From positions 310,001 through 374,000 of the forward strand of contig NZ_BMKL01000001.1 in assembly GCF_014644315.1 (NCBI RefSeq): 64,000 nucleotides of DNA. The letters run 5' to 3'. Below the pieces are notes generated by a model that searched no databases, was not told the DNA's origin, and saw only the letters and a program-made list of their open reading frames with translations. Numbering within the stretch: the stretch's first letter is position 1; every line of letters starts with the position of its first letter. A program made the position numbers and the translations under genes. This DNA is from Tsuneonella deserti (GTDB taxonomy: Bacteria > Pseudomonadota > Alphaproteobacteria > Sphingomonadales > Sphingomonadaceae). Shown here piece by piece: positions 1 to 64,000 of the stretch.

Positions 1-1716
1 GAAGATCTGCATCCCGTTGGCCAGTCGCTTCTGTCCGTTCGGCGCAGCCGGGATCTGGGTGCATTGCTGCGGGGTGTCCGTGAAAGGCGCGCCCTGCACG
101 AACAAGGCGTGCTGCAGAAGGTTCGACTTCACCAGTGCGATCTGCAGGCCGGTCGCAAACGGATTGAAGTCTTCGATGGGACGGGAGAACGGTCCTTCCG
201 GCTGCGCCGCCTCGCCATCGGGGAAGTGCGGACGGGATATATTGCCGATCGAGCGGGCCGCAAACGCGGTCTTGCCCGTGAACGCCGCGGGATCGTTGAA
301 GAACACCCGCGCGCGCTGGAGGAACTGCGGCACCTCCGCATCGGGATCGTCGAGCAGTTGCTGAGCCGCGACCGGATTGGAGAAGAACGCTACCGTGCGC
401 GCCTTTTGCAGAGAGACGTCGGTGCCGAAGATCGGTGCATCGGGCGCGCGGACGATGCCGAGCACGGTGCCGTAAGTATCGACCATGCTGATGGTCACTT
501 CCGCCCGGCTGTCGAGCGGACGGCGGATCTGCGCGCGCGCGCGGCTCATCACGCGGTAGGCTTCCTCCAGCACCGCGCGGGACTCGGCCGCAGAAAGGGC
601 CTGGCCGACCGCGGCGCCGTCGGTTCCTCCGCGGATCGGGTAGCGGTTGGCGCCGCTTCCGTTGGAAAGAACGAATGCATCGGGGAACGGGAATTCTGTG
701 CCGAGCGCCCGTCGATAACCGCTCGCCTCGCTGCCGTAGGGCGTGCCCGGAATGATCGATCCATTGGAGTAGCCGGTAACCGCCACCAGCAGGCCGATCG
801 AACCGTTGATGGCGCCGAAATCGTTCTTCAGCGGCGACAGGTCCGCCGGGCGCATGTCGGAAAAGCGCAGGCTCGTGCCGTCGACGGTGATCTTGTCGGC
901 GGTGATCGCATCGGGCGGTGCGAAGCCTTGGATACCCGCAAGCGCGATCGCTTCCTCGTCGTCCACCCCGAGGTCGGTGACGTTGCTGTCGAAGGCATAA
1001 TCGCCGTCCGCCATCACGCCAATCCCGCCGACCAGCACGCCGTTTTTGTAGAGCGGGAAGCCGCCGGGATCGGCGGCGAGGCCCAGCGGGGAACGCTTGG
1101 GACCGATGAATGACCGGGCGCCACCGGCTCCAAAGCGCGTGTTGAGGTCCGAACACGGCAACTGGCTGAATTGCACGCCGGAAAGCGGACCGCTTTCCAG
1201 GCCAACGGTGCCGGGCGAGGGCGGGAAGTTGGCCTGCACGATCATGCTCGCCGTGCGGGTCGAGAATGCGTTGCCGCCGCTCGACAGGTATGCGCCTGTC
1301 AGTGCTTTGGAGATGGCGCCGATGGTCGACACGACCTCCAGCCCTTGCGCATCGACATCGGAATCGTTGAGTACGCCGGTCGCGGTCAGCCGGCTGGTGA
1401 GCATCTTGCCGCGCGCGCCGTTCATCACGAACACGCCGAGCACGTTGCCGACCCGGTCGGTAACCGCAACGACCGCGGGCAGCTTGCGCGCCTGCGCCTC
1501 GCCCACTGCCTGCGCTATCACGCGCTGGACATCGCCCGTGGTCAGTGCCTCCTGCGCGGGTATGGCATAGACCGCGCCGGGCGTCGGCGACGGGGACGGA
1601 GCCGGGGTGGGCGAGCCGCCGCCACCGGCTCCGCCGGAACTGGTGCCGCCCCCGCCGCCGCAAGAGGCAAGCAGAAGGGCGATGGTCAGCCCGGCGATCC
1701 GGGGATTCGCTCTCAT
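1..1716 (-). CDS. GlcG/HbpS-family haem-binding lipoprotein, C-terminus cut by window edge
   Basis: An open frame of 572 codons runs from ATG 1716 off the left edge. It begins MRANPRIAGL and has a lipobox ending ALLLAS-C19, then a Gly/Ser and Pro-rich linker, so it is probably a lipoprotein exported to the periplasm or outer membrane. Two stretches resemble the GlcG/HbpS (haem-degrading, PF03928) fold: about residues 55-160 (DVQRVIAQAVGEAQA, VVAVTDRVGNVLGVF) and a second after about residue 370 (VLEEAYRVMSRARAQ, ISMVDTYGTVLGIV). Members of the family bind haem or small ligands. Its start overlaps the stop of the multihaem cytochrome gene by ATGA, so it is probably translated from the same message. 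A haem-linked role is inference. The family call is fairly secure; the ligand is unknown. Confidence 0.8.
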   Translation of the reverse strand, partial: MRANPRIAGLTIALLLASCGGGGGTSSGGAGGGGSPTPAPSPSPTPGAVYAIPAQEALTTGDVQRVIAQAVGEAQARKLPAVVAVTDRVGNVLGVFVMNGARGKMLTSRLTATGVLNDSDVDAQGLEVVSTIGAISKALTGAYLSSGGNAFSTRTASMIVQANFPPSPGTVGLESGPLSGVQFSQLPCSDLNTRFGAGGARSFIGPKRSPLGLAADPGGFPLYKNGVLVGGIGVMADGDYAFDSNVTDLGVDDEEAIALAGIQGFAPPDAITADKITVDGTSLRFSDMRPADLSPLKNDFGAINGSIGLLVAVTGYSNGSIIPGTPYGSEASGYRRALGTEFPFPDAFVLSNGSGANRYPIRGGTDGAAVGQALSAAESRAVLEEAYRVMSRARAQIRRPLDSRAEVTISMVDTYGTVLGIVRAPDAPIFGTDVSLQKARTVAFFSNPVAAQQLLDDPDAEVPQFLQRARVFFNDPAAFTGKTAFAARSIGNISRPHFPDGEAAQPEGPFSRPIEDFNPFATGLQIALVKSNLLQHALFVQGAPFTDTPQQCTQIPAAPNGQKRLANGMQIF

Positions 1717-3074
1717 CGCAGCGCGCCGATGCTGCGGGAAGCCTGGCCCAGCGCGGCCCGGAAGGCGGCCGGGTTATAGCTCTCGGGACTTTCGACCGCC
1801 GCATAGGCGCGGTTGATCGCGCCCCGAATGCCCGCTGCCGCGCCCACGGTGACCCGGTCTTCGCGCACCATTGCGTTGAGCAGCGTGTCGAGCGCCATGA
1901 CCGCCTGCGCCGACCCAGCGTAGTCGGTGAAACGCGGGCTAGTGGCCCGGTCCGCGATCGCCGCGACCACCTGGAACGCCTCGTCCGAGCCGTAGCCGCG
2001 TCCATCCAACGCGTTTTCGAGTGCCCCCGCCGCCGCTTCGAGTTTTGCGGCCGCAGTCACCGCTTCGCCGCGTCCCTGGCCCATCGCCTGGTGGAAAGCC
2101 GCAACGGAAGCATCGAAGCCAGCCGCCTGCGCCGGCGCGAGCACGCGCGCTACCGCAGAGAGCATTATCATGTTCTCGTCGTTGTAAGGCGGGATGCCGA
2201 AAAGGATCGGGCGGCCCGGGTTGGTCTCGAACGTCAATGTGCGCTGAGGACCGTCGGTGATCCGCCGATGGCAGCTATGACAATCGAAGAAGTAGAACTC
2301 GGGGAACATCCCCTGGGTGCCGAAGTCCGGCTGGCGGAACAGCGACAGCGATCGGCGCACCGCCTCTGCCTGGCCGACCGCCCACAGGCGCACGCTGCTC
2401 GGCGTGCTCTTGCGCTGCGCGTAATCGGCGTCGGCATCGTGGTGCTGTTGCAGCGCCGAGAACAGGTCGAGCTCGAACGAGAGGCGCGGATGGCCCGCGG
2501 CCATGAGCCGGTGGCTGACGAACTGCCCCTGGTCGCTACTGCCGTAATGGCAATCGAGGCATACCTTCGCGCGCACGGCCGGACGCTCGAGCGGGGTCAT
2601 GCCCGCCGAGACATTGGCCGCGTGGCTCCCCCCGACGGTAAAATGGGTTGGCAGCCAGCTCTCGGCAGCACCGTGGCAGGATTCGCAGCCGACCCCGTCC
2701 GAAAGCTGGAATTGAGGGCCGCGCGCGCCGCCGGTGGTCGCGTGGCAGCCGAGGCACTCGCCCGAAGCGGTCGGCTCGATGCCCAGTGTGGCGCCGATCT
2801 GGCGGCCTCGCAGGGTGCCCAGCACGGCATAGGCGCGGCTGTGCGCACCCGTTGGAGAACTGGGCTCCTGCCAGCTTGCGATCTCGTCCTGGCGAACGAC
2901 GGCGCCGTTGCCTTCGGCGCGACCATGACAGGTCGATCCGGCGCAACTGGCGACTCCCATCAGGCGTCCGCCACCCGCCGCCCCCGTCGCCGAAAGGGCG
3001 GCGAAAAGCGTGATCAGCAACGCGCAGCGCGCGGCGATTCTACTAAGCGGCCCCTTCCGCCTGCTGCCCCTCAC
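1713..3074 (-). CDS. Five-haem c-type cytochrome (cytochrome c554-like)
   Basis: Exported electron-transfer protein of 453 residues. The sequence shows one CX4CH site (CAGSTCH, about residue 44) and four CXXCH sites (CLGCH 107, CESCH 130, CLDCH 172, CHSCH 265), giving five predicted covalent haems. An N-terminal hydrophobic segment (CALLITLFAALSATGA) acts as signal peptide. The C-terminal third has no haem motif. I prefer the GTG start at 3074 over an upstream TTG at 3098: it overlaps the tpsA stop as GTGA and is preceded by a strong GGAGGAGG ribosome site. The 3' end overlaps the next gene by ATGA. Multihaem proteins of this make-up are known in Alphaproteobacteria. Being coupled to a two-partner-secretion exoprotein is unusual and suggests surface or periplasmic electron transfer, which is inference. 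Confidence 0.88.
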   Translation of the reverse strand: MRGSRRKGPLSRIAARCALLITLFAALSATGAAGGGRLMGVASCAGSTCHGRAEGNGAVVRQDEIASWQEPSSPTGAHSRAYAVLGTLRGRQIGATLGIEPTASGECLGCHATTGGARGPQFQLSDGVGCESCHGAAESWLPTHFTVGGSHAANVSAGMTPLERPAVRAKVCLDCHYGSSDQGQFVSHRLMAAGHPRLSFELDLFSALQQHHDADADYAQRKSTPSSVRLWAVGQAEAVRRSLSLFRQPDFGTQGMFPEFYFFDCHSCHRRITDGPQRTLTFETNPGRPILFGIPPYNDENMIMLSAVARVLAPAQAAGFDASVAAFHQAMGQGRGEAVTAAAKLEAAAGALENALDGRGYGSDEAFQVVAAIADRATSPRFTDYAGSAQAVMALDTLLNAMVREDRVTVGAAAGIRGAINRAYAAVESPESYNPAAFRAALGQASRSIGALR

Positions 3075-6000
3075 TCCGAGCCCTCCTCCGCCGGACAAGA
3101 CTGCTTATCGTTTTCCGGGGAGCATTTCACCTGCCAAAGGTCGTCGTTGCCAACACCCGTGATCGGCTCGTCGACGAGCGGCGGGGTGATGAGCGGCTGA
3201 TTGTCCTCCACCTGGACGAGTTGGGCGGCCGGCCCGTCGCCGGCTTCATCATTGGACGTCAGGAACAGTTCGAGATCGTCGTTCGATTGCCCGCCGAACA
3301 CATACTCGGGTACGCCGCAATTCACGCCCACCGCGCAGCCGTTGATCGTAATCGTCATGCCGCGCGAAAGTTGCGAGGCTTGCTCTCCGTTGATCGAGAC
3401 TGCCTGCGCCGTATCGAGGCCGGTCAGATCGCCCGACGAGCGCGAGATCACGCCGTTGATGGCGATCATCGGGTCGCTCGAGGAAGTTTCGATGTTGAGC
3501 TCGTTGGCGAGGAAGCCGCGGCGGGCGTCATATTCCGTCGACGTCCCGGCGTTCTGGACGAACAGGGCATCGCCAACGATCAGGTTGATCGTTCCTGCCT
3601 GGAGGTAGCCGCCTTCCGGTCCCGCCGGGGCGGGCTTGTCGAGCGCCGCGCTGATCGCCTGGAAGTCGGTCAGCGAGGCGATGGCATCGAGCGTATTGCG
3701 ATCGGCGATCGCGATGGTGTCCGCCTCGAGCTCGAGAATGCCCTGTACCGCTCCTCTGGCATTGCGCATCACGATCGAGCCGCTTCCGGCAAGCACATCG
3801 ATGCGCGACGGGTCGATCGAGAAAGTGTCCGCGTCCGACACCGTTGTCAGCTCGACCGCGCCGTTTACCTCCACCCGGCCGCCTGCGTCGACCTTGAGCA
3901 AGCCGCCGGCACCGATGTTTGCACCGTCGCCGAAAGCCATCGCCAGATCGCCGATGTTGACGTCGCCGCCGGCTCCCTCGCCGCCACGGCTGACCAAGGC
4001 GATCTGCCGGTCGGCAAACAGCCTGGTCGCCTCGTTCTTGTCGAGACTGTACTGTCCCTGCTGGCCGGTACCGCCGATGTTCATCGGGCTGGTGAGGGCA
4101 AGGTTGCGCAGCGTGATCGTCTCGGTGAGACCACGGATGCCGAGGCGCCCGGTCGTCCCGATCGCGATATCTCCGCTATCGACCGCGATGGTTTTGCCCG
4201 CCGCGGACCCGGTGAGGCTGAACAGTTGCCCGGCGATGATCGCGAGGTCACCGCTCGCGCGAACCTGACCGCCGATGGCGATGGTTGCGCCTTCCATCTG
4301 AACGCTGCCGGCATTGAGTTGGCCCGTGCTGCGCAGAGCGTCACCGGCCGAGAGCATGGCCGCGCCGCTGGCCGAGCCGTTCCCGAGCGTCAGGTCCTGC
4401 GCCGCCTGCAGCAAAAGGTCTCCCGAACTTGCGTTGGCTTCGAGGACTGTCAGCGACCCGGGCGAACGCAAATCGATCGCGCGCCCGCTCGCGGTCACTC
4501 CGCCCGCCGAGGACAGGGCCGCGACGCTGATGTTGCCGTTGGTGGCGATCAGGCTGGTAGTGCCGCCGCTGGTGAGAGCGCCAAGGCTGACCCCGGTCTG
4601 CCCTGACACGGAAACGTTGGAACCCGCGCTCAGCGCATTGGCGGCATTCACCGAGCCGCTCGTGCTGGTCAGGCTGAGCGATCCAGGAGTCGACAAGGCG
4701 GCATCAAGCTGCAGGCTGGCCAGCGAACTGAGCGCGATGCCATTCCCCTTGATCGCGCCGCCGACCTGCAGTGCTTCGCCGGTGCTGGTGAGGGCGACCG
4801 ACCCCTCGGCATCGACGGTGTTCACCGAGAGGTTGCCGGCAGTCTGCACGAGGACGTCGCCCTGGGTCGCATCGAGATCGGCGAAGTCCAGCGCTCCGCT
4901 CGACCCGATGTTGATCGAGCGACCGCTCGCCGTGACCGGACCGGCCGACATCAGGTTCGTCACCAAGACAGCACCGCCGCTGCTGGTCAGCGAAGTGGTC
5001 CCCCCGCTCGTCGCTTTGCCCAGAGTGATCCCGCTGTTGCCGGACACCGTGAGGTCGCTGCCAGCTGCGATCGCAGCATCGGATGACACGGAGCCGCTCG
5101 TGCTCGTCAGGGAGATCGCGCCAACCGTTGCGAGATCGCCGGCGAGCATGAGATCGGCGAGCGAGCTGAGAGCAATCCCGTTCCCGTTGATCGCGCCGCC
5201 GATCTGCAGCGCTCCACCCGTGCTGGTAAGCGCGACCGCTCCAGTGGCGTCCACCGGCCCAACCGCCAGGTTGCCGGCGGTTTGCACTGCAATGTCGCCA
5301 TCGTTCGCGTCCAGATCGGAGAAGCTGAGCGCCCCACTGGAGGCGATAGTGACCGAACGGCCATTGGCGGCGACCTGGCCGGTGGCGATCAACTCAGCCA
5401 CGTCGACAGATCCGCCCGCGCTCGTCAGCGAGGTGGTGCCGCCGCTGGTCAGTCGCGCCACGGTCACGCCGCTCTGTCCGTCGATGACCGAGTTCCCGCC
5501 CGAACCCAGGGGCCCGGTGCCGATCACGCTGCCGCCGGTGCTGGTGAGGTTCAGCGCCCCGGACGCCTTGCCTTGCGCGAGAGACAGATCGCCGGCCGTC
5601 GTCACGGCCAGGTCGCCCGCTGTCGCCTGCGCATCCGCGAAGCTCAAGGCTCCTGGCGAGCCGATCATGACCGATCGGCCGCTTGCGGTGACGAGCCCGG
5701 AAGAGGTGAGGCTGGCGATAGCGAGCGCGCCATTCTCGGCGGCGAGGAAGGTGGTTCCGCCCGACTCCACGCTGGTCAGCGAGAGGCCCTCGTCCGCCGA
5801 GAGGCTCACGTTACCGGTCGCAGCGACGCCAGGCGCAGAGAAGATCCCTCCCGCGTCGACCCCGAGGTCCCCGGTCGAGGCAAGGGCCGCATCCGAAACG
5901 ACGTCGCCCGCCGTGGTATAGAAAATGCCTTTGCCGTTGACCGCGCCGGTATTGTGGATCGACCCGCCGGTGCTGGTCAGCCTTACCGCTCCCGTCGCGT

Positions 6001-9000
6001 CGGCGGTCGCCAGAACCAGGTCGCCTGCCGTTTGCACGGCGATGTCACCGTCGGTAGCGTCGATGTCGGCGAAATCGAGGGCGCCACTGGATCCGATCGT
6101 GATCGAAAGACCCGTTGCCGTCACGAGGCCAAGCGAGCTTAGATCCGTGACCGAGATTGCCCCGTTTGCGCTGGTGAGCGCCGTGGTGCCCCCGCTGCTC
6201 GCCTGGCCCAGCGAAATTCCCGCCTTGCCAGAGACCGCAAGGTCACTGCCGGAATCGACCAGGCCCGATGCGCTTACCGAACCGCTCGTGCTTGTCAGGT
6301 TGATCGCGCCCGTCGCCGTCAGCGCGCCTGTCAGGTTCAGGTCGGCCAGCGAACTCAAGGTGATCGCGCTACCGTTTATTGCCCCGGTTCCCTGAAGGCC
6401 GCCATCCGTGCTCGTCAGCGACACAATGCCGCTGGCGGTGACCGTATCGACTGCCAGGTTGCCTGCGCTTTCGACCGTGATGTTGCTCGCGGTGGCATCG
6501 AGAGCCGCGAAGCTCAGCGCGCCGCTCGATCCAATGGTGATCGAACGGCCGCTCGCGGTGACCAGCCCTGCCGAATTGAGATCGTCGATTGCGACCGCGC
6601 CGCTGCTGCTCGCCAGCGAAGTCTCTCCTTCGCTGGTGAGCGCAGCCAGGGATATGCCGGTGTGACCATCGACCGTTGCGTCACCGCCCGCTGTGATCGC
6701 CCCGGTCCCGCTGACGCTGCCGCCCGTGCTGGTGATGACGAGCGCTCCGAATGCGCCCCCTTGCGCGAGCGAAAGATTTCCGGCCGTCGTCAGCCTGAGA
6801 TCGCCGGCGGTCGCCTGTGCGTTGGCGAAACTCAGCGCGCCGGGCGAACCGATGGTGATCGAGCGGCCTCTCGCCGTGACAAGACCGGGCGAGGTCAGGC
6901 TCGCGATGCTCAGCGCGCCGTTGTCCGCTGCAAGGAACGTGGTTCCGCCCGAGACGACGCTGGTGAGCGTCATACCAAGATCGGCGGACAGGCTGACGTT
7001 GCCAGCCGCGCTGACACCGGGGGCGGAGAAAGTCCCGCCGGCATCAACGCCGAGAGCGCCGGTGGAGGCGAGCGCTTGATCCGAAACGACGTTACCGCCG
7101 GCGGCATAGAAGATGCCGTTCCCGTTGACCGCGCCCGTGTTGTGGATCGAACCGCCGGTGCTGGTCAGCTTGACGGCTCCCGTCGCATCGGCCGTGGAGA
7201 GGAGCAAGTCTCCAGCGGTCTTGATCTCCAGGTTGCCTGAGGTTGCATCGGCATCAGCGAAGGTCAGCGCACCGAGCGACACGAGATTCACGGACCGGCC
7301 GAGGACGGTGACAGGCCCGCCCGAGCGCAAGTCGTGGCTGACCACCACCGGACCATTGATCGCCTGCAGATTAGTGGAGCCCCCGACCGCCAGATCGGTC
7401 ATGTCAATACCTGCGTGGGCTACGACCTCCGCATTGCCCGCTGCCGAAATTGGACCCGAGCTGGTGAAGGAGCCTCCTAGCGCCACCCCGAGGTCGCCGG
7501 CGATGTCGAGCGCACCACCGCCGGTTATCGTCAGGCTGCCGTCGCCGGGGCTACTGTGCAGCAAGACCGACCCTCCGACCTTGACCGGGGCACCGGAAAT
7601 CACCCCGGAAACACCTGCTTCCGCCGGACCGGTCGACCCGTCCGCCAACAGCACCAGGTCGTTCGTGACGGTCAGTCCAGAAGTGGGCGAGCCTATCTTC
7701 GCGGTGAACGCCGCGGAGCCAGCTACCGACGGGTCTTCAGTCGCCAGGTATCCGGATCCGATTATCACCAGAGTGTCGATCGTTCGCGGACCGGCATTCG
7801 CGCTCGATGTGTCGGCGAGGCTGAACGACGCGTCGCCGCCCGTCCCCGTGCCGAGCGTCCCGCCGTACCCACCGTTTCCGGTAGCGGCGATGGAAACGAA
7901 CGGGAAGGCGAAGGCAATGTCGGCCAACTCCATCGAGGCGATACCGCCATCGCCATCTCCGCCACTGCCGTAGAGTCCGCTGGCTGAGTATCCGGCAAGG
8001 CCGCCGTAGCCGACGCCTTCGAGCGAGATCGACGACGCAATGCCGAGGGAAGCCGTGCCGCTGGCACTGAACAAAGCCGTGCCGCCCGAACCAGTGGCGC
8101 CGTTGCCCCCGGCGCCCACAGCATTGGCGTTGTATGCGCCGTTGCCGCCTGTCCCCTGTGCTTCGACGAGCAGGGAGCCCGTGTCGGTCAGGACGCCTCC
8201 AGTGGCAGCAAACGAAGCCGTGCCGCCCCGACCGCTGCCCGCGAGCGAGCCGGTCGCGCCGGAGGTTTCGCCGATACCCGCCGCACCCGTGCCGTCGGCG
8301 ACAATCTCGACCTGGGTCGTATCCACCGCGCCGCCGGAAAGGACGAAGCTCGCCGTGCCGCCAATGCCCTGGCCGGATGCGAAGGCGCCGCCTCCGCCGG
8401 GCCTTTCGCCCGCCTGGCCGCCCAAGCCGCTGGCAGAAACGTGAATCAGCCCGGTCCTGAGCGCGCCTTGCGCTACGTCGAGCGTGGCGGTGCCGCCAGC
8501 CCCATTTCCGCCTTCGCCCTGGACCGGCTGGATTCGGTCAGCTCGACCATCGGCGACCACACTCAGAGACGGTGCCCTGATCGCCCCGCCGCTGCCGCCG
8601 GTGCGCATCTCGACGCTCGCGGTGCCGCCCGTGGCATCGAAGCCGTTCGCCGAACTGCCGGATGCGAAGGCGTCCGCGAACTGGCCTTCTTCGGCGTTGG
8701 CGTTCACCGTGATGCCGGAGACCGACGAGATATCTCCCCCTGCCGTATAAAGCGTCGCGGTGCCGCCGAACGCATCGGCCGCGGACGGTCCTTCCGCCCC
8801 CAGGCCGCGCGCAGAGATGACCAGTTGGCCGATGGCTTCCACGCCGTTGATGATCTTGATCAGCCCGCCCGCTTCCGAGCCGACTTCGGCGGTGCCGCCT
8901 GTCGCCGTGCCTGCGCTGCTCAATGCGCCGCCGGTCATGCCGTTGGAGACGACTTCGAGATAAGGCGTGGTGATGGTCCCGCCATTGGCAATGACGCTCG

Positions 9001-12000
9001 CGGTGCCGCCCAGTACGGTCGGAGTGGAATCGTAGGTCGTCGGATCGCGCTCTTCGAACTGCATGAGGGCGCTTGCGTTGATCCCGATGCTGTCGGCGGT
9101 GAGGGAGGCGAGCTGGTCGACCAGCAGGTTGGCTTTGCCGCCGACCGCCTCATTCGCGCCGCCATCTCCGCCGGCACCGGATCCGGCGTCGAGGTCGAGA
9201 TAGTACAGCGTCAGGTCTGCTCCGCCGCCGACGTGGAAATCGAGGCCCTCGACCGAACCGTATGCGGAGCCGGCGCGGGAGGTGGTTCCCGAAGACCGTG
9301 CGCCGGTCCCGCGCGCGCTGAGGTACGCTGCGTACCAGTCATGCGTGCCGCCCAGAATGTCGACTTGGGCGCTGCCGCCGCTGCCGTCACCGCCGGTCCC
9401 ATCGAGAGCGTGGCCACCGATCCCGTTGCCATAAAAGGTGAGGCCGAAGTCGGTGAAAGTCCCGTCCGCGTCAGAGAGCAGGGTGAAACGCCCGCCTTTG
9501 CCATCGCCCCCGTCGCCTTTGACCAGCGAGGCTCCGCCGAAACCGTCGGTGCTGGCATAAAGCGAATTGACGAGCGTCCCGCCGAGCACGCGCACGTCGA
9601 TGGTCCCGCCGGTGCCCGATCCCGCCTCGTTGTCGGCATCTCCGCCCTGCGCTCCCGCATCGGCGAAAATGCCGGTGGCGATCGTGCCGCCGAGCGCGTC
9701 GATCACGATACCTCCGCCCTGGGCAATGACGCCGGCAGCCTGCCCCCCCGGGGCGGTTCCGAACTCGCCGCGGGCATTGAGGTCGATCGTGCCGGCATCG
9801 GCGGAGATCGTGGCACCGCTTTCCGATGCCAGCGTGATATTGCCGCCGGTAGCGAGGTTGGCGAACGTGCCTCCCGTGCCATAGCCTTCGGCATCGACCC
9901 GCAGCGCGCCATTGTAACCTTCCGCGGAGGGCGACAGTACCGCCGAGATCGACCCACCATTCGCTGCGCGCACGGTGGCATTGCCGCCCTGCGCGATACC
10001 CGCGCTGGTGTCCGCTCCCACGTTGAAGGCGCTGACATCGACAAGGATATTGTTGGCCTGGAACGACCCGTTGTCGGCCAGCAGGGAGACAGTCCCGCCA
10101 GTGAGATCGGGTGAGCTGGTCGCCGCGCCGAAGAACGGCGAAATCTCGGCCAGCGAGTTGAGCTCGGCATCGTAGGCGACGGTGACCGATGCGCCATCGG
10201 TGACGCTGACGTCGATCGTGCCGCCCTTGCCGAATGCGCCGGCGGGGCTGTTGACGCTCGCCTCGGCCCCTGTGTCGAGATAGAGCGAGTCGAGGCTGAG
10301 GGCAGTGCCGCCGCCAACCGCCATCGTGATGTCGCCGCCGACGGGGTCCATCGCGCCGCCGTCACCATCGACCGCCCTCGCATACCCGGAGAGCGACCCG
10401 AACGACTGGTCTTGCCGATCGAGCGTGATGTCGATCGTGCCGCCGAATGCGTCGCCGCCGAGGCCCGAGCCCGAGGTAAGCGAATTGCCTCCCACCGCGT
10501 TGGCATTGAGATAGACGTACCCCAGGCCCAGGTGACCGCCGTCAGGGTCCGCTGTCACCGGCCCGCTGCTGTCTTTTAACGTAATGTCCCCGCCGTGCCC
10601 GACGCCGCCCTGACCGCCGAAGGCGCCAGCCTCGGTATATTCGTAGCTGCCGCCGCCGTGGCCCTGGGCATCAGCCCAGAGGTAGCCGGTCGTGAAGCTT
10701 CCGCCCAATCCGGCGCGGATATCGATCCGGCCGCCGTATCCGTCGCCGCCCGTCTTGCTGCCAAATCCGCCATAGCCGCCTGCATAGAGATAAGCGTCCT
10801 GGGCGCTTATCTGCCCGCCGTCAGCGGCGACCGTGATTGACCCACCGTGGGCATCCAGCCCTGTCGTGCCATCGCTGCTGGTATCGCCGTAGTCGCTCGC
10901 GTAGGCCGTGAGATAACCGGTGACAGCGATTGCTCCGTCCGGAATGAGACCTCCGCCAGCGAGCGCCTGGACGACGATGTCTCCGCCCCCCGCCACGCTT
11001 TCGGAGTTGAGGGACAGGCTGTTGCGCGCCTCGATGCGGGTGCCTCCCGCCGCCGTGAGGTGAACCGACTTGTCGCCGCTCAGGCTGGCGAGAGAGCGGT
11101 AGATCGTGTCGGACGTTCCCTCTGAGGACGCACCGGGAGGCGGGGGGGCAACCGTCAGGTCGCCGGTCGCGTGGGCATCGACCCCGTTGGTGAAGTCAGT
11201 CGCGCCGATCGAGATATTGCCGTCGGGAGAACCGTCAGCGCCCGCTGAGAGCACGATCGCGCCGCCGTCAAACGTAGCGGAGGTGGCTGGCATGTAGCCG
11301 ATGCCACCCGAAAGCAGCATTGTCAGCGCCGTGTTCTTGGGAACCGCGACGAAGCGGATCGTCTTGCTGTAATCGGCCGCCGCGCTGCCAGTCGTGGTCC
11401 CGTCGTGGACAATACCGTTTGCGTCGGTCGTGCCCTGGCCAACCACGATGTCGAAATCGCCAGCGTTGATCTTGAGATCGGCCTGTTCGGCCGCGACGTA
11501 GGCGATCCCGCCTGCGGAATCGACATACCCGCTCTGCACGATACGCGGGGCGACAAGCGCGATGTACGAACCGGCGCTGACGTTGCCGTAGTTGACGATC
11601 GACCCCTTCGAGCCATCCGGTCCACGGAAATTGATGGCCCCGCTCGCGTCGAGGAAATCGGGAATGCCCGATGTCGGGTCGACCGAGTAGGTGATGTCGT
11701 TGGTGGTCATCACCAGTCCGCCGACCTGGATCACGGCGCTTGGTCCGATGACGAAGCCGTTCGGGGTATAGAACCACACATTGCCGCCAGGGCTCTGTCC
11801 GTCCCCGTTGCTGACGGTGCTGGTGATCGTGCCGTTGAGCCCGATCGTGGCCGTCCCGCCGGGCAGGATGCGGTTGAGCACGGTGTAATACGACTGGTTC
11901 GACGAACTGAAGGTTGCCGAGTAGCCGTTCGGCAGGAAATCGATTGTGCCGCTGGTCGCCGTATCGTCCGGCGTCCAGGTGATCACCGCATTCGGAGTGC

Positions 12001-12211
12001 TGACGTCGATACCGGTAAACTTGCCGCCGTCGAAGGTGAAGATGTCCGCGCCACCTGCGTCGACGTTTCCGCTTCCCTGGAAGCCCTTGTTGGCGTCCTG
12101 GGCCAAAGCAGCCTCCGGCATGGCCGCGAGCACCAGACCGAGCGCGCAGCCGGCCAGGAGCAAGGCATGGCGACGGCGGTTGCGCGAAACGTGGGTAGCT
12201 GTGCAGGTCAT
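3071..12211 (-). CDS. TpsA exoprotein, filamentous-haemagglutinin-like, 3046 residues
   Basis: Giant secreted protein of a two-partner (type Vb) secretion system. An N-terminal signal peptide ends MPEAALA-Q at about residue 38. It is followed by a haemagglutination-activity (TPS) domain, about residues 45-190, with the typical TPNGFVIG and the GNVWF strand signature. The long middle part is rich in Gly/Ala/Ser/Thr with GGTA-type repeats, as expected for a beta-helix. A strongly repetitive block follows at about residues 1630-2590. The C-terminus has a two-cysteine loop (INGCAVGVNCG), a feature of many alphaproteobacterial TpsA proteins, and an acidic tail. The start ATG overlaps the tpsB stop as TGATG, so synthesis is coupled to the transporter. 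Cargo function (adhesion, biofilm or contact) cannot be read from the sequence. No toxin domain is recognisable at the C-terminus. Confidence 0.93.
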   Translation of the reverse strand: MTCTATHVSRNRRRHALLLAGCALGLVLAAMPEAALAQDANKGFQGSGNVDAGGADIFTFDGGKFTGIDVSTPNAVITWTPDDTATSGTIDFLPNGYSATFSSSNQSYYTVLNRILPGGTATIGLNGTITSTVSNGDGQSPGGNVWFYTPNGFVIGPSAVIQVGGLVMTTNDITYSVDPTSGIPDFLDASGAINFRGPDGSKGSIVNYGNVSAGSYIALVAPRIVQSGYVDSAGGIAYVAAEQADLKINAGDFDIVVGQGTTDANGIVHDGTTTGSAAADYSKTIRFVAVPKNTALTMLLSGGIGYMPATSATFDGGAIVLSAGADGSPDGNISIGATDFTNGVDAHATGDLTVAPPPPGASSEGTSDTIYRSLASLSGDKSVHLTAAGGTRIEARNSLSLNSESVAGGGDIVVQALAGGGLIPDGAIAVTGYLTAYASDYGDTSSDGTTGLDAHGGSITVAADGGQISAQDAYLYAGGYGGFGSKTGGDGYGGRIDIRAGLGGSFTTGYLWADAQGHGGGSYEYTEAGAFGGQGGVGHGGDITLKDSSGPVTADPDGGHLGLGYVYLNANAVGGNSLTSGSGLGGDAFGGTIDITLDRQDQSFGSLSGYARAVDGDGGAMDPVGGDITMAVGGGTALSLDSLYLDTGAEASVNSPAGAFGKGGTIDVSVTDGASVTVAYDAELNSLAEISPFFGAATSSPDLTGGTVSLLADNGSFQANNILVDVSAFNVGADTSAGIAQGGNATVRAANGGSISAVLSPSAEGYNGALRVDAEGYGTGGTFANLATGGNITLASESGATISADAGTIDLNARGEFGTAPGGQAAGVIAQGGGIVIDALGGTIATGIFADAGAQGGDADNEAGSGTGGTIDVRVLGGTLVNSLYASTDGFGGASLVKGDGGDGKGGRFTLLSDADGTFTDFGLTFYGNGIGGHALDGTGGDGSGGSAQVDILGGTHDWYAAYLSARGTGARSSGTTSRAGSAYGSVEGLDFHVGGGADLTLYYLDLDAGSGAGGDGGANEAVGGKANLLVDQLASLTADSIGINASALMQFEERDPTTYDSTPTVLGGTASVIANGGTITTPYLEVVSNGMTGGALSSAGTATGGTAEVGSEAGGLIKIINGVEAIGQLVISARGLGAEGPSAADAFGGTATLYTAGGDISSVSGITVNANAEEGQFADAFASGSSANGFDATGGTASVEMRTGGSGGAIRAPSLSVVADGRADRIQPVQGEGGNGAGGTATLDVAQGALRTGLIHVSASGLGGQAGERPGGGGAFASGQGIGGTASFVLSGGAVDTTQVEIVADGTGAAGIGETSGATGSLAGSGRGGTASFAATGGVLTDTGSLLVEAQGTGGNGAYNANAVGAGGNGATGSGGTALFSASGTASLGIASSISLEGVGYGGLAGYSASGLYGSGGDGDGGIASMELADIAFAFPFVSIAATGNGGYGGTLGTGTGGDASFSLADTSSANAGPRTIDTLVIIGSGYLATEDPSVAGSAAFTAKIGSPTSGLTVTNDLVLLADGSTGPAEAGVSGVISGAPVKVGGSVLLHSSPGDGSLTITGGGALDIAGDLGVALGGSFTSSGPISAAGNAEVVAHAGIDMTDLAVGGSTNLQAINGPVVVSHDLRSGGPVTVLGRSVNLVSLGALTFADADATSGNLEIKTAGDLLLSTADATGAVKLTSTGGSIHNTGAVNGNGIFYAAGGNVVSDQALASTGALGVDAGGTFSAPGVSAAGNVSLSADLGMTLTSVVSGGTTFLAADNGALSIASLTSPGLVTARGRSITIGSPGALSFANAQATAGDLRLTTAGNLSLAQGGAFGALVITSTGGSVSGTGAITAGGDATVDGHTGISLAALTSEGETSLASSSGAVAIDDLNSAGLVTASGRSITIGSSGALSFAALDATASNITVESAGNLAVDTVTASGIVSLTSTDGGLQGTGAINGSAITLSSLADLNLTGALTATGAINLTSTSGSVSASGLVDSGSDLAVSGKAGISLGQASSGGTTALTSANGAISVTDLSSLGLVTATGLSITIGSSGALDFADIDATDGDIAVQTAGDLVLATADATGAVRLTSTGGSIHNTGAVNGKGIFYTTAGDVVSDAALASTGDLGVDAGGIFSAPGVAATGNVSLSADEGLSLTSVESGGTTFLAAENGALAIASLTSSGLVTASGRSVMIGSPGALSFADAQATAGDLAVTTAGDLSLAQGKASGALNLTSTGGSVIGTGPLGSGGNSVIDGQSGVTVARLTSGGTTSLTSAGGSVDVAELIATGQVAANGRSVTIASSGALSFSDLDANDGDIAVQTAGNLAVGPVDATGAVALTSTGGALQIGGAINGNGIALSSLADLMLAGDLATVGAISLTSTSGSVSSDAAIAAGSDLTVSGNSGITLGKATSGGTTSLTSSGGAVLVTNLMSAGPVTASGRSINIGSSGALDFADLDATQGDVLVQTAGNLSVNTVDAEGSVALTSTGEALQVGGAIKGNGIALSSLASLQLDAALSTPGSLSLTSTSGSVNAANALSAGSNVSVSGQTGVSLGALTSGGTTSLIATNGNISVAALSSAGGVTASGRAIDLRSPGSLTVLEANASSGDLLLQAAQDLTLGNGSASGAAMLSAGDALRSTGQLNAGSVQMEGATIAIGGQVRASGDLAIIAGQLFSLTGSAAGKTIAVDSGDIAIGTTGRLGIRGLTETITLRNLALTSPMNIGGTGQQGQYSLDKNEATRLFADRQIALVSRGGEGAGGDVNIGDLAMAFGDGANIGAGGLLKVDAGGRVEVNGAVELTTVSDADTFSIDPSRIDVLAGSGSIVMRNARGAVQGILELEADTIAIADRNTLDAIASLTDFQAISAALDKPAPAGPEGGYLQAGTINLIVGDALFVQNAGTSTEYDARRGFLANELNIETSSSDPMIAINGVISRSSGDLTGLDTAQAVSINGEQASQLSRGMTITINGCAVGVNCGVPEYVFGGQSNDDLELFLTSNDEAGDGPAAQLVQVEDNQPLITPPLVDEPITGVGNDDLWQVKCSPENDKQSCPAEEGSE
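4450..7305 (-). repeat. Degenerate long-period repeat array inside tpsA
   Basis: Within the exoprotein gene the motif G-R/L-S/A-I/V-x-I/L-x-S-x-G recurs eight times (for example GRSITIGSSGAL and GRSINIGSSGAL). Each copy opens a unit that continues DATxGDxxVQTAGxL, TSTGGS and SGGTTxLTS. Two spacings I counted were 106 and 146 residues; the longer contains an extra block of about 40 residues (SSLADL ... LTSTSGSV). The codons of the copies are also similar, which indicates duplication within the gene and gives scope for length variation by recombination. Confidence 0.8.
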
Positions 12212-14007
12212 CAGCGGTCTCCCCAGGGCAGCAGGCGTGCGGCAATCGTGAACAGCAGACGCGGATCGCTCCGCTCGAGCTGGTAGCCGGCGCGTTTCAA
12301 AGGTGCTGCGAACGTCAATCCGATGTCGAAGTGCTCGCCCCAGCGGCCGCGCACTCCGGCGCCCGCGGTCAGCACGTCACGCGGGTCGGGATTGATGCGA
12401 TTGTCGTGGATCCAGGTCCGGGCCCAGTCGACGAATGCGAACGGCTCGAAGGCGAACCCGCCGTTGGCGCCGGGATAGCGCGACCCCGCGCGCACCTCGA
12501 AAGATGCGCCGACTGCGTCATCGCCCACGACGACGCCAGGATCGAGCCCGCGGCCGATGGTGTAGTTGCCGAGGCTGGCTTGCTCGTAGGCCAGCAGCGC
12601 GTGATCGGCTACCTGGACCAGCGGCAACAGCGCCAGGGTGACGCGCGGGACAGGACGATATTCGATGGCACCGTCGAGCCGGGCGACGAGCGCGCGCGGA
12701 TCGGCCAGCGCATTGCTGATCGGGATGTTGGGCGGCCGGCAGGTGGCGATCACCGAGCAGTCGTGGCTGGCGCCGAAGATGCCGAGCCCCTTGCGAAGCT
12801 CCAGCGACAGGGCGCTGCGCCACTTGGGCTCGCCCGGGGAAAACCCATCGCGGCCTGAGGCACTCGCCGCGTCGATCATTGCGTGATCGAGCCGCAGGAA
12901 AGCGATCGACAGGTCATCTTCGCTCAGTCTCGTTCCGGCGAAGGACAACTTCTGGTCGACCAGCTCGAGCCCGCCCGTGAGCGCGAGGGAACTCGTCCGC
13001 CGGCGTTGCAGCACGGCGCGCAGATGGCCCTCGGCCGCGAACGTCTTAGTCAGAAAGCCGCCGCCCGCCAGGCTCGGCTCGCTCCGGCCCCACAACACGC
13101 TCCCGCCCAGGCGCAGCCCGTTGGCGCCCAGCGCGATCTCCTCGCCCAGCCGGATGATGCGTTGCTCGTCCCAGTCGACGGTGTTGTAGATGCTCGCGGT
13201 GGTGCGGTCTCCCAACCCGAGCAGCCCGTTGAGGGCCAGTTCGGCGAACAGCCCTTCGCGCCCGGTCGCCTTCGCGCCGAGATTCTGGGCGCCGACGGTC
13301 AACTCGATCGGGGTGTAGTCGACGGTAATGTCGCCCACTACCTCGCCCGGCGCGCGGCCGGCGGATCGCAGGGTCAGCCGCGCGTCATAGCCGGGCAGGT
13401 CACGCAGAAGGAGCAGGTTGCGGGTGGCGTCATTGGTGTTGAACCACTCCTCGCGCGTAAGCGGCTCCAGATGCGAAGCGATAAGTCCCTCGGCGGCGCC
13501 TGCGTCGCCCCGGACCTGCAGTTCGGTAAGCTTGGCGGCCAGCACATCCATCCGCGCGACGCCGCCCTTCTCGATCCGTTGCGGCGGTATCTGGACTGCG
13601 GCTAGGAAGCCGCGCGCGCGGAGCATGGTCGCGGCCCGGTCGCGGACTTCGCACAGCGCCGTGATGGGCAGGTCGCGATTGGCAAACTCCGTCCACGAGG
13701 GGGCGAGGTCGGCCGCGGGGACGCCAGGCAGGCCGGTGAACTCGATCGCCGAGAACGTCACGCGGGCGTTCGCGAAGGCAGGCTCGGCAAGCGGGCAGGG
13801 CCCGCGCTCGATGTCATCCTTGACCGACAGCCGGGTAGGCGTCGGCAGAGCGGTGTCGCGTCCGACCGAAAGATCGTCGCGGGAGGGCACCGGGCCTGCC
13901 TGCGCATGGGCCGCCGCGGCCGGAATCAGCGCCAGCGCGCTGCCCAACGCCAATATGGTGCGCCCCCTGCGCAATGCAGGCGACGACGTGCCGGCACAAA
14001 CGCCCAT
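12211..14007 (-). CDS. TpsB outer-membrane transporter (FhaC/ShlB/HecB family)
   Basis: A 598-residue outer-membrane beta-barrel that translocates the TpsA partner. There is a signal peptide (LALIPAAAAHA), a POTRA-like region at about residues 70-180 (VTFSAIEFTGLPGVPAADL ... VRDRAATMLRARGFL), then a ShlB-type barrel from about residue 200 (LLLLRDLPGYDARLTLRSA, ELTVGAQNLGAKATGREG) to a C-terminal LLFTIAARLLPWGDR strand. Length and architecture are normal for the family. A GGGAGGAC ribosome site sits just upstream of ATG 14007. The stop overlaps the tpsA start (TGATG). A 109-bp gap separates it from the secreted protein gene upstream, the only sizeable gap in this seven-gene locus. Confidence 0.93.
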   Translation of the reverse strand: MGVCAGTSSPALRRGRTILALGSALALIPAAAAHAQAGPVPSRDDLSVGRDTALPTPTRLSVKDDIERGPCPLAEPAFANARVTFSAIEFTGLPGVPAADLAPSWTEFANRDLPITALCEVRDRAATMLRARGFLAAVQIPPQRIEKGGVARMDVLAAKLTELQVRGDAGAAEGLIASHLEPLTREEWFNTNDATRNLLLLRDLPGYDARLTLRSAGRAPGEVVGDITVDYTPIELTVGAQNLGAKATGREGLFAELALNGLLGLGDRTTASIYNTVDWDEQRIIRLGEEIALGANGLRLGGSVLWGRSEPSLAGGGFLTKTFAAEGHLRAVLQRRRTSSLALTGGLELVDQKLSFAGTRLSEDDLSIAFLRLDHAMIDAASASGRDGFSPGEPKWRSALSLELRKGLGIFGASHDCSVIATCRPPNIPISNALADPRALVARLDGAIEYRPVPRVTLALLPLVQVADHALLAYEQASLGNYTIGRGLDPGVVVGDDAVGASFEVRAGSRYPGANGGFAFEPFAFVDWARTWIHDNRINPDPRDVLTAGAGVRGRWGEHFDIGLTFAAPLKRAGYQLERSDPRLLFTIAARLLPWGDR

Positions 14008-14031
14008 TCAGTCCTCCCTCGAATCCCCCTC

Positions 14032-14048
14032 ACGGCCAATGTGGCCGT
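14032..14048 (-). promoter_or_regulatory. Short hairpin in the tpsB leader
   Basis: Arms ACGGCC and GGCCGT (14032-14037 and 14043-14048) with a 5-nt loop lie about 25 bases before the tpsB start, between the FecR-like gene and tpsB. There is no T-run, so it is not an obvious terminator. It could be a leader structure or a processing site. Function is not shown. Confidence 0.3.
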
Positions 14049-14116
14049 CCGAAGATTTCCCTGTTTTTCAAAACTGGCGGGGATCGTTGCCCCGGGAGCG
14101 ACCTCGGCGCGAAAGT

Positions 14117-14857
14117 CTAGCCGTCGGCGGTGTTCATGGCCGCACTGAGCACATCCAGTTGCGCCGTGCAGCCCTTCTCGATCAGCTTGAGAGCAAGGTC
14201 TTCCGGCGCGGCCGGGACGCTATCGAGCAGTCGAAAGGTAATCTCGTGCGGCGCCCCGTCCTGTCCGGCGACAACATAGCGTGCGCCATCGGTGACCGGT
14301 GCCTGGGACAGGTCCCAGACTGTCAGCATCTCGCCATCGCTGAAGGCCGCCTTGCTGCTCGCTCTCGCGCCATCGGCGCCGATCACATAAAGCGCTTCTC
14401 CGGTGGTGGCGGGGCGCCACAGGCGCACTTCGGCAGGATTGGCGATGCACATCGGGCCTGCCTGACGGACATCCACATACCACAGGTTGGGCCGGGTAAC
14501 CGGGCCCGCATCATCGCCGCGCACCGCGCCAGTCCGCACCCGCTGCGCGGAGCGTTGGCGGGTGAGCAGGGCGAAAGTGCTGCTGCGATCGGCCGCCGGC
14601 TTGTCGGCCAGCGAGAAAGTGCCGGCACCCTTGAGCACGCGGGTCCCACGCTGGTCGAGAACCGTTACGGTGTCGCCGGACTTGAGCACTACCTTGTCGG
14701 TGTCGGCCAGTTTCTTTCCGACAGGGTAGAGTTTTGCCGAAGGACCGCTAACCGAGACAACCACGCCTGCCTGGGCCTGTGAAAGCGGGACAAGTGCCGC
14801 GACAGCCAGGGCCGCTGCGATCAGCGGACGATGCAGGCGGCGGTCAGGAAACGACAT
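14117..14857 (-). CDS. Secreted FecR-like protein of unknown function
   Basis: A 246-residue protein with a clear signal peptide (AALAVAALVPLSQAQA-G). Residues about 40-90 read as a small beta domain (KLADTDKVVLKSGDTVTVLD, RGTRVLKGAGTFSL), resembling the FecR-type periplasmic fold. The remainder, with WYVDVRQAGPMCIANP and LRLW-like strands, is not recognised. ATG 14857 has a GGAGGG ribosome site and lies 14 bases inside the 3' end of the cyclase gene, so the two are translationally linked. Placed between a CHASE2 cyclase and a TPS pair, it may be a periplasmic ligand or sensor partner. That is inference. Confidence 0.7.
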   Translation of the reverse strand: MSFPDRRLHRPLIAAALAVAALVPLSQAQAGVVVSVSGPSAKLYPVGKKLADTDKVVLKSGDTVTVLDQRGTRVLKGAGTFSLADKPAADRSSTFALLTRQRSAQRVRTGAVRGDDAGPVTRPNLWYVDVRQAGPMCIANPAEVRLWRPATTGEALYVIGADGARASSKAAFSDGEMLTVWDLSQAPVTDGARYVVAGQDGAPHEITFRLLDSVPAAPEDLALKLIEKGCTAQLDVLSAAMNTADG

Positions 14858-16871
14858 ATGCTCCCTCCTCGTTCAGGGATCGAGTCCTCTGTAGCAAATT
14901 TTTGAGGGCGTTGTCAGCGGGATAGCGCCTGGTCAGCGGAATTATTTTAGCTGCCGCTTCCTCCGGATCGGACATCGACACGGCCTGGGCGAGGGCCTCC
15001 CGATCGGCGGCAGGCCAGTCGGGCGCGACGTCGAACACGTCGACCGGTTTCGCCCGTCCGCGCAGGACCACGCGGCCCAGCGGTCGCCACCAGTCGAGCT
15101 CGCTCCGCTCGACCATCTCTCGGCTCGCCAGAACGTTGGAATCGAGAGCCTTGTTGGCGGATTCGAGCCGCGCGGCCGTGTTCATGCTATCCCCCAGCGC
15201 GGTGTACTGGATGCGGTTTTCACCGCCGAAATTGCCTACCACTGCCTCGCCCCAATGCATTCCGACACGGGTCTTGCCGATCTTCGGCAGCGAGGGATCG
15301 GACTTTGCCACCTCCTTGCGGAAAGCTTCTCCGGCCTGCCACAGCGCATAGCCCGCGCGTGCGGCTCGCTCGCCATCGTCGGGCCTGGCGATAGGTGCGC
15401 CCCAGAAGGCGACCACGGCGTCGCCGACGAACTTGTCGAGCACGCCGCCGTGGTCGAGCACGACCTTGCTCAGCATCGACAGGTAGCGATTCAGCAGGCG
15501 GGCAACCTGTTCCGGCTGGAGCGCGTGGCTCATTTTGGTAAAGCCCTCGAGATCGCTGAAGATCACGAAAAGCTCTTTCTTTTCGCCGTGCAGGGAGAGC
15601 AGCTCGGGCCGCTCGATGATCTCCCGGGCCATCTCGCGTGGCAGGTATTTGCCGAGCGCTCCCTGCGCGAAATTGCGCTGCACGGCGCCTGCTGTGCGGG
15701 CTGCCGAGGTGACCGCCGTAAAGGCGAGGATCCAGCCGAGAACCCAGCCGACTGCCGGCAACCCGTAGGTATCCACCCCGCCGTATTGGAAGGCCATGGG
15801 GATGCCGAGCATGAAGGCGAACTGGACCGCCAGCAGGACATAGATGCGCCAGCTGCCCCATTCGAGCAGTCCCGTCAGCACCGCCATCAACACGAACAGG
15901 ATGGCGAATGCCCACAAGGTGACGGGCAGGAGCCGGGGAAGAGCCTTGCCATCCAGCATCTGCGCCAGCATCTCCGCATGCACCTGCAACCCCGGCGGCT
16001 GGGGGGAGTCTGCGCCCTCGCTCAAGGTGGTCGCGACCCGGTCTATATCGACTATGTCGCCGCCGATCAGCACGTAACGCCCCTTGATCGCGGGCGCGAG
16101 ATAGGGGGCAACCGCGGGATCGAGGAATGTCTGGATGGGCAGCGACTGGAACAGGGGCGTGTCGCGGCTGTCCGAAAGCCGGTAGGCTATCGCGCCGGTA
16201 TATCCCGGCAGCGTCTTGTTTGCCTGACCAGCCTCGGCCAGCATCCGGCGGGCAAGCAGCGGCGGCAGGTCTGCGCGGATTTCGGGCCATACCCGCGCGA
16301 CCCCGTACCGGTCGTTGAGCCGAACGCTCGCCGGCTTGGCCTTGCTCCCCTCAAGGCGCGCGAGCAGGCTCTTGAGATAGCGGTCCTGGTCGTAACCGAT
16401 GCTGTTCGCATTGGTCGCCCGGTCCGCGTACGCCACGGCGACCGGGGTGCTCATCGACCGCAATTGGGCGACGAGAGCGTCGTCTTCGTCCTGCGGCTGA
16501 TCGAACAGGATATCGATCCCGATCGCTTTCGCGCCCATGGTGTCGAGGTTGGCCAGGACTTTGGCCAGGAGGCCGCGGTCAAGGGGCGATCGCTTGCGGA
16601 GTTCCGCGAGCGTCTGATCATTATAGACCACCAGCACGATGCGCGGGTCCTGCGAGACGCGGTGCCGTTCGGCATCGTCCGTGACGCGAAAATCGTAGAG
16701 TGCCCGTTCGGCGGAACTAACGACAGGAATATCCTGCGTCTCGGAGAAGCCCCAACCGTACCGGGCGATGAAAAGCGCCAGCAGCACGAGCACTCCGGTA
16801 AGGGCGAGCCGCCTTGGACCCGCCTCGCGCACGTTGCGCCAGCCGCGCCGGACCAGCCCCTTTCCGATCAT
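14844..16871 (-). CDS. CHASE2-domain class III adenylate cyclase
   Basis: Inner-membrane receptor cyclase, about 675 residues from ATG 16871. Order: an N-terminal membrane segment (ALTGVLVLLALFIARYGW), an extracytoplasmic CHASE2 sensor domain (about 40-300; VLVVYNDQTLAELRKRSPLDR, GIDILFDQP), two or three transmembrane helices (LWAFAILFVLMAVLTGLL; WVLGWILAFTAVTSA), then a class III cyclase domain from about residue 435. Catalytic residues are intact: metal Asp in FSDLEGFT (440) and FVGD (484), adenine-selecting Lys in LDKF (480), and Asn/Arg in NTAARLES (564/568), all pointing to ATP rather than GTP. A further start at 16919 would overlap the CHAT gene by 32 bases. I prefer 16871, which lies 16 bases after the CHAT stop. 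Confidence 0.92.
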   Translation of the reverse strand: MIGKGLVRRGWRNVREAGPRRLALTGVLVLLALFIARYGWGFSETQDIPVVSSAERALYDFRVTDDAERHRVSQDPRIVLVVYNDQTLAELRKRSPLDRGLLAKVLANLDTMGAKAIGIDILFDQPQDEDDALVAQLRSMSTPVAVAYADRATNANSIGYDQDRYLKSLLARLEGSKAKPASVRLNDRYGVARVWPEIRADLPPLLARRMLAEAGQANKTLPGYTGAIAYRLSDSRDTPLFQSLPIQTFLDPAVAPYLAPAIKGRYVLIGGDIVDIDRVATTLSEGADSPQPPGLQVHAEMLAQMLDGKALPRLLPVTLWAFAILFVLMAVLTGLLEWGSWRIYVLLAVQFAFMLGIPMAFQYGGVDTYGLPAVGWVLGWILAFTAVTSAARTAGAVQRNFAQGALGKYLPREMAREIIERPELLSLHGEKKELFVIFSDLEGFTKMSHALQPEQVARLLNRYLSMLSKVVLDHGGVLDKFVGDAVVAFWGAPIARPDDGERAARAGYALWQAGEAFRKEVAKSDPSLPKIGKTRVGMHWGEAVVGNFGGENRIQYTALGDSMNTAARLESANKALDSNVLASREMVERSELDWWRPLGRVVLRGRAKPVDVFDVAPDWPAADREALAQAVSMSDPEEAAAKIIPLTRRYPADNALKNLLQRTRSLNEEGAYVVS

Positions 16872-16887
16872 CGATACGTGCCTGCGC

Positions 16888-19800
16888 TCAGTTTCCGTGG
16901 AACAACGGACGCTCGCCATCGCCGATCAGCGCGAAGCCCGACCAGTAGAACGGGTGCGAGGTTTCCGCGTCGTCCATCAGGCGGGTTTGCGCGGCGAGCA
17001 GCGCCTCGCCGGTCCCGAGTGACTGGGGCGCAGCGAAAAAACTTTCGAACAGGCGCCTGGTCGCTTGATATTCGTCGGGGGCAGGCCAGTGGCTGGCGAT
17101 TACCTGTCGTCCGCCCGCTCCGATAAAAGCCCGCACCAGGCCATCCAGCGCCTGCTGGCCGCCGCCTTCGACGCCGGCTGCCTGGGTTGCCTCGAGCCCG
17201 GCGAGGCTGGCAGTATTGCAGGCGGAGAGGATCACGAGATCCGCATCGAGATCGAGGTCGAATATCTCTCCAAACTGAAGCAGCCCGTCCGAGCCGGGCC
17301 CGCCGAATGAGGTCAACAGCGCGGGGTTCGCCGGGCACGATGGCTTCGGCGGGGTGACGAGACCGTGGGTGGCGAAATGGACGATGCGGTAATTTCCGAG
17401 ATCGGGCCGGCTTGCGATGGCAGTGTCGGTGAAGGCGGCACCGGTCACCAGCGCCGATCGGCCCGTGCCCAGTTCCTGGCTGGCGAACACCAGCTCCTCT
17501 GCCGAGATCGGCCGGTTCCACGCCGCAAGGGGGATCTGGCAACCCGGCTCGTCTGACTGCACGCCGCGCACGAGCGATGCGTTCTGCAGCGGACCCACCG
17601 GCTCGTTCTGTCCCAGGCCGAGGTAGAGCGAGCCGGCGTTCGATGAAGGCGCCTTGCGCGCATCGCGGAAGCTTGCCGGCGACAGGGCGGTGCTGATCGC
17701 CCGTCCCCGTCCCAGCCAGGCCAGCCCCCGGAAATCGTACTCGTCGCCGCCTGACTTCACGCGGGCGTGGTAGGCGTCCACCCCGGACTGTTCGGCCACC
17801 AGCAGGTTAGGCGGCAACTCCATCAGCGCGCCATCCGGTTCGAACACCAGGTGCTTGACGTTCGCAAGGTCCCCGGAGACCGGTCCCATGAGTGCGTCGA
17901 ACAGCTTGCGCGCGGCATCGACGTCGAACGGGTACGTCGCGTTGATCCCCCCAACCGAGACGGAGATGGATTCGCGCAGTTGCCGGACCAACTTGTCCAC
18001 TTCGCTCGCGCTGGCGCCCACCTTCCAGCCTGCCGACCGTTCGGGAGACAGGTACACCGCGTACATCGCGTCACCGATCTCGACCAGTTCGAGATAGGCT
18101 TCCTGCGGAGCCAGCAGGGCGCGCATCTCGTCCGCGGACATGTAGTCGCGGGCGAGCGACCGGTAAGCCGGGTATCCGGACAGCGCCGTCAGCAATTCGA
18201 GCTGGGAGACTGCCAGCCGCTCCCGTCGGGCGGTCAGCTCTGCGAGGCTCCCTGCGGCGGGAGCGGTCGCTCCGGGCGCCTGCATCTGGGCCAGTGTCAG
18301 GTCGAGCCGATTAAGCTCACGGCGGACTGCGCTTTCGCGGCGGAACAGTTCGGACGCCTGCCCGTCACCCGCTGCCAGGCGCCGCGCCAGCTGGCCAAGC
18401 GTTCGCGCCGCACCCGGCCTTTCGATCAGCTGTGCGGCAGCGAACATGTCGGACACCAGCGCCGGATCCCGCGAGGATCCTGCCACGAGCATGTCGAAGT
18501 ACGGGGCAAGCTGGTTCTCGAGGCCCACCAAGGCGCTCTTGTCCGATTGCGTGTTCGCGACGATCTCGCGGTACAATGTCATCGCCTGCCCCGGTCCTCC
18601 ATGCCGGGTGAGATAGGCCGCCAGCCGCGCCTTGGCCGCGCTGACCGAAGCGGTTTCGGGATAGCGCAGCTCGGTCAGGGCGAGAGACTGGCGCAGCAGC
18701 GAAAGCGCCTCGTCATCGCGCCCGAGTGCCTCGTTGGATAGCGCCATCTCGCTCATGAGCTGCGCTTCGAGCCGGGCGGCGGAGACAACGCGTCCCTGGC
18801 GGATCGCGGCGATCTGCTGGCGTGCCCTGGTCAGCGCGGCCAGCGCCTCGGCCGGCTTGCCCTCCAGCCTGTCCGCGGTTGCGCCGAGCTGGAGCGCTTG
18901 CGCATCGATAATCGCCGCCCGTTCGAGTGATGTCAGGCGCGTTTCCTGCGCCACCGCATCGCTCAGGCTTGCCGCGAGGCCCGCGTTGAGACCATTGGAA
19001 ATGGTCCGGTCGATCTCCACCGAGCCATCGGCAGAGGCGACCGGATCGACCAGTTCGGGAACCGGCCGCGCGAGGATGGCCCGCGCCTCGTCCAGCCGGC
19101 CCCGATTGATGGCGTCGATCGCTTCGAAGTTGCGCAGCAGGCGCGACTGTATCGGGTCTCGCAGTCCCATCGCCCTCGCTTCGCCAAACACCCTCTCGGC
19201 TTCCTGGTAACGGCCCATGTTGGACAACTGGAGCGCACGGTTGACGATCACCTCGTGCTGGCTGGTCGCGAGCTGCGCCGGATCGCCGCCTCCCACTGCG
19301 GTGGTGACAAGGTCGGGACGAAAGTATTCCTCCGCGCCAGAGAAATCGCCGGCGTTGTTCTGGCGATATCCCTGGCCGATCAGCAGGTCCGCTTCGCCCA
19401 GGCTGGCGCGCGCCTGGGCCAGCGAGCCAGTGCCGCCAGTGGTGACAATGTCCACCGTTCCGGGGACCAGGTGGTCAGCGACGATGCTGGCAAGCGCCAG
19501 GCGGAGCGCGCTGTCATACGCGGCGATTCCTTCGACGACCGTCGTGCGCTCCTTGCCCGGAGCGGTGTATACCACCCATTCGAGTGGCCCTGAACGTTCG
19601 CGGCAGCGGCTGACCGTCACCCCTGCCGAAAAGCCCTGCGCTGGTGTGGCGGCATCGCAATCGAGTGGCTGGGCGCGGTCCTGCGCGATCCGCTCCATGA
19701 CGCCTGCGGGCGTTCGCAAACTGTAGGCAGAGCCGACCGGCCGGTTCACGTCGCGGCAGATCAGCGCCCACTTCCGATCGAACAGCGAAGCGCGGGCCGC

Positions 19801-19953
19801 GCCCAGGCGAACACCCTGCGCTTCGCATACAGCTCCCGCGTTGCCGATGGCGAAGCGTTCCGCGGCGAGCGGCGACGGCCCTTCCGCGGTGGCGGGCGCA
19901 GCGGCCCCGAGGACCGTAACAACGACGGCGAGCCTTATGAATATGGACCGCAC
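16888..19953 (-). CDS. Exported CHAT-domain (caspase-like) protein
   Basis: Protein of 1021 residues. I choose GTG 19953 because of the GGGGAGGG site 8 bases upstream and because the protein then opens with a signal peptide (SIFIRLAVVVTVLGAAAPATA); the reading frame extends to 20121 without such support. The middle part is helical and TPR-like (for example LALTELRYPETASVSAAKARLAAYL). The C-terminal CHAT domain keeps the clan CD dyad: His863 in HFATHG and Cys912 in LSACNTA. CHAT proteins can be peptidases or scaffolds; most studied ones are cytoplasmic, so the apparent export is notable. First gene of the CHAT-cyclase-TPS locus. Substrate unknown; the secreted neighbours are plausible targets (inference). 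Confidence 0.9.
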   Translation of the reverse strand: MRSIFIRLAVVVTVLGAAAPATAEGPSPLAAERFAIGNAGAVCEAQGVRLGAARASLFDRKWALICRDVNRPVGSAYSLRTPAGVMERIAQDRAQPLDCDAATPAQGFSAGVTVSRCRERSGPLEWVVYTAPGKERTTVVEGIAAYDSALRLALASIVADHLVPGTVDIVTTGGTGSLAQARASLGEADLLIGQGYRQNNAGDFSGAEEYFRPDLVTTAVGGGDPAQLATSQHEVIVNRALQLSNMGRYQEAERVFGEARAMGLRDPIQSRLLRNFEAIDAINRGRLDEARAILARPVPELVDPVASADGSVEIDRTISNGLNAGLAASLSDAVAQETRLTSLERAAIIDAQALQLGATADRLEGKPAEALAALTRARQQIAAIRQGRVVSAARLEAQLMSEMALSNEALGRDDEALSLLRQSLALTELRYPETASVSAAKARLAAYLTRHGGPGQAMTLYREIVANTQSDKSALVGLENQLAPYFDMLVAGSSRDPALVSDMFAAAQLIERPGAARTLGQLARRLAAGDGQASELFRRESAVRRELNRLDLTLAQMQAPGATAPAAGSLAELTARRERLAVSQLELLTALSGYPAYRSLARDYMSADEMRALLAPQEAYLELVEIGDAMYAVYLSPERSAGWKVGASASEVDKLVRQLRESISVSVGGINATYPFDVDAARKLFDALMGPVSGDLANVKHLVFEPDGALMELPPNLLVAEQSGVDAYHARVKSGGDEYDFRGLAWLGRGRAISTALSPASFRDARKAPSSNAGSLYLGLGQNEPVGPLQNASLVRGVQSDEPGCQIPLAAWNRPISAEELVFASQELGTGRSALVTGAAFTDTAIASRPDLGNYRIVHFATHGLVTPPKPSCPANPALLTSFGGPGSDGLLQFGEIFDLDLDADLVILSACNTASLAGLEATQAAGVEGGGQQALDGLVRAFIGAGGRQVIASHWPAPDEYQATRRLFESFFAAPQSLGTGEALLAAQTRLMDDAETSHPFYWSGFALIGDGERPLFHGN

Positions 19954-20137
19954 GGTTTCCCTCCCCAGAACGCGACTCCGAAGGGGCGCGGCCCAATCTG
20001 CCCCAACGCGCACAGCGCGGCAAGAAGTCACTCGACTGGAAGATCGGGGTAACGCTTTGCCACTTTCGCCGGTTGTGAGACTAGATTGCGAAAACAGAAA
20101 GCCCGGCGAGTCGCGAAACACAGCAGGGGGAATACCG
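19954..20137. promoter_or_regulatory. Divergent promoter region between the CHAT locus and gdhA
   Basis: This 184-bp gap lies between two diverging starts and must hold the promoter of gdhA and probably that of the CHAT-cyclase-TPS locus. I see ribosome sites at both ends (GGGGAGGG and CAGGGGGA) but no confident -10/-35 pair or clear palindrome. Confidence 0.5.
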
Positions 20138-21490
20138 ATGGCCGTTTCCGATCACGTCGATTTCGCGACATTCATGGAAGGCGTGAAGCGCCGCAATCCT
20201 GGGCAGCCGGAATTCGTTCAGGCGGTGCAGGAGGTGGCGCAGGACATCTTCGATTTCATCGGCGACAAGGAAGAATACCACGAGCAGCAGATCCTCCGCC
20301 GGATCGCGGAACCGGACCGCATCGTCAGCTTTCGCGTGTGCTGGGAGGACGACAACGGCTGCATTCGCGTCCAGCGGGGCTACCGCGTCCAGAACAACAA
20401 CGCGATCGGACCGTACAAGGGCGGCATCCGCTTCCACCCGAGCGTGACCGAGAGCGTGCTGAAGTTCCTTGCCTTCGAGCAGACCTTCAAGAACGCGCTG
20501 ACCGGTCTGCCGATGGGCGGCGGCAAGGGCGGATCCAACTTCAATCCCAAGGGCAAGAGCGTGCGCGAGATCATGCGCTTCTGCCAATCGTTCATGACCG
20601 AACTCTACCGCCACATCGGGGCCGACATCGACGTGCCCGCCGGCGACATCGGCGTGGGCGGGCGCGAGATCGGCTACATGTTCGGCCAGTACAAGCGGAT
20701 CACCAACCAGTTCACCGGCGTGCTGACCGGCAAGGGTCTCGAATACGGCGGCTCCATGATCCGGCCCGAGGCGACCGGGTACGGCGCGGTCTATTTCCTC
20801 GAGAACATGCTCAAGCACAAAGGGCAGGGGCTCGAAGGTCGGGTCGCGGTCGTCTCCGGCTCGGGCAACGTCGCCACCCACGCCGCCGAAAAGCTCGTCC
20901 AGCTCGGCGCCAAGCCTGTGACGCTGTCGGATTCAGGCGGCTTCATTCACGATCCCGACGGCCTGACCCAGGAGAAGATCGATTGGGTCAAGGTGCACAA
21001 GACGCACCGCAGAGGACGGATCGAGGAATATTGCGACCACTTCACGGGCGCGACCTTTCACCCCGGCAAGACCCCGTGGAACGTACCGTGCGATGTCGCG
21101 CTGCCTTGTGCGACCCAGAACGAGCTTTCCGTGGAGGACGCGCGGGCGATGATCGCGAACGGGGTCGTCGCGGTATCGGAAGGTGCAAACATGCCCACGA
21201 CGCTCGAAGGAGTGCATGCCTTCAAGGACGCCAGGATCCTGTTCGCTCCCGGGAAGGCTGCCAACGCCGGGGGTGTGGCTGTTTCGGGCCTGGAGATGAG
21301 TCAGAATTCCGAACGGCGCAGCTGGAAGGTGGAAGAGCTGCAGACGATGCTGCGCGACATAATGGACGGCATCCACAACCGCTGCCTCGAGTATGGCGAG
21401 CGTGACGGCCACGTCGATTATGTGAAGGGCGCCAACATCGCGGGCTTCAAGAAGGTCGCCGATGCGATGCTGGCCTTCGGGGTGGTCTGA
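20138..21490 (+). CDS. gdhA: NADP-specific glutamate dehydrogenase
   Basis: Converts 2-oxoglutarate and ammonium to glutamate with NADPH in the cytoplasm. The 450-residue length is that of the hexameric bacterial enzyme. Family signatures are present: the substrate-binding PYKGGIRFHPSV, the catalytic lysine segment LPMGGGKGGSNFNPKG, the PAGDIGVGGREIGY stretch, the Rossmann VSGSGNVATHAAEK and the C-terminal GGVAVSGLEMSQNS. The chosen ATG has a GGGGGA ribosome site 8 bases upstream; the open frame extends further 5' without a better start. Monocistronic, divergent from the CHAT locus. Confidence 0.98.
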   Translation: MAVSDHVDFATFMEGVKRRNPGQPEFVQAVQEVAQDIFDFIGDKEEYHEQQILRRIAEPDRIVSFRVCWEDDNGCIRVQRGYRVQNNNAIGPYKGGIRFHPSVTESVLKFLAFEQTFKNALTGLPMGGGKGGSNFNPKGKSVREIMRFCQSFMTELYRHIGADIDVPAGDIGVGGREIGYMFGQYKRITNQFTGVLTGKGLEYGGSMIRPEATGYGAVYFLENMLKHKGQGLEGRVAVVSGSGNVATHAAEKLVQLGAKPVTLSDSGGFIHDPDGLTQEKIDWVKVHKTHRRGRIEEYCDHFTGATFHPGKTPWNVPCDVALPCATQNELSVEDARAMIANGVVAVSEGANMPTTLEGVHAFKDARILFAPGKAANAGGVAVSGLEMSQNSERRSWKVEELQTMLRDIMDGIHNRCLEYGERDGHVDYVKGANIAGFKKVADAMLAFGVV

Positions 21491-21508
21491 AATCGGTAAC
21501 CTGCCGGC

Positions 21509-22597
21509 CTAGTGTCCGGCCGCCATCCAGCCGATCAGCGCCGCGAAAAGCCCGATCGCGATCCATGCGAACAGGCTGAGCGCCAGCATCCGCCAGATGC
21601 CGCCCAGTCGGCTCACGCCGTAAGTGCCGCGAAGGTGGCGGTACATATGGTATGGCGCGTAGAGCAGTAGCAGGCCGCCGGCCGCTGCTGCGCCGAAATA
21701 GATCAGCAGGCTGGCCAAGGCGGCGAGCGCGATCATGAAAGTGATCGAATAGGTCACGAACACGGTATGATCGTAGCCTCTGAAGCGGCGGCTGAAGGGG
21801 AACAGCAGCCATACGAACGGCACGCTGAGGGGAATGAGCATCCAGCTGTATTTGTAGGCGCTGGTCTGCGCCTTGTAGATCATCAGTTGCGGATTCTCGC
21901 GGACATGCTCGATCGCCTGCGCAAGCTGGCTGTCCTTGGGGAGCGGGTTCTTTTTGAAACCGTCGGAGAAGTCCCGGCTGAAATCCGTCTTCACCTCTCC
22001 AAGGACAAGACCGAGGTTGCGCTGATCCTCTTTCAGCTTGTCGATCTTGCCCTGGATGCCGGGGCGTTCCTCGGGTTTTGCCTTGTCGAGGGATGCTTCC
22101 AGCTTCGCGATCTGCCGGCCATTTTCAACATAGGCCGTGTTGAGCTCTTCCGTCCTGATGTTCGGTTTCAGGCTATCGGGTCCTCCGAGCATCGAAAACA
22201 ACGCAAAGCTCAGGAACACGACGAACAGGAAGAGCGCGATCGGGCTGACGTAACGGGCGCGCCTGCCCTCGATGTACTCCCGGGTGAGCTTGCCGGGCTG
22301 CCACGCGAGCATCGGGATCGTGCGCCAGGTCTTGCCCTCGAAATGCAGCACCCCGTGGAGCAGGTCGTGGAAGAATGCCCCCAGCGTACGGTGAACGTGC
22401 GCGCGCTGGCCGCAAGCATGGCAGTGCGGCCCGAGCAGGGGAGTGCCGCAATTGAGGCACGCGCCTTCGTGCGTATGACCGTCGGCCAGGTTCGTGGTCG
22501 ATCCGCGCTCGCGTTCGATCGCACCAGCCACGGCCGCCCCGGTGCCCAGGTCGGCAAGGCCGCCGGCAATTCCCTCGATGTCCCCCGTCATCTCCAT
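21509..22597 (-). CDS. DUF3667-type membrane protein with N-terminal zinc ribbon
   Basis: About 362 residues. Near residue 45 is a CLNCG ... CHACGQ zinc ribbon. It is followed by an amphipathic part typical of DUF3667 (FFHDLLHGVLHFEGKTWRT, LTREYIEGRRARYVSP), a first membrane helix (IALFLFVVFLSFALFSMLG), a charged extracellular or coiled segment (KLEASLDKAKPEERPGIQGK) and three or four C-terminal helices. Function is unknown for the family. A TTG start at 22636 is also open; ATG 22597 is preferred. Converges on gdhA with 18 bases between the stops. Confidence 0.82.
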   Translation of the reverse strand: MEMTGDIEGIAGGLADLGTGAAVAGAIERERGSTTNLADGHTHEGACLNCGTPLLGPHCHACGQRAHVHRTLGAFFHDLLHGVLHFEGKTWRTIPMLAWQPGKLTREYIEGRRARYVSPIALFLFVVFLSFALFSMLGGPDSLKPNIRTEELNTAYVENGRQIAKLEASLDKAKPEERPGIQGKIDKLKEDQRNLGLVLGEVKTDFSRDFSDGFKKNPLPKDSQLAQAIEHVRENPQLMIYKAQTSAYKYSWMLIPLSVPFVWLLFPFSRRFRGYDHTVFVTYSITFMIALAALASLLIYFGAAAAGGLLLLYAPYHMYRHLRGTYGVSRLGGIWRMLALSLFAWIAIGLFAALIGWMAAGH

Positions 22598-22680
22598 ATC
22601 TTGCCCGACCCGGTGCAGCGAAGCCAGTGGGAACAAAGGCAGAACTTCAAGAGTCCTGAAGGGTCACAGGAGAATATTCG

Positions 22681-22914
22681 ATGACCGTCCAGAAACCGAG
22701 CGAACATCCCAAGAGCGAGCCCGTCTCCAATGCAGTCAAGGACCCGGGCGACTGGGTGACTGGCGACGAGCCGATGACCGGCGCGCAGGCCAGCTATTTG
22801 AAAACCCTGAGCGAAGAGGCGCAGAGGCCAGAAGAGTACGACAACGAACTGACCAAGGCCGAGGCGTCCCAACGGATCGACGCGCTGCAGGAGGAGACCG
22901 GGCGTGGAAGCTAG
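22681..22914 (+). CDS. DUF3072-family small protein
   Basis: A 77-residue soluble protein. The DWVTGDEPMTGAQASYLKTL and LTKAEASQRIDALQ segments match the DUF3072 pattern seen in many Proteobacteria and Actinobacteria. No function is established. It may be a small helical nucleic-acid-associated protein, but nothing in the sequence proves this. It is followed directly by a strong terminator. Confidence 0.85.
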   Translation: MTVQKPSEHPKSEPVSNAVKDPGDWVTGDEPMTGAQASYLKTLSEEAQRPEEYDNELTKAEASQRIDALQEETGRGS

Positions 22915-22923
22915 CCGTCAACG

Positions 22924-22955
22924 AAAAGGGCCGCCCTTCGCAGGGCGGCCCTTTT
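22924..22955. terminator. Bidirectional rho-independent terminator
   Basis: Perfect 13-bp stem (AAAAGGGCCGCCC / GGGCGGCCCTTTT, 22924-22936 and 22943-22955) with a 6-nt loop and T/A runs on both sides. It serves the DUF3072 gene on the plus strand and rpoZ on the minus strand. Confidence 0.95.
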
Positions 22956-22974
22956 CTTTCGTATCGGCCGGACG

Positions 22975-23319
22975 TCAGCCGTCGTAATCGCCGCCGACGC
23001 TCGTCGAACGGACCGGCGCGGCAGCCGTGATACGCAGCGCTTCGGCCGACTGGCTGAGCGAGCCGACCTCATCTGCTTCGTCCTCGTCGTCGGGGAGGAT
23101 CTTCTGCAGGCCGACGACCACCGATTCGCGCAGTTCCTTCGGCTTGATCGTCTCTTCGGCGATCTCACGCAGCGCGACGACCGGGTTCTTGTCGCGATCG
23201 CGATCGATCGTAAGTTCGGAGCCACCCGAGATTTCGCGTGCACGCTGGGCGGCGAGCAGGACGAGGTCGAAACGGTTGGGAATCTTGTCGACGCAATCTT
23301 CGACGGTAACGCGCGCCAT
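22975..23319 (-). CDS. rpoZ: RNA polymerase omega subunit
   Basis: A 114-residue protein beginning [20 protein letters not shown], with the omega-family core ([18 protein letters not shown]) and the acidic C-terminal tail common in Alphaproteobacteria. It stabilises the beta' subunit and takes part in ppGpp binding in known systems. ATG 23319 has a GGAG site 7 bases upstream; the longer frame to 23361 lacks support. Confidence 0.97.
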
Positions 23320-23412
23320 CGGGCACTCCGATAAAACAGGGGTGTCGGAAAGGCGCGGCACTTAGGCCGCAGCGGTCGCCAAGTCAAGAATTTGCGACTA
23401 GGCCCCGCGGGG

Positions 23413-24564
23413 ATGGACTATGCCGACCCCCCGCCCTTCACCGTTGAGGCACATGGCCAGAAGCTGACATTCTACGCCTCGGGAAAGGATCGGCTCGACG
23501 CCCTGATCGCATTGATCGAAGCGGCGCGGCGATCGCTTCGGATGTGCTTCTATATATTCGCGGAAGACGCCTCCGGCACCATGGTGCGCGACGCGCTCAC
23601 CGCCGCGGCCCGGCGCGGGGTCCGGGTGAGCGTCATGGTCGACCAGTTCGGGGCCGCGGTCCGTCCGTCCTTTTTTGCGGCGATGTGCGAGGCGGGAGGA
23701 ACATTCTGCTGCTTCTCCCCACGCTGGTCCCAGCGGTACCTGATCCGCAACCACCAGAAAATCGTCATCGCCGACGGGGAGGTTGCCATCATCGGCGGCT
23801 TCAACGTGGAGGATGATTATTTCGCGCCGCCAGCCGAAAACGGCTGGAACGACCTTGGCATTACCATCGAAGGGTCGGCTGTCGGCCGGTTGTCTGACTG
23901 GTTTGATCAGCTGGAGGCCTGGACTGCAAACCCGCGGGCGCAATGGCGCACGATCCGGCGCATGATACGGCGATGGGATCCCGGTGACGGACCGGTGCGC
24001 GTCCTCATTGGCGGGCCGACGCGCAACCTCTCCGGCTGGGCACGTAGCTTGCGCGCCGACCTTCTCGGCGCGCGCAGGCTTGACATGCTTATGGCCTATT
24101 TTTCACCTTCCAATCGGGCGATGCGCGCGATTGGCCGGGTTGCACGCCGCGACGGCGCGCGCCTGGTCTTTGCCGGCAAGAGCGACAACGGAGCCACCAT
24201 CGGCGCCACCCGTTCTCTTTACGATTATCTGCTCAAGCGGCGCGCGCATATCTACGAATTCGAGGCCTGCAAGCTGCACACCAAGCTCATCGTCATCGAT
24301 GACAAGAGCTACTTTGGCAGCGCCAACTTCGACATGCGCAGCCTTTACCTCAACCTGGAGGTCATGCTGCGGATAGAGGACGCCGCGCTCGCCGAGAGGC
24401 TCTCGGACTACATCGCGCGGCACGTTCCGGCATCACGGCACATCACGCCGAGCTTGCACAAGAAGCGGGGCACGCTGCTGAACCGGATCCGATGGAACCT
24501 GTCGTGGTTCCTTGTCGCCGTGGTGGACTACACCGTGACGCGCCGCCTGAACCTGGGTCTGTAG
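23413..24564 (+). CDS. Phospholipase D-like / cardiolipin synthase-type enzyme
   Basis: A 383-residue protein with two HKD motifs: NHQKIVIADGEVAIIGGFN at about residue 115 and LHTKLIVIDDKSYFGSANFD at about 298, each followed by the G-G/S-x-N/F-D pattern of the PLD superfamily. It lacks the N-terminal membrane helices of ClsA, resembling the ClsB/ClsC type. Likely transfers phosphatidyl groups (cardiolipin synthesis) at the membrane; the exact substrate is not shown. ATG 23413 is taken as start in preference to a TTG at 23392. It converges on dnaB with one base between stops. Confidence 0.88.
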   Translation: MDYADPPPFTVEAHGQKLTFYASGKDRLDALIALIEAARRSLRMCFYIFAEDASGTMVRDALTAAARRGVRVSVMVDQFGAAVRPSFFAAMCEAGGTFCCFSPRWSQRYLIRNHQKIVIADGEVAIIGGFNVEDDYFAPPAENGWNDLGITIEGSAVGRLSDWFDQLEAWTANPRAQWRTIRRMIRRWDPGDGPVRVLIGGPTRNLSGWARSLRADLLGARRLDMLMAYFSPSNRAMRAIGRVARRDGARLVFAGKSDNGATIGATRSLYDYLLKRRAHIYEFEACKLHTKLIVIDDKSYFGSANFDMRSLYLNLEVMLRIEDAALAERLSDYIARHVPASRHITPSLHKKRGTLLNRIRWNLSWFLVAVVDYTVTRRLNLGL

Positions 24565-24565
24565 C

Positions 24566-26086
24566 CTAGTCGTAGCCGTAGCTGCGCTCCTCGTGGGCAA
24601 GGTCGCTGAAGCGGGTGATCTTTGCCTCGAACTTCAGCCGCACCTTGCCGGTCGAACCGTGCCTCTGCTTGGCGATGATGAGTTCGGCCAGTCCGAAGAC
24701 CGGGTCCATCTTGCGAGCCCACGCCTCGTGCGCGTCGTGGATTTCCTGCGAATCCTCGGGCCCCGGACGCTTGGGCTCGGATGCGGCGATGTAGTAGTCC
24801 TCGCGGAAGATGAACCAGACCATGTCGGCGTCCTGCTCGATCGAGCCGGATTCGCGCAGGTCGGACAGGATCGGGCGCTTGTCTTCGCGGCTCTCGACCG
24901 CGCGGCTGAGCTGCGACAGGGCGATCACCGGCACGTCCAGTTCCTTGGCCAGCGTCTTCAGGCCGCGGCTGATTTCGGAAATCTCGTTGACGCGGTTGTC
25001 GTTGGCCCGGCCGGACCCCTGGAGGAGCTGCAGGTAGTCGACGATGATCACGCCGATGTCGTGCTTGCGCTTCAAGCGGCGCGCCCGGGTGCGCAGCGCG
25101 GCAATGGTGAGCGCCGGGGTATCGTCGATGTATAGCGGCAGTTCGGCAAGGCGCTGGCTGGCGAACGACAGCTTCTGGAACTCGTCTCGGGAAAGTTTGC
25201 CCATGCGCAGGGCCTCGCTGGAGATCTCCGCCTGTTCCGCGAGAATACGGGTAGCCAGCTGGTCCGCGCTCATTTCGAGACTGAACAATGCCACCCCGCC
25301 ACCGACGGATTCCTTGTCGGCGATGCCATCCCGCCGGTCGCGCAGCAGGCGCTCGGCGCAGTTGAAGGCTATGTTGGTCGCGAGCGAGGACTTGCCCATG
25401 CCCGGGCGTCCCGCGAGGATGATGAGGTCCGAGTTGTGCAGGCCGCCGCACTTGTCGTTGATCGACGCAAACCCGGTGGTCTTGCCCGAAACGTGACCAC
25501 CCGAGCTGATCGCCTTCTCGATCATGCCCAGCGCCTTCTTGGTCGCCGTGCCGAAGCTCGCCGCCTCGGTCGCGCTCGCGGCGCCCTCCGCCACTTCGAA
25601 CAGCGCGGCTTCGGCCTGCTCGATCTGCTGCAGCGGAGCGACGCTCTCGCTGGTGTCGAGCGCGCCTTCGACCAGATTGCGCCCGACGCTGACGAGTTCG
25701 CGCAGCAGCGCGAGGTCGTAGATCTGCTCGGCCAGCTCGCGCGGAGCAAGCAGGCCCTGGCCGTCCGCCGTTAGGCGGGCGAGATAGTTGATACCGCCCA
25801 GTTCCTTGAACGCCTCGTCGGCCTCGAAATACGGCTTGAGCGTTACCGGAGTGACGACCGCATTGCGGTCGAGCAGCGTGAGAATGCGCTCGTAGACCCG
25901 CTGGTGCACCGGCTCGAAAAAATGCTGCGGGCGCAGAGGAGTGGGCAGCTCCTCCAGCACCCGGTTGTCGATAAGCACCGCGCCCAGGAACGCGGCCTCG
26001 GCCTCGATATTCGCGGGCAGGGCGCGAACAGCGGGCGAGTCGTTGGCAGGCAGCGGCGCACGCTGCAGGAGTTCCGTCTGGGGCAT
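24566..26086 (-). CDS. dnaB: Replicative DNA helicase
   Basis: A 506-residue hexameric helicase of the replication fork. The N-terminal DnaB domain (ANIEAEAAFLGAVLIDNRVL) is followed by a RecA-type motor with Walker A GRPGMGKSS, Walker B VIIVDYLQLLQ and the downstream ISRGLKTLAKELDVPVIALSQLSR motif. An insert of about 20 residues (RDRRDGIADKESVGGG) between Walker A and the FSLEM segment is common in Alphaproteobacteria. Confidence 0.98.
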   Translation of the reverse strand: MPQTELLQRAPLPANDSPAVRALPANIEAEAAFLGAVLIDNRVLEELPTPLRPQHFFEPVHQRVYERILTLLDRNAVVTPVTLKPYFEADEAFKELGGINYLARLTADGQGLLAPRELAEQIYDLALLRELVSVGRNLVEGALDTSESVAPLQQIEQAEAALFEVAEGAASATEAASFGTATKKALGMIEKAISSGGHVSGKTTGFASINDKCGGLHNSDLIILAGRPGMGKSSLATNIAFNCAERLLRDRRDGIADKESVGGGVALFSLEMSADQLATRILAEQAEISSEALRMGKLSRDEFQKLSFASQRLAELPLYIDDTPALTIAALRTRARRLKRKHDIGVIIVDYLQLLQGSGRANDNRVNEISEISRGLKTLAKELDVPVIALSQLSRAVESREDKRPILSDLRESGSIEQDADMVWFIFREDYYIAASEPKRPGPEDSQEIHDAHEAWARKMDPVFGLAELIIAKQRHGSTGKVRLKFEAKITRFSDLAHEERSYGYD

Positions 26087-26221
26087 CTGCGCTTAATGCG
26101 CGATGCTGCCCGTTCGTGAAAGCCGCATTGCGAACGGGCTGGCGGACAGCCCTGTGCAAAAAGGCCCTTTCACCGTAACCCCTTGCCGCATCCCCTTCGC
26201 TTCTGCGAAAGCATCGCGGCA

Positions 26222-26704
26222 ATGGCCGACTACCGGATCGCCAAGATAACGCTCGATGAGGATACCATCCTCTGGCGCAACGCCGACGTCGAGCAGGAGC
26301 GGCGGGTGGCGATCTACGATCTGATCGAGGACAATACATTCAAGCCGCTCCGAGCCGTCGAAGCTGGAAATCATGGACCGTACGAGCTGGCGCTGGCTGT
26401 GCACGAAGGCCGCCTGGTCCTGACCGTGTCGGCCCAATCGGGAGAGCCGCTGGAAACGCTGGTCCTCGGGCTTGCCCGGTTCCGCCGTCCGATTCGGGAC
26501 TACTTCGCGATCTGCGACAGCTATTATCAGGCAATCCGCAAGGCGACCCCGGCCGAAATCGAGACGATCGACATGGCCCGCCGCGCGATCCACAACGATG
26601 CGGCTGACCTCTTGCTCGAGCGGTTCGAGGGCAAGATCGAAACCGATCATCTCACCGCACGGCGCTTGTTCACGCTCATCTGCGTGCTCCATATCCGCGG
26701 CTGA
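26222..26704 (+). CDS. UPF0262 family protein
   Basis: A 160-residue soluble protein. Segments RRVAIYDLIEDNTFKP, LRRPIRDYFAICDSYYQAI-like text and the C-terminal ARRLFTLICVLHIRG match the UPF0262 family of Alphaproteobacteria. No activity is known. ATG 26222 is chosen; the frame extends to 26183 without a better site. The next gene starts 29 bases downstream. Confidence 0.9.
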   Translation: MADYRIAKITLDEDTILWRNADVEQERRVAIYDLIEDNTFKPLRAVEAGNHGPYELALAVHEGRLVLTVSAQSGEPLETLVLGLARFRRPIRDYFAICDSYYQAIRKATPAEIETIDMARRAIHNDAADLLLERFEGKIETDHLTARRLFTLICVLHIRG

Positions 26705-26733
26705 TTCGGAAGTATCGGGGCGGGGCGCAGGAA

Positions 26734-27435
26734 GTGGCAGGCAGGAAAAGGGGCATCGGCTGGCGCGCGCGTGCGCTCGGCGCGATGCTGCTGGCGATAA
26801 TCCTGGGCGGGGCGTGGAGCTGGTGGAAGCTCCAGCAGTGGACACCCGACCCGGCCCATTATCCCGACCAGGGCGCCGAAGTGTCCGCGGGGGACGGGCC
26901 GGTGCGGTTCGGCACGTTGCGGGCGATCGGCGCGCGCTTCGTGTATCTCGACGCGAGTGTTGGTGCTGGCGAGCAGGATCCGCGCTTTGCCGAGAACCTT
27001 GGCGCCGCGCGCAAGGCCGGGCTGCGGGTGGGCGCGGTACACCGGTTCGATCCATGCGTTATGGCCGATGGCCAGTCCGCCAACTTCGTGGTCCTCGTCC
27101 CCCGCGGGCGCGACCTTCTCTCTCCGGTAATCGCGCTCGACAAAACTGCCGACGATTGCCCTGGCCATGTTGGCGAGGCGGCGATCGAGAGCGAACTCAT
27201 GACGCTCATCAACCAGATCGAAGCGCACTCGGGTCGCCCCGCGATCCTCCAGGTCTCCAGGAAGTTCGAGAACCGTTACCACCTTGCCAGCCGGCTGGAG
27301 CGGAACCTGTGGGTGATCGGAACATGGCGACGGCCGACTTATACCGATCGGCCGTGGCTGCTGTGGACCGCCAACACCGGCCTTTCCACCGAGGCATCGG
27401 ATCAACCGCTGCGCTGGGTGGTGGTGCGGCCCTAG
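26734..27435 (+). CDS. GH25 (lysozyme)-like membrane-anchored protein, catalytic residues altered
   Basis: A 233-residue protein with a GTG start. It has an N-terminal membrane anchor (ALGAMLLAIILGGAWSWWKL) and a GH25-like barrel outside the membrane: RAIGARFVYLDASVG, DPRFAENLGAARKAGLRVGAVHRF, SGRPAILQVSRKFENRY and LWVIGTWRRPTY follow the order of GH25 muramidases. The usual Asp near the N-terminus (VDVS) reads AEVS and the usual D-x-E strand reads ALDKTAD, so two acidic catalytic positions seem changed. It may bind rather than cut peptidoglycan (inference). Upstream of cdd by 22 bases. Confidence 0.75.
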   Translation: MAGRKRGIGWRARALGAMLLAIILGGAWSWWKLQQWTPDPAHYPDQGAEVSAGDGPVRFGTLRAIGARFVYLDASVGAGEQDPRFAENLGAARKAGLRVGAVHRFDPCVMADGQSANFVVLVPRGRDLLSPVIALDKTADDCPGHVGEAAIESELMTLINQIEAHSGRPAILQVSRKFENRYHLASRLERNLWVIGTWRRPTYTDRPWLLWTANTGLSTEASDQPLRWVVVRP

Positions 27436-27457
27436 CCTTTCGCGCTAGGGGCGCAGA

Positions 27458-27862
27458 ATGACCGACGAAGATCTGATCGCCGCCGCGCGCGAAGCGGCCA
27501 CACGCTCCTATTCGCCATATTCGCGCTTTCCGGTCGGTGCTGCGCTGCTGTTCGAGGACGGTAGCGTGGTGACCGGTACCAATATCGAGAATGCCAGCTA
27601 CGGTCTGGCGCTCTGCGCGGAGACCGTCGCTGTGGGCAGGGCGATGGCCGACGGCGCGCGTGGCGGCCTGGTGCGCGTTGCGGTGACCGGACCGTCGGCC
27701 GATCCCATCACTCCCTGTGGCCGTTGCCGGCAAGTGCTGAACGAGCTGGCGCAGCTCGGCGGGACCGATCCCGAAGTGCTTTGTGTCGGCCCGGGGGAGG
27801 TGCAGCGCGTTTCCCTGAGCGCCCTGCTGCCGCACGCGTTCGGGCCCGCGAGCCTGGGATGA
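27458..27862 (+). CDS. cdd: Cytidine deaminase
   Basis: A 134-residue homotetramer-type enzyme of pyrimidine salvage (cytidine to uridine). The zinc and catalytic motifs are intact: CAE within NIENASYGLALCAETVAVG and PCGRCRQVL. The N-terminal SPYSRFPVGAALL strand is typical. Its stop overlaps the next start as ATGA, so the LD-carboxypeptidase is likely co-translated. Confidence 0.97.
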   Translation: MTDEDLIAAAREAATRSYSPYSRFPVGAALLFEDGSVVTGTNIENASYGLALCAETVAVGRAMADGARGGLVRVAVTGPSADPITPCGRCRQVLNELAQLGGTDPEVLCVGPGEVQRVSLSALLPHAFGPASLG

Positions 27863-28878
27863 TCGACCGGCGCGCGGCCCTTGGCATGGCTGGCGCGCTG
27901 GTGCTCGCGGGCTCTTTTCCTGCAATCGCCCGTCCGAAGCCGCGCCGATTGCCTCCATTCCTCAATCCGGGGGACACCGTAGGGCTCGTCGCGCCATCGA
28001 GCGCTGTCAGTTCCGAGGATGGTCTGGACCGGGCGGAATGGTGGATCAGAGGCATGGGCCTGGTCCCCAGGTTCGGCGCGCATGTTACGGACAGCTACGG
28101 CTATCTGGCGGGTACCGATAGCGACCGGGCGGGGGACCTCAACGCGATGTATGCCGATCCGCAGATCCGCGCCGTCTTTGCCGTGCGCGGGGGCTGGGGC
28201 GCAGCGCGCATCCTGCCGCTGCTCGATTGGGACATCATTCGCGACAATCCCAAGCTGCTGATCGGGTTCAGCGACACCACCGCGCTGCACCTCGCATTCG
28301 CCAGGCGCGCCGGTTACGCGACGATCCACGGCGGCAGCGCCTCCAACAGCTGGCCTCGGCCGGGCTGGGAGAGCCTGTGGCGGTTGGCATTTTCGGGAGA
28401 GCGGACAGTGCTCGGGGGAGCGGAGGCCGAGGCGGGGTCTGGCCGCCCCGCGCGGACGATTCGCGGCGGCGTCGCAGTCGGTCGGCTTCTCGGAGGCAAC
28501 CTGACGATCCTGTCGACCATGATGGGCACCGGCTGGCTGCCCGAATTCAGGGGCGCCATCCTGTTTGCCGAGGATACTGGCGAGGCGGAATACCGCATCG
28601 ACCGAATGCTCCAGCAGCTGCGGTTAGCGGGCGTGCTGCAAGAGCTCGCAGGTATCGTTTTCGGACAGTGCACCCGCTGCGCCACGAGGGACGCCGGCTA
28701 CAACGGTTTCACTCTGGACGAAGTGATCGACCAGTACCTCGCGCCGCTCGGCATTCCGGCGTTCACCGGCGCGAACATCGGCCATGTCGCGGGCCAGCTT
28801 TGCCTGCCTTCGGGTGCTATGGTCGAGCTGGATGCCGATGCCCGGACCATCCGGCTGCTGGAGCCGATCGTCGGCTGA
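27859..28878 (+). CDS. LD-carboxypeptidase (peptidase S66), exported
   Basis: A 339-residue S66-family enzyme that trims the terminal D-Ala from murein tetrapeptides during cell-wall recycling. It has an N-terminal signal with twin Arg (MIDRRAALGMAGALVLAG). The Ser nucleophile lies in GFSDTTALH, with the Glu in FAEDTGEAEYRIDR and the His in ANIGHVAGQLCLPSG, completing the Ser-Glu-His triad. Classical LdcA is cytoplasmic, so a leader suggests a periplasmic variant. The start overlaps cdd (ATGA). Confidence 0.92.
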   Translation: MIDRRAALGMAGALVLAGSFPAIARPKPRRLPPFLNPGDTVGLVAPSSAVSSEDGLDRAEWWIRGMGLVPRFGAHVTDSYGYLAGTDSDRAGDLNAMYADPQIRAVFAVRGGWGAARILPLLDWDIIRDNPKLLIGFSDTTALHLAFARRAGYATIHGGSASNSWPRPGWESLWRLAFSGERTVLGGAEAEAGSGRPARTIRGGVAVGRLLGGNLTILSTMMGTGWLPEFRGAILFAEDTGEAEYRIDRMLQQLRLAGVLQELAGIVFGQCTRCATRDAGYNGFTLDEVIDQYLAPLGIPAFTGANIGHVAGQLCLPSGAMVELDADARTIRLLEPIVG

Positions 28879-28881
28879 CGG

Positions 28882-30039
28882 TCAGGCGGATTCCGGCTCC
28901 AGCCATTCGAGCAGGCTGGCGAGGCAGTCGCGCGCGAGGAGCTTGCACCGTTCCGGGCTCCAGCCTTGCGCCGCGTCAGGCAGATCGTCGTTATCCTTGA
29001 ACGGCATCTCCAGCGTCATCGAGCAGGCACCGAAGCGCTCGGCGAGCTGGTTTGTGCTCATCGAGAGGTTTGCGGTCCCCGGCTGCGACACCGCATAGCC
29101 CTTGGCGGTCTGGAAATCGGGCGTGCGGCGGGCAAGGATCGACTGATAGCGGGTGTACTGGGCGCCCAGCTCGTCCGTCCACGAAGGAATCCCCTCGAAC
29201 CCGGCGAGGAACACCGCCGCGATCGCCTCGTCGCCGTGCACGTCCATCGCGAAATCGACGCCGGTTTCGTCCATCGCATTGCGGATGGCCAGAACCTCGG
29301 GCGATTTTTCCTCCGTGGGCTCATGCCATTCGCGGTTGAGATTGGTGCCGACCGCATTGGTGCGCAGGTGGCCGCGGCGGCTGCCGTCGGGGTTGCAGTT
29401 GGGCACCACGTGGATGCGGCACTGGGCGCGCAGGGCGCGGGCTACCGGGTCGGCGGGATCGGTCAGGCACTCGAGCGCGCCTTCCATCCACCATTCAGCC
29501 ATCGATTCGCCCGGGTGCTGGCGCGCGTAGAGCCACACTTCGGTGCCGCCTTCGCCCATCTCCAGGCAATCGATCGATTGCCCGTCCAGCGTGATGCCAA
29601 GGTGGCGATAGGATACGCCCTCGCTCGCCGCGGCCTCGGCGACGAGATCGTGGTGCCGCTCCATCGAATAGGGCGCGAAATAAGCGAACCAGGCGATGTC
29701 GCTGGCCGGCGTGTATGTGATGATCAGCGTGCCGCCGTCGGCATCCTTGTCATAGGTCGTGTCGGCGCGGCCCCAGAAATCGCGGTCCTCGCTCACGCAT
29801 GCGCGGTAGCCGGGCCAGCCCTCGGGATAGGCCGATGTGGCAAGGTTCACGATCTTCAACGTGACCTCGCGCCCTGCCGCACCGCTCACGCGGAAGTGGA
29901 ACCACTGGCGAAATTCGCTCATGTGGTCTGCCGGGATCGCGAGGCGGGCGGTAGCGCCGTCGATTCCGAGTACTTCGATGTTTCCGCTGTCGAATTCAGC
30001 GTCGATGCGGATCGGGGAGACTGTCTGGGGAGCGTTCAT
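28882..30039 (-). CDS. M14-family zinc carboxypeptidase
   Basis: A 385-residue protein of the cytosolic carboxypeptidase-like branch of M14. Zinc ligands lie in [12 protein letters not shown] (HxxE) and DVHGDE (His). The substrate-binding NCNPDG and NLNREW segments and the catalytic Glu in TLEMPFKD are all present. The N-terminal beta domain ([18 protein letters not shown]) is typical of this branch. No signal peptide is visible. It starts with an ATGA overlap at the end of the upstream gene, so the two form an operon. Confidence 0.93.
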
Positions 30040-30641
30040 CGCGCCCCGATAGTCGCTCCCGATTCGCCTGGGAAGCCGGAGAACAGCGCGGCGGCCATTT
30101 CATTCGCAAGGCGGCGCGGTTCGGCGTCCTTCGAATGGTTCCGCGGCGCAGCCTCGGCCCGGCCTTCCCACAAGTGGGTGCCCGCCGCATCACGGATCGT
30201 CACGCCGAGCGTGCTGTCGAACGTTTCGCCCGCGTGCTTGCCGCCGAGCAGGAATCCGAGCCCGAGTCCAAGGTTCACGCCGCTGTGCCGACCGTAGTAG
30301 CCACCGCCCGATCCGACGCCGACCCCAACGCTCACGCCGGAGCCGGAACGCGCGCGGCCGCTCTGGACGACTTCCTGGCCGAGCGTGACTTCCGCCACCC
30401 GCGGCGCCTCACCCACGACCGTGAATCCCTGGCGCGAAAGAGCCGCCGACACCGCGTCAAGCCAGACCTGCGTCTCGAGCGTGCCGCCGACCATGCCCGG
30501 CCCCGCACGAACCGCGATCGGTCCCGGCGCTGCGGTGGCCACCGTTTCGGCGGTATGGAAGCGAGTCACCTCGACATCCGTAGCGGCGGAGGCGGGCGCT
30601 GCCGCCAGCACCAGCGCGAGCGGCAGGATGACCTTCTTCAT
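30036..30641 (-). CDS. Secreted DUF4136-like protein
   Basis: A 201-residue protein with signal peptide [19 protein letters not shown]. The body ([42 protein letters not shown], a Gly/Ser-rich [15 protein letters not shown] loop and [22 protein letters not shown]) looks like DUF4136, a family of periplasmic or outer-membrane-associated proteins. ATG 30641 is preferred because it begins the signal peptide and has GGAAAG upstream; two earlier ATG codons are in frame. It is coupled to the carboxypeptidase gene by ATGA. Confidence 0.72.
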
Positions 30642-30758
30642 AATCGAGCTTTCCATGAGAATTGCCCTGAGCAATCATGCGCTTGATAGCGCAAACGGGA
30701 TGGCCGGGCGATGAACGCCGAGGTGGCTTGCCACGCCTCTTCGCGTTAGGAAGCGGTG

Positions 30759-31796
30759 ATGCCGACCGAGACCGATCCGCGCTACTGCCCCGTCCTCGTC
30801 ACCGGAGGGGCCGGCTACATCGGCAGTCATGCCGTGCTGGCGCTTCGTGACGCGGGTTATCCGGTCGCAGTGATCGATAACCTCACCACCGGCTTTCGCT
30901 TCGCGGTGCCGCCGGAGGTACCCTTCTACGAAGGCGACATCGAGGATGGAGAGCTGCTCGCCCATATTTTCTCCGACCACGGGATTCGGGCGATCATGCA
31001 TTTCGCGGGATCGGTCGTGGTTCCGGAATCGGTCGCGAACCCGCTCAAGTACTATCACAACAACACCGTGAAGAGCCGTGCGCTGATCGCGGCGGCGGTC
31101 GCCGCGGCCGTGCCGCACTTCATCTTTTCGAGCACCGCGGCGACTTACGGCATTCCCGGCGTCGAGCGGGTCGCCGAGGATTGCCCGCAGGTGCCGATCA
31201 ATCCTTACGGCTGGTCCAAGCTGATGACCGAGCAGATGCTGGCCGACACCGCGGCGGCGGAAGCGATCAACTACTGCGCGCTCCGGTATTTCAACGTCGC
31301 CGGCGCCGATCCGCAGGGCCGCACGGGGCAATCGACCGCCGGGGCCACTCACCTGATCAAGGTCGCGGTGGAGGCGGCGTTGGGAAAGCGCGATTCGGTG
31401 AGCGTGTTCGGAACCGACTACGACACACCCGACGGCACGGGTGTGCGGGACTATATCCATGTATCCGATCTTGCCGCCGCGCACGTTGCCGCGCTTGAAG
31501 CGCTGATCGCCGATCCTGACGCATCGATGCGATTGAATTGCGGCTACGGACGTGGTTTTTCAGTTCTCCAGGTACTCGATGCCGTGGACCGGCTCACCAA
31601 CCGGCCCGTCGAGCGGCGTATGGAAGCGCGCCGCGTCGGCGATCCGGCAAGCCTGGTGTCCGACAATGCCCGGATCCTCACGACATTGGGCTGGCGGCCA
31701 CGCTACGACGACCTCGACGTCATCGTGCGGCACGCGCTTGCATGGGAGGGGCGGTTGGACGTGATGCAAGGCAGCGAACGGCCGATCCGCGCTTGA
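30759..31796 (+). CDS. galE: UDP-glucose 4-epimerase
   Basis: A 345-residue short-chain dehydrogenase-type enzyme interconverting UDP-glucose and UDP-galactose for envelope polysaccharide. The NAD-binding TGGAGYIGSHAVLALRDAGY, the STAATYG segment and the catalytic YGWSK (Y-x-x-x-K) are present, as are FNVAGADP and the C-terminal GYGRGFSVLQVLDAV. ATG 30759 directly follows an in-frame GTG; an AGGA site lies upstream. Confidence 0.95.
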   Translation: MPTETDPRYCPVLVTGGAGYIGSHAVLALRDAGYPVAVIDNLTTGFRFAVPPEVPFYEGDIEDGELLAHIFSDHGIRAIMHFAGSVVVPESVANPLKYYHNNTVKSRALIAAAVAAAVPHFIFSSTAATYGIPGVERVAEDCPQVPINPYGWSKLMTEQMLADTAAAEAINYCALRYFNVAGADPQGRTGQSTAGATHLIKVAVEAALGKRDSVSVFGTDYDTPDGTGVRDYIHVSDLAAAHVAALEALIADPDASMRLNCGYGRGFSVLQVLDAVDRLTNRPVERRMEARRVGDPASLVSDNARILTTLGWRPRYDDLDVIVRHALAWEGRLDVMQGSERPIRA

Positions 31797-31884
31797 CGCA
31801 TGGGCCGCACCTGACTAGGGGCGCGGCTTGTTTTTGGCGGCATCGGGCTTTGCACCGGTGCCGAAAATTTTTCAGGTCAGACCG

Positions 31885-32010
31885 ATGAAGATCCGTAACA
31901 GCCTCAAGTCCCTCAAGGACCGTCACCGCGATTGCCGCGTAATCCGCCGCCGTGGCCGGACCTACGTGATCAACAAGACCAACCGCCGGTTCAAGGCCCG
32001 CCAGGGCTGA
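31885..32010 (+). CDS. rpmJ: 50S ribosomal protein L36
   Basis: A 41-residue basic protein ([20 protein letters not shown], then an [23 protein letters not shown] tail), the alphaproteobacterial long form of L36. It retains a single Cys, so the classical four-ligand zinc site is missing (C-minus type). Followed by a terminator. Confidence 0.97.
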
Positions 32011-32051
32011 CAAGCCCTGCGGCCGCGACGCGGCTGCGCTGGGTTGCATGG

Positions 32052-32076
32052 ACCCCTGCTTCGGCGGGGGTTTTTT
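32052..32076 (+). terminator. Rho-independent terminator after rpmJ
   Basis: Stem ACCCCTGC / GCGGGGGT with a TTCG tetraloop followed by a T6 run, about 40 bases after the rpmJ stop. Confidence 0.92.
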
Positions 32077-32096
32077 GCGTGCATCGCAGCACTGTG

Positions 32097-32127
32097 AAAA
32101 AGGGCCCCCGGCAGTCGCCGGAGGCCC
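32097..32127 (-). terminator. Rho-independent terminator of the CC_3452-family gene
   Basis: Stem GGGCC-CCGGC / GCCGG-GGCCC (32102-32127, one mismatch pair, AGTC loop). On the minus strand it is followed by a T5 run (32097-32101 read as A on the plus strand). It lies 47 bases downstream of the minus-strand gene. Confidence 0.85.
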
Positions 32128-32173
32128 TCGGAGGTGCCGCTCGAGCGGATGGCTGAAGCGGGTGATCGGGAAA

Positions 32174-32515
32174 TTAGTTGCCGTTGCAGCGGGCAAGGTC
32201 TTCGGCCTCGAGCGCCTTGCCGCCAGCCGTGAAGGTTGCCAGCGCGCCGACTTCTTTCGCCAGGCGGGCGCAAACGACCGCCGGACGACTGGTTCCCTTG
32301 GCGGCAGCGCAAGCGTTGCCGGCGCAATTCCACGCCATGCCGCCCACGACCGGCCGGCTGGCGGTTGTCGCAGTCACCAGCTCGGCGCGGTAGTAGGCAC
32401 CATCCGCAGCCTCGGCCGGTGTGGGGCTCACGGCGGCGCCGATCGAAAGTGTCGTCCAGGCCAGAGCGGCCACGACCGCGGCGGGGCGCATGGTCTTGGG
32501 GAGACAGAGGTTCAT
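32174..32515 (-). CDS. CC_3452-family small secreted protein
   Basis: A 113-residue protein with a signal peptide (AAVVAALAWTTLSIGAA, cut near AEA-A). The mature part (YYRAELVTATTASRPVVGG, MAWNCAGNACAAAKGTSRP, AVVCARLAKEVG, LARCN) has four conserved Cys and matches a small family common in Sphingomonadales and Caulobacterales. Function unknown. ATG 32515 has an AGGA site. Divergent from hxlR, which may regulate it (inference). Confidence 0.82.
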   Translation of the reverse strand: MNLCLPKTMRPAAVVAALAWTTLSIGAAVSPTPAEAADGAYYRAELVTATTASRPVVGGMAWNCAGNACAAAKGTSRPAVVCARLAKEVGALATFTAGGKALEAEDLARCNGN

Positions 32516-32539
32516 GATCGCATCCTTTGAATTTGCCAA

Positions 32540-32562
32540 ATAGGTTTCAATTCGATACCTAT
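32540..32562. promoter_or_regulatory. Inverted repeat ATAGGT-N11-ACCTAT upstream of the CC_3452-family gene
   Basis: Perfect 6-bp arms at 32540-32545 and 32557-32562, 25 bases upstream of the minus-strand start, in the region shared with hxlR. The size suits a dimeric winged-helix regulator site. Binding is inferred. Confidence 0.45.
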
Positions 32563-32599
32563 CGCGAATCACTCCCTAGTTCAGGGCCGATTAAGTTGC

Positions 32600-32611
32600 A
32601 AGTTAAAACTT
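32600..32611. promoter_or_regulatory. Inverted repeat AAGTT-AA-AACTT upstream of hxlR
   Basis: Arms at 32600-32604 and 32607-32611, about 60 bases before the hxlR start, with a related TTAAGTT just upstream (32591-32597). A candidate autoregulatory operator. Confidence 0.4.
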
Positions 32612-32669
32612 AGTTTTGCCGTTTGAGGCTCAAGGCAAGAGCGCTACAACCGCTCACGAGAGGATCGTT

Positions 32670-33227
32670 ATGGAAAAGCTTCGTGAACCGCTGAGAGAGC
32701 TGAACGGCTGTGGCCTGCCCGAGGCGCTCGAAGTGATGGGCGAACGCTGGTCGTTCATGATCCTGCGAGCCAGCTTCAACGGCCTTCATCATTTCGAGGA
32801 GTTTCTGGGCGAGCTTGGCATCGCCCGTAACATTCTGTCGAACCGGCTCGCCAAGCTGGTCGAGCATGGCATCCTCGACCGCCAACCGTGCGCCGATGAT
32901 CGTCGGCGGATTGAATATCGCCTGACTGCCAAGGGCTACGACCTGCTTCCGGCAATGGTCGCTTTGAGGCAATGGGGCCAGAAGTACGGAGTTGGCGCCA
33001 ACGAGAACCCGGTTCTGGTCGACGAACTTGACCGGCTGCCGATCGGGCCGGTCTCGATCGTCTCGCATGACGGACGCGTGCTCACCGGCCAGGATCTGCG
33101 GTTCGTCGAGCGGCACGATCTCGGCGTGCGCGAGGACGGCAGTCGGGCCGTACCTGCCACCGGTTTCGACCGCGTGCGCGGGGACAACGAGCCGGTGTCG
33201 CTGCCCCACATCGCGGCGGTGCGCTGA
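32670..33227 (+). CDS. HxlR-family winged-helix transcriptional regulator
   Basis: A 185-residue DNA-binding protein. The N-terminal HxlR domain is clear (CGLPEALEVMGERWSFMILR, FEEFLGELGIARNILSNRL, KLVEHGILDRQP, RIEYRLTAKGYDL). The C-terminal 80 residues (LIGPVSIVSHDGRVLTGQDL-like text) are an extension seen in some sphingomonad members. It has no Cys in the N-terminal switch position typical of redox HxlR such as HypR other than Cys at LNGCGLP, which could serve. ATG 32670 follows GAGAGGA. Probably controls the divergent CC_3452-family gene and itself. Confidence 0.92.
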   Translation: MEKLREPLRELNGCGLPEALEVMGERWSFMILRASFNGLHHFEEFLGELGIARNILSNRLAKLVEHGILDRQPCADDRRRIEYRLTAKGYDLLPAMVALRQWGQKYGVGANENPVLVDELDRLPIGPVSIVSHDGRVLTGQDLRFVERHDLGVREDGSRAVPATGFDRVRGDNEPVSLPHIAAVR

Positions 33228-33259
33228 GCCCGCCGCTAACACCCGATTCCCGTTACATC

Positions 33260-33532
33260 TTGGTGCGCGGCCGTCTCTGGCGCGCGAGCAATCCCGCATT
33301 GCCGGACGGAAAGCGCGAACTCCTGGTGGCTGAATTGATGTCGGCCCGCCGCGCAGTCCGGGATGCGTCCGGCGATCCGGAGCTCGTTCGCGCGGCGCGT
33401 CGACGGGTCGATGCCGCGAAGACCGCGTTGGGAGAGCGGGGGCCCGTCTGGTGGGACGACGGGGCGCCCGACTTCAATCGCAAACTGGCAAGGAACACCC
33501 CTTACGCGGAGTGGGCGGCCAGTCAGGCTTGA
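33260..33532 (+). CDS. Small conserved hypothetical protein
   Basis: About 90 residues from GTG 33260, though the true start may be slightly upstream since VRGRLWRASNP looks internal to an ILVRGRLWR strand. A helical basic middle (ELMSARRAVRDASGD, LVRAARRRVDAAKTALGE) is followed by RGPVWWDDGAPDFNRKLARN. I recall similar short proteins in Alphaproteobacteria but no function. It lies 32 bases after hxlR. Confidence 0.6.
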   Translation: MVRGRLWRASNPALPDGKRELLVAELMSARRAVRDASGDPELVRAARRRVDAAKTALGERGPVWWDDGAPDFNRKLARNTPYAEWAASQA

Positions 33533-33542
33533 TCCGCGCCGG

Positions 33543-34361
33543 TCACTTGCGGCGCAGGTCATAGGTGATGCGTATCCTCACCCACTCCCCGACCATGGAG
33601 CGACCGCCGACTTGCGGGGGCCTGACCTTGAACTGCCAGGCAGCGGCCAGGACCGCCCGTCCCAGGCCGCCGTTGTCGGGGTATTCGTCGACCAGCACGC
33701 AGTTCTCGACCCGGTAACCCGGCGCGGTCTGGCAATTGATCAATGCCCAGCCGGGTCCGCTGGCGGTCGACAGATAGCCCCGAAGTTCGTCGTCGCTTGG
33801 CTCACGATACCAGCGTGCGGCGTAAAGCGGCTCGCCGTTGGGCCCGCTGCCCGCCACGCGCTCGGAATCGCCCGGATAGCCGGTGTCGGGCGGTCCCACC
33901 GGCCCCTGCATATCGTCCCTGACGACCGCGCGTGCGCGTGATGGATCGGCCGCAGCGGGCGGCTGGCTCCTCGCAACCGGCAGTACGGCCGCGGGCGCGG
34001 GAAGGGGAAAGGGAAGCGCGCGTTCCGACGGCGGCGCGGGGACCGGCGCGGGCGCTGGGCGGGGCAGGGCGCTGGGAGTCGCGGCTTGCTGCTTCTGCTC
34101 CTCCTGCCGAGGCCGGGGCGAAGGCTTCTCCGGCTCCGCCGGCGGGGCAAAAGACACGCTGGTAAGAGCTTCCCCTTTCTGCCTGCTTCCGCTGACGCCC
34201 TGGCCAAGAGTAAGCAGGACCAGGAACAGCGCCGCCTCGATCGCTACCGCAAGTGCCAGTCCCGCCGCGCGGCGGCGAATGCCGGGCCAGCGCTCGTCCA
34301 TTGCAGAGAGCCATCGGTCGGGAAAAGGTTTGGTCCCGTCGAGGTCAGTGGGCGCGCGCAT
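33543..34361 (-). CDS. TonB-like protein with a proline-rich linker
   Basis: About 272 residues. A single N-terminal membrane helix (AAGLALAVAIEAALFLVLLTLG) precedes a long Pro/Ala/Glu/Gln-rich periplasmic linker (EPEKPSPRPRQEEQKQQ, PRPAPAPVPAPP), then a compact C-terminal domain (LYAARWYREPSDDELRGYL, INCQTAPGYRVENCVLVDEY, AVLAAAWQFKVRPP) resembling the TonB C-terminal fold. It may link the inner membrane to outer-membrane receptors. It is solitary here, without exbB/exbD. Start uncertain: ATG 34361 is used; a later ATG at 34301 is possible. Confidence 0.75.
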   Translation of the reverse strand: MRAPTDLDGTKPFPDRWLSAMDERWPGIRRRAAGLALAVAIEAALFLVLLTLGQGVSGSRQKGEALTSVSFAPPAEPEKPSPRPRQEEQKQQAATPSALPRPAPAPVPAPPSERALPFPLPAPAAVLPVARSQPPAAADPSRARAVVRDDMQGPVGPPDTGYPGDSERVAGSGPNGEPLYAARWYREPSDDELRGYLSTASGPGWALINCQTAPGYRVENCVLVDEYPDNGGLGRAVLAAAWQFKVRPPQVGGRSMVGEWVRIRITYDLRRK

Positions 34362-34509
34362 GGTGGGCAGGATGCTTACCTTCGATCTGGATGCCAGTGC
34401 GGCGCTGCCGGCGTCTAGCGGTGCCAGGCCATCAATGCCATGCCCGCACGTCATGGCCTGCGGAACTGAACACCCCGCTGTCCGCTACGCAGGACAAAGG
34501 AGCGCCCAG

Positions 34510-35325
34510 ATGCAGGAGCACGAAAAGAACCTGACGCGCGAGGAAAGGGAGCAGGTCGATGAGCACGCGCCTCCTGCGGCCAAGGTCGTCCACGCCTCGG
34601 TATCCAAGCAGGGCGACGACGAACTCGACCGTCCCGCGGGATCGCTCTTCTGGTCCGCGGTAGCCGCAGGCATCGCCATCCTGACGTCGCTATGGATCAG
34701 CGGAGCCTTGCATCATTACACTCCGGAGGCTTCCTGGAAGGAAGCGATAGTCGCTCTGGGCTATCCCTTCGGATTCCTGATCGTGGTGCTGGGGCGAATG
34801 CAGTTGTTCACCGAACAGACTGTCGTCGCCATCCTGCCGCTCGCCCGGAAAAAGACGTCCCGCAACCTCGTCCGGGTGGCGAGGTTGTGGTTCATCGTGC
34901 TTCTGGGCAACCTCATAGGAACGGCCTTCATGGCTGGGCTCGCGGCATATGCCCACCTCCAGTCGGACGAGGTCCTGCGCGGAATGATCGCCGTCGCCGG
35001 GAAAATTCAGGAACATACCTGGCTGGAAACGATGACGCTGGGAATTCCGGCGGGATTCATCATGGCGTCGGTTGCCTGGATCCGTTCGGCGGAGGACCAG
35101 TTCGGCTTCTGGATCGTGGTCGTGCTTACCTTCGCGATTGGCCTGGGTGGCTTCACTCACGTCATCGTCGGCTCGGCCGAAGCGTGGCTGCTGCTGTGGA
35201 GCGGGGAGGCAGCGCTCGGCTGGGTGCTCGGCGGGTTCCTTCTGCCGGCGCTGCTCGGCAACGTGATCGGCGGTACCGGTCTGTTCGCTCTCCTCGCGCA
35301 CGCACAGGTGCGACAGGAAATCTAA
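34510..35325 (+). CDS. Formate/nitrite transporter family channel
   Basis: A 271-residue inner-membrane protein with a charged N-terminal tail (60 residues, coiled) and six hydrophobic segments, including SLFWSAVAAGIAILTSLWIS, GYPFGFLIVVLGRMQLFTEQT, LWFIVLLGNLIGTAFMAGLA, LGIPAGFIMASVAWI and LGGFTHVIVGSAEAWLLL, in the order of the FNT/FocA pentameric channels. The Thr/His of such channels are in place (LFTEQT, FTHVIVG). Substrate (formate, nitrite or another weak acid) is not certain. ATG 34510 has an AAAGGAG site. Confidence 0.9.
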   Translation: MQEHEKNLTREEREQVDEHAPPAAKVVHASVSKQGDDELDRPAGSLFWSAVAAGIAILTSLWISGALHHYTPEASWKEAIVALGYPFGFLIVVLGRMQLFTEQTVVAILPLARKKTSRNLVRVARLWFIVLLGNLIGTAFMAGLAAYAHLQSDEVLRGMIAVAGKIQEHTWLETMTLGIPAGFIMASVAWIRSAEDQFGFWIVVVLTFAIGLGGFTHVIVGSAEAWLLLWSGEAALGWVLGGFLLPALLGNVIGGTGLFALLAHAQVRQEI

Positions 35326-35337
35326 GTCGGCGCTTTT

Positions 35338-35457
35338 CTAGGCGCGGGGCGCGGAACGCCGATAGCTGAGCGCCTCGGCGACGTGAATGCGGCCGACCTG
35401 CGGTGCGCCCGCAAGGTCTGCAATCGTGCGGGCTACCCGCAGCATTGTCGTGTATGT
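35338..35457 (-). pseudogene. comM: Truncated 3' end of comM (yifB), Mg-chelatase-like ATPase
   Basis: On the minus strand, about 40 codons ending in TAG at 35338-35340 read YTTMLRVARTIADLAG, PQVGRIHVAEALSYRR and SAPRA. This is the unmistakable C-terminus of the ComM/YifB AAA+ protein, a helicase used in natural transformation. The family is normally about 500 residues long; here homology stops at about 35457 and no other part of comM occurs in the window. The remaining 5' part is expected beyond the right edge if this is an insertion. Confidence 0.85.
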
Positions 35458-35470
35458 TACAAGCAACATA
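35453..35470. other. Inverted repeat at the comM/island junction
   Basis: TATGTT-acaagc-AACATA (arms 35453-35458 and 35465-35470) lies exactly where comM homology ends. It may be part of the recombination end of the inserted element, but only one junction is visible so this is not proven. Confidence 0.4.
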
Positions 35471-35541
35471 TCGCACTCGCTAGGTCGCAGTTGCTCGGAT
35501 CGCTTGCTAGGGAAGTAGCCGACGATGCGCGAGGTAAGTTG

Positions 35542-35889
35542 ATGCTTTCGAGATCAGACGTTGAGGCGCAATTCATCGGAACGAGAACCGAAGGTGCGGT
35601 TTTCAGATTTCGCGCCTGCGTAAGCGGAGCCGCCACGCCGGAAGTGGTGCGTGAAGCCAGCCGCGGCGCGCTTGATGTTGTCGAGATATTTTGCAGCAGT
35701 GTGCTGGACGGGATCGATAAGCCGCTGATCGATTGGGATGGCGTCGGGTCTTTTGCAGACTGGCCATGCGACGAGGAGGCGATGATTTACAAATATAGCG
35801 GATTGGGCAGCGACTGGAACAACATGACCGTTATAATCAGTGATCGTTACCTCGCTACCTGCTTTCGCGAAGTGTTTTGTCGCGCGTGA
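35542..35889 (+). CDS. Hypothetical protein, first gene of the island
   Basis: A possible 115-residue acidic protein (MLSRSDVEAQFIGTRTEGAV, VSGAATPEVVREASRGALDV, WDGVGSFADWPCDEEAMIYK). The frame runs back to 35383 into the comM remnant, so ATG 35542, with GAGGT upstream, is the more sensible start. It is not a family I recognise, but codon use is plausible and it has no transmembrane segment. Confidence 0.5.
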   Translation: MLSRSDVEAQFIGTRTEGAVFRFRACVSGAATPEVVREASRGALDVVEIFCSSVLDGIDKPLIDWDGVGSFADWPCDEEAMIYKYSGLGSDWNNMTVIISDRYLATCFREVFCRA

Positions 35890-36310
35890 TTACAGCCGCT
35901 CGCGATGTGTGCAGTGAAGTGGCCCCCATGTGAAGTTCACATGCACATCGAACACTCTATTAAGCATCATTAGTGCTTGACGCTGAAGCGGCGCATGCTA
36001 TTTGCGGGCGATCAGAACACGAGGTGGCGGACACCTCGTGTGGGGTTCATATCTTTGAGGCCACTTGTGGCTGATCGTCCTGGGTTCTAGACCCTTAAGT
36101 GGCGACGTTAGGTATCGGTAGGCTTTAGGGCCCCCCAACCGGAAACGCTCACGGTCATTGCGCCGTGATGTGGGGCTAAAAAGACCCCCGGTAGCGCCGC
36201 TTCTGATGGCGGCATCAACCAACGCTCAAGTGGCGTGGCTGATGCCGTACGTTGCTACGAACACGCGTCCTCCACGACTCATTTGCGCGTTTGCCAAGAG
36301 GCAAACCGAA
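35890..36310. other. Palindrome-rich intergenic region
   Basis: 421 bases without a convincing gene. It holds three separate inverted repeats: CATGTGAA-g-TTCACATG at 35927-35943; a 10-bp stem ACACGAGGTG / CACCTCGTGT at 36017-36041 with a 5-nt loop; and GCCAC-TT-GTGGC at 36060-36071. No T-runs follow, so these are more likely protein sites, recombination sites or RNA structures than terminators. Confidence 0.6.
35927..35943. repeat. 17-bp palindrome, left copy
   Basis: CATGTGAA-g-TTCACATG. The copy at 39284-39300 is identical apart from the centre base, c instead of g, which is exactly what the reverse complement of this copy gives. The two copies can therefore be seen as an inverted pair flanking the two-gene module 36311-39281. 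Confidence 0.8.
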
Positions 36311-37975
36311 ATGACTATTGTTACGACTGACACCGACCACGTTACGTGCGAAGCCGACCAGCGAGCCATTGTTCTCCCCCCTGCTGCCATCACCGAGGCA
36401 ACGCAGTTGCAGAGGCAGACCGGCGACCTGTTCGCCCTCGAGGGGACAGCCACTGAAAACCGCGCGAAGCTGCACTTCGACATCTTCAACTACGTCGAGC
36501 GATATGACCGCGACGCCGTAGAGGAGCTGGCTCGAGACAACGAGTTCAGCAGCACGTCGAAGGCACTGAATTGCCATCTGCTCGCGCAATTTCTCACCGG
36601 CATCAACGTCAACGAAAAGGGCATCTCGCAGGCGGAGAAGGCCAGCCGTCAGACGCGTGTTCGGCCCTTTGCGCTCGTTCTCGAAGGCCTGCGGAAGCGC
36701 CGCAGCGAGCACGCCCATCTGGAATTCGATGCTTGGCTCAAATGGTATCTGAGGGAAGGGCAGCAAGTTGGCCTGATCAAGCAACTCGTCGGCGAAAGCT
36801 CGAAATCCGACAAGGTGCCCGAGGCCAAACCCACGCCCGACAGCATAGTGGAAGACGCCTTTGAAAGCGCAGCCGCAGTTAAGCTTCCCGGAGATTTATC
36901 TGATCTCGACCTTATTCCGGGGCGGCCCATGCTCGTCATGCTTCGCCAAGATGCATCTGGCATCATCGCAGTCCCCCTTCCGAAAGCCGGGAGTAGTGCC
37001 GTGGCGAGCGTGGCGGGCTATCGGTCCACGGGGCTCGAAAGGGCACCAGCACCGTTGCGCGTATGGCACCTGCTTATGACTGTCGGGATGGCGATCGTCC
37101 CGGACGCGACCAGCGATGAACCGATATCGGCTCTGGAACCCGATGACGAGCCGAACGAGGCGACGCCGATGCTTCCTGCCAATGCGATCTATCTTTGGGA
37201 TGGCAGCGGATTTTCGGTTGCGTCCGCTCGGTCGCGCGACACGCGCATTGTGGAAGTGGTCCCGCTTCATGGTGTTGATCTCGGGCTTAGTCATGGGACC
37301 GTGCGCTTCATCGACAAAAGGACGCGAAACACGATGGCAGCGCGGCTTATCCAGCCAACGATCTGCGCTGGCTATGGCGGCGAGAAGGGCATCTCCGTGG
37401 AGGACAGGAACGGCCGTGCTCGCGTGAAGTTCGCGCACACCGACAGGGAATTGAGCGGACATCTCGCGCTTCCCACGTTGGCCGAATTCCGGACGAACTG
37501 GACGAGTCGAGTGAGCACTCATTTCGCGCCCCACGCAGAGGCGATTATGGACGAAGCCGCAGTCATCGAGTTCACTTCGACCTTCCTTGCGATGCTTGCG
37601 GGCAAGCACAAGTCAGACGCGGAGATTGCAATCACGATTTCGGACGGAAAGATCGCGTTCAAGCGCGACAAAGCCAAGAGCACGCCCTTCGCCGCCGAGG
37701 CCGCGGGCTCCGCAACCGCTCGTGTCATGCAGAGCGATCTCTTGGCCGTAGTTCCGTCACTGCTAGCTCTCGAACGCACCGGCAATCTCTCATGGGAACT
37801 CGACCCGAAGGGCCTGCTCATGGTTGAAGTTTCGACCGACGCTGCGATCATTCGCGCTTACGTCCAAACGCTCGAAGAAGGTCGCGACACTCGATCGCGA
37901 TCACTGCTGGACAGGGTGCGCGCGCCTTTGCCGACTTCGGCCTCGCTAGCTGAAACACCTGCGCTCGCAGCCTGA
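36311..37975 (+). CDS. Unknown 554-residue protein paired with a TGT/DpdA-like gene
   Basis: I do not recognise the family. From ATG 36311 (GAGG upstream) the protein has an N-terminal helical part with a basic segment (LLAQFLTGINVNEKGISQAE, KASRQTRVRPFALVLEGLRK), a middle part with beta strands (GRPMLVMLRQDASGIIAVPL, HGTVRFIDKRTRN) and a C-terminal third of alternating strands and helices (DAEIAITISDGKIAFKRD, MQSDLLAVVPSLLALERTG, LSWELDPKGLLMVEV). The last part recalls a sliding-clamp domain, but this is only an impression. No signal peptide, membrane segment or catalytic motif is visible. It lies 61 bases upstream of the transglycosylase-like gene on the same strand, suggesting a shared role. 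Confidence 0.75.
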   Translation: MTIVTTDTDHVTCEADQRAIVLPPAAITEATQLQRQTGDLFALEGTATENRAKLHFDIFNYVERYDRDAVEELARDNEFSSTSKALNCHLLAQFLTGINVNEKGISQAEKASRQTRVRPFALVLEGLRKRRSEHAHLEFDAWLKWYLREGQQVGLIKQLVGESSKSDKVPEAKPTPDSIVEDAFESAAAVKLPGDLSDLDLIPGRPMLVMLRQDASGIIAVPLPKAGSSAVASVAGYRSTGLERAPAPLRVWHLLMTVGMAIVPDATSDEPISALEPDDEPNEATPMLPANAIYLWDGSGFSVASARSRDTRIVEVVPLHGVDLGLSHGTVRFIDKRTRNTMAARLIQPTICAGYGGEKGISVEDRNGRARVKFAHTDRELSGHLALPTLAEFRTNWTSRVSTHFAPHAEAIMDEAAVIEFTSTFLAMLAGKHKSDAEIAITISDGKIAFKRDKAKSTPFAAEAAGSATARVMQSDLLAVVPSLLALERTGNLSWELDPKGLLMVEVSTDAAIIRAYVQTLEEGRDTRSRSLLDRVRAPLPTSASLAETPALAA

Positions 37976-37987
37976 CCAAACATTGCT

Positions 37988-38012
37988 CCGCGATGTGGTG
38001 ATCGCATCGCGG
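37988..38012 (+). promoter_or_regulatory. Intercistronic hairpin
   Basis: Perfect 8-bp arms CCGCGATG / CATCGCGG around a 9-nt loop, 12 bases after the upstream stop and 24 bases before ATG 38037. No T-run follows. It may be an RNA processing or stability element that sets the ratio of the two proteins. Confidence 0.5.
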
Positions 38013-38036
38013 GGCTATCGACTTTGGGAATTCAAC

Positions 38037-39281
38037 ATGACGTTCGATTATCGGGCGCGGCAACATGGTCGCGCCATTTATCTGGTTGCCGGACAGGAAG
38101 GGTTGCACGCGCTGCCCCGTAAACCAGCCTCAGCAATTCGTGGAGGCGAGTTGCCGGCGGGGTTGGCCTCGCCGGCTGATCTCGACTTTCTCGATCCGGC
38201 CAACCCCTTCTTTGTGACCGACCGTGCGCTGTTTTCGTTCGGCCAATTCCTCGGCCGCAAGACACCCCCGGGGATCTTCGACAAGCGGCCGGGGATCACC
38301 ATCCTTGGGGACAGCGGGGGTTTTCAGCTCATCGACAAGCCCGCTCTTTGGAATGGCGAAGCGACCTGCGCCGAAGCGCTTGCTTGGCTAGAAAAGCACG
38401 CGGACGAGGCCATGACGCTCGACATCCCTACGGGCGCCATCGGTTGCAATCCGCTGTTCCCCGATTTTGCCTCGTGCTTGACGACGACAATGACAAACAA
38501 CGCCTACTTCCACGCGAATGCGGCAGGCCAGACGCGCTTCCTAACGGTCGTTCAGGGCCGCAACCGGAAGGAGGTGTTAGCGTGGTATGACGCTGTGAAA
38601 ACGCAGCCGTTCGATGGCGGATGGGCGCTCGGGGGCGGGACGCGGAGCGACTATGTGCTGCTCACCGAACTGCTCCACGCGATGATTCAGGACGGGCTAC
38701 TAGGATGCCGCAATCGCCTTCACGTCCTCGGCACCAGCACGCTCACGCAGTCGGTGATGCTATCAGCGCTGCAAAGGTCCGTCCGCGCCCTGCCCGGCCA
38801 AGCGGAATTCCAGATCACGTTCGATACGGCCAATCCGTCGTTGAAGATGGTCTTTGGGCAACTGGTAGGGCACCCGCTGATAACGCCTGACGCCAGCGGA
38901 CGACCGGGCGAGTTTAGGGACCGCACGTTCAAGACGCCGACGCATTCGGACTTCTCGCCAGACGACCGCCGAGCACTGCCGATAAAGTGCAGCCGCATCG
39001 CCGAACGGCTAACGATCGGCGACCTCTGCGCTCGTCCGGGCATCGGGAAGAACAGCCCGTGGGACGATTTGGCGCGGGCACTCGTGACCCACCATAACGT
39101 GGATGCGACACTCCGGGCCATCGACGAGGCAAACTCGATCATGGAGCTGCCGACGCACCTCGCGGTTCAGGTCGCGCCAGTACACGTCGTGCGGTCCTAT
39201 CAGGCACTTCTGACGGCCTTCCGGCACTCAAATCCGGTGGCGCACGTACGACGCGAAGCGAATTCATTTGCGAAGCTGTAA
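38037..39281 (+). CDS. tRNA-guanine transglycosylase-like protein, DpdA-type (DNA 7-deazaguanine) candidate
   Basis: A 414-residue TIM-barrel-like protein. The TGT hallmark DSGGFQL occurs at about residue 85 (ITILGDSGGFQLI). LDIPTGAIG, the VVQGRNRKEVLAWYDAVK strand-helix, GGWALGGGTRSDYVLL and ITFDTANPS match in order the substrate-binding and second-Asp regions of TGT enzymes. The CxCxxC...H zinc site of bacterial Tgt is not visible. The cell's housekeeping Tgt would be a separate enzyme, so this island copy more likely belongs to the DpdA-like group that exchanges guanine for preQ0-type bases in DNA (established for dpd clusters). None of the other dpd proteins is recognised nearby. Assignment to the TGT superfamily is strong; the DNA target is inference. 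Confidence 0.78.
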   Translation: MTFDYRARQHGRAIYLVAGQEGLHALPRKPASAIRGGELPAGLASPADLDFLDPANPFFVTDRALFSFGQFLGRKTPPGIFDKRPGITILGDSGGFQLIDKPALWNGEATCAEALAWLEKHADEAMTLDIPTGAIGCNPLFPDFASCLTTTMTNNAYFHANAAGQTRFLTVVQGRNRKEVLAWYDAVKTQPFDGGWALGGGTRSDYVLLTELLHAMIQDGLLGCRNRLHVLGTSTLTQSVMLSALQRSVRALPGQAEFQITFDTANPSLKMVFGQLVGHPLITPDASGRPGEFRDRTFKTPTHSDFSPDDRRALPIKCSRIAERLTIGDLCARPGIGKNSPWDDLARALVTHHNVDATLRAIDEANSIMELPTHLAVQVAPVHVVRSYQALLTAFRHSNPVAHVRREANSFAKL

Positions 39282-39283
39282 GC

Positions 39284-39300
39284 ACATGTGAACTTCACAT
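39284..39300. repeat. 17-bp palindrome, right copy
   Basis: CATGTGAA-c-TTCACATG, three bases after the transglycosylase-like stop. It pairs with the copy at 35927-35943, 3.36 kb away. It is followed by a G/C block (GAGGGGCCCCCC), and a GGGCCCCCC block also occurs near 36131. Confidence 0.8.
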
Positions 39301-39336
39301 GAGAGGGGCCCCCCGGTGGAAGGCCGGGGCGCCCTG

Positions 39337-39870
39337 CTACGCCAGCGCTCGGTAAACGCTTGTGCGACTGATTCCGAGCGCAGCGGCAATGACGGTGGGC
39401 TTTGTCCCCTCGCCATGCAGCCGGCGCACTTCTCCATCGTCTACTGTGCGCTTGCGTCCCTTGTAAACGCCGCGCTCCTTTGCGCGGGCAATGCCCTCGC
39501 GCTGGCGCTCGCGGCGCAAATCGTTCTCGAACTCCGCGACCGCCCCCAAGATCGCGAGCGTCAGTTTGCCGGTGCTCGTGGACGTGTCGATGGACTGGCG
39601 CAGGCAGTGGAACGCAACCCCTTCGCGCGTCAGGCGTTCCAGCATCGCGTAGAGATCGGACAGCGAACGCGCGAAGCGGTCGAGCCGCACGACAACGAGT
39701 GTGTCGCCATCGCGTACGAATTCCAGCATTTCGGTAAGCCCCGTCCTGGCGGTATTGGTGCCGGTGGCCTTGTCCGTAAAGATGCGCTCACATCCATGCG
39801 CCTCCAGCTCAGCAAGCTGAACATCGAGATTTTGATCGGATGTGGACACTCGGGCATAGCCGACGATCAT
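39337..39870 (-). CDS. Serine recombinase (resolvase/invertase family)
   Basis: A 177-residue small serine recombinase. It begins MIVGYARVSTSDQNLDVQL, with the catalytic Ser in RVSTSDQN, the conserved Arg residues in VVVRLDRFARSLSDLY and LRRERQREGIARAKERG, and a C-terminal helix-turn-helix (TKPTVIAAALGISRTSVYRAL). Length is normal for Tn3-type resolvases and Hin/Gin invertases. ATG 39870 fits the family start. No transposase gene is next to it. The nearby 17-bp palindrome pair is a possible but unproven target. Marks the region as mobile. Confidence 0.93.
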   Translation of the reverse strand: MIVGYARVSTSDQNLDVQLAELEAHGCERIFTDKATGTNTARTGLTEMLEFVRDGDTLVVVRLDRFARSLSDLYAMLERLTREGVAFHCLRQSIDTSTSTGKLTLAILGAVAEFENDLRRERQREGIARAKERGVYKGRKRTVDDGEVRRLHGEGTKPTVIAAALGISRTSVYRALA

Positions 39871-40280
39871 GGACTGCTCCTGTAGCAATAGGGCTTAAGA
39901 CCCACTGCCGGTGCTGTCACATTACTCGGAAAACGACCTTTTTGTTATGCTCTCGCTCAGGCGCGGCGATGTCGCGCACGAGTATACCTATCCAGCGCCT
40001 GGTGAATGGCCTTTCAGGATGCTGCCGCGGCTCGTCGAATATTCGGTGTAGGGTGGAAGGCGGACGAACGATCTGGCTGACCTATGGCAGCTGCTGGGCC
40101 GCTTACTGCCAGGCCGCTTTCGAGCGACACAGGCCGGGGAAGCCGCCATTACGCTACCTCCCTATCCAAATTGATCGCGAGTGTCAGTCTGGGATCAGAT
40201 ATATAATTCGTTGTTCGCGGATGGCCAAGGATACGCCAGCCGTACGGTTCGTTATGATCCCCAGACAGCGAGGATCCACG
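39871..40280 (+). other. Intergenic region before the catalase gene
   Basis: 410 bases with no confident gene. A short open stretch near 40055-40171 reads LADLWQLLGRLLPGRFRA and then TQAGEAAITLPPYPN before a stop; it looks like a fragment of a decayed gene but I cannot name it. A TATAAT box at 40202-40207 is a likely -10 element of the catalase promoter, about 75 bases upstream of its start; no matching -35 box at 16-18 bases is obvious. Confidence 0.45.
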
Positions 40281-42377
40281 ATGCCCAAGACAACCAAGCA
40301 AGCAAAGGGTTCGAAAGCGCCCGCCTCAAGGAACACCATCGGAAAGGGCGGCGATACCCACCAGGCCGGTGGCCCACCGCTGACCACCAATTTCGGCGTA
40401 CCTATCAGCGACAATCAGAACAGCCTGAAGGCCGGCGCGCGGGGGCCGGTCCTGCTAGAAGATTTCCATCTCCGCGAGAAAATCTTCCATTTTGACCACG
40501 AGCGCATTCCGGAGCGCATCGTGCACGCCCGCGGCTCGGGTGCGCACGGGTTCTTCGAATGCACCGATCCCATCCCGGACCTGTCGCGTGCCTCCCTGTT
40601 TGCGGAGAAGGGCAAGAGGACGCCGGTCTTTACGCGGTTCTCTACCGTGGCGGGCTCGAAAGGGTCCAAGGATACCCCCCGCGACGTGCGCGGCTTCGCG
40701 GTCAAGTTCTATACGGACGAAGGCAACTGGGATCTGGTCGGCAACAACATGCCGGTATTCTTTATCCAGGATGCGATCAAGTTTCCCGACCTGGTTCACG
40801 CCGTGAAACCGGAAGCCGACCGCATGTTCCCCCAGGCGGCCAGTGCGCACGACACCTTCTGGGACTTCGTGTCGCTGATGCCGGAATCGACCCACATGCT
40901 GACCTGGTTGATGTCGGACTTCGCCCTGCCGCGCTCCTTTCGGACGATGCAGGGGTTCGGGGTGCACACCTTTCGGTTGGTCAATGAGGCGGGCGAATCC
41001 ACGTTCGTCAAATTCCACTGGCGTCCGCGCCAGGGAACTCAGTCGACTACTTGGGACGAAGCCGTCAAGATTTCGGGAGCCGACCCGGACTTTCTCCGGC
41101 GGGATCTTTGGGAAGCGATCCAGAAGGGCGATTTTCCCGAATGGGATTTCGCCATCCAGGCATTCGACCTCGACACCGCTCGGTCGCTGCCGTTCGACGT
41201 GCTGGATGCGAGCAAGCTGATCCCTGAGGAGATCGTTCCCTTGCGCGTGATTGGCCGGATGGTGCTCGACCGCTGGCCGGACAATTTCTTTGCTGAAACC
41301 GAACAGGTCGCGTTCCTGCCGCACAACGTCGTTCCCGGAATCGATTTCACCAACGATCCTCTGCTGCAGGGAAGGTTGTTCTCTTACCTCGACACGCAGA
41401 AGTCTCGGCTCGGAACGACCAACTTCTTCCAGATCCCGGTGAATCAGCCGAAGTGTCCGTTCGCCAATCTGAACCGCGACGGCACGATGCAGATGGCAGT
41501 TCCCAAGGGCCGCGCAAACTACGAGCCGAATAGCCTCGATCAGGCCGGGGAAGAACCGGGGCCGCGCGAAGATCCGGTCAACGGGTTCACCAGCTTCCGC
41601 GGCAGCGGCGAAGATAACGACGCCAGCGAGAAGCTTCGGGTACGGCCCGAGAGCTTCGCCGATCACTTCAGTCAGGCTCGGATGATGTTCGCCTCGCAAA
41701 CTTCCATCGAGCAGGCACACATGGCTTCGGCGTTCGTATTCGAACTTTCGAAGGTCGAACTGGAGCACGTCCGCACGCGTATGCTTTCGCAATTGCGCAA
41801 TGTCGACGAGGGCCTGGCGAAGCGGGTGGCCGACGGACTGGCGATGCCGCTACCCAAGGCGGCCGCGGCCGTTGCCCCGACGCTAGACCTAGATGCCTCC
41901 GACAAGCTTTCGATCGTCAAGCAGGGCGATCCTCCGATGAAGGGCCGCAAGGTTGGCATTCTGTTCGACGAGGGGTCCGACAAGGCCGCGCTCGACAAGC
42001 TCGGCAAGGCTGTGATCGATGCGGGAGGAACCCCGTTTTTCGTGGCCCCGAAGGTCGGCGAACTCAAACTAAAGGGCGGCACCATGAAGGCAGACGGCCA
42101 GCTTGCCGGCAGCCCCTCGGTCCTGTTCGACGCGGTCGCCTGCGCGATCATGCCAGATCAGGCGAAGAAACTGTCTACGGATGGCGCCGCGCTTCAGTGG
42201 TTTATGGATGCCCACGGGCACGCAAAGACGATCGGCTACTGCCCCGCGACAAAGGAATTCATCCTCGACAAGCTGGGGATTGAGCCGGACTCCGGCGTGA
42301 TACCCAACGCCGAGTTTCCCAATGTCGCGCCCGCGCGGCACTGGGAGCGGGAGCCGAAGGTACGCATGTTGGCCTAG
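40281..42377 (+). CDS. katE: Large-subunit catalase (HPII/KatE type)
   Basis: A 698-residue haem catalase of clade 2, removing hydrogen peroxide in the cytoplasm. Visible features: the active-site His in RIVHARGSGAHGFFE, Asn in GNNMPVFFIQD, the proximal haem Tyr in RLFSYLDTQKSRLG, plus the extra C-terminal flavodoxin/DJ-1-like domain (about 550-698; GRKVGILFDEGSDKAALDKL) that distinguishes large-subunit enzymes. ATG 40281 has a GAGG site and gives the expected N-terminal Lys-rich extension. Lies inside the island, so it is probably accessory. Confidence 0.96.
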   Translation: MPKTTKQAKGSKAPASRNTIGKGGDTHQAGGPPLTTNFGVPISDNQNSLKAGARGPVLLEDFHLREKIFHFDHERIPERIVHARGSGAHGFFECTDPIPDLSRASLFAEKGKRTPVFTRFSTVAGSKGSKDTPRDVRGFAVKFYTDEGNWDLVGNNMPVFFIQDAIKFPDLVHAVKPEADRMFPQAASAHDTFWDFVSLMPESTHMLTWLMSDFALPRSFRTMQGFGVHTFRLVNEAGESTFVKFHWRPRQGTQSTTWDEAVKISGADPDFLRRDLWEAIQKGDFPEWDFAIQAFDLDTARSLPFDVLDASKLIPEEIVPLRVIGRMVLDRWPDNFFAETEQVAFLPHNVVPGIDFTNDPLLQGRLFSYLDTQKSRLGTTNFFQIPVNQPKCPFANLNRDGTMQMAVPKGRANYEPNSLDQAGEEPGPREDPVNGFTSFRGSGEDNDASEKLRVRPESFADHFSQARMMFASQTSIEQAHMASAFVFELSKVELEHVRTRMLSQLRNVDEGLAKRVADGLAMPLPKAAAAVAPTLDLDASDKLSIVKQGDPPMKGRKVGILFDEGSDKAALDKLGKAVIDAGGTPFFVAPKVGELKLKGGTMKADGQLAGSPSVLFDAVACAIMPDQAKKLSTDGAALQWFMDAHGHAKTIGYCPATKEFILDKLGIEPDSGVIPNAEFPNVAPARHWEREPKVRMLA

Positions 42378-43207
42378 TCCGCGCCCTGATGAGTGCTGGC
42401 TCGCCCTCCGTGTCAGTGCTGGAAAGCGTCGACGACCTCCACCGCGAATAGCGGTCTGGTCTGCCAACGGGCGTTCGCAGGAATTGTCTAGAACTGGGCG
42501 GAAAGCGGTCCCTGACGACCGCTGGATCGAGCGGCAGGGTTTGGGCCGTTAGCTGACTGGCAGCTCATGGCTCGTTGAGAGCGCTAAGCTGCCATTCTGA
42601 AACCGATTGATGGCGGACCTTCAGCCAGCGCTGCGATTGCCCGATGCAGCTCATCAGTACGTACGACAATCTTTTAGCGCATCGGCACCGAGAACGCCGG
42701 CTGGAGCCAAGGCCGGGAGGTTTCCCGTTCCAGTCAGGGGCCCGGGTGGACGTTATTGTTCGGTCGCTACTTCGTCCTTCACGTCACCGCCAAGGTAGAA
42801 ACACACTTCAGACCAAAATCGTCGAGCATGCCGGACCCATGCAGGCCTACTCTCATTCGGAGCTGAGCTACTTGAAAAGAAGATCGGATCCGCCTGATCC
42901 CAAGTGCACTGGAATAGTCATCATCCGAGAAGTGACCTAAACGCCGGGCATGGGCAGTTTGCTGCTAGTGCCGACTGCCAGCACCGAACGAGTTTAAGCC
43001 ACGCTCGAAGGAAACACGATTCCTGGACGCCCGAACTTCGGTCGGCAAGAAAGTTTCATACACCGAGCGCACGGCAGCCCAAAAGTCCGATTCTCCTTAC
43101 CAAAATCGACATATTGCCCACCGCCCTATTGCCAGATGACGGTAAACTGCTTTAGCTTCCCGTTCGAAGGTGCCGCGACAGATGGCGCCTCGAGTGGAGA
43201 GATGCGA
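42378..43207. other. Intergenic region, no gene recognised
   Basis: 830 bases between the catalase and the TonB-dependent receptor. Open frames here (such as 42644-42940 plus) have no recognisable motif, odd composition and no ribosome site, so I see no supported gene. The 3' part must contain the receptor promoter. Confidence 0.6.
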
Positions 43208-46200
43208 ATGAGGATCAAGGCCGCCCTGCTTGCCGGCATTTGTGCGTCGGTTGCTTCAGTTCCCGCATATGCCCAGGACGATACGTCTACCGACTCCGTT
43301 GGAGGCGAGGAGGGCAACGTCATTGTTGTCACGGCGCAACGCCGGGCCGAGGCTCTGCAGAACGTGCCGATCGCGGTTAGCGCATTCACGGCCGAAGCGC
43401 TCGAGGCACAGCAGATCAAGACCACGTCGGACCTCCAGCTCACGCTGCCGAACGTCACGTTCACGAAGACGAACTTCACCAGCTCGAGCTTCACTATCCG
43501 CGGGATCGGCGACCTGTGCGTCGGCGTGTCATGCGACAGCGCGACGGCAATTCACCTGAACGACGCCCCCCTATTCGGCACTCGCCTGTTCGAAGGTGAG
43601 TTCTATGATCTTGCCCAGATCGAGGTCCTGCGCGGGCCGCAGGGCACACTGTTTGGGCGCAACGCCACCTCTGGGGTGGTCAACATCCGAACCGCGCGGC
43701 CCGACCTCAGCGGCTTTGGCGCAGCCGGCGAGGCCGAGTACGGCAATTACAACAGCATCAAGGTCAAGGGGATGGTGAACCTTCCCGTTGGCGAAACCCT
43801 CGGGGTCCGCATTGCCGGGTTCTACCTCAACCGTGACGGTTACACCTTCAACCAGTTCAACGGCGATCGTTACGACGACCGCGACATGTACGGGATTCGA
43901 GGCTCCGTGCGGTGGGAGCCTTCGAGCAGCACGACGGTCGATCTCGTGGCGCAGTATTTCCACGAGAACGACAAGCGCATGCGCATTCAGAAGCAGCTGT
44001 GCCAGCGCGACCCGACCGGCGTGCTTGGTTGCCTTAACTCGCGTCTCGACAACAGCTTTACCAATGGCAACTCGACCCTGGGGGCGATCTTCGCGTCGCA
44101 GGAATTCTTCCGCATCCGCGGTGTGCCAGCCGGACAGACGCCGCTCACTCCCAACTTCTCGACGGGGAGCCTTTACGGGACGGACGTATTCGCTGCCGCT
44201 CCTAACCCCGAAGATCCTCGGGTTATAAACACCGGGTTTGAGCCCAATTACTTCGCGGAGGAGTGGATCGTCCAAGGCCAAGTCAACCAAGAGCTTGGGG
44301 GCGGCCTTAACGTGAAGCTGGGGGGCAATTGGCAGAAGGTCAAAGTCGACGCGCAGCAAGATTACAACAACGCTGCGCAAAGCCGCGCTCCGCTGCAAAA
44401 TGGGCTAAACAACCTCGCTGCGGCAGCCGCCGGCGCGTTCGGTCCTGTTTTGCAGGCCTATCTCAAGCCGATCGCGGCTCGCCTGATTCCTGACGGTCCC
44501 AATGGGAAGCTCTGCGCCTCGCAGTCTGACCCGAACCTTGTTGGCGTGTTCGGAGCCGCAAACAACTCGATCTGTTCAATGAACCCGCTCGCTTTCGACC
44601 GGTCGAACGCGTTTCAGACCAGTTGGACCGGAGAAGCCATCGTCAGTTCCGACTGGGACGGGATGTTCAACTTCCTGCTCGGAGGGATCTACGGAAAGCT
44701 TCACCTCGATGAGAGCAGCTATTACGTAAACGCGTTCGGGCTCGACTATGCGGCCGGCGTTCTCGGGGCCCTTGGCGCGGCCGGTGCGGGAATTCCGCCC
44801 GGGCCTGAAACTTCGTATTTCTTGGGCTCGCCGTTCTACCGCAACACGTCCGACGACCTGAAAGTCACGACATACGGCATATTCGGAGAGACTTACGTTG
44901 AAATCAACGACAAGCTCAAGCTGACACTAGGCTTGCGCTATAACCATGACGAGAAATCGGTCAGGGCCCGCACGCCCCTGTTCGTGGATGCGGCGGGCGC
45001 TTCAGTGCTGGTGCCGACCGGTGCCACCGATCTCACCAATGCGCTTGGATACGCAAACCTCGATTATGATGCCGGGCTACCCGGGCCGCAGGAATATGCA
45101 GTTCGCAGCGCGAGCTTCGAAGCGGTCACGGGTCGCGCGGTGGTCGATTACCAGATCACTCCGTCGAACCTGCTCTATGCATCTTATTCGCGCGGCTATA
45201 AGTCGGGCGGCATCAACCCGCCGCTGTCGCCGATCTTCGCCGTGCCAGAGGCGTTCGCGCCCGAACACGTCAACGCGTTCGAGATCGGCTCGAAGAACAC
45301 CTTCGGCGGACTTCAGCTTAACCTGACCGGGTTCTACTACCAGTACAAGCAACTGCAGTTGAGCCGGATCGTAGCCCGCACCTCGGTCAACGACAATGTG
45401 GATGCCAATATCTGGGGGCTTGAAGCCGAGGCGGTGATCCATCCGGTGCCTGAGCTGACGGTGAATTTAACCGCCAGCTACCTTCATACAGAAGTCGCCT
45501 CAGACAAGTATCTGTCGAACCCCCGCGATTTTGGCGGTGGTCGTGCTGATGCGGTGATCATCAAGGATATCACCAACGCCGCCAACTGCGCAGTCGCCTC
45601 GTCCTCGGGCAGCGTTGCTGGGATCAATGCCTATGTCGCTCAGGTCAACAGCCTGATTAACGCGGGCGTCATTCCGGGAGTTTCGCCGGGCGCTGGACTG
45701 CGGGCGCCCACTTCATTCGGGCCCAATAGCGGCATCGCCTCGACCGGGGCGTTCAGCATTTGCGCTGCGCTCCAAGGGCTAGCTCCGACTCTCGGAGCTG
45801 CGTTTGGGGGTGTCGAGACCAGCACCGTAATCGACGGGGGTACATACGATTACTCCGCGGGCATCCCGGTAAACATCAAGGGCAACAAGCTGCCCGGCGC
45901 GCCCAATTACAAGGTATCGATGGGGGCCCAGTATGCCTTTCCCATCGGGCAGGCGACGCTGACTCCACGTGTGGACGTCGCTTACACGGGCGAGACTACG
46001 GGCAACGTATTCAATGGAAACGTCAACAGCATCGACAGCTTCGTGCAGGCCAACGCGCAGATCCAGCTCGATGGGCCGGACAGCCGCTGGTACGTCCGTG
46101 GTTACATCCAGAACATCTTCGACAGCACGGCCGTCACCGGACTGTACGTGACCGACCAGTCGTCCGGCAACTATACGAACATCTTTACTCTGGAGCCGAG

Positions 46201-46234
46201 GCGTTATGGCATCGCGGCAGGCTTCAGATTTTAA
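43208..46234 (+). CDS. TonB-dependent outer-membrane receptor
   Basis: A 1008-residue active transporter of the outer membrane. A signal peptide (MRIKAALLAGICASVASVPAYAQ) is followed by a TonB-box-like NVIVVTAQRR, the plug domain (ALQNVPIAVSAFTAEALEAQ, RGIGDLC, LRGPQGTLFGRNATSGVVNI) and a 22-strand-type barrel ending in EPRRYGIAAGFRF with the terminal aromatic. Several extracellular loops contain Cys and long inserts. It belongs to the large sphingomonad group that imports complex organic compounds; the ligand cannot be read from sequence. ATG 43208 is preferred over 43202 because GGAGAG is then at normal spacing. Confidence 0.94.
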   Translation: MRIKAALLAGICASVASVPAYAQDDTSTDSVGGEEGNVIVVTAQRRAEALQNVPIAVSAFTAEALEAQQIKTTSDLQLTLPNVTFTKTNFTSSSFTIRGIGDLCVGVSCDSATAIHLNDAPLFGTRLFEGEFYDLAQIEVLRGPQGTLFGRNATSGVVNIRTARPDLSGFGAAGEAEYGNYNSIKVKGMVNLPVGETLGVRIAGFYLNRDGYTFNQFNGDRYDDRDMYGIRGSVRWEPSSSTTVDLVAQYFHENDKRMRIQKQLCQRDPTGVLGCLNSRLDNSFTNGNSTLGAIFASQEFFRIRGVPAGQTPLTPNFSTGSLYGTDVFAAAPNPEDPRVINTGFEPNYFAEEWIVQGQVNQELGGGLNVKLGGNWQKVKVDAQQDYNNAAQSRAPLQNGLNNLAAAAAGAFGPVLQAYLKPIAARLIPDGPNGKLCASQSDPNLVGVFGAANNSICSMNPLAFDRSNAFQTSWTGEAIVSSDWDGMFNFLLGGIYGKLHLDESSYYVNAFGLDYAAGVLGALGAAGAGIPPGPETSYFLGSPFYRNTSDDLKVTTYGIFGETYVEINDKLKLTLGLRYNHDEKSVRARTPLFVDAAGASVLVPTGATDLTNALGYANLDYDAGLPGPQEYAVRSASFEAVTGRAVVDYQITPSNLLYASYSRGYKSGGINPPLSPIFAVPEAFAPEHVNAFEIGSKNTFGGLQLNLTGFYYQYKQLQLSRIVARTSVNDNVDANIWGLEAEAVIHPVPELTVNLTASYLHTEVASDKYLSNPRDFGGGRADAVIIKDITNAANCAVASSSGSVAGINAYVAQVNSLINAGVIPGVSPGAGLRAPTSFGPNSGIASTGAFSICAALQGLAPTLGAAFGGVETSTVIDGGTYDYSAGIPVNIKGNKLPGAPNYKVSMGAQYAFPIGQATLTPRVDVAYTGETTGNVFNGNVNSIDSFVQANAQIQLDGPDSRWYVRGYIQNIFDSTAVTGLYVTDQSSGNYTNIFTLEPRRYGIAAGFRF

Positions 46235-46374
46235 ACGGCTCGCTGGCTCGGGGCGACGGCGAAGCCGAGGATAGCGGAATAAACCCCGTTATCTTCGCCC
46301 TCGTGGCGAACGTTGAATTGGAGCTGTCGCCGGTCTGGTGGCCATCACTTCAGGCGTCAGATCTCCCTGGTTAG

Positions 46375-47280
46375 ATGAGCACTGAGGCGTTCTCGATCGA
46401 AGGTGCCGGCGGGATCACTCTTGTCGCGGAGGCTCACGGCGACATTCGCGGGATGCCTGTCCTGCTCGCACACGGCGGTGGCCAGACCCGACGCGCGTGG
46501 AAGCGAGTTATGGGCGACCTGGCACAGGCTGGCTTTCGTGCCATCGCATTCGACATGCGCGGACATGGCGCCAGCGAGTGGTCGAAAACCGGCGCATATG
46601 ACATACGAGACTTCGCTGCCGACCTGATTGCTGCGGCGGCTTCGATGGAGGTCAAGCCGGCTCTCGTAGGCGCCTCGCTCGGTGGCCTTGCCGGGCTGAT
46701 GGCGGAAGGCGATCTAGCGCCAGGCACCTTCGCTTCGCTGACCCTCGTCGATATCGCGCCGCGCATGGAGCCGGGCGGCGTGGCCCGCGTGGTCGGCTTC
46801 ATGGAAGAGCATGTCGATTCAGGCTTCGGCTCTCCTGAAGAAGCGGCAGATGTCATTTCACGCTACCTGCCCCACAGTTCTAACCGCGGCGGGGGCAGCG
46901 GCTTGAAAAGCTACCTGCGACAAAAAGCGGACGGCCGATACTACTGGCACTGGGATCCTGCTTTCATCCGCAACATAACCGTGTCTCGAGGCGAGAGTGC
47001 CCATCGGCAACTGCAGCAAATCGACGTTTTGGGACAGGCCGCCGCCCACCTGACGCTCCCGCTTCACCTTATTCGCGGTGCATCCAGCGATCTGGTCTCT
47101 CTCGAAGCCGTAGCGCATCTGCGACAACTCGTCCCCCATGCAGAATACACCGACATTGCCGATGCCACGCATATGGTCGTGGGCGATGCGAACGACGCCT
47201 TTTCCGCCGCCATCGTGGAGTTCCTAAGGCGCCATCACTCCTCCGATACGACTCAGATGCAGGGGACGAGTGAGAAATGA
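46375..47280 (+). CDS. Alpha/beta hydrolase
   Basis: A 301-residue soluble hydrolase of the alpha/beta fold. The oxyanion segment LLAHGGGQTRRAW, nucleophile elbow VGASLGGLAG (Ser), Asp in RGASSDLVS and catalytic His in IADATHMVVGD form a complete triad. It resembles esterases or C-C hydrolases of aromatic and lactone catabolism. It overlaps the thioesterase gene by ATGA and lies 140 bases after the receptor gene, so uptake and hydrolysis of one compound class is plausible (inference). Confidence 0.92.
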   Translation: MSTEAFSIEGAGGITLVAEAHGDIRGMPVLLAHGGGQTRRAWKRVMGDLAQAGFRAIAFDMRGHGASEWSKTGAYDIRDFAADLIAAAASMEVKPALVGASLGGLAGLMAEGDLAPGTFASLTLVDIAPRMEPGGVARVVGFMEEHVDSGFGSPEEAADVISRYLPHSSNRGGGSGLKSYLRQKADGRYYWHWDPAFIRNITVSRGESAHRQLQQIDVLGQAAAHLTLPLHLIRGASSDLVSLEAVAHLRQLVPHAEYTDIADATHMVVGDANDAFSAAIVEFLRRHHSSDTTQMQGTSEK

Positions 47281-47672
47281 TTGATCAAGAGCGCTTGGAG
47301 CAGATGCTTCACCTCGCCCCGTTTCACCGATGGCTTGGGCTGGAGATTTCCACATGCTCTGAGCAGGGAATCGAGATCACCATGCCGTGGCGCGACGAGA
47401 TCGTTTCGAACCCCGTGGTCGGGTCGGCGCATGGAGGGGTCCTAGCATCACTGGTCGACCTCACCGGGCTTTATACTTTGCTTGCAGCCGGTGCCCCGGC
47501 GAAAGCAACGGCCGATCTACACGTAGATTACCACCGTCCTGCAACCTCAGGCCCTCTCATTGCTCATGGGCAGGTCGTGAAGTTAGGGCGGCAGATTTCG
47601 GTGGCGGAGACCCGGGTTCTGGGGCCTGACGGAAAGTTGGTCGCCAGCGGCAGGGGCGCGTATTTTTCATGA
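47277..47672 (+). CDS. PaaI-family hotdog thioesterase
   Basis: A 131-residue hotdog-fold acyl-CoA thioesterase. Typical order: FHRWLGLEISTCSEQGIEIT, the NPVVGSAHGGVLASLVDLTG helix with the conserved HGG, and the ADLHVDYHRPATSGPLIAHG strand. Such enzymes release CoA from aromatic or medium-chain acyl intermediates. The start overlaps the hydrolase stop (ATGA), so the pair is co-translated. Confidence 0.93.
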   Translation: MIDQERLEQMLHLAPFHRWLGLEISTCSEQGIEITMPWRDEIVSNPVVGSAHGGVLASLVDLTGLYTLLAAGAPAKATADLHVDYHRPATSGPLIAHGQVVKLGRQISVAETRVLGPDGKLVASGRGAYFS

Positions 47673-47701
47673 ACCGGATCGATTGTTAAACCCGGACGAA
47701 C

Positions 47702-49165
47702 CTACTGATCTCGAGCAGGCTCCTGCCACCCTAGGCCCAGTGACTTCTGCAGAGCTATCCAAGCCAGGGTAAGGGCACCTTTTGCCCGGACGAGGTCTGC
47801 CGAAGCCTGCTGCTGGTCGCGTAGCGCACGATTGAGGTCAGCCCTTGAGATCGCTCCCGCCGCAAAACGCTGGCGATTGAGGTCGGCAGCGCTATCGGCC
47901 TGGCTCTTGATCTGCGCGCGGGCGGCCAGTGCGACCCGTTGCTGGCCAAAGCGTGCCAGTGCTCGCTCGGCATCCTGCAGCGCCAAGAGGACGGTTTGAC
48001 GGTAGTTGGCGACTGCCTCGTCTCGGACCGCCCCGGCGCGATCGACCGACGCGTCCACCCTTCCAAAATCGAGGAAGTTCCATTCCAGGCGGGGTATCGC
48101 CAATGCCGAAAATTCGCCCACATCAAAGACGTCTTCGGGGGAAGATCCGCCGAGGCCCAGAATCCCCATGAAGGACAACTTCGGGAACCTTGCCGCTTCG
48201 GCCACCCCGATCCGCGCCGTTGCGGCGGCGAGATTGCGCTCAGCCGCCCTGATGTCAGGCCGACGCGCGATCAGACTCGCCGGATCGCCGACAGTAACCT
48301 GATCCGGGGGCAGGGGGATATCACGCGGCGCCGAAAGGTCTTCGTCAGTCGATCCCGGAACCCGGCCAATCAGGATGGCAAGCGCGTCTAGCAGGACGGC
48401 TTTATCAGCGTCCGCCTCCGCGAGTTGTGACTGGAGCACTTCCAGCTCGGCGTTCGCGTTGCCCACCGGGAACAGCGGCAGCGCGCCCTGTTGATACCGC
48501 TGATAGGTCAGTGCCAGAATTTCTTCCTGCAACTTTATCTGCGTCTGGTATTGTTCGGCGCGGAACTGAGCCTCCCGCAAGTTGACGTAATTGCTGGCAA
48601 CTTCAGCGGTCAGCTGGACCCTCGCGTCCTCCGCATTGGCCACGGTCGCAGCAGCCTGCGCATTGCTGGCCTCTACACGCCTCCGGGAGCCGCCCGCGAA
48701 CTCCAACTCCCAATTGGCATTGAGACCCACATTATAGAAACTGAGCGCGTCGTCGCTTTCCGCCTCCGGTTCGGTTTGCCCCGACGAGGGGGGTGGTCCG
48801 CCCTGGATGTCGAGGCCGGGAAGACGGCCCTGAATAGTGGTGGCCTGGGTTCCGAGCGTCGGCATTCGTCCCGCCCGATCCTGCCTGACCGATGCCCGGG
48901 CCTGCGCGATGCGCGCTTGCGCTGCCTGGAGCGAAGGATTCGCGGACAGTGCAGCCGTGACCAGCCGCGTCAGTTCAGCATCGTCGAGCAGCAACCACCA
49001 TTCGGCAAGAGCCGGGTCCGACGCATTCAGCTCTTCGCCGGTGCGGACAAACCGATGGCCCGTATCCGCCGACAGTATTTCAGGAGGGCCCGCGTAGTCC
49101 GGCCCAGCCGTACAGCCAGCCAGCAAAGCGATGAGGAGAAGCGTTGATATTGAACGGCGCATCAT
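47702..49165 (-). CDS. Outer-membrane factor lipoprotein (TolC/NodT family) of a drug efflux pump
   Basis: A 487-residue outer-membrane channel. A lipobox (LLLIALLAGC) gives a lipoprotein. It is followed by GPDYAGPP, then two repeats of long helices and strands typical of TolC-like factors (LVTAALSANPSLQAAQARIA, LTYQRYQQGALPLFPVGNAN, RRPDIRAAERNLAAATARIG, RFAAGAISRADLNRAL). ATG 49165 lies 5 bases after the MFS stop; a longer start at 49195 would overlap that gene and is less likely. Third gene of the efflux operon. Confidence 0.94.
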   Translation of the reverse strand: MMRRSISTLLLIALLAGCTAGPDYAGPPEILSADTGHRFVRTGEELNASDPALAEWWLLLDDAELTRLVTAALSANPSLQAAQARIAQARASVRQDRAGRMPTLGTQATTIQGRLPGLDIQGGPPPSSGQTEPEAESDDALSFYNVGLNANWELEFAGGSRRRVEASNAQAAATVANAEDARVQLTAEVASNYVNLREAQFRAEQYQTQIKLQEEILALTYQRYQQGALPLFPVGNANAELEVLQSQLAEADADKAVLLDALAILIGRVPGSTDEDLSAPRDIPLPPDQVTVGDPASLIARRPDIRAAERNLAAATARIGVAEAARFPKLSFMGILGLGGSSPEDVFDVGEFSALAIPRLEWNFLDFGRVDASVDRAGAVRDEAVANYRQTVLLALQDAERALARFGQQRVALAARAQIKSQADSAADLNRQRFAAGAISRADLNRALRDQQQASADLVRAKGALTLAWIALQKSLGLGWQEPARDQ

Positions 49166-49172
49166 GTTGGGC

Positions 49173-50744
49173 TCAGTGCATCGAAAGGGAAGCATTTTTG
49201 GGAAGCGGCCTCAGGAAGAGGACCAGGGGAACGGTCGCGAGCGTGAGAACCCCCATCACCATGAAGACGTCATTGTAGGTCATTATGAACGCCTCGCGTT
49301 GGAGGGTGCGGCTCAGGGCAGCCATCGCTCCCTCCATTCCGCCGAAGTTTCGCGCCAGCCCGTCAAGATAGTCCTGCAGCGAAACGCTGTTCGCATTCAG
49401 CGTCTCTTCAATTCGTCGGCTGTGATGCCAGATCCGTTGATCCTGGAACGATGCCAGAGCCGAAAGAGCGAAAGACCCGCCGAGATTGCGGGCCGCGTTG
49501 AAAATCCCCGAAGCGTCGCCCGCGTCCTCCTTGGCGACCGAAGCCACTGTCGCCTGGTTCAGGAACATCATCGATAGGATCATGCCGACACCGCGCAAGA
49601 GCTGGCTCTCGGTGAAAACGGCACCACCGGATTCGGCTGTAAGGCTGGTGCTGACAAAGCAGCTGACCGCCATAAACAACATTCCGGCGCCGACAGCGAT
49701 GCGTATGTCAATCTTCCGGATCATCAAGGGAAGCACAGGCATCAGCAGGAAGGCCGGGACGCCCATCCAGAAGATGACCAGCCCGGTCTGAAGCGCATTG
49801 TAGTCTGAAATGATCGCGAGGAACTGCGGGATGACGTAGGTCGAACCATACATCACCATGCCCAGGGCGAGCGCCATGATTGCGACGCTGGCAAATTGTC
49901 GATTGAACAGGAGTTGCAGTTTCAAGACCGGTTTGCGTGCCTTCACCTGTCCGTAAATTAGCGAGGCGAACCCGACGAGGGTGATCAAGGTAAGCCAGCG
50001 AATGAGCGAGGATTCAAACCATTCCTCGCGGTGGCCCTCTTCAAGGACAACCGTCAGGCCGCCCAGCCCCAGGATGAGTCCGAGAATGCCTGCCCAATCC
50101 GCATCTGTAAGATAATCCCACTTCGGCTTTTCGTGAGGAAGACCAACGAACAGCAGGAGCAGCAGCAGGCCGCAGACCGGAACGTTGACGAAGAAGGCAT
50201 AGTGCCAGCTCAAATTCTCGGTCAGCCAACCGCCGATCAAAGGCCCCATCACGGGCCCGAGGATCACGGTCATGCCGAATAGCGCCATTCCGATGGGCTG
50301 TTGATGCGGCGGTAGTCTCTTGGCCACTATGGTCATAGCGGTCGGAATGAGCACTCCGCCCATGAAGCCCTGGCCCGTTCGGCCGATGATCATGGTGGCA
50401 AGGTCGGTTGCGACCCCACACAGCACCGAAAAAGCGGTAAAGGCGCTGACCGCAATAATGAGGAGAGTTCGCAGACCGAAGAGGCGCTCCAGCCAGGCGC
50501 TTAGCGGAATGACAACAATCTCGGCGACAAGAAAGGAGGTCGCAATCCAGGTGCCCTCGGTGCCGCTCGCCCCGATCTCGCCCTGAATGACAGGGAGTGC
50601 GGAATTGACGATCGATATGTCCAGCGTCGCGAGCATTGCGCCGAGCGCGCCGGCCGCTACGGCGACCCACGCAGTGACATCGGCATTCCGCCGGTCCGGG
50701 GCGGAATTGGCAGAACCCGTGTCCGTTACCACCACGCCGGTCAT
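49173..50744 (-). CDS. EmrB/QacA-type MFS drug efflux permease (DHA2, 14 helices)
   Basis: A 523-residue inner-membrane proton antiporter. Family motifs are present: LDISIVNSALPVIQGEIG (motif D1), the ERLFGLRTLLI loop (motif A), IIGRTGQGFMGGVLIP (motif B) and GPVMGPLIGGWL (motif C). Hydrophobic segments fit 14 helices. Its start overlaps the membrane-fusion gene (ATGA) and it forms a tripartite pump with its two neighbours, exporting hydrophobic toxic compounds. Substrate unknown. Confidence 0.95.
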   Translation of the reverse strand: MTGVVVTDTGSANSAPDRRNADVTAWVAVAAGALGAMLATLDISIVNSALPVIQGEIGASGTEGTWIATSFLVAEIVVIPLSAWLERLFGLRTLLIIAVSAFTAFSVLCGVATDLATMIIGRTGQGFMGGVLIPTAMTIVAKRLPPHQQPIGMALFGMTVILGPVMGPLIGGWLTENLSWHYAFFVNVPVCGLLLLLLFVGLPHEKPKWDYLTDADWAGILGLILGLGGLTVVLEEGHREEWFESSLIRWLTLITLVGFASLIYGQVKARKPVLKLQLLFNRQFASVAIMALALGMVMYGSTYVIPQFLAIISDYNALQTGLVIFWMGVPAFLLMPVLPLMIRKIDIRIAVGAGMLFMAVSCFVSTSLTAESGGAVFTESQLLRGVGMILSMMFLNQATVASVAKEDAGDASGIFNAARNLGGSFALSALASFQDQRIWHHSRRIEETLNANSVSLQDYLDGLARNFGGMEGAMAALSRTLQREAFIMTYNDVFMVMGVLTLATVPLVLFLRPLPKNASLSMH

Positions 50745-51868
50745 CGTGTCGTGCCCGAACCCTTCTTCAGCTCATTCGCGGCAGCTCGGGTATCTACTGT
50801 CGCAACGACAGACATCCCGGGAACCAGAAGGCGGCGCACCTCGGGCGGGGCGTCAATAGCGATACGAACCGTTATGCGTTGAACAATCTTGGTGAAGTTG
50901 CCGGTGGCATTTTCAGGCGGAAGGATTGAAAACTCCGCCCCAGTCCCCGGCGAAATGCTGTCCACGCGTCCTCTGAACTCCACGTCCGGAAGAGCATCGA
51001 CCTCCAGCCGCACCGGCTGTCCCGGGCGCACTAGGCCAACTTGCGTTTCCTTGAAATTCGCGGTTACGTAGACTTCGTTCAAAGGTACCACGGTCATCAA
51101 CCGCTGGCCCGGCTGCACGAATTGCCCCGTCCTGACGGTGAGATCACCGACCCGCCCTGCCTTGCTGGCCCGGAGCAAGGTCGACGCGACGGTAAGCTCC
51201 GCAGCTTCCAGTTGCGCACGGGCGGCCTCGGCCTGTGACTGCGTCTGACCAATCTGTTCAAACAGGGTTGACCGCCTGGCGACAGCGGCCCCAACCCCGG
51301 CCTGGGCCTTCGCCAACTCGGCTCGTGCCTGCCTTGCTTGCCCCTCGAGCTGGTCAAGTTTTTCGCGCGGCTCCGCACCCGTAGCAGCGAGTGGTCTATA
51401 CCTCGCGACCTGTTGGTTGGCGAGAGTCAACGCCGCGCTCGCGGCGGCAAACTGTGCTTGTGCCTGGCGAATGGCCGCATCCTGTTCGCCGACCTGCGAG
51501 CGGATCGTATCCGCACCCGCTAGAGTGGCAGCAATTTGTGCGCGCGCCTGCTGCGCTTGAGCCCGGTAGTCGCGCAGGTCCAGCTGCAGGAGCGCTTGGC
51601 CTCGAGAAACCTCAGCGTTCTCTGAAACGAAAACCTTATCTACGTATCCAGCGACCTTCGAGGAGATCACCACACTATCGGCCGCAACATAGGCGTTGTC
51701 CGTCGACTGCATGTACTGGCCGTAGGTCACATGCCGGTAATACCACCAGCCACCAGCGAGCAGGACGGCCAAGCCCACGAAGGTAAGCACAAGACGTAAT
51801 CGGCGCCGTGGCCGGGGGCTCGTGGCTGGTGCAGTTTCCTGCTCCGGTTCAATAGAGTCATCTATCAT
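50741..51868 (-). CDS. EmrA/HlyD-type membrane fusion protein
   Basis: A 375-residue periplasmic adaptor with one N-terminal membrane anchor (RLVLTFVGLAVLLAGGWWYY). It has split lipoyl domains (YVAADSVVISSKVAGYVDKV, LLRASKAGRVGDLTVRTGQF) around a long alpha-helical hairpin rich in Ala/Gln/Arg, then beta-barrel strands (VYVTANFKETQVGLVRPGQP). Links the MFS permease to the outer-membrane factor. First gene of the operon; divergent from marR. Confidence 0.95.
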   Translation of the reverse strand: MIDDSIEPEQETAPATSPRPRRRLRLVLTFVGLAVLLAGGWWYYRHVTYGQYMQSTDNAYVAADSVVISSKVAGYVDKVFVSENAEVSRGQALLQLDLRDYRAQAQQARAQIAATLAGADTIRSQVGEQDAAIRQAQAQFAAASAALTLANQQVARYRPLAATGAEPREKLDQLEGQARQARAELAKAQAGVGAAVARRSTLFEQIGQTQSQAEAARAQLEAAELTVASTLLRASKAGRVGDLTVRTGQFVQPGQRLMTVVPLNEVYVTANFKETQVGLVRPGQPVRLEVDALPDVEFRGRVDSISPGTGAEFSILPPENATGNFTKIVQRITVRIAIDAPPEVRRLLVPGMSVVATVDTRAAANELKKGSGTTR

Positions 51869-51992
51869 CTGGCTCTCTCGGCGGTTTCACTAGGCGGTTT
51901 CTTCTGCGCCCTTAAGGATGTCGGGGCAGATAGTAAAACGGTTTAGTTATTTGAAGGTAGGATTGCAGGGTCGGTTTGGCTAGGCAAACGGG
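51869..51992. promoter_or_regulatory. Divergent control region of the efflux operon and marR, with CGGTTT boxes
   Basis: Two direct copies of GGCGGTTTC (51880-51888 and 51893-51901) and a short palindrome AAAC-g-GTTT (51936-51944) share the core CGGTTT. They lie within 80 bases of the efflux operon start, a typical place for MarR repressor sites. Binding is inferred from position. Confidence 0.45.
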
Positions 51993-52484
51993 ATGGACGA
52001 TAGTGCCGAGCCGCTGAGGCGATCACGCCGAAATGCCATCACTGACGATGACCAAATTCTATATCTGCTGAACGAAGTAAGTCGAGGCGCGCGAAGGGCA
52101 TACGATGCGCGGGCCGCCAAGACCGGGTTTAATCAGACCCAGTGGAGGATCATCGGGCAGCTCCTTCGCGACCCATCGCTGACACAGTCGGAAATCGCCA
52201 AGGCGCTTGAGCTTGAATCGGCAACTATCGGGCAGGCGGTTGCTGTACTCTGCGCACAAGGGTTATTGGAAAGGCGGCGAGTTGAAACGGATCGAAGGGC
52301 ATGGAAGCTCATCTTGACCCGCAAGCTCGATGCCCTAATCCCCGAACTGAGAGAGGCCGCGGATCAACTCCACACTGTGCTTTGGCGCGACATAGCGCCA
52401 AGCGATAAACACCTTTTGAAACAGCTTCTCGCTAAAATTTCGGCAAACCTTGAAGGCTCTGCGACGGTAGCGGACTCGCGCTGA
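51993..52484 (+). CDS. MarR-family transcriptional regulator
   Basis: A 163-residue winged-helix dimer. Helix-turn-helix LTQSEIAKALELESATIGQA and the wing GLLERRRVETDRRAWKLILT are typical, and the N- and C-terminal helices form the dimer interface. Being divergent from the emr-type operon it most likely represses that operon and responds to its substrates, as MarR/EmrR proteins do. Confidence 0.94.
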   Translation: MDDSAEPLRRSRRNAITDDDQILYLLNEVSRGARRAYDARAAKTGFNQTQWRIIGQLLRDPSLTQSEIAKALELESATIGQAVAVLCAQGLLERRRVETDRRAWKLILTRKLDALIPELREAADQLHTVLWRDIAPSDKHLLKQLLAKISANLEGSATVADSR

Positions 52485-52972
52485 CGTTTGCTCAGGTCGA
52501 TCGCCTACCGGTGACAACCCGCTGGCGTTGAATCAGGGTGTGCCGGCAAGTCGTACGCACTAGTGCGATCCCTTGGCCGCAGTTGATTTCAGACCCTCCT
52601 GTAGAAGCAGCGAGCCGCGCTCGCAGCCGCACTTTGCGTCGCGCACATGGTAAACCACTTTACAAAAAAGCTTGTGGAGCTAAAATCTGCTCTTGAGGAA
52701 GGACTTTCCTGCCTCTCCTTGACTTGCGGGGGCAACTCCCTGGGTTGCCCCCTTTTTTCGCTTTGGATTGCCCCGTCGGCCAGCTTGCGAGAAATGGGGC
52801 GAGAGCATCGCGAGTCCAGAAATTGAGTAGGCGGAGTTGCTATGGCGACCCCTGGGGGGCAGTCGCGCTGGCTTGCGCATCGGGGGCTGCGACAATTTAG
52901 CCTTCCAAGATCCTTCCACAATGGTTTGAAAGAGACCCCAATCACAGCGAGTCTGAGAAGGGAAACGGAGAC
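52485..52972 (+). other. Intergenic region with an orphan terminator
   Basis: 488 bases without a gene. It contains a strong hairpin terminator at 52728-52758, 240 bases after the marR stop. The stretch 52640-52760 between could encode a small RNA; no tRNA or open frame is supported. Confidence 0.5.
52728..52758 (+). terminator. Rho-independent terminator
   Basis: Arms GGGGGCAAC (52728-52736) and GTTGCCCCC (52744-52752), 7-nt loop, followed by T6 (52753-52758). There is no gene close upstream on this strand. Confidence 0.92.
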
Positions 52973-54556
52973 ATGACCGCTTCTCGGGACAACCCGATCA
53001 GCAACATCGCTCGTGCCGCCGAGATTGGGCAGATCCTAGCCAGGCATGGCGCCAAGAATCTCGCTGGTGCGTTGGGGCTCGTTCCCCACCCAGAGGGTCT
53101 CTTCGACCCACGGGAATTTCGTCCGGCCTCTGTCGTCGCGTTCCTGCGAGATATCGGACCGGTCGGTATCAAGCTGGGCCAGCTTCTCGCCACGCGCAGC
53201 GATCTGTTTGGCGAACACTGGATCGCGGCATTCTCAACGCTGCACGATCAAGTGTCGCCAGTGCCTTTTGCACTAATAGAGCCCGTTCTCGCTTCAAGTT
53301 GGGGTGAGGATTGGCGGAGCGACTTCGCGCAATTCGATGAACAGCCTCTGGCCTCCGCCTCGATTGCGCAGACCTATTCAGCCAAACTGCGGGACGGCAG
53401 CGAAGTCATCGTAAAGGTGCGGCGGCCAGGCGCCGCCGCGCGGATGGAAGCAGATGTACGCCTCCTCTTACGCCTTGCTGGGATCGCGGAAGCACGATCG
53501 CCGGATATCGCGCGCTACCGGCCAGTCGAGTTACTACGGACCTTCGGCCGCAACCTGGCCTGGGAGATGGATCTGGCTGCGGAATCCCGAGCCTGCGAGC
53601 GGGTCGGCGCCTATCTCGATACCATCGGCATCAAAACCCCGGCGATCCACTGGGAACTGACGGGGCTGCGGGTCAACGTTCAGGAACGCCTGTACGGCAG
53701 ACCAGCTTCTTCGCTGGGCACCTCCTCTGGCGAACCGCGGATGGCGGCTTTTGCCAAAAGGTATGCGGACGCAGTCCTGCGCATGATCATCCTGAACGGT
53801 GAATTCCACGGCGACCCGCATCCCGGTAATGTCTTCCTGATTGGCGAAGAGGATGTCGGTTTCATCGACTTCGGATCGGTCGGCACGCTGACCAAGGCCA
53901 GGCGCGACGAGATCGTCCGCCTCGTGCTCGCGATCGCCGGCGAGGAACCGAACGCTGTCGCGGATGTCCTGCTCGGCTGGGCGGGGGAACCGAAGGTGGA
54001 TCGCGACGCGCTTGGGGTGGATCTGGATCAGTTGATCGAAGAGTTCAGGGGGACCGTGCTTTCGGGCATCGAGTTCTCGCAGATTTTTTCGCGCGTGTTC
54101 GATCTATTGCGGGATTATAAGTTGGTCCTCCCATCCGATCTCGCCATTCTTCTGCGTACCCTGTTGACTGCAGAGGGTTTCGTCCGATCGCTGGCACCCG
54201 ACTATAACATTGCCGAAGAAACGCGGCCGATCATCGCGGAGCTTCTCACAGAACGGTTCTCGCTGGTCAGTGCTCGGACGGGTTTGAAGAAAATCGGCGG
54301 TCAGCTGCTGGGTCTCTCGGCTTCCTTGCCCGGTTTGCTGACCATTGCGAACTCGATCGCCAGGTCAGGCTACCTGCCAATCCAGCTCGACCCCGCAAGC
54401 GTCGAACGGCTTGCGGCCGCTCGCCAAGAGACCGCGTCCATCAAAGGGCCGGTAGGCGCCGCACTGATTGTTGCCGCCGCGCTTCTTGTCGAGCAATCTT
54501 GGATGCTCGCGGGTATCTCGCTGGCGAGTGCCGCCGTGGTATTGCTCCGCAAATAA
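52973..54556 (+). CDS. ABC1/UbiB-family atypical kinase-like protein
   Basis: A 527-residue protein of the UbiB/AarF (ADCK) family. The N-terminal KxGQ motif is present (GIKLGQLLATRSDLF), with the Ala-rich loop (LASASIAQTYSAKL), the Lys in VIVKVRRPG, catalytic HGDPHPGNVF and FIDFGSVG (DFG-like) all intact, and two C-terminal membrane helices (GAALIVAAALLVEQSW, AGISLASAAVVLLR). Family members support ubiquinone biosynthesis. No ubi neighbours are here, so an accessory role is possible. Confidence 0.92.
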   Translation: MTASRDNPISNIARAAEIGQILARHGAKNLAGALGLVPHPEGLFDPREFRPASVVAFLRDIGPVGIKLGQLLATRSDLFGEHWIAAFSTLHDQVSPVPFALIEPVLASSWGEDWRSDFAQFDEQPLASASIAQTYSAKLRDGSEVIVKVRRPGAAARMEADVRLLLRLAGIAEARSPDIARYRPVELLRTFGRNLAWEMDLAAESRACERVGAYLDTIGIKTPAIHWELTGLRVNVQERLYGRPASSLGTSSGEPRMAAFAKRYADAVLRMIILNGEFHGDPHPGNVFLIGEEDVGFIDFGSVGTLTKARRDEIVRLVLAIAGEEPNAVADVLLGWAGEPKVDRDALGVDLDQLIEEFRGTVLSGIEFSQIFSRVFDLLRDYKLVLPSDLAILLRTLLTAEGFVRSLAPDYNIAEETRPIIAELLTERFSLVSARTGLKKIGGQLLGLSASLPGLLTIANSIARSGYLPIQLDPASVERLAAARQETASIKGPVGAALIVAAALLVEQSWMLAGISLASAAVVLLRK

Positions 54557-54624
54557 CATCGGGCGGTTTATCTTTTTCTGGGTGCGAGTGCCCGGATAGG
54601 GCAGATCTACAAAAGGAGAGTAGC

Positions 54625-55395
54625 ATGACGTCACCAGATCCCGTCGCTCCGGTTCCGGCGGCAACCATGCTGCTCCTTCGCGACGACCCTGAGTTCGAGG
54701 TTTTGATGGTCAAGCGGCACCATCAAATCGATTTTGCCTCCGGAGCATTGGTATTTCCTGGCGGGAAGCCGACGGATAGTGACGAAGCCCCTGATTGGGC
54801 AGATCATTGCTGCGGCTGGGAAACCTTTGACCACACGCAGCGGACCTTGCGGATCGCCGCGATCCGCGAAGCCTACGAAGAAGCGGGGATTCTTCTGGCC
54901 GAGAATAACAACGGCACCGAGTTCGAGGACGCCTGCGACCTCGAAAGCCGCAAAGCGGTAGAGGGGGGGACGCGCGCGTTTTTAGACATCGTCCGCGATG
55001 CCGGCGTGCGCCTGAGCCTTGACCGCCTAACCCATTTTGCCAGATGGATAACGCCGACCTTTATGCACAAACGCTTCGACACACATTTCTTTGTTGTTCG
55101 GGCTCCCGAGCGCCAGATCGCAGCATGCGATGGCTACGAAACTGTCGATGCGGAGTGGCTTTCGCCGCGCAAGGCGCTTCGATTGGGGGAATCTGGCGAG
55201 CGAACGATTATCTTCCCCACCCGGCTCAACCTGCAACTGCTAGCAGAAGCAGACAGCGCCGAAGAGTGCGTTGCCAAGGCGAATGCTCGTGAAATCGTGA
55301 CGGTCATTCCCGAGATCGTCCAGCGCGAGGGCAAGAACGTCCTCACGATTCCAAAAAATACAGGATATGGTCCCGCATTTGAAGTCATGAGCTAA
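54625..55395 (+). CDS. NUDIX hydrolase
   Basis: A 256-residue pyrophosphohydrolase. N-terminal MLLLRDDPEFEVLMVKRHHQ, a GALVFPGGKPTDSD segment, then the Nudix-box core IAAIREAYEEAGILLA (RE..EE.G) after an insert. The larger size resembles the NudL/NUDT7-19 type acting on CoA or nucleotide-sugar substrates. ATG 54625 has an AGGAGAG site 7 bases upstream. Lies 68 bases after the UbiB-like gene and may be cotranscribed. Confidence 0.92.
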   Translation: MTSPDPVAPVPAATMLLLRDDPEFEVLMVKRHHQIDFASGALVFPGGKPTDSDEAPDWADHCCGWETFDHTQRTLRIAAIREAYEEAGILLAENNNGTEFEDACDLESRKAVEGGTRAFLDIVRDAGVRLSLDRLTHFARWITPTFMHKRFDTHFFVVRAPERQIAACDGYETVDAEWLSPRKALRLGESGERTIIFPTRLNLQLLAEADSAEECVAKANAREIVTVIPEIVQREGKNVLTIPKNTGYGPAFEVMS

Positions 55396-55919
55396 GAACC
55401 GAACGAGAGAACCTGGAACTAGGTAATTCACGTGACAACGCGTGCTTTCGCGTGATCGGCGTTGAATTTGCTGCTCAGCTAATTTAATTCGATAAGCTTA
55501 GACCATACGCGCGGTAGAGAACCTTGCTCTGCGAGTGCGGTCGCGACGTATGGATTGGTCCGACCACGCAGCGTGCCTATCATTCGATCACAACGAACAG
55601 AAGCGCTGCAAAGGTCGGGTAGTGGGCGTATGTCTAAATCGCGTGAACGACAACAATTAGGGCGCAAAGCCGACGTCGAGGCGGACCCACCGGAATGTCT
55701 GCAATGGCGTTGTTTGCTGGCATTCTGGTTTCGGATGACGGTTCGCGGAAGGCCGGTACGCGCGCAATTAGAAGTGCGCGAAGAGATGATCACTAGCCTC
55801 GCGTGACAATGCTATGAGGCGCATCACTGTCCCGGAGCGGGATAAGTTCTTCCCGACGGTCGATGAAATCCGCAGTCCGCGTTAGTACTCCGACTGATCG
55901 CGAGTTGATGGAGGGTCTA
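55396..55919. other. Intergenic region, no gene recognised
   Basis: 524 bases. Short open frames on both strands (55555-55806 plus, 55479-55793 minus) lack ribosome sites and recognisable content. I see no terminator or clear palindrome. Composition here is more AT-rich and mixed than in the core genes. Confidence 0.5.
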
Positions 55920-57335
55920 ATGGCCTTTGTTTTCTACGATACAGAAACAACCGGCATATCAACTGGCTTCGACCAGATACTGCAATTTGCGGCAATACGA
56001 ACGGACGACAACCTAAAGGAGATCGACCGCATCGAATTGCGGTGCAGGCTTCATCCGCACGTTGTTCCTAGTCCGGGGGCGCTCGCAGTCACTGGCATGA
56101 CGATCGACAAGCTTCTCGATGAAGCGCTGCCCTGCCATTATGAGATGATCCGCGAAATTCGCGCCAAACTCACCGATTGGTCACCCGCTACGTTCATCGG
56201 CTACAACAGCCTGCGCTTCGATGAAGAGCTGCTTCGTAAGGCTCTGTTCCGCACGCTCCACGCCCCATACCTTACCAACACGGGCGGGAACTGCCGAGCC
56301 GATGCGCTTGTGCTGGTGCAACTGGCGAGCGAATTTGCGCCTGGATGCTTGAAGCTACCCACGGGCGACAAGGGCAACCTCATCTTCAAGCTGGACCAAG
56401 TCGCGCCCCTCAACGGCTTCAATCACGCGAATGCTCACGATGCCCTTGCCGACGTGCAAGCGACCATCCACCTTGCGCAATGCGTTCGTGCGCACGCGCC
56501 TGCCCTTTGGGAGCGCTTCCTACGCTTCTCCACGAAAGCCTCGGCACAGAAATTCCTTGAGGATGAGGGTGCGGTCGTGCTGACAGAGTTCTACTTCAAT
56601 CGACCGTACCACTTCGTCGTTGCTGCGATCGGGCCAGAGCCCGGCAATTCAGCCGCGATCCTAGCTTTGGACCTTAAGCATGACCTCGATTGGCTAGCGG
56701 AGCTGCCCGCAGATCAACTTGCCACTTGGGTTGGCAAGAGCCCGAAGAAGGTTCGAAGGGTGCGTACAAACGCTTGTCCAAGCCTCGCTGCAGTAGGCGA
56801 CGTTCCCCATCATTTGCTCAGACCTTTGGGCGTCGAGGAGATCGCCCAGCGTGCCGCGCGACTTCGGGATGATCCAGCCCTCAAGGCCAGGTTGATCGAG
56901 GCCGCTCTGGCGACAGCCAAAGACTACGAAACATCACCTTACGTCGAAGAGCAAATCTACTCAGGCGGTTTCGTGACCCGCTCGGATGAGGCACTGATGG
57001 CACGGTTCCATGAGGTGCCGTGGGAAGAGCGTTCGGCCATTGTCGAGCAGATGAAAGATGAGCGGCTGCGCTATCATGGCCGACTGATCATTCACGAAAT
57101 GCACCCGGAGGTTCTCAATGATGAGCACCGAAGCAGCCTCGAAAGCCATATGTGGGAACGCCTGCTCGCAGAGGAAGCGCCAAAGGACACATGGACAAGC
57201 CTTCACAAGGCGCTTGTCGACACTGAGCAGATGATGGCTGGGGCCGACCCAACAAAACTCGAAATTCTAGCCGGACTGCGGGAACATCTCCTCGGCCGGT
57301 TGGAACTCGGCAAGGCGCGTCACTTGGCCGAATGA
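55920..57335 (+). CDS. sbcB: Exodeoxyribonuclease I-like 3'-5' exonuclease
   Basis: A 471-residue DEDDh-type nuclease, matching the length of E. coli ExoI. Motifs: FVFYDTETTGISTGFDQIL (ExoI), FIGYNSLRFDEELLRKALF (ExoII) and NAHDALADVQATIHLA (ExoIII, with His and Asp), followed by the C-terminal SH3-like and helical parts (WVGKSPKKVRRVRTNACP). It degrades single-stranded DNA 3' to 5' in repair and in defence. GGAGGG directly before ATG 55920 fixes the start; earlier in-frame starts lack this. In an island it may be a mobile or defence copy. Confidence 0.93.
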   Translation: MAFVFYDTETTGISTGFDQILQFAAIRTDDNLKEIDRIELRCRLHPHVVPSPGALAVTGMTIDKLLDEALPCHYEMIREIRAKLTDWSPATFIGYNSLRFDEELLRKALFRTLHAPYLTNTGGNCRADALVLVQLASEFAPGCLKLPTGDKGNLIFKLDQVAPLNGFNHANAHDALADVQATIHLAQCVRAHAPALWERFLRFSTKASAQKFLEDEGAVVLTEFYFNRPYHFVVAAIGPEPGNSAAILALDLKHDLDWLAELPADQLATWVGKSPKKVRRVRTNACPSLAAVGDVPHHLLRPLGVEEIAQRAARLRDDPALKARLIEAALATAKDYETSPYVEEQIYSGGFVTRSDEALMARFHEVPWEERSAIVEQMKDERLRYHGRLIIHEMHPEVLNDEHRSSLESHMWERLLAEEAPKDTWTSLHKALVDTEQMMAGADPTKLEILAGLREHLLGRLELGKARHLAE

Positions 57336-57359
57336 TCCCATTGCCCTGCTTTGGCCGCG

Positions 57360-58190
57360 TCAGGTCGGACGCAGCTCGTCTATATTCGCGCGGTCACGGA
57401 GCTGCTCACTTGGTGTTCCTGGCCGGTAACCGAGGTTCCGAAGCCGCGTCTCTTGACCTGCGTGGTAATCCAACGAGTGGCAGGTTCTGAGATATGTCGT
57501 GGCGGCAGTGGTTTGATAACCGTAGACCTCGAATAGATCGAGAAAGTCGAGAATGAACGTTCCCTCGTAGGGGTATGCGACCGCCGGCCGAGCTTTTGAG
57601 CAAAGGACATAAGTCTTTGATGGTTTGGCGTCCCAGTGGATCTCCAAGCCCTTGGAGTAGCTCGAGGGATAGTCCCCATCATGCTCGGAAGATCCAGAAA
57701 CAGAGCTGACCTCCAACAGGCGTTCCGACTGATTGCGCTGAATTACGTTGACGGCCACGCTACGCGTCCAAGAACACTCGCCCATGTGGCACTGGTCGAG
57801 GTAAACTGACTGGTCGTCCGGAGTATCAGTGGGATTTGTTTGTGCCGTTTGCGCCTTTGCTGTGGTGCTGCCCGTCACTGCTTCATCGTTCCGGATTTCC
57901 GTGGCTGGCCTCGACGCAGCTGTCGTTGGCACTGCCTCGACGGGGCGCGACGTGCCGCGCGGAAAGTAGAGCCACAGTGCAGCGACTGTAAGCAGTCCCA
58001 GCGCAGCTCCGACGAGCAGTGCTGGCTTCCAGTTCCGCACGTACGGGTGCTCAAAGGCCGTAGGCCGTGAAGCATCGTAGTCTAAATTGAGACGGGCCTT
58101 CTCGGCAGCATATTCGCCCTCGGTGAGGGCTCCTTCGCTATGAAGTCTCGCGAGCCTTTCAAGCAGCTCCACCCGGTGACCTTGGTCCAT
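57360..58190 (-). CDS. SHOCT-domain membrane protein of unknown function
   Basis: About 276 residues. The N-terminus has a SHOCT-like helix pair (LLERLARLHSEGALTEGEYA, AEKARL), then one membrane helix (ALLVGAALGLLTVAALWLYF). A Thr/Ala-rich extracytoplasmic linker follows, then a domain with four Cys pairs or singles (YLDQCHMGECSW, VLCSKARPAVAYP, RTCHSLDYHAGQE). The C-terminal domain is not recognised. A TTG 24 bases upstream is also in frame. Convergent with sbcB, 24 bases between stops. Confidence 0.72.
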   Translation of the reverse strand: MDQGHRVELLERLARLHSEGALTEGEYAAEKARLNLDYDASRPTAFEHPYVRNWKPALLVGAALGLLTVAALWLYFPRGTSRPVEAVPTTAASRPATEIRNDEAVTGSTTAKAQTAQTNPTDTPDDQSVYLDQCHMGECSWTRSVAVNVIQRNQSERLLEVSSVSGSSEHDGDYPSSYSKGLEIHWDAKPSKTYVLCSKARPAVAYPYEGTFILDFLDLFEVYGYQTTAATTYLRTCHSLDYHAGQETRLRNLGYRPGTPSEQLRDRANIDELRPT

Positions 58191-58254
58191 TCCTCGCCCC
58201 TGCTCCGCGCTCAAATCTACTCACTTCGGCTCGGGTGCAAGGCGCGTTTGGCAA

Positions 58255-58272
58255 TGGGCCCAAGTTGGCCCA
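58255..58272. repeat. Palindrome TGGGCC-N6-GGCCCA upstream of the HUH gene
   Basis: Perfect 6-bp arms at 58255-58260 and 58267-58272 around CAAGTT. Shares the GGGCC/GGCCC ends and GTT core with the palindrome at 59011-59029 on the other side of the HUH-type gene. Confidence 0.6.
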
Positions 58273-58470
58273 AGCTTCGCGGAGGATAAATAGAATGGCA
58301 ACTGCGCGTCGAACGCTGTTGTGGCGTTCGGCCGTTGACCCAGTGTTAGCAGCACGTGACCCGCTAGGCATCGACGCGCCCTGGCGGGTCATTCTGTGAT
58401 CCGCACCTCGCCAATCAGATCGAACGACCGCAGCAGACGAACGGCTGGGGCGAGCATGGAGGAGGATCAA

Positions 58471-58953
58471 ATGAAAAAATGCAGGCAACCCCCGGCCACG
58501 AAAACGGAAAGATACCGCTCGGAATGTATAAACTGGATGGCGGAGTTCGAGCCGTCGCTGTTCGTCACATTCGTATTCAACACCCCAATCAGCATCGATG
58601 GCGCACGCCGGAAGCTGGAGGAGTTCCACAAGCGGCTGGACGATAAACTGGCAGGCCGCGCGGCGCTGCGTAGGCCGGAAAGGCGCTCGGTTTACATCGC
58701 CACCATCGAGAAGCCCGACACCAATCTTCACATCCATGCTCTGTTTAAGATTTCCGAATTGCAGCGACTGCGGTTCTACCTGACCGCTGACGAAATCTGG
58801 ATGAAGCTCGCCCCGGCCGGCAACCTCGACATTAAGCCGGTTTTCTACGCGGAAGGCGCTGCCTCTTACATCACCAAAGAGCTGCGGCCTGAGACAAGTG
58901 AAAGGCTCCTTCTGCCGCCGCACCTCGGAAGGAGCCGCCCTACAATTCGCTGA
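58471..58953 (+). CDS. Small HUH-endonuclease / Rep-like protein
   Basis: A 160-residue protein with the three motifs of rolling-circle Rep and Y1 nucleases in order: motif 1 LFVTFVFN, HUH motif NLHIHALFKI (His-Ile-His) and motif 3 ASYITKEL with a Tyr and a following Lys. It lacks a helicase domain. Such proteins nick single-stranded DNA at hairpins in plasmid replication, conjugation or transposition. ATG 58471 has GGAGGA 5-6 bases upstream and is preferred to earlier in-frame starts. The sequence GGGCC/GGCCC palindromes on both sides are candidate recognition sites (inference). Confidence 0.75.
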   Translation: MKKCRQPPATKTERYRSECINWMAEFEPSLFVTFVFNTPISIDGARRKLEEFHKRLDDKLAGRAALRRPERRSVYIATIEKPDTNLHIHALFKISELQRLRFYLTADEIWMKLAPAGNLDIKPVFYAEGAASYITKELRPETSERLLLPPHLGRSRPTIR

Positions 58954-59010
58954 TTGCTGGCGCTGACGCGACGCGAGGCTGCTGCATCTTCGATACGCAA
59001 AACCCCATGT

Positions 59011-59029
59011 GGGCCAGTTCAACTGGCCC
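59011..59029. repeat. 19-bp palindrome downstream of the HUH gene
   Basis: GGGCCAGTT-c-AACTGGCCC, perfect 9-bp arms, 58 bases after the HUH-gene stop. No T-run follows, so it is not an obvious terminator. Confidence 0.75.
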
Positions 59030-59203
59030 GCAGTGCGAAGCTTCTATCAGAACATCGGAGAACCAAACGGTTCGAAAGATATCAACACACTGAGCAACAT
59101 GCCCGACTGGTAGCATTGAAGCGGCGTATCGTTCCAGATATGTTCCCGCTGCTGCTTAGGAGCCTGTGCGATGGATGCCAGCAAATATTCGCGGAGTGTG
59201 ACC

Positions 59204-59440
59204 ATGCTTTGTCCTACCTGCGGTAACACGGACTTCGAGCGCGAAGGTGACAACTCGACGCTACGTTGCGTCGGCTGCGATCGAGTTTTCGAGCAGGAAG
59301 AACTTGTCCGCGCAAACGGCGAGGTCATTGAGGCCGAGCTGGACGAGATGAAGACCGGGGTGCTGCGCGATGCGAAGAAGGAGCTTCGCGATACGCTGAA
59401 GAAGGCGTTCAAAGGCTCCAAGCACATTAAGTTCAAGTGA
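59204..59440 (+). CDS. Small zinc-ribbon protein
   Basis: About 78 residues. Two CxxC knuckles (LCPTCGNTDFE and LRCVGCDRVFEQ) form a zinc ribbon, followed by a charged helical tail (LDEMKTGVLRDAKKELRDTL, KKAFKGSKHIKFK). It resembles the ECs_2282-type putative zinc-binding proteins. A start at 59171 is also possible, with its own ribosome site. Its stop overlaps the next start as GTGA, so the two are co-translated. Confidence 0.75.
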   Translation: MLCPTCGNTDFEREGDNSTLRCVGCDRVFEQEELVRANGEVIEAELDEMKTGVLRDAKKELRDTLKKAFKGSKHIKFK

Positions 59441-59916
59441 CCCCGCTTAGCCTTTCCGCTTCCGATATGGCGGCCGTCCTGGCCCTGATCGTCGCACTGT
59501 GGTCGGCGGTTCAAACTGGCCGCTTCAACCGACGCCAAAACGAATTTGCCGCAACCGCGGAACGGCTCAACCAGCTATTAATCGCCCGCGAAACTGCCGA
59601 GAGCCAAGAGCAGGGCAAAGCGGATGTTTCGGCAAACTTCGTCAAGTTCGGGAAGCACAACCATCGGCTGAAAGTGTTTAACCGGGGCATCGGGACGGCG
59701 CGCAATGTGCGGCTCGATGTGCTGGCCGGCGAAGAGCTGATCGATGGCGCAGGACTTCGAGATAAGTTTCCGGTGCCAGCACTTGATCGGCACCAAACCG
59801 TAGAGCTGCTAGCTTCCGTCCACTTCGGCTCTCCTCGCCGATGCCAAGTCCGGCTGCTCTGGGACGATGACACAGGACAGGGGCGGCAGAAGGAACTTTG
59901 GCTCGACGCGTTTTAG
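59437..59916 (+). CDS. Membrane-anchored hypothetical protein
   Basis: A 159-residue protein with a GTG start overlapping the zinc-ribbon stop. An N-terminal hydrophobic helix (MAAVLALIVALWSAV) is followed by a short helical part (RRQNEFAATAERLNQLLIAR) and a beta domain (KHNHRLKVFNRGIGTARNVRL, PALDRHQTVELLASVHFG). No family recognised. Such small membrane proteins often accompany defence or toxin genes, but nothing here proves a role. Confidence 0.65.
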   Translation: MTPLSLSASDMAAVLALIVALWSAVQTGRFNRRQNEFAATAERLNQLLIARETAESQEQGKADVSANFVKFGKHNHRLKVFNRGIGTARNVRLDVLAGEELIDGAGLRDKFPVPALDRHQTVELLASVHFGSPRRCQVRLLWDDDTGQGRQKELWLDAF

Positions 59917-60158
59917 CGTCAATTCGCGCAATACCGTGGTCCCGGCGGGTGAATTATTTTTCGGCTCGTTCCGAGGTAATGCGGCGGAGCGCGGCGATAA
60001 TGCGCTCGAGATGCAGCGCGATTTCGCGCTCGGTGAGTTTGCGGGGGTGACAAAAGGGAAGCACTGACATGCCGATCTCCGGGTAGTTGAGGTTGTCCGA
60101 TATTTATGTTGACGTAATAGGGACTTGGGCCACGCTCCCCGAGAGTATCGGGGGAACG

Positions 60159-60602
60159 ATGGACGAGTTCGCGGAGCTGTTGAAAACGATCTTTACGGGC
60201 GCCCTGGTGCTCGTCTTCGCGCTCGTGATGGGCGCCGCGGCCCTTTGGCAGAACCTGTGGGAAGAAGACATTTCCGCCAGCGACGTGGAGATAAGCGATC
60301 TGAAATGGCAGGGTTCCATTCCCACGGTGACGGTCGCAGCACTGATCACAAACCACAGCGACAAGGCCATCAGCGACTTCGACGTTGTTGTTGAGGGCTT
60401 CGACTGTCCGGTCGGCCATGACCCGCAGAGCGCGGGGTGGGACACCTGTTATTTCCTCGCGCAAGACGACAACACGTTCGGCGCTTACATTCCAGCAGGT
60501 CGATCCTATCGCTACGACGCGAGTTTCACTATTCGCCCGAATTCCGAGATCGAGGGTGAACTCTACATCAATGTGAAGTTCGCCAATTTCGAGGGCAATT
60601 AA
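60159..60602 (+). CDS. Membrane-anchored hypothetical protein
   Basis: About 147 residues from ATG 60159 (GGGGGA upstream). One membrane helix (IFTGALVLVFALVMGAAALW) precedes a beta domain (IPTVTVAALITNHSDKAISD, FDVVVEGFDCPVGHDP, YIPAGRSYRYDASFTI) like an FxLYD or late-embryogenesis-type fold with two or three Cys. It follows two similar small genes and is of unknown function. Confidence 0.65.
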   Translation: MDEFAELLKTIFTGALVLVFALVMGAAALWQNLWEEDISASDVEISDLKWQGSIPTVTVAALITNHSDKAISDFDVVVEGFDCPVGHDPQSAGWDTCYFLAQDDNTFGAYIPAGRSYRYDASFTIRPNSEIEGELYINVKFANFEGN

Positions 60603-60660
60603 GAGAGCTCGGTTGCAGTCGATCTTCGGTCGCTCTGTGGCCACGCGGCATTATCGATCC

Positions 60661-60681
60661 CCTTGTCAGTAATCGACAAGG
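60661..60681 (+). promoter_or_regulatory. Leader hairpin overlapping the ribosome site of the DUF6641 gene
   Basis: Arms CCTTGTC / GACAAGG (60661-60667, 60675-60681) with a 7-nt loop. The 3' arm contains most of the AAGGAG ribosome site that lies 10 bases before ATG 60692, so the stem could mask it. Effect on translation is inferred. Confidence 0.45.
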
Positions 60682-60691
60682 AGAACGCCTA

Positions 60692-61150
60692 ATGTCCATC
60701 CTCAAGACCCTCAAGCTCGCTGCTGCCAACCCGGTCAATCCGGGCGCGTCCGAATTCGGTTTCCGCGACAAGCTGCTGCGATACCTCAACGAGCAGAAGG
60801 CGCTCGCGGAGTCGGAAATCGCGGGAACGCAGTTCACCGTCACGCGCAAGGTGACGCGCACCAATGAGGCGGGCGAAACGGTCCGCGTCGATGCGCCGAG
60901 GAATGTGCGCAAGGGCTGGTTCACCGATGCCAGCGGCAAGCTGTTCTTCCAGCTGCGCTACGGCAGCCGCCCGATCGAGCTGGCGAAGGGCATGAACGCC
61001 ATCGAAGTCGAGGGGCTGGCGAACGTGCCGGGTATCATCGGCTCGATTATCGACGCCATCAACGCCGGCGAATTGGACCCGCAGCTTACGGCAGCGCGCG
61101 ATGCTCGTCGGGCGAACTTCAAGCCCAGGGCGAAGCAGCCCAAGGCGTAG
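60692..61150 (+). CDS. DUF6641-family protein
   Basis: A 152-residue basic soluble protein. MSILKTLKLAAANPVNPG, the EFGFRDKLLRYLNEQKALAE helix, ARNVRKGWFTDASGKLFFQL-like strands and FFQLRYGSRPIELAKGMNAI match DUF6641, a family frequent on plasmids and genomic islands in Proteobacteria. Function unknown. An AAGGAG site precedes the ATG. The strong hairpin at 61186 ends this transcript. Confidence 0.82.
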   Translation: MSILKTLKLAAANPVNPGASEFGFRDKLLRYLNEQKALAESEIAGTQFTVTRKVTRTNEAGETVRVDAPRNVRKGWFTDASGKLFFQLRYGSRPIELAKGMNAIEVEGLANVPGIIGSIIDAINAGELDPQLTAARDARRANFKPRAKQPKA

Positions 61151-61185
61151 TCGGCGTCTCCCAACGGCGCTAGTTGCTCGCAGCG

Positions 61186-61217
61186 AGGACCACTTCTGCC
61201 ACTGCAGAAGCGGTCCT
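61186..61217. terminator. Strong hairpin between convergent genes, probable bidirectional terminator
   Basis: 14-bp arms with one mismatch (AGGACC-a-CTTCTGC / GCAGAAG-c-GGTCCT) and a CACT loop, between the DUF6641 stop and the restriction-gene stop. T-runs are weak, so efficiency is uncertain. Confidence 0.65.
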
Positions 61218-61232
61218 TCGTCTATCCGGTTG

Positions 61233-64000
61233 CTAGGGTTCCAGCGTGAACGGCCCTTCGCTCCATTGGGCAGCGCAATAGGAATTCAGCCTTTCGGCAA
61301 CGCGACCCGGATCAGTCGCAACGAGGTAATGCCATTCCCCGTGCTCTCCCAGGCGATTGACGCCCGCGACCCATCGTTGCGCGGCCTTGGCCTTCACGTC
61401 CGCGTTGTCGTTGTATTGGCCTTTGATTTCGATGACCACGTTTAGGCCCTTGTCCGTGACCGCGATGAAGTCCGGGAGGTAGCGGGCCGGAACGCCACGA
61501 TTGCGGTAGGGGATGAAGAACCCGAGACGGTCGTTCTTTACCCACCGATGCACGCCGGGGTGGCGGTCCAGCAGAAACGCGGCGCTCTGCTCCCATGTTT
61601 GGGTATCCGCCACCATCGCATTGAGATGGCAATGGGCGGCAGCATAGATCGGCTTCGTTGTGTGGAAGTCCACGAACAACGTGCTGCCAAGCCCCGCCGC
61701 GCCTTTAGGCACGACCGCGACCTCTGCCTCGGCCGTTGATGAGCCCTTCGTGATTGCTTCTAACAAGGAGGCGACAGCCGCCTGCATGTATTCGCCGACG
61801 AGGAGCACGTCGCACGGCTGGCTTGCACCTTGCCTGACGAGCCTTTCCGCAAGGAACCGCTTGGCCGCGAATGCGACCTTCGGGAACAGCACTTGCATTG
61901 GCACGGCAGCCGCCCCGTTGTCCGCCGCCCACCGTGTGCAAATCTCCTTGGCGAGCCTGAATGCCACCTGTTGTTCGCGGAACAGCGACCGCCATTGCGC
62001 CAGCGATAGCACGGGTTTCTCGCCGGGGCCGAACGCAGCAAGTGTGCCGTCCGGCGTGGTAAGTGGTGTGAGTTCCACCACCTGCGGAATCTTCATGGGG
62101 TCAATGGTGACCTTCGCCACCTGGCCCCAATCCACGAACACGTCGAATTGGCCCGTTTGATGGTAGCCGGTGACGACCGGGAAGGTGATTTCGTATTGGG
62201 CCTTCTCCGGCACCGAATAGATATGGTGCGGCTCCGGGGTCGGCAGTGGTGGTCCCGGCGGCGATACCTTGAACGGGATGAGCTCAAAGGGCACGCCAAA
62301 GACCTTCGCCGTTTCTTCGGCGAACATCTGCGTATCCTCGTTGAGTGCGTAACTTTTCCGGCGCAGCGCGCGGCCCACGACCTGTTCGCACAGGAGCTGC
62401 GACCCGAACGGGCGCAGGCCGACAATATGCGTCACCGTGTTGGCGTCCCAACCTTCCGCCAGCATTGCGACCGAGACGATGCAGCGCACGTCGCGGCCCG
62501 GCGGAATCCGCTCGTCAATCCACTTGAGCGAGCCGTCGTTATCGTCGCTGGCTACCTTGTCGTTGTGCTTGCGCACTAGCTCCGACCATTCATCCGGCAC
62601 CTTGCCGCCCGGCCATTCGGCCTTGCCGACCGTATCGAGGATGAACCGCAGACGGCGGGTTTCATCCTTGGTGCCGCCTTCCTCAATGTCCTCGATGACC
62701 TTGGAGTCGATACGCACCGTGACTTCCTGACCCGGCGCGTTCTTGAACCACGGCGGCGACACGCCGTAGGAGTCGTTGCCGTTCGCAAGCCACGCGTGGA
62801 CTTCTTTCGCCACGGCCGTGTCGCGGCACACCACGATGAACACGGGCGGCACGGGATGCTTGTGCTGATCCTTGGCGAACGCTTCCCATTCGACAAACCG
62901 TTGGTGCCATTCGGCGGCCAGCAGATTGATGGGGGCACTGGCGAAGTTCATCACCACTTCCGGCGTCAGGTTCGTCGGAAAGCCTGCTTCCTTCGCCTTG
63001 GCCTGCACCCACCGCCAGATATTGAAGTAGGCCGCTTCTTCGGCTCCGCTCACGTCGCGGGCCGGAAGCTGCGGAATTTTGACAAGTCCGGACTCGATGG
63101 CATCGAGGAGCCCGAAATCCGAAACGATCCATGGGAACGGCTGGCCGACTTCGTTGCCCGAGCCCTGAATGTAGAACGGTGTGGCCGAGAGATCGACGCA
63201 CAGGTTGATACCCTTGCGACGGCTGCCGCCCGCTAGCTTGTTGATCCGGTCCAGACCCTCGATCCAGATCGTCGCCTCGCGTGCGTTCTTCTTGGCGAGA
63301 TCCTTGTCATCATCCAGCGTCAGGTCGCCGCTGTCGGTTTCGCCGCGGCGATATGCGTGGTGGGCTTCGTCGTTGAAAATTAGCCAGTGCGGGCTTCGGC
63401 CTTTGCCCGTCCCGAGTTCCCGCCGGATGCGTTTGAACCACGCCGTGTCGGACTCAAGGTATTTTGTCTCGATAGACTCGTTGGTCTTGCCCGCGTTTTT
63501 AACCACCGTCACGGGCTCGCCGGTTTTGACGACCTTGGCGGAATCACCATTGACGCTGTTAGTCTCTTTCTTCGCCAGCCGGTGCCAGTTGGCTATCATT
63601 ACCTCGCCGCGCCGCAGTTCCTCCATGCGATGCGGCGGCACAAGCTGGCGGGTGCGATAAAGCGAGAGGTCGCCGAGCGCCGGATCGAGTTCCTGCAACC
63701 GCTCGCGGATAGTGACGTTCGGGCAGACGACTAGGATCGTGTCGGAGAAGCGGTCATCGCGGGGCGCGGCCACACGGTTCAGGATAGACCACGCCGAGAG
63801 CATCCCCATCACGGTGGTTTTGCCCGAGCCGGTGGCCATTTTGCAGGCGTAGCGAAGGAAGGCACGCACACCGGAAGCCTTGGCCGTCAGCCCCGGCTCG
63901 TCCTTCGGAATTTCGGGGATGCCCTTACGGTAAATCTGCGGTGCTTCGACCAAGAAGATGAGCGTTTCCGCCGCTTCGATTTGCGCGAAAAACAGGCGCT
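61233..64000 (-). CDS. Type III restriction-like helicase-nuclease (Res subunit, BPTD_3080-like), N-terminus cut by window edge
   Basis: About 920 C-terminal residues of a restriction subunit; the frame continues through the right edge (upstream residues read RLFFAQIEAAETLIFL). SF2 helicase motifs: Walker A KMATGSGKTTVMG, motif II IFNDEAHHAY, motif III NLCVDLSATPFY and motif VI LLCEQVVGRALRR. A C-terminal PD-(D/E)XK-type nuclease is indicated by PDFIAVTDKGLNVVIEIKGQ. ATP-driven DNA cleavage as part of a restriction-modification system is the expected role. The partner methyltransferase is not in the window and should lie to the right. Confidence 0.92.
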   Translation of the reverse strand, partial: RLFFAQIEAAETLIFLVEAPQIYRKGIPEIPKDEPGLTAKASGVRAFLRYACKMATGSGKTTVMGMLSAWSILNRVAAPRDDRFSDTILVVCPNVTIRERLQELDPALGDLSLYRTRQLVPPHRMEELRRGEVMIANWHRLAKKETNSVNGDSAKVVKTGEPVTVVKNAGKTNESIETKYLESDTAWFKRIRRELGTGKGRSPHWLIFNDEAHHAYRRGETDSGDLTLDDDKDLAKKNAREATIWIEGLDRINKLAGGSRRKGINLCVDLSATPFYIQGSGNEVGQPFPWIVSDFGLLDAIESGLVKIPQLPARDVSGAEEAAYFNIWRWVQAKAKEAGFPTNLTPEVVMNFASAPINLLAAEWHQRFVEWEAFAKDQHKHPVPPVFIVVCRDTAVAKEVHAWLANGNDSYGVSPPWFKNAPGQEVTVRIDSKVIEDIEEGGTKDETRRLRFILDTVGKAEWPGGKVPDEWSELVRKHNDKVASDDNDGSLKWIDERIPPGRDVRCIVSVAMLAEGWDANTVTHIVGLRPFGSQLLCEQVVGRALRRKSYALNEDTQMFAEETAKVFGVPFELIPFKVSPPGPPLPTPEPHHIYSVPEKAQYEITFPVVTGYHQTGQFDVFVDWGQVAKVTIDPMKIPQVVELTPLTTPDGTLAAFGPGEKPVLSLAQWRSLFREQQVAFRLAKEICTRWAADNGAAAVPMQVLFPKVAFAAKRFLAERLVRQGASQPCDVLLVGEYMQAAVASLLEAITKGSSTAEAEVAVVPKGAAGLGSTLFVDFHTTKPIYAAAHCHLNAMVADTQTWEQSAAFLLDRHPGVHRWVKNDRLGFFIPYRNRGVPARYLPDFIAVTDKGLNVVIEIKGQYNDNADVKAKAAQRWVAGVNRLGEHGEWHYLVATDPGRVAERLNSYCAAQWSEGPFTLEP

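Follow-up and report, generated by a model that had tools for sequence, protein, structure and literature searches.

A two-module locus of Tsuneonella deserti that may join an envelope protease/cyclase switch to a putative multihaem electron conduit

What could bring an exported caspase-fold protein, a membrane-bound cyclase, a two-partner secretion pair and haem proteins together in a single run of genes? The question is raised by a window of 64,000 nt, the whole stretch of DNA analysed here (Tsuneonella deserti contig NZ_BMKL01000001.1, positions 310,001 to 374,000), in which seven open frames lie on the minus strand in the order CHAT / cyclase / small protein / TpsB / TpsA / cytochrome / GlcG. 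As the preliminary description had stated, all of these frames were present, and they touched or overlapped except for one intergenic gap, the 109 nt between the small-protein and TpsB genes. With the start codons chosen here, CHAT and cyclase overlapped by 32 nt and cyclase and small protein by 14 nt, and the other three joints were overlaps of 1-4 nt each, reading TGATG (TpsB/TpsA), GTGA (TpsA/cytochrome, if the cytochrome begins at the in-frame GTG at 3074, a start chosen by us) and ATGA (cytochrome/GlcG). Terminator-like matches numbered 6 in the window against 10.6 expected, with none at gene junctions, and a search for classical Crp sites gave 4 loose matches in the window, where 13.6 were expected, and none of the 4 fell inside the locus. 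The GlcG gene had been taken for the end of the locus, but it is cut by the window edge and the locus continues to the left, first with a barrel-like gene and a decahaem/LVIVD gene, and further left with a convergent operon for a phosphodiesterase, an FHA-decahaem protein, a membrane protein and a reductase that carries two cyclic-nucleotide-binding domains. Since gene order was kept at roughly 40-60% protein identity across 13 genera, the clustering is unlikely to be due to chance.

The CHAT gene (16888..19953, minus strand) starts with a GTG codon preceded by GGGAGG and encodes an exported TPR-CHAT caspase-fold protein (PF12770, 164 bits, cut-off 24) with a hydrophobic N-terminus (residues 1-26). 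H863 and C912 were present in all 17 aligned rows (one protein being counted twice), and we take them to be the putative His/Cys catalytic dyad; with this pair in a CHAT domain, the protein is a CHAT peptidase by sequence, with proteolysis as its predicted activity. A sequence search of the PDB with CHAT gave no match. The following gene (14844..16919, minus strand) codes for a CHASE2 domain joined to a class III cyclase domain (PF05226, 96 bits; PF00211, 53 bits; both over cut-off), and CyaB was its best PDB match. From its transmembrane-like segments we predicted one transmembrane segment, a periplasmic CHASE2 domain, three further transmembrane segments and a cytosolic cyclase domain. Residues D456, K496, D500, D577, N580 and R584, presumably the metal, purine and transition-state positions, were kept in 25-26 of 26 rows, a gap accounting for the one exception, and these features identify the protein, at the level of prediction, as a class III adenylate cyclase with CHASE2. 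The small exported protein (14117..14857, minus strand) was modelled by AlphaFold2 as a two-domain beta protein (pLDDT 84.2, pTM 0.57), and C137 and C230 were invariant in an alignment of 44 sequences. The label FecR-like given to it in the preliminary description is not supported, as none of 13 members matched Pfam FecR at E<=1; no confident fold match was obtained either.

TpsB (12211..14007, minus strand) is an outer-membrane transporter matching ShlB over cut-off (43 bits), POTRA_2 under cut-off and, in the PDB, CdiB (6wim, E 5e-5). The adjoining TpsA exoprotein (3071..12211, minus strand; 3046 aa) has a TPS domain near residues 113-241, where its best PDB match is the TPS domain of HxuA (4i84, E 3e-5); NCBIfam adhesin models match it below their cut-off. 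A C-terminal motif, [IV]D[ED]P[IV]TG.GN[DE]D[LF]W, was found in all 11 TpsA frames read and is unlike that of any TpsA protein known to us, while a Pfam scan of one more TpsA-like frame (L155) gave no match. A transporter with POTRA and ShlB barrel next to an exoprotein with an N-terminal TPS domain is, as judged from these domains, a two-partner secretion pair.

The exported cytochrome (1713..3098, minus strand; Cytochrome_C554, 39 bits, over cut-off), whose start is likely the GTG at 3074, contains four CXXCH motifs and one CX4CH, all five intact in 25 of 25 rows. The lipoprotein gene next to it (1..1716, minus strand, cut by the window edge) occupies L002:14734-16716 when whole (660 aa, about 270 nt lying outside the window); the product has the lipobox LASC and matches the HbpS/GlcG domain PF03928 in three stretches (78 bits). 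The LVIVD decahaem protein has ten CXXCH motifs invariant in 12 aligned proteins, and the FHA-decahaem protein keeps ten in 15 of 15. For the barrel-like protein 19 strands were predicted, but its AlphaFold model was poor (pLDDT 42.6) and was left out of the fold search; at least two among the 120 relatives listed are named 'Alginate export', and Pfam Alginate_exp matched weakly in one of 15 (E 0.058). Searches of PDB sequences with the LVIVD and barrel profiles gave no match. WX3HX13H occurs twice in the membrane protein in 12 of 13 rows, the locus end cutting the thirteenth, and SGXXG also in 12 of 13, three of these rows being copies of the window genome's protein. The reductase (L002:46-2514; the membrane-protein gene starts at 2514) is a fusion of FAD/NAD(P)/4Fe-4S parts, the Fe-S domain being PF13247 (E 2.7e-10), with two cNMP-binding (CNB) domains. 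Both CNB sites had their Gly, Glu and Arg in 10 of 10 family rows, and the first site was also kept in six of six distant reductases. The phosphodiesterase scored 141 bits with the SpdA model against 65 bits with that of the E. coli-type 3',5'-cAMP enzyme, both under cut-off.

To see how far these genes travel together, we drew 149 genomes, a part of the host family, and accepted matches at 1e-10 (TpsB, cytochrome, GlcG), 1e-20 (CHAT, LVIVD) or 1e-40 (cyclase). Before counting, one main match was kept for each LVIVD gene that the search had split, and one of two pieces was kept for the cytochrome of G106 and the CHAT of G020. CHAT, cyclase and TpsB stood on one strand within 12 kb in 28 genomes (22 genera). 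Together with cytochrome and GlcG, and within 60 kb, they did so in 17 (13 genera), so that the joint neighbourhood search proposed in the preliminary description bore out the association. Cytochrome, GlcG and LVIVD occurred in an identical set of 53 genomes. A TpsB scan of named genomes found one locus, that of Tsuneonella rigui. In 20 small-protein loci fetched from outside the family, the cyclase was present in 16 and a caspase-fold protease in 13, namely 6 CHAT and 7 Peptidase_C14; a regular-expression search for caspase motifs had given no match, and it was Pfam that afterwards gave Peptidase_C14, confirming four of the seven. The core of cyclase, small protein and protease is thus present in other alphaproteobacterial families, and three loci (G321, G416, G152) had TpsB, a long exoprotein, CHAT, the small protein, the cyclase and a cNMP-binding protein in one run. 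The exchange of CHAT for C14 across loci is a hint that what these loci require in common is protease activity. As controls, CHAT or C14 was found in none of 20 conduit stretches (15 genomes outside the family) and beside none of seven family cyclases lacking the small protein. Four family pairs of cyclase and small protein (L177-L180) had neither protease in the stretch, and three stretches of other classes contained the small protein but lacked a cyclase within 8 kb of it.

Set beside the observed gene content, conservation, gene overlaps and intact catalytic and haem motifs, the explanation that we tentatively favour, as a plausible one, is that the locus is the meeting of two conserved modules, in which the cAMP of an envelope protease/cyclase switch acts on the reductase of a conduit. 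In the first module, TpsB would export the giant TpsA to the cell surface, and the exported CHAT protease and small periplasmic protein would act on the periplasmic CHASE2 domain, the protease activating the cyclase, and cAMP would thereby rise when the exoprotein or the envelope changes; that CHASE2 senses the exoprotein is something we infer. In the second module, a putative porin-cytochrome conduit resembling PCC4, the cytosolic reductase would feed the two-haem-b membrane protein, and electrons would pass to the FHA-decahaem and pentahaem cytochromes and, through an outer-membrane barrel acting presumably as a porin, to the decahaem/LVIVD protein, accompanied by the haem-binding lipoprotein; this direction of flow, like the substrate, is presumed. 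Cyclic AMP from the first module would bind the reductase and gate the flow, and the class III phosphodiesterase of the locus would trim cyclic nucleotides. We counted against this explanation that the modules often part and that the protease is sometimes missing beside the cyclase, as in 13 of 149 family genomes where the cyclase stands about 1 kb before the cytochrome with no CHAT or TPS between. The same was done with the phosphodiesterase being nearer to SpdA, the poor barrel model and the three stretches of small protein without cyclase.

It is also quite possible, if somewhat doubtful, that both modules work but are mere neighbours, the TPS/CHAT/cyclase cassette having other cAMP receptors and the conduit being independent. 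Each module is found without the other nearby: G011 and G084 have CHAT, cyclase and TPS with no cytochrome match, and the stretches fetched from 15 genomes outside the family contain the conduit without cyclase, CHAT, small protein or TpsB. There the conduit keeps its CNB reductase though no cyclase is nearby, and its cAMP could therefore come from any cyclase. The cyclase tree mixes full with conduit-only neighbourhoods and shows that the neighbourhood has changed repeatedly; other genes stand between the modules in several loci; and in 7 of the 20 loci of other families the cyclase has a separate cNMP-binding protein with it. Against mere proximity, cyclase and conduit (cytochrome, GlcG, LVIVD) share strand and region (60 kb) in 35 of 149 family genomes and lie within 16 kb in 13, and the TpsB/TpsA, TpsA/cytochrome and cytochrome/GlcG genes overlap here.

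The preliminary description had proposed that the haem proteins provide redox chemistry for the exoprotein on the cell surface, with CHASE2 reading the state of that exoprotein. TpsA does abut the cytochrome in the window genome, G147, G075 and Tsuneonella rigui, but the genes whose occurrence cytochrome and GlcG follow are LVIVD and the barrel, not TpsA, and TpsA lies 4.4-7.3 kb from the cytochrome in 8 of the 11 family loci in which its frame was read. We regard this proposal as improbable; its idea that the haem proteins serve the exoprotein is less supported because cytochrome and GlcG belong with the conduit, a module apart, whereas the tie of exoprotein, envelope protease and cAMP is supported as a genetic unit, given the 17 genomes and the core in other families. 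Haem capture of the HxuA kind, with TpsA binding haem or a haem carrier and the HbpS-like lipoprotein taking up haem, is very improbable: besides that lipoprotein it has the HxuA match in its favour, but this spans only about residues 113-241, a domain common to such exoproteins, and the presence of two decahaem proteins speaks for electron transfer. A role of CHAT in phage defence or contact inhibition, alongside a Pycsar-like cyclase and a CdiA-like exoprotein, can hardly be credited, for although PycC models match the cyclase domain with up to 113 bits and TpsB matches CdiB, the PycC matches are confined to the catalytic domain, the sensor domain is predicted to be periplasmic, and the other four of five locus proteins scanned match no PADLOC model.

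The two-module explanation, taken to its full extent, would describe an extracellular conduit gated by cAMP, in which the exoprotein, together with the exported caspase-like protease, tunes the CHASE2 cyclase and the cAMP-bound reductase opens or closes electron flow, and more widely an alphaproteobacterial protease/small-protein/CHASE2-cyclase switch with interchangeable CHAT and C14; in this extended form we think it rather unlikely. The locus would suggest a way for a cell to switch a trans-envelope electron wire by a chemical messenger, and the CNB-bearing reductase makes second-messenger control of an electron conduit a testable idea. We know of few roles for exported bacterial caspase-fold proteases, and the recurring CHAT-CHASE2 cyclase neighbourhood offers a candidate. 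Through the survey, many nameless genes are also tied to a single locus of cultivated bacteria, Tsuneonella and Qipengyuania among them.

A literature search found no paper on the combination of these gene families. The conduit shares with PCC4, as described in the main text of He et al. 2017 (PMC5566968), a candidate porin gene, a number of multihaem cytochromes, SGXXG and two WX3HX13H (reported for PCC3/PCC4) in the inner-membrane protein and, as in Subgroup II, a gene for a PF13247 Fe-S protein lying upstream of the membrane-protein gene. It differs in that haem counts are 4, 5 and 10 there and 5, 10 and 10 here, and in that here FAD and two cNMP-binding domains are part of the Fe-S gene. 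For the membrane protein, to which the PCC4 definition gives five transmembrane helices, simple hydropathy gave four segments. The haem counts rule out filing the conduit as PCC4, leaving a resemblance only, and the terms LVIVD, FHA, cNMP, cyclic nucleotide and hemagglutinin are absent from that main text, supplement aside. The LVIVD decahaem protein recalls the Ext cytochromes through NCBIfam ExtM, but at 64 bits over a short region, far below the cut-off of 800. The TpsB/TpsA pair with its TPS-domain match is like HxuA and CdiB systems, except that here it is linked to a protease, a cyclase and cytochromes. Close to the switch in gene content is the cyaD1 locus of Sinorhizobium meliloti, where the available text of PMC5498481 and PMC4222275 places a CHASE2 adenylate cyclase close to a class III phosphodiesterase (SpdA, with no detectable activity on 3',5'-cAMP), together with a FecR-domain protein (SMc02177) and a periplasmic protein. 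The FecR profile matches that protein and not the small protein here, cAMP is read there by the Crp-type regulator Clr, and the available text of PMC5498481 contains none of the terms caspase, hemagglutinin and two-partner. According to the same source, CyaD1 without CHASE2 produces cAMP constitutively, and therefore CHASE2 restrains the cyclase in S. meliloti.

The seven genes all lie on the minus strand of the window (G000:C1:310001-374000, part of a 2.72-Mb contig of T. deserti). With the starts adopted here, the CHAT and cyclase genes overlap by 32 nt and the cyclase and small exported protein genes by 14 nt, TpsB and TpsA share a common TGATG, TpsA and the cytochrome meet in GTGA if the in-frame GTG at 3074 is chosen as start, and the cytochrome and GlcG meet in ATGA; the single intergenic gap (109 nt) is upstream of TpsB. 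Because all the other junctions overlap or touch and no terminator-like site was found at any junction, expression of the seven genes as one predicted transcript is favoured. Pfam models were matched over cut-off for CHAT, CHASE2, cyclase, ShlB and Cytochrome_C554, the GlcG protein was supported as HbpS-like, and among solved structures the TpsA N-terminus matched the TPS domain of HxuA and TpsB matched CdiB. The small exported protein had been labelled FecR-like in the preliminary description; profiles do not support the label, as none of 13 members matched any Pfam FecR model. Gene order was the same in Tsuneonella rigui, the only named relative that the genome scan detected, over the stretch compared, with TpsB 82% identical. 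The TpsA C-terminus is conserved (window:3071-12211 and relatives), often with extra cysteine pairs, and is possibly a surface anchor. It was also observed that TpsB was broken by one internal stop or the cytochrome was matched in two pieces in some surveyed genomes (G094:C1:1353895-1355673, G081:C1:226005-227708, G145:C1:1335680-1337377, G106:C4:309584-310812).

The left flank is known from two overlapping fetched stretches, L002 and L065. Following the GlcG end are a TPR gene and two DUF4331 genes, a convergent insert between GlcG and the barrel (L002:11993-14729) that, among the loci compared, was matched only in G047, of the same genus. Next come genes for a barrel-like protein (L002:9993-11849, minus strand) and a decahaem protein with LVIVD repeats (L002:5998-9993, minus strand), the latter a weak match of ExtM. 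On the plus strand, convergent to the LVIVD gene, are a class III phosphodiesterase (L002:5135-5992), an FHA-decahaem protein (L002:3377-5131), a membrane protein in which WX3HX13H occurs twice alongside SGXXG (L002:2514-3368), and a reductase that combines FAD/NAD(P) and 4Fe-4S domains with two cNMP-binding domains (L002:46-2514).

Six proteins were searched in one common draw of 149 genomes of the family. Cytochrome, GlcG and LVIVD protein each occurred in an identical set of 53, and within 15 kb on one strand in 49. CHAT, cyclase and TpsB lay within 12 kb on one strand in 28 of the 149 (22 genera), and together with cytochrome and GlcG within 60 kb on one strand in 17 (13 genera); co-occurrence of at least four families, the neighbourhood check proposed in the preliminary description, was found in this form, and the one-strand locus described there stands, larger and more conserved than first thought. 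Cyclase, cytochrome, GlcG and LVIVD protein were within 60 kb in 35 of the 149 and within 16 kb in 13, where the cyclase-cytochrome distance was 0.8-1.2 kb with no TPS in between. The small protein was located between the cyclase and TpsB in all 12 genomes fetched from the 17, as well as in G011 and G084, both without the cytochrome. Four family cyclase/small-protein pairs (L177-L180) had no CHAT or Peptidase_C14 in the stretch, which counts against a fixed protease partnership. Of the 12 loci tried for TpsA, 11 yielded its frame, the twelfth (G127) having no TpsB match there; TpsA adjoins the cytochrome in G000, G147 and G075, and a gap of 4.4-7.3 kb separates them in the remaining 8. Judged by eye from their sequences, the gap genes in 7 of these 8, which vary in number, resemble cysS, a hydroxyacid dehydrogenase, a ThDP enzyme or an aldehyde dehydrogenase.

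A profile of the small protein matched 29 of 385 genomes of the class (27 outside the family), and 20 of the 29 outside-family matches, from 19 genomes, were fetched. The cyclase was present in 16 of these 20 loci, a caspase-fold protease in 13 and a cNMP-binding protein in 7. The protease was CHAT in 6 (L127, L128, L133, L137, L139, L140) and Peptidase_C14 in 7, recognized by Pfam in L129, L132, L136 and L141 and by our own profile in L125, L134 and L138; L126, L130 and L135 had the cyclase alone, and none of the three proteins was found in stretches L131, L142, L143 and L144. One run of TpsB, exoprotein, CHAT, small protein, cyclase and cNMP-binding protein was seen in G321, G416 and G152, with exoproteins (2354-3165 aa) named by position, that of G321 having MBG repeats in part; in G207 the contig end falls inside the exoprotein, and in G275 TpsB is on the opposite strand. 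In G152 and G275 a longer frame covers the small protein, which is nonetheless present. As controls, neither CHAT nor C14 was found in 20 conduit-genome stretches or beside 7 family cyclases without the small protein, and CHAT was absent beside three further cyclases with weak small-protein matches (L165, L169, L170). Phylum-wide, the small protein was matched in 27 of 329 genomes; among four short stretches read from these, the cyclase was absent from the three that belong to other classes, one of which has C14, and present in the one from a class member. As far as seen, the link of the cyclase to the small protein is an alphaproteobacterial trait.

Several other arrangements were recorded: Peptidase_C14 and an FGE-sulfatase domain in one protein adjoining the cyclase and small protein in loci outside the family (L136:5891-7792, L129:6004-7953, L141:10941-13490), a mechanosensitive-channel protein that carries a cNMP-binding domain and whose gene comes straight after that of the cyclase (L128:7126-8568), a further relative of the cyclase against which a phosphodiesterase relative ends, with neither small protein nor CHAT (L172:8284-11075), and tandem small exported proteins in another class (G669:C22:42949-44417, G579:C99:31525-32993).

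The LVIVD profile matched 29 of the 385 class genomes, 26 outside the family, and 20 stretches were fetched from 15 of the 26. All 15 had the barrel and LVIVD protein, 14 had GlcG, 6 the pentahaem cytochrome, and 11 the reductase, membrane protein and FHA-decahaem gene jointly, with several of the others truncated at the end of a contig or stretch. Within the fetched stretches, cyclase, CHAT, C14, small protein, TpsB and phosphodiesterase were found in none of the 15; G240, G422 and G512 among them have the small protein elsewhere in the genome. The preliminary description had proposed surface display signalled as cAMP, with the haem proteins providing redox chemistry. Its surface and cAMP half gains support, whereas the haem proteins are better explained as part of a neighbouring putative electron conduit.

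The CHAT His/Cys, six cyclase residues, phosphodiesterase metal residues and CNB Gly-Glu/Arg were kept in the aligned rows except for one gap, and all haem motifs were kept in the pentahaem cytochrome (25/25), FHA-decahaem protein (15/15) and LVIVD protein (12 aligned). A tree was built from 53 cyclases, in which the 12 that belong to other families grouped with four family cyclases of the order CHAT-small protein-cyclase-TpsB (84/76, an open fork). The window's cyclase fell within a family clade where full neighbourhoods mix with conduit-only ones; the window and T. rigui, both full, were sister to G047, which is conduit-only. Since the two types intermix, the tree indicates that linkage has changed several times.

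Coupling of the TPS/CHAT/cyclase signalling cassette to the putative conduit by cAMP is a bold but testable proposal, in which the conduit reductase would be the cAMP receptor of the locus. No description of this combination was found in the literature within the search's reach, beyond which lay most subscription journals. For the receptor-like cyclase CyaD1 of S. meliloti, genes for a FecR-domain protein, a class III phosphodiesterase, a periplasmic protein and a Crp-type regulator are reported close by, and CyaD1 makes cAMP constitutively when it lacks CHASE2 (PMC5498481, PMC4222275). By analogy with this behaviour of CyaD1, CHASE2 may restrain the window's cyclase, and lifting this restraint would be the simplest task to assign to either protease, CHAT or C14; the phosphodiesterase here may, like SpdA, act on 2′,3′ isomers. 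The conduit is comparable to the putative PCC4 (He et al., PMC5566968), reported to combine a porin and an IMP with a PF13247 Fe-S gene and cytochromes of 4, 5 and 10 haems, and the IMP motifs given there are found in the membrane protein here. The haem counts here are 5, 10 and 10, and because of this difference the putative conduit is called PCC4-like rather than PCC4.
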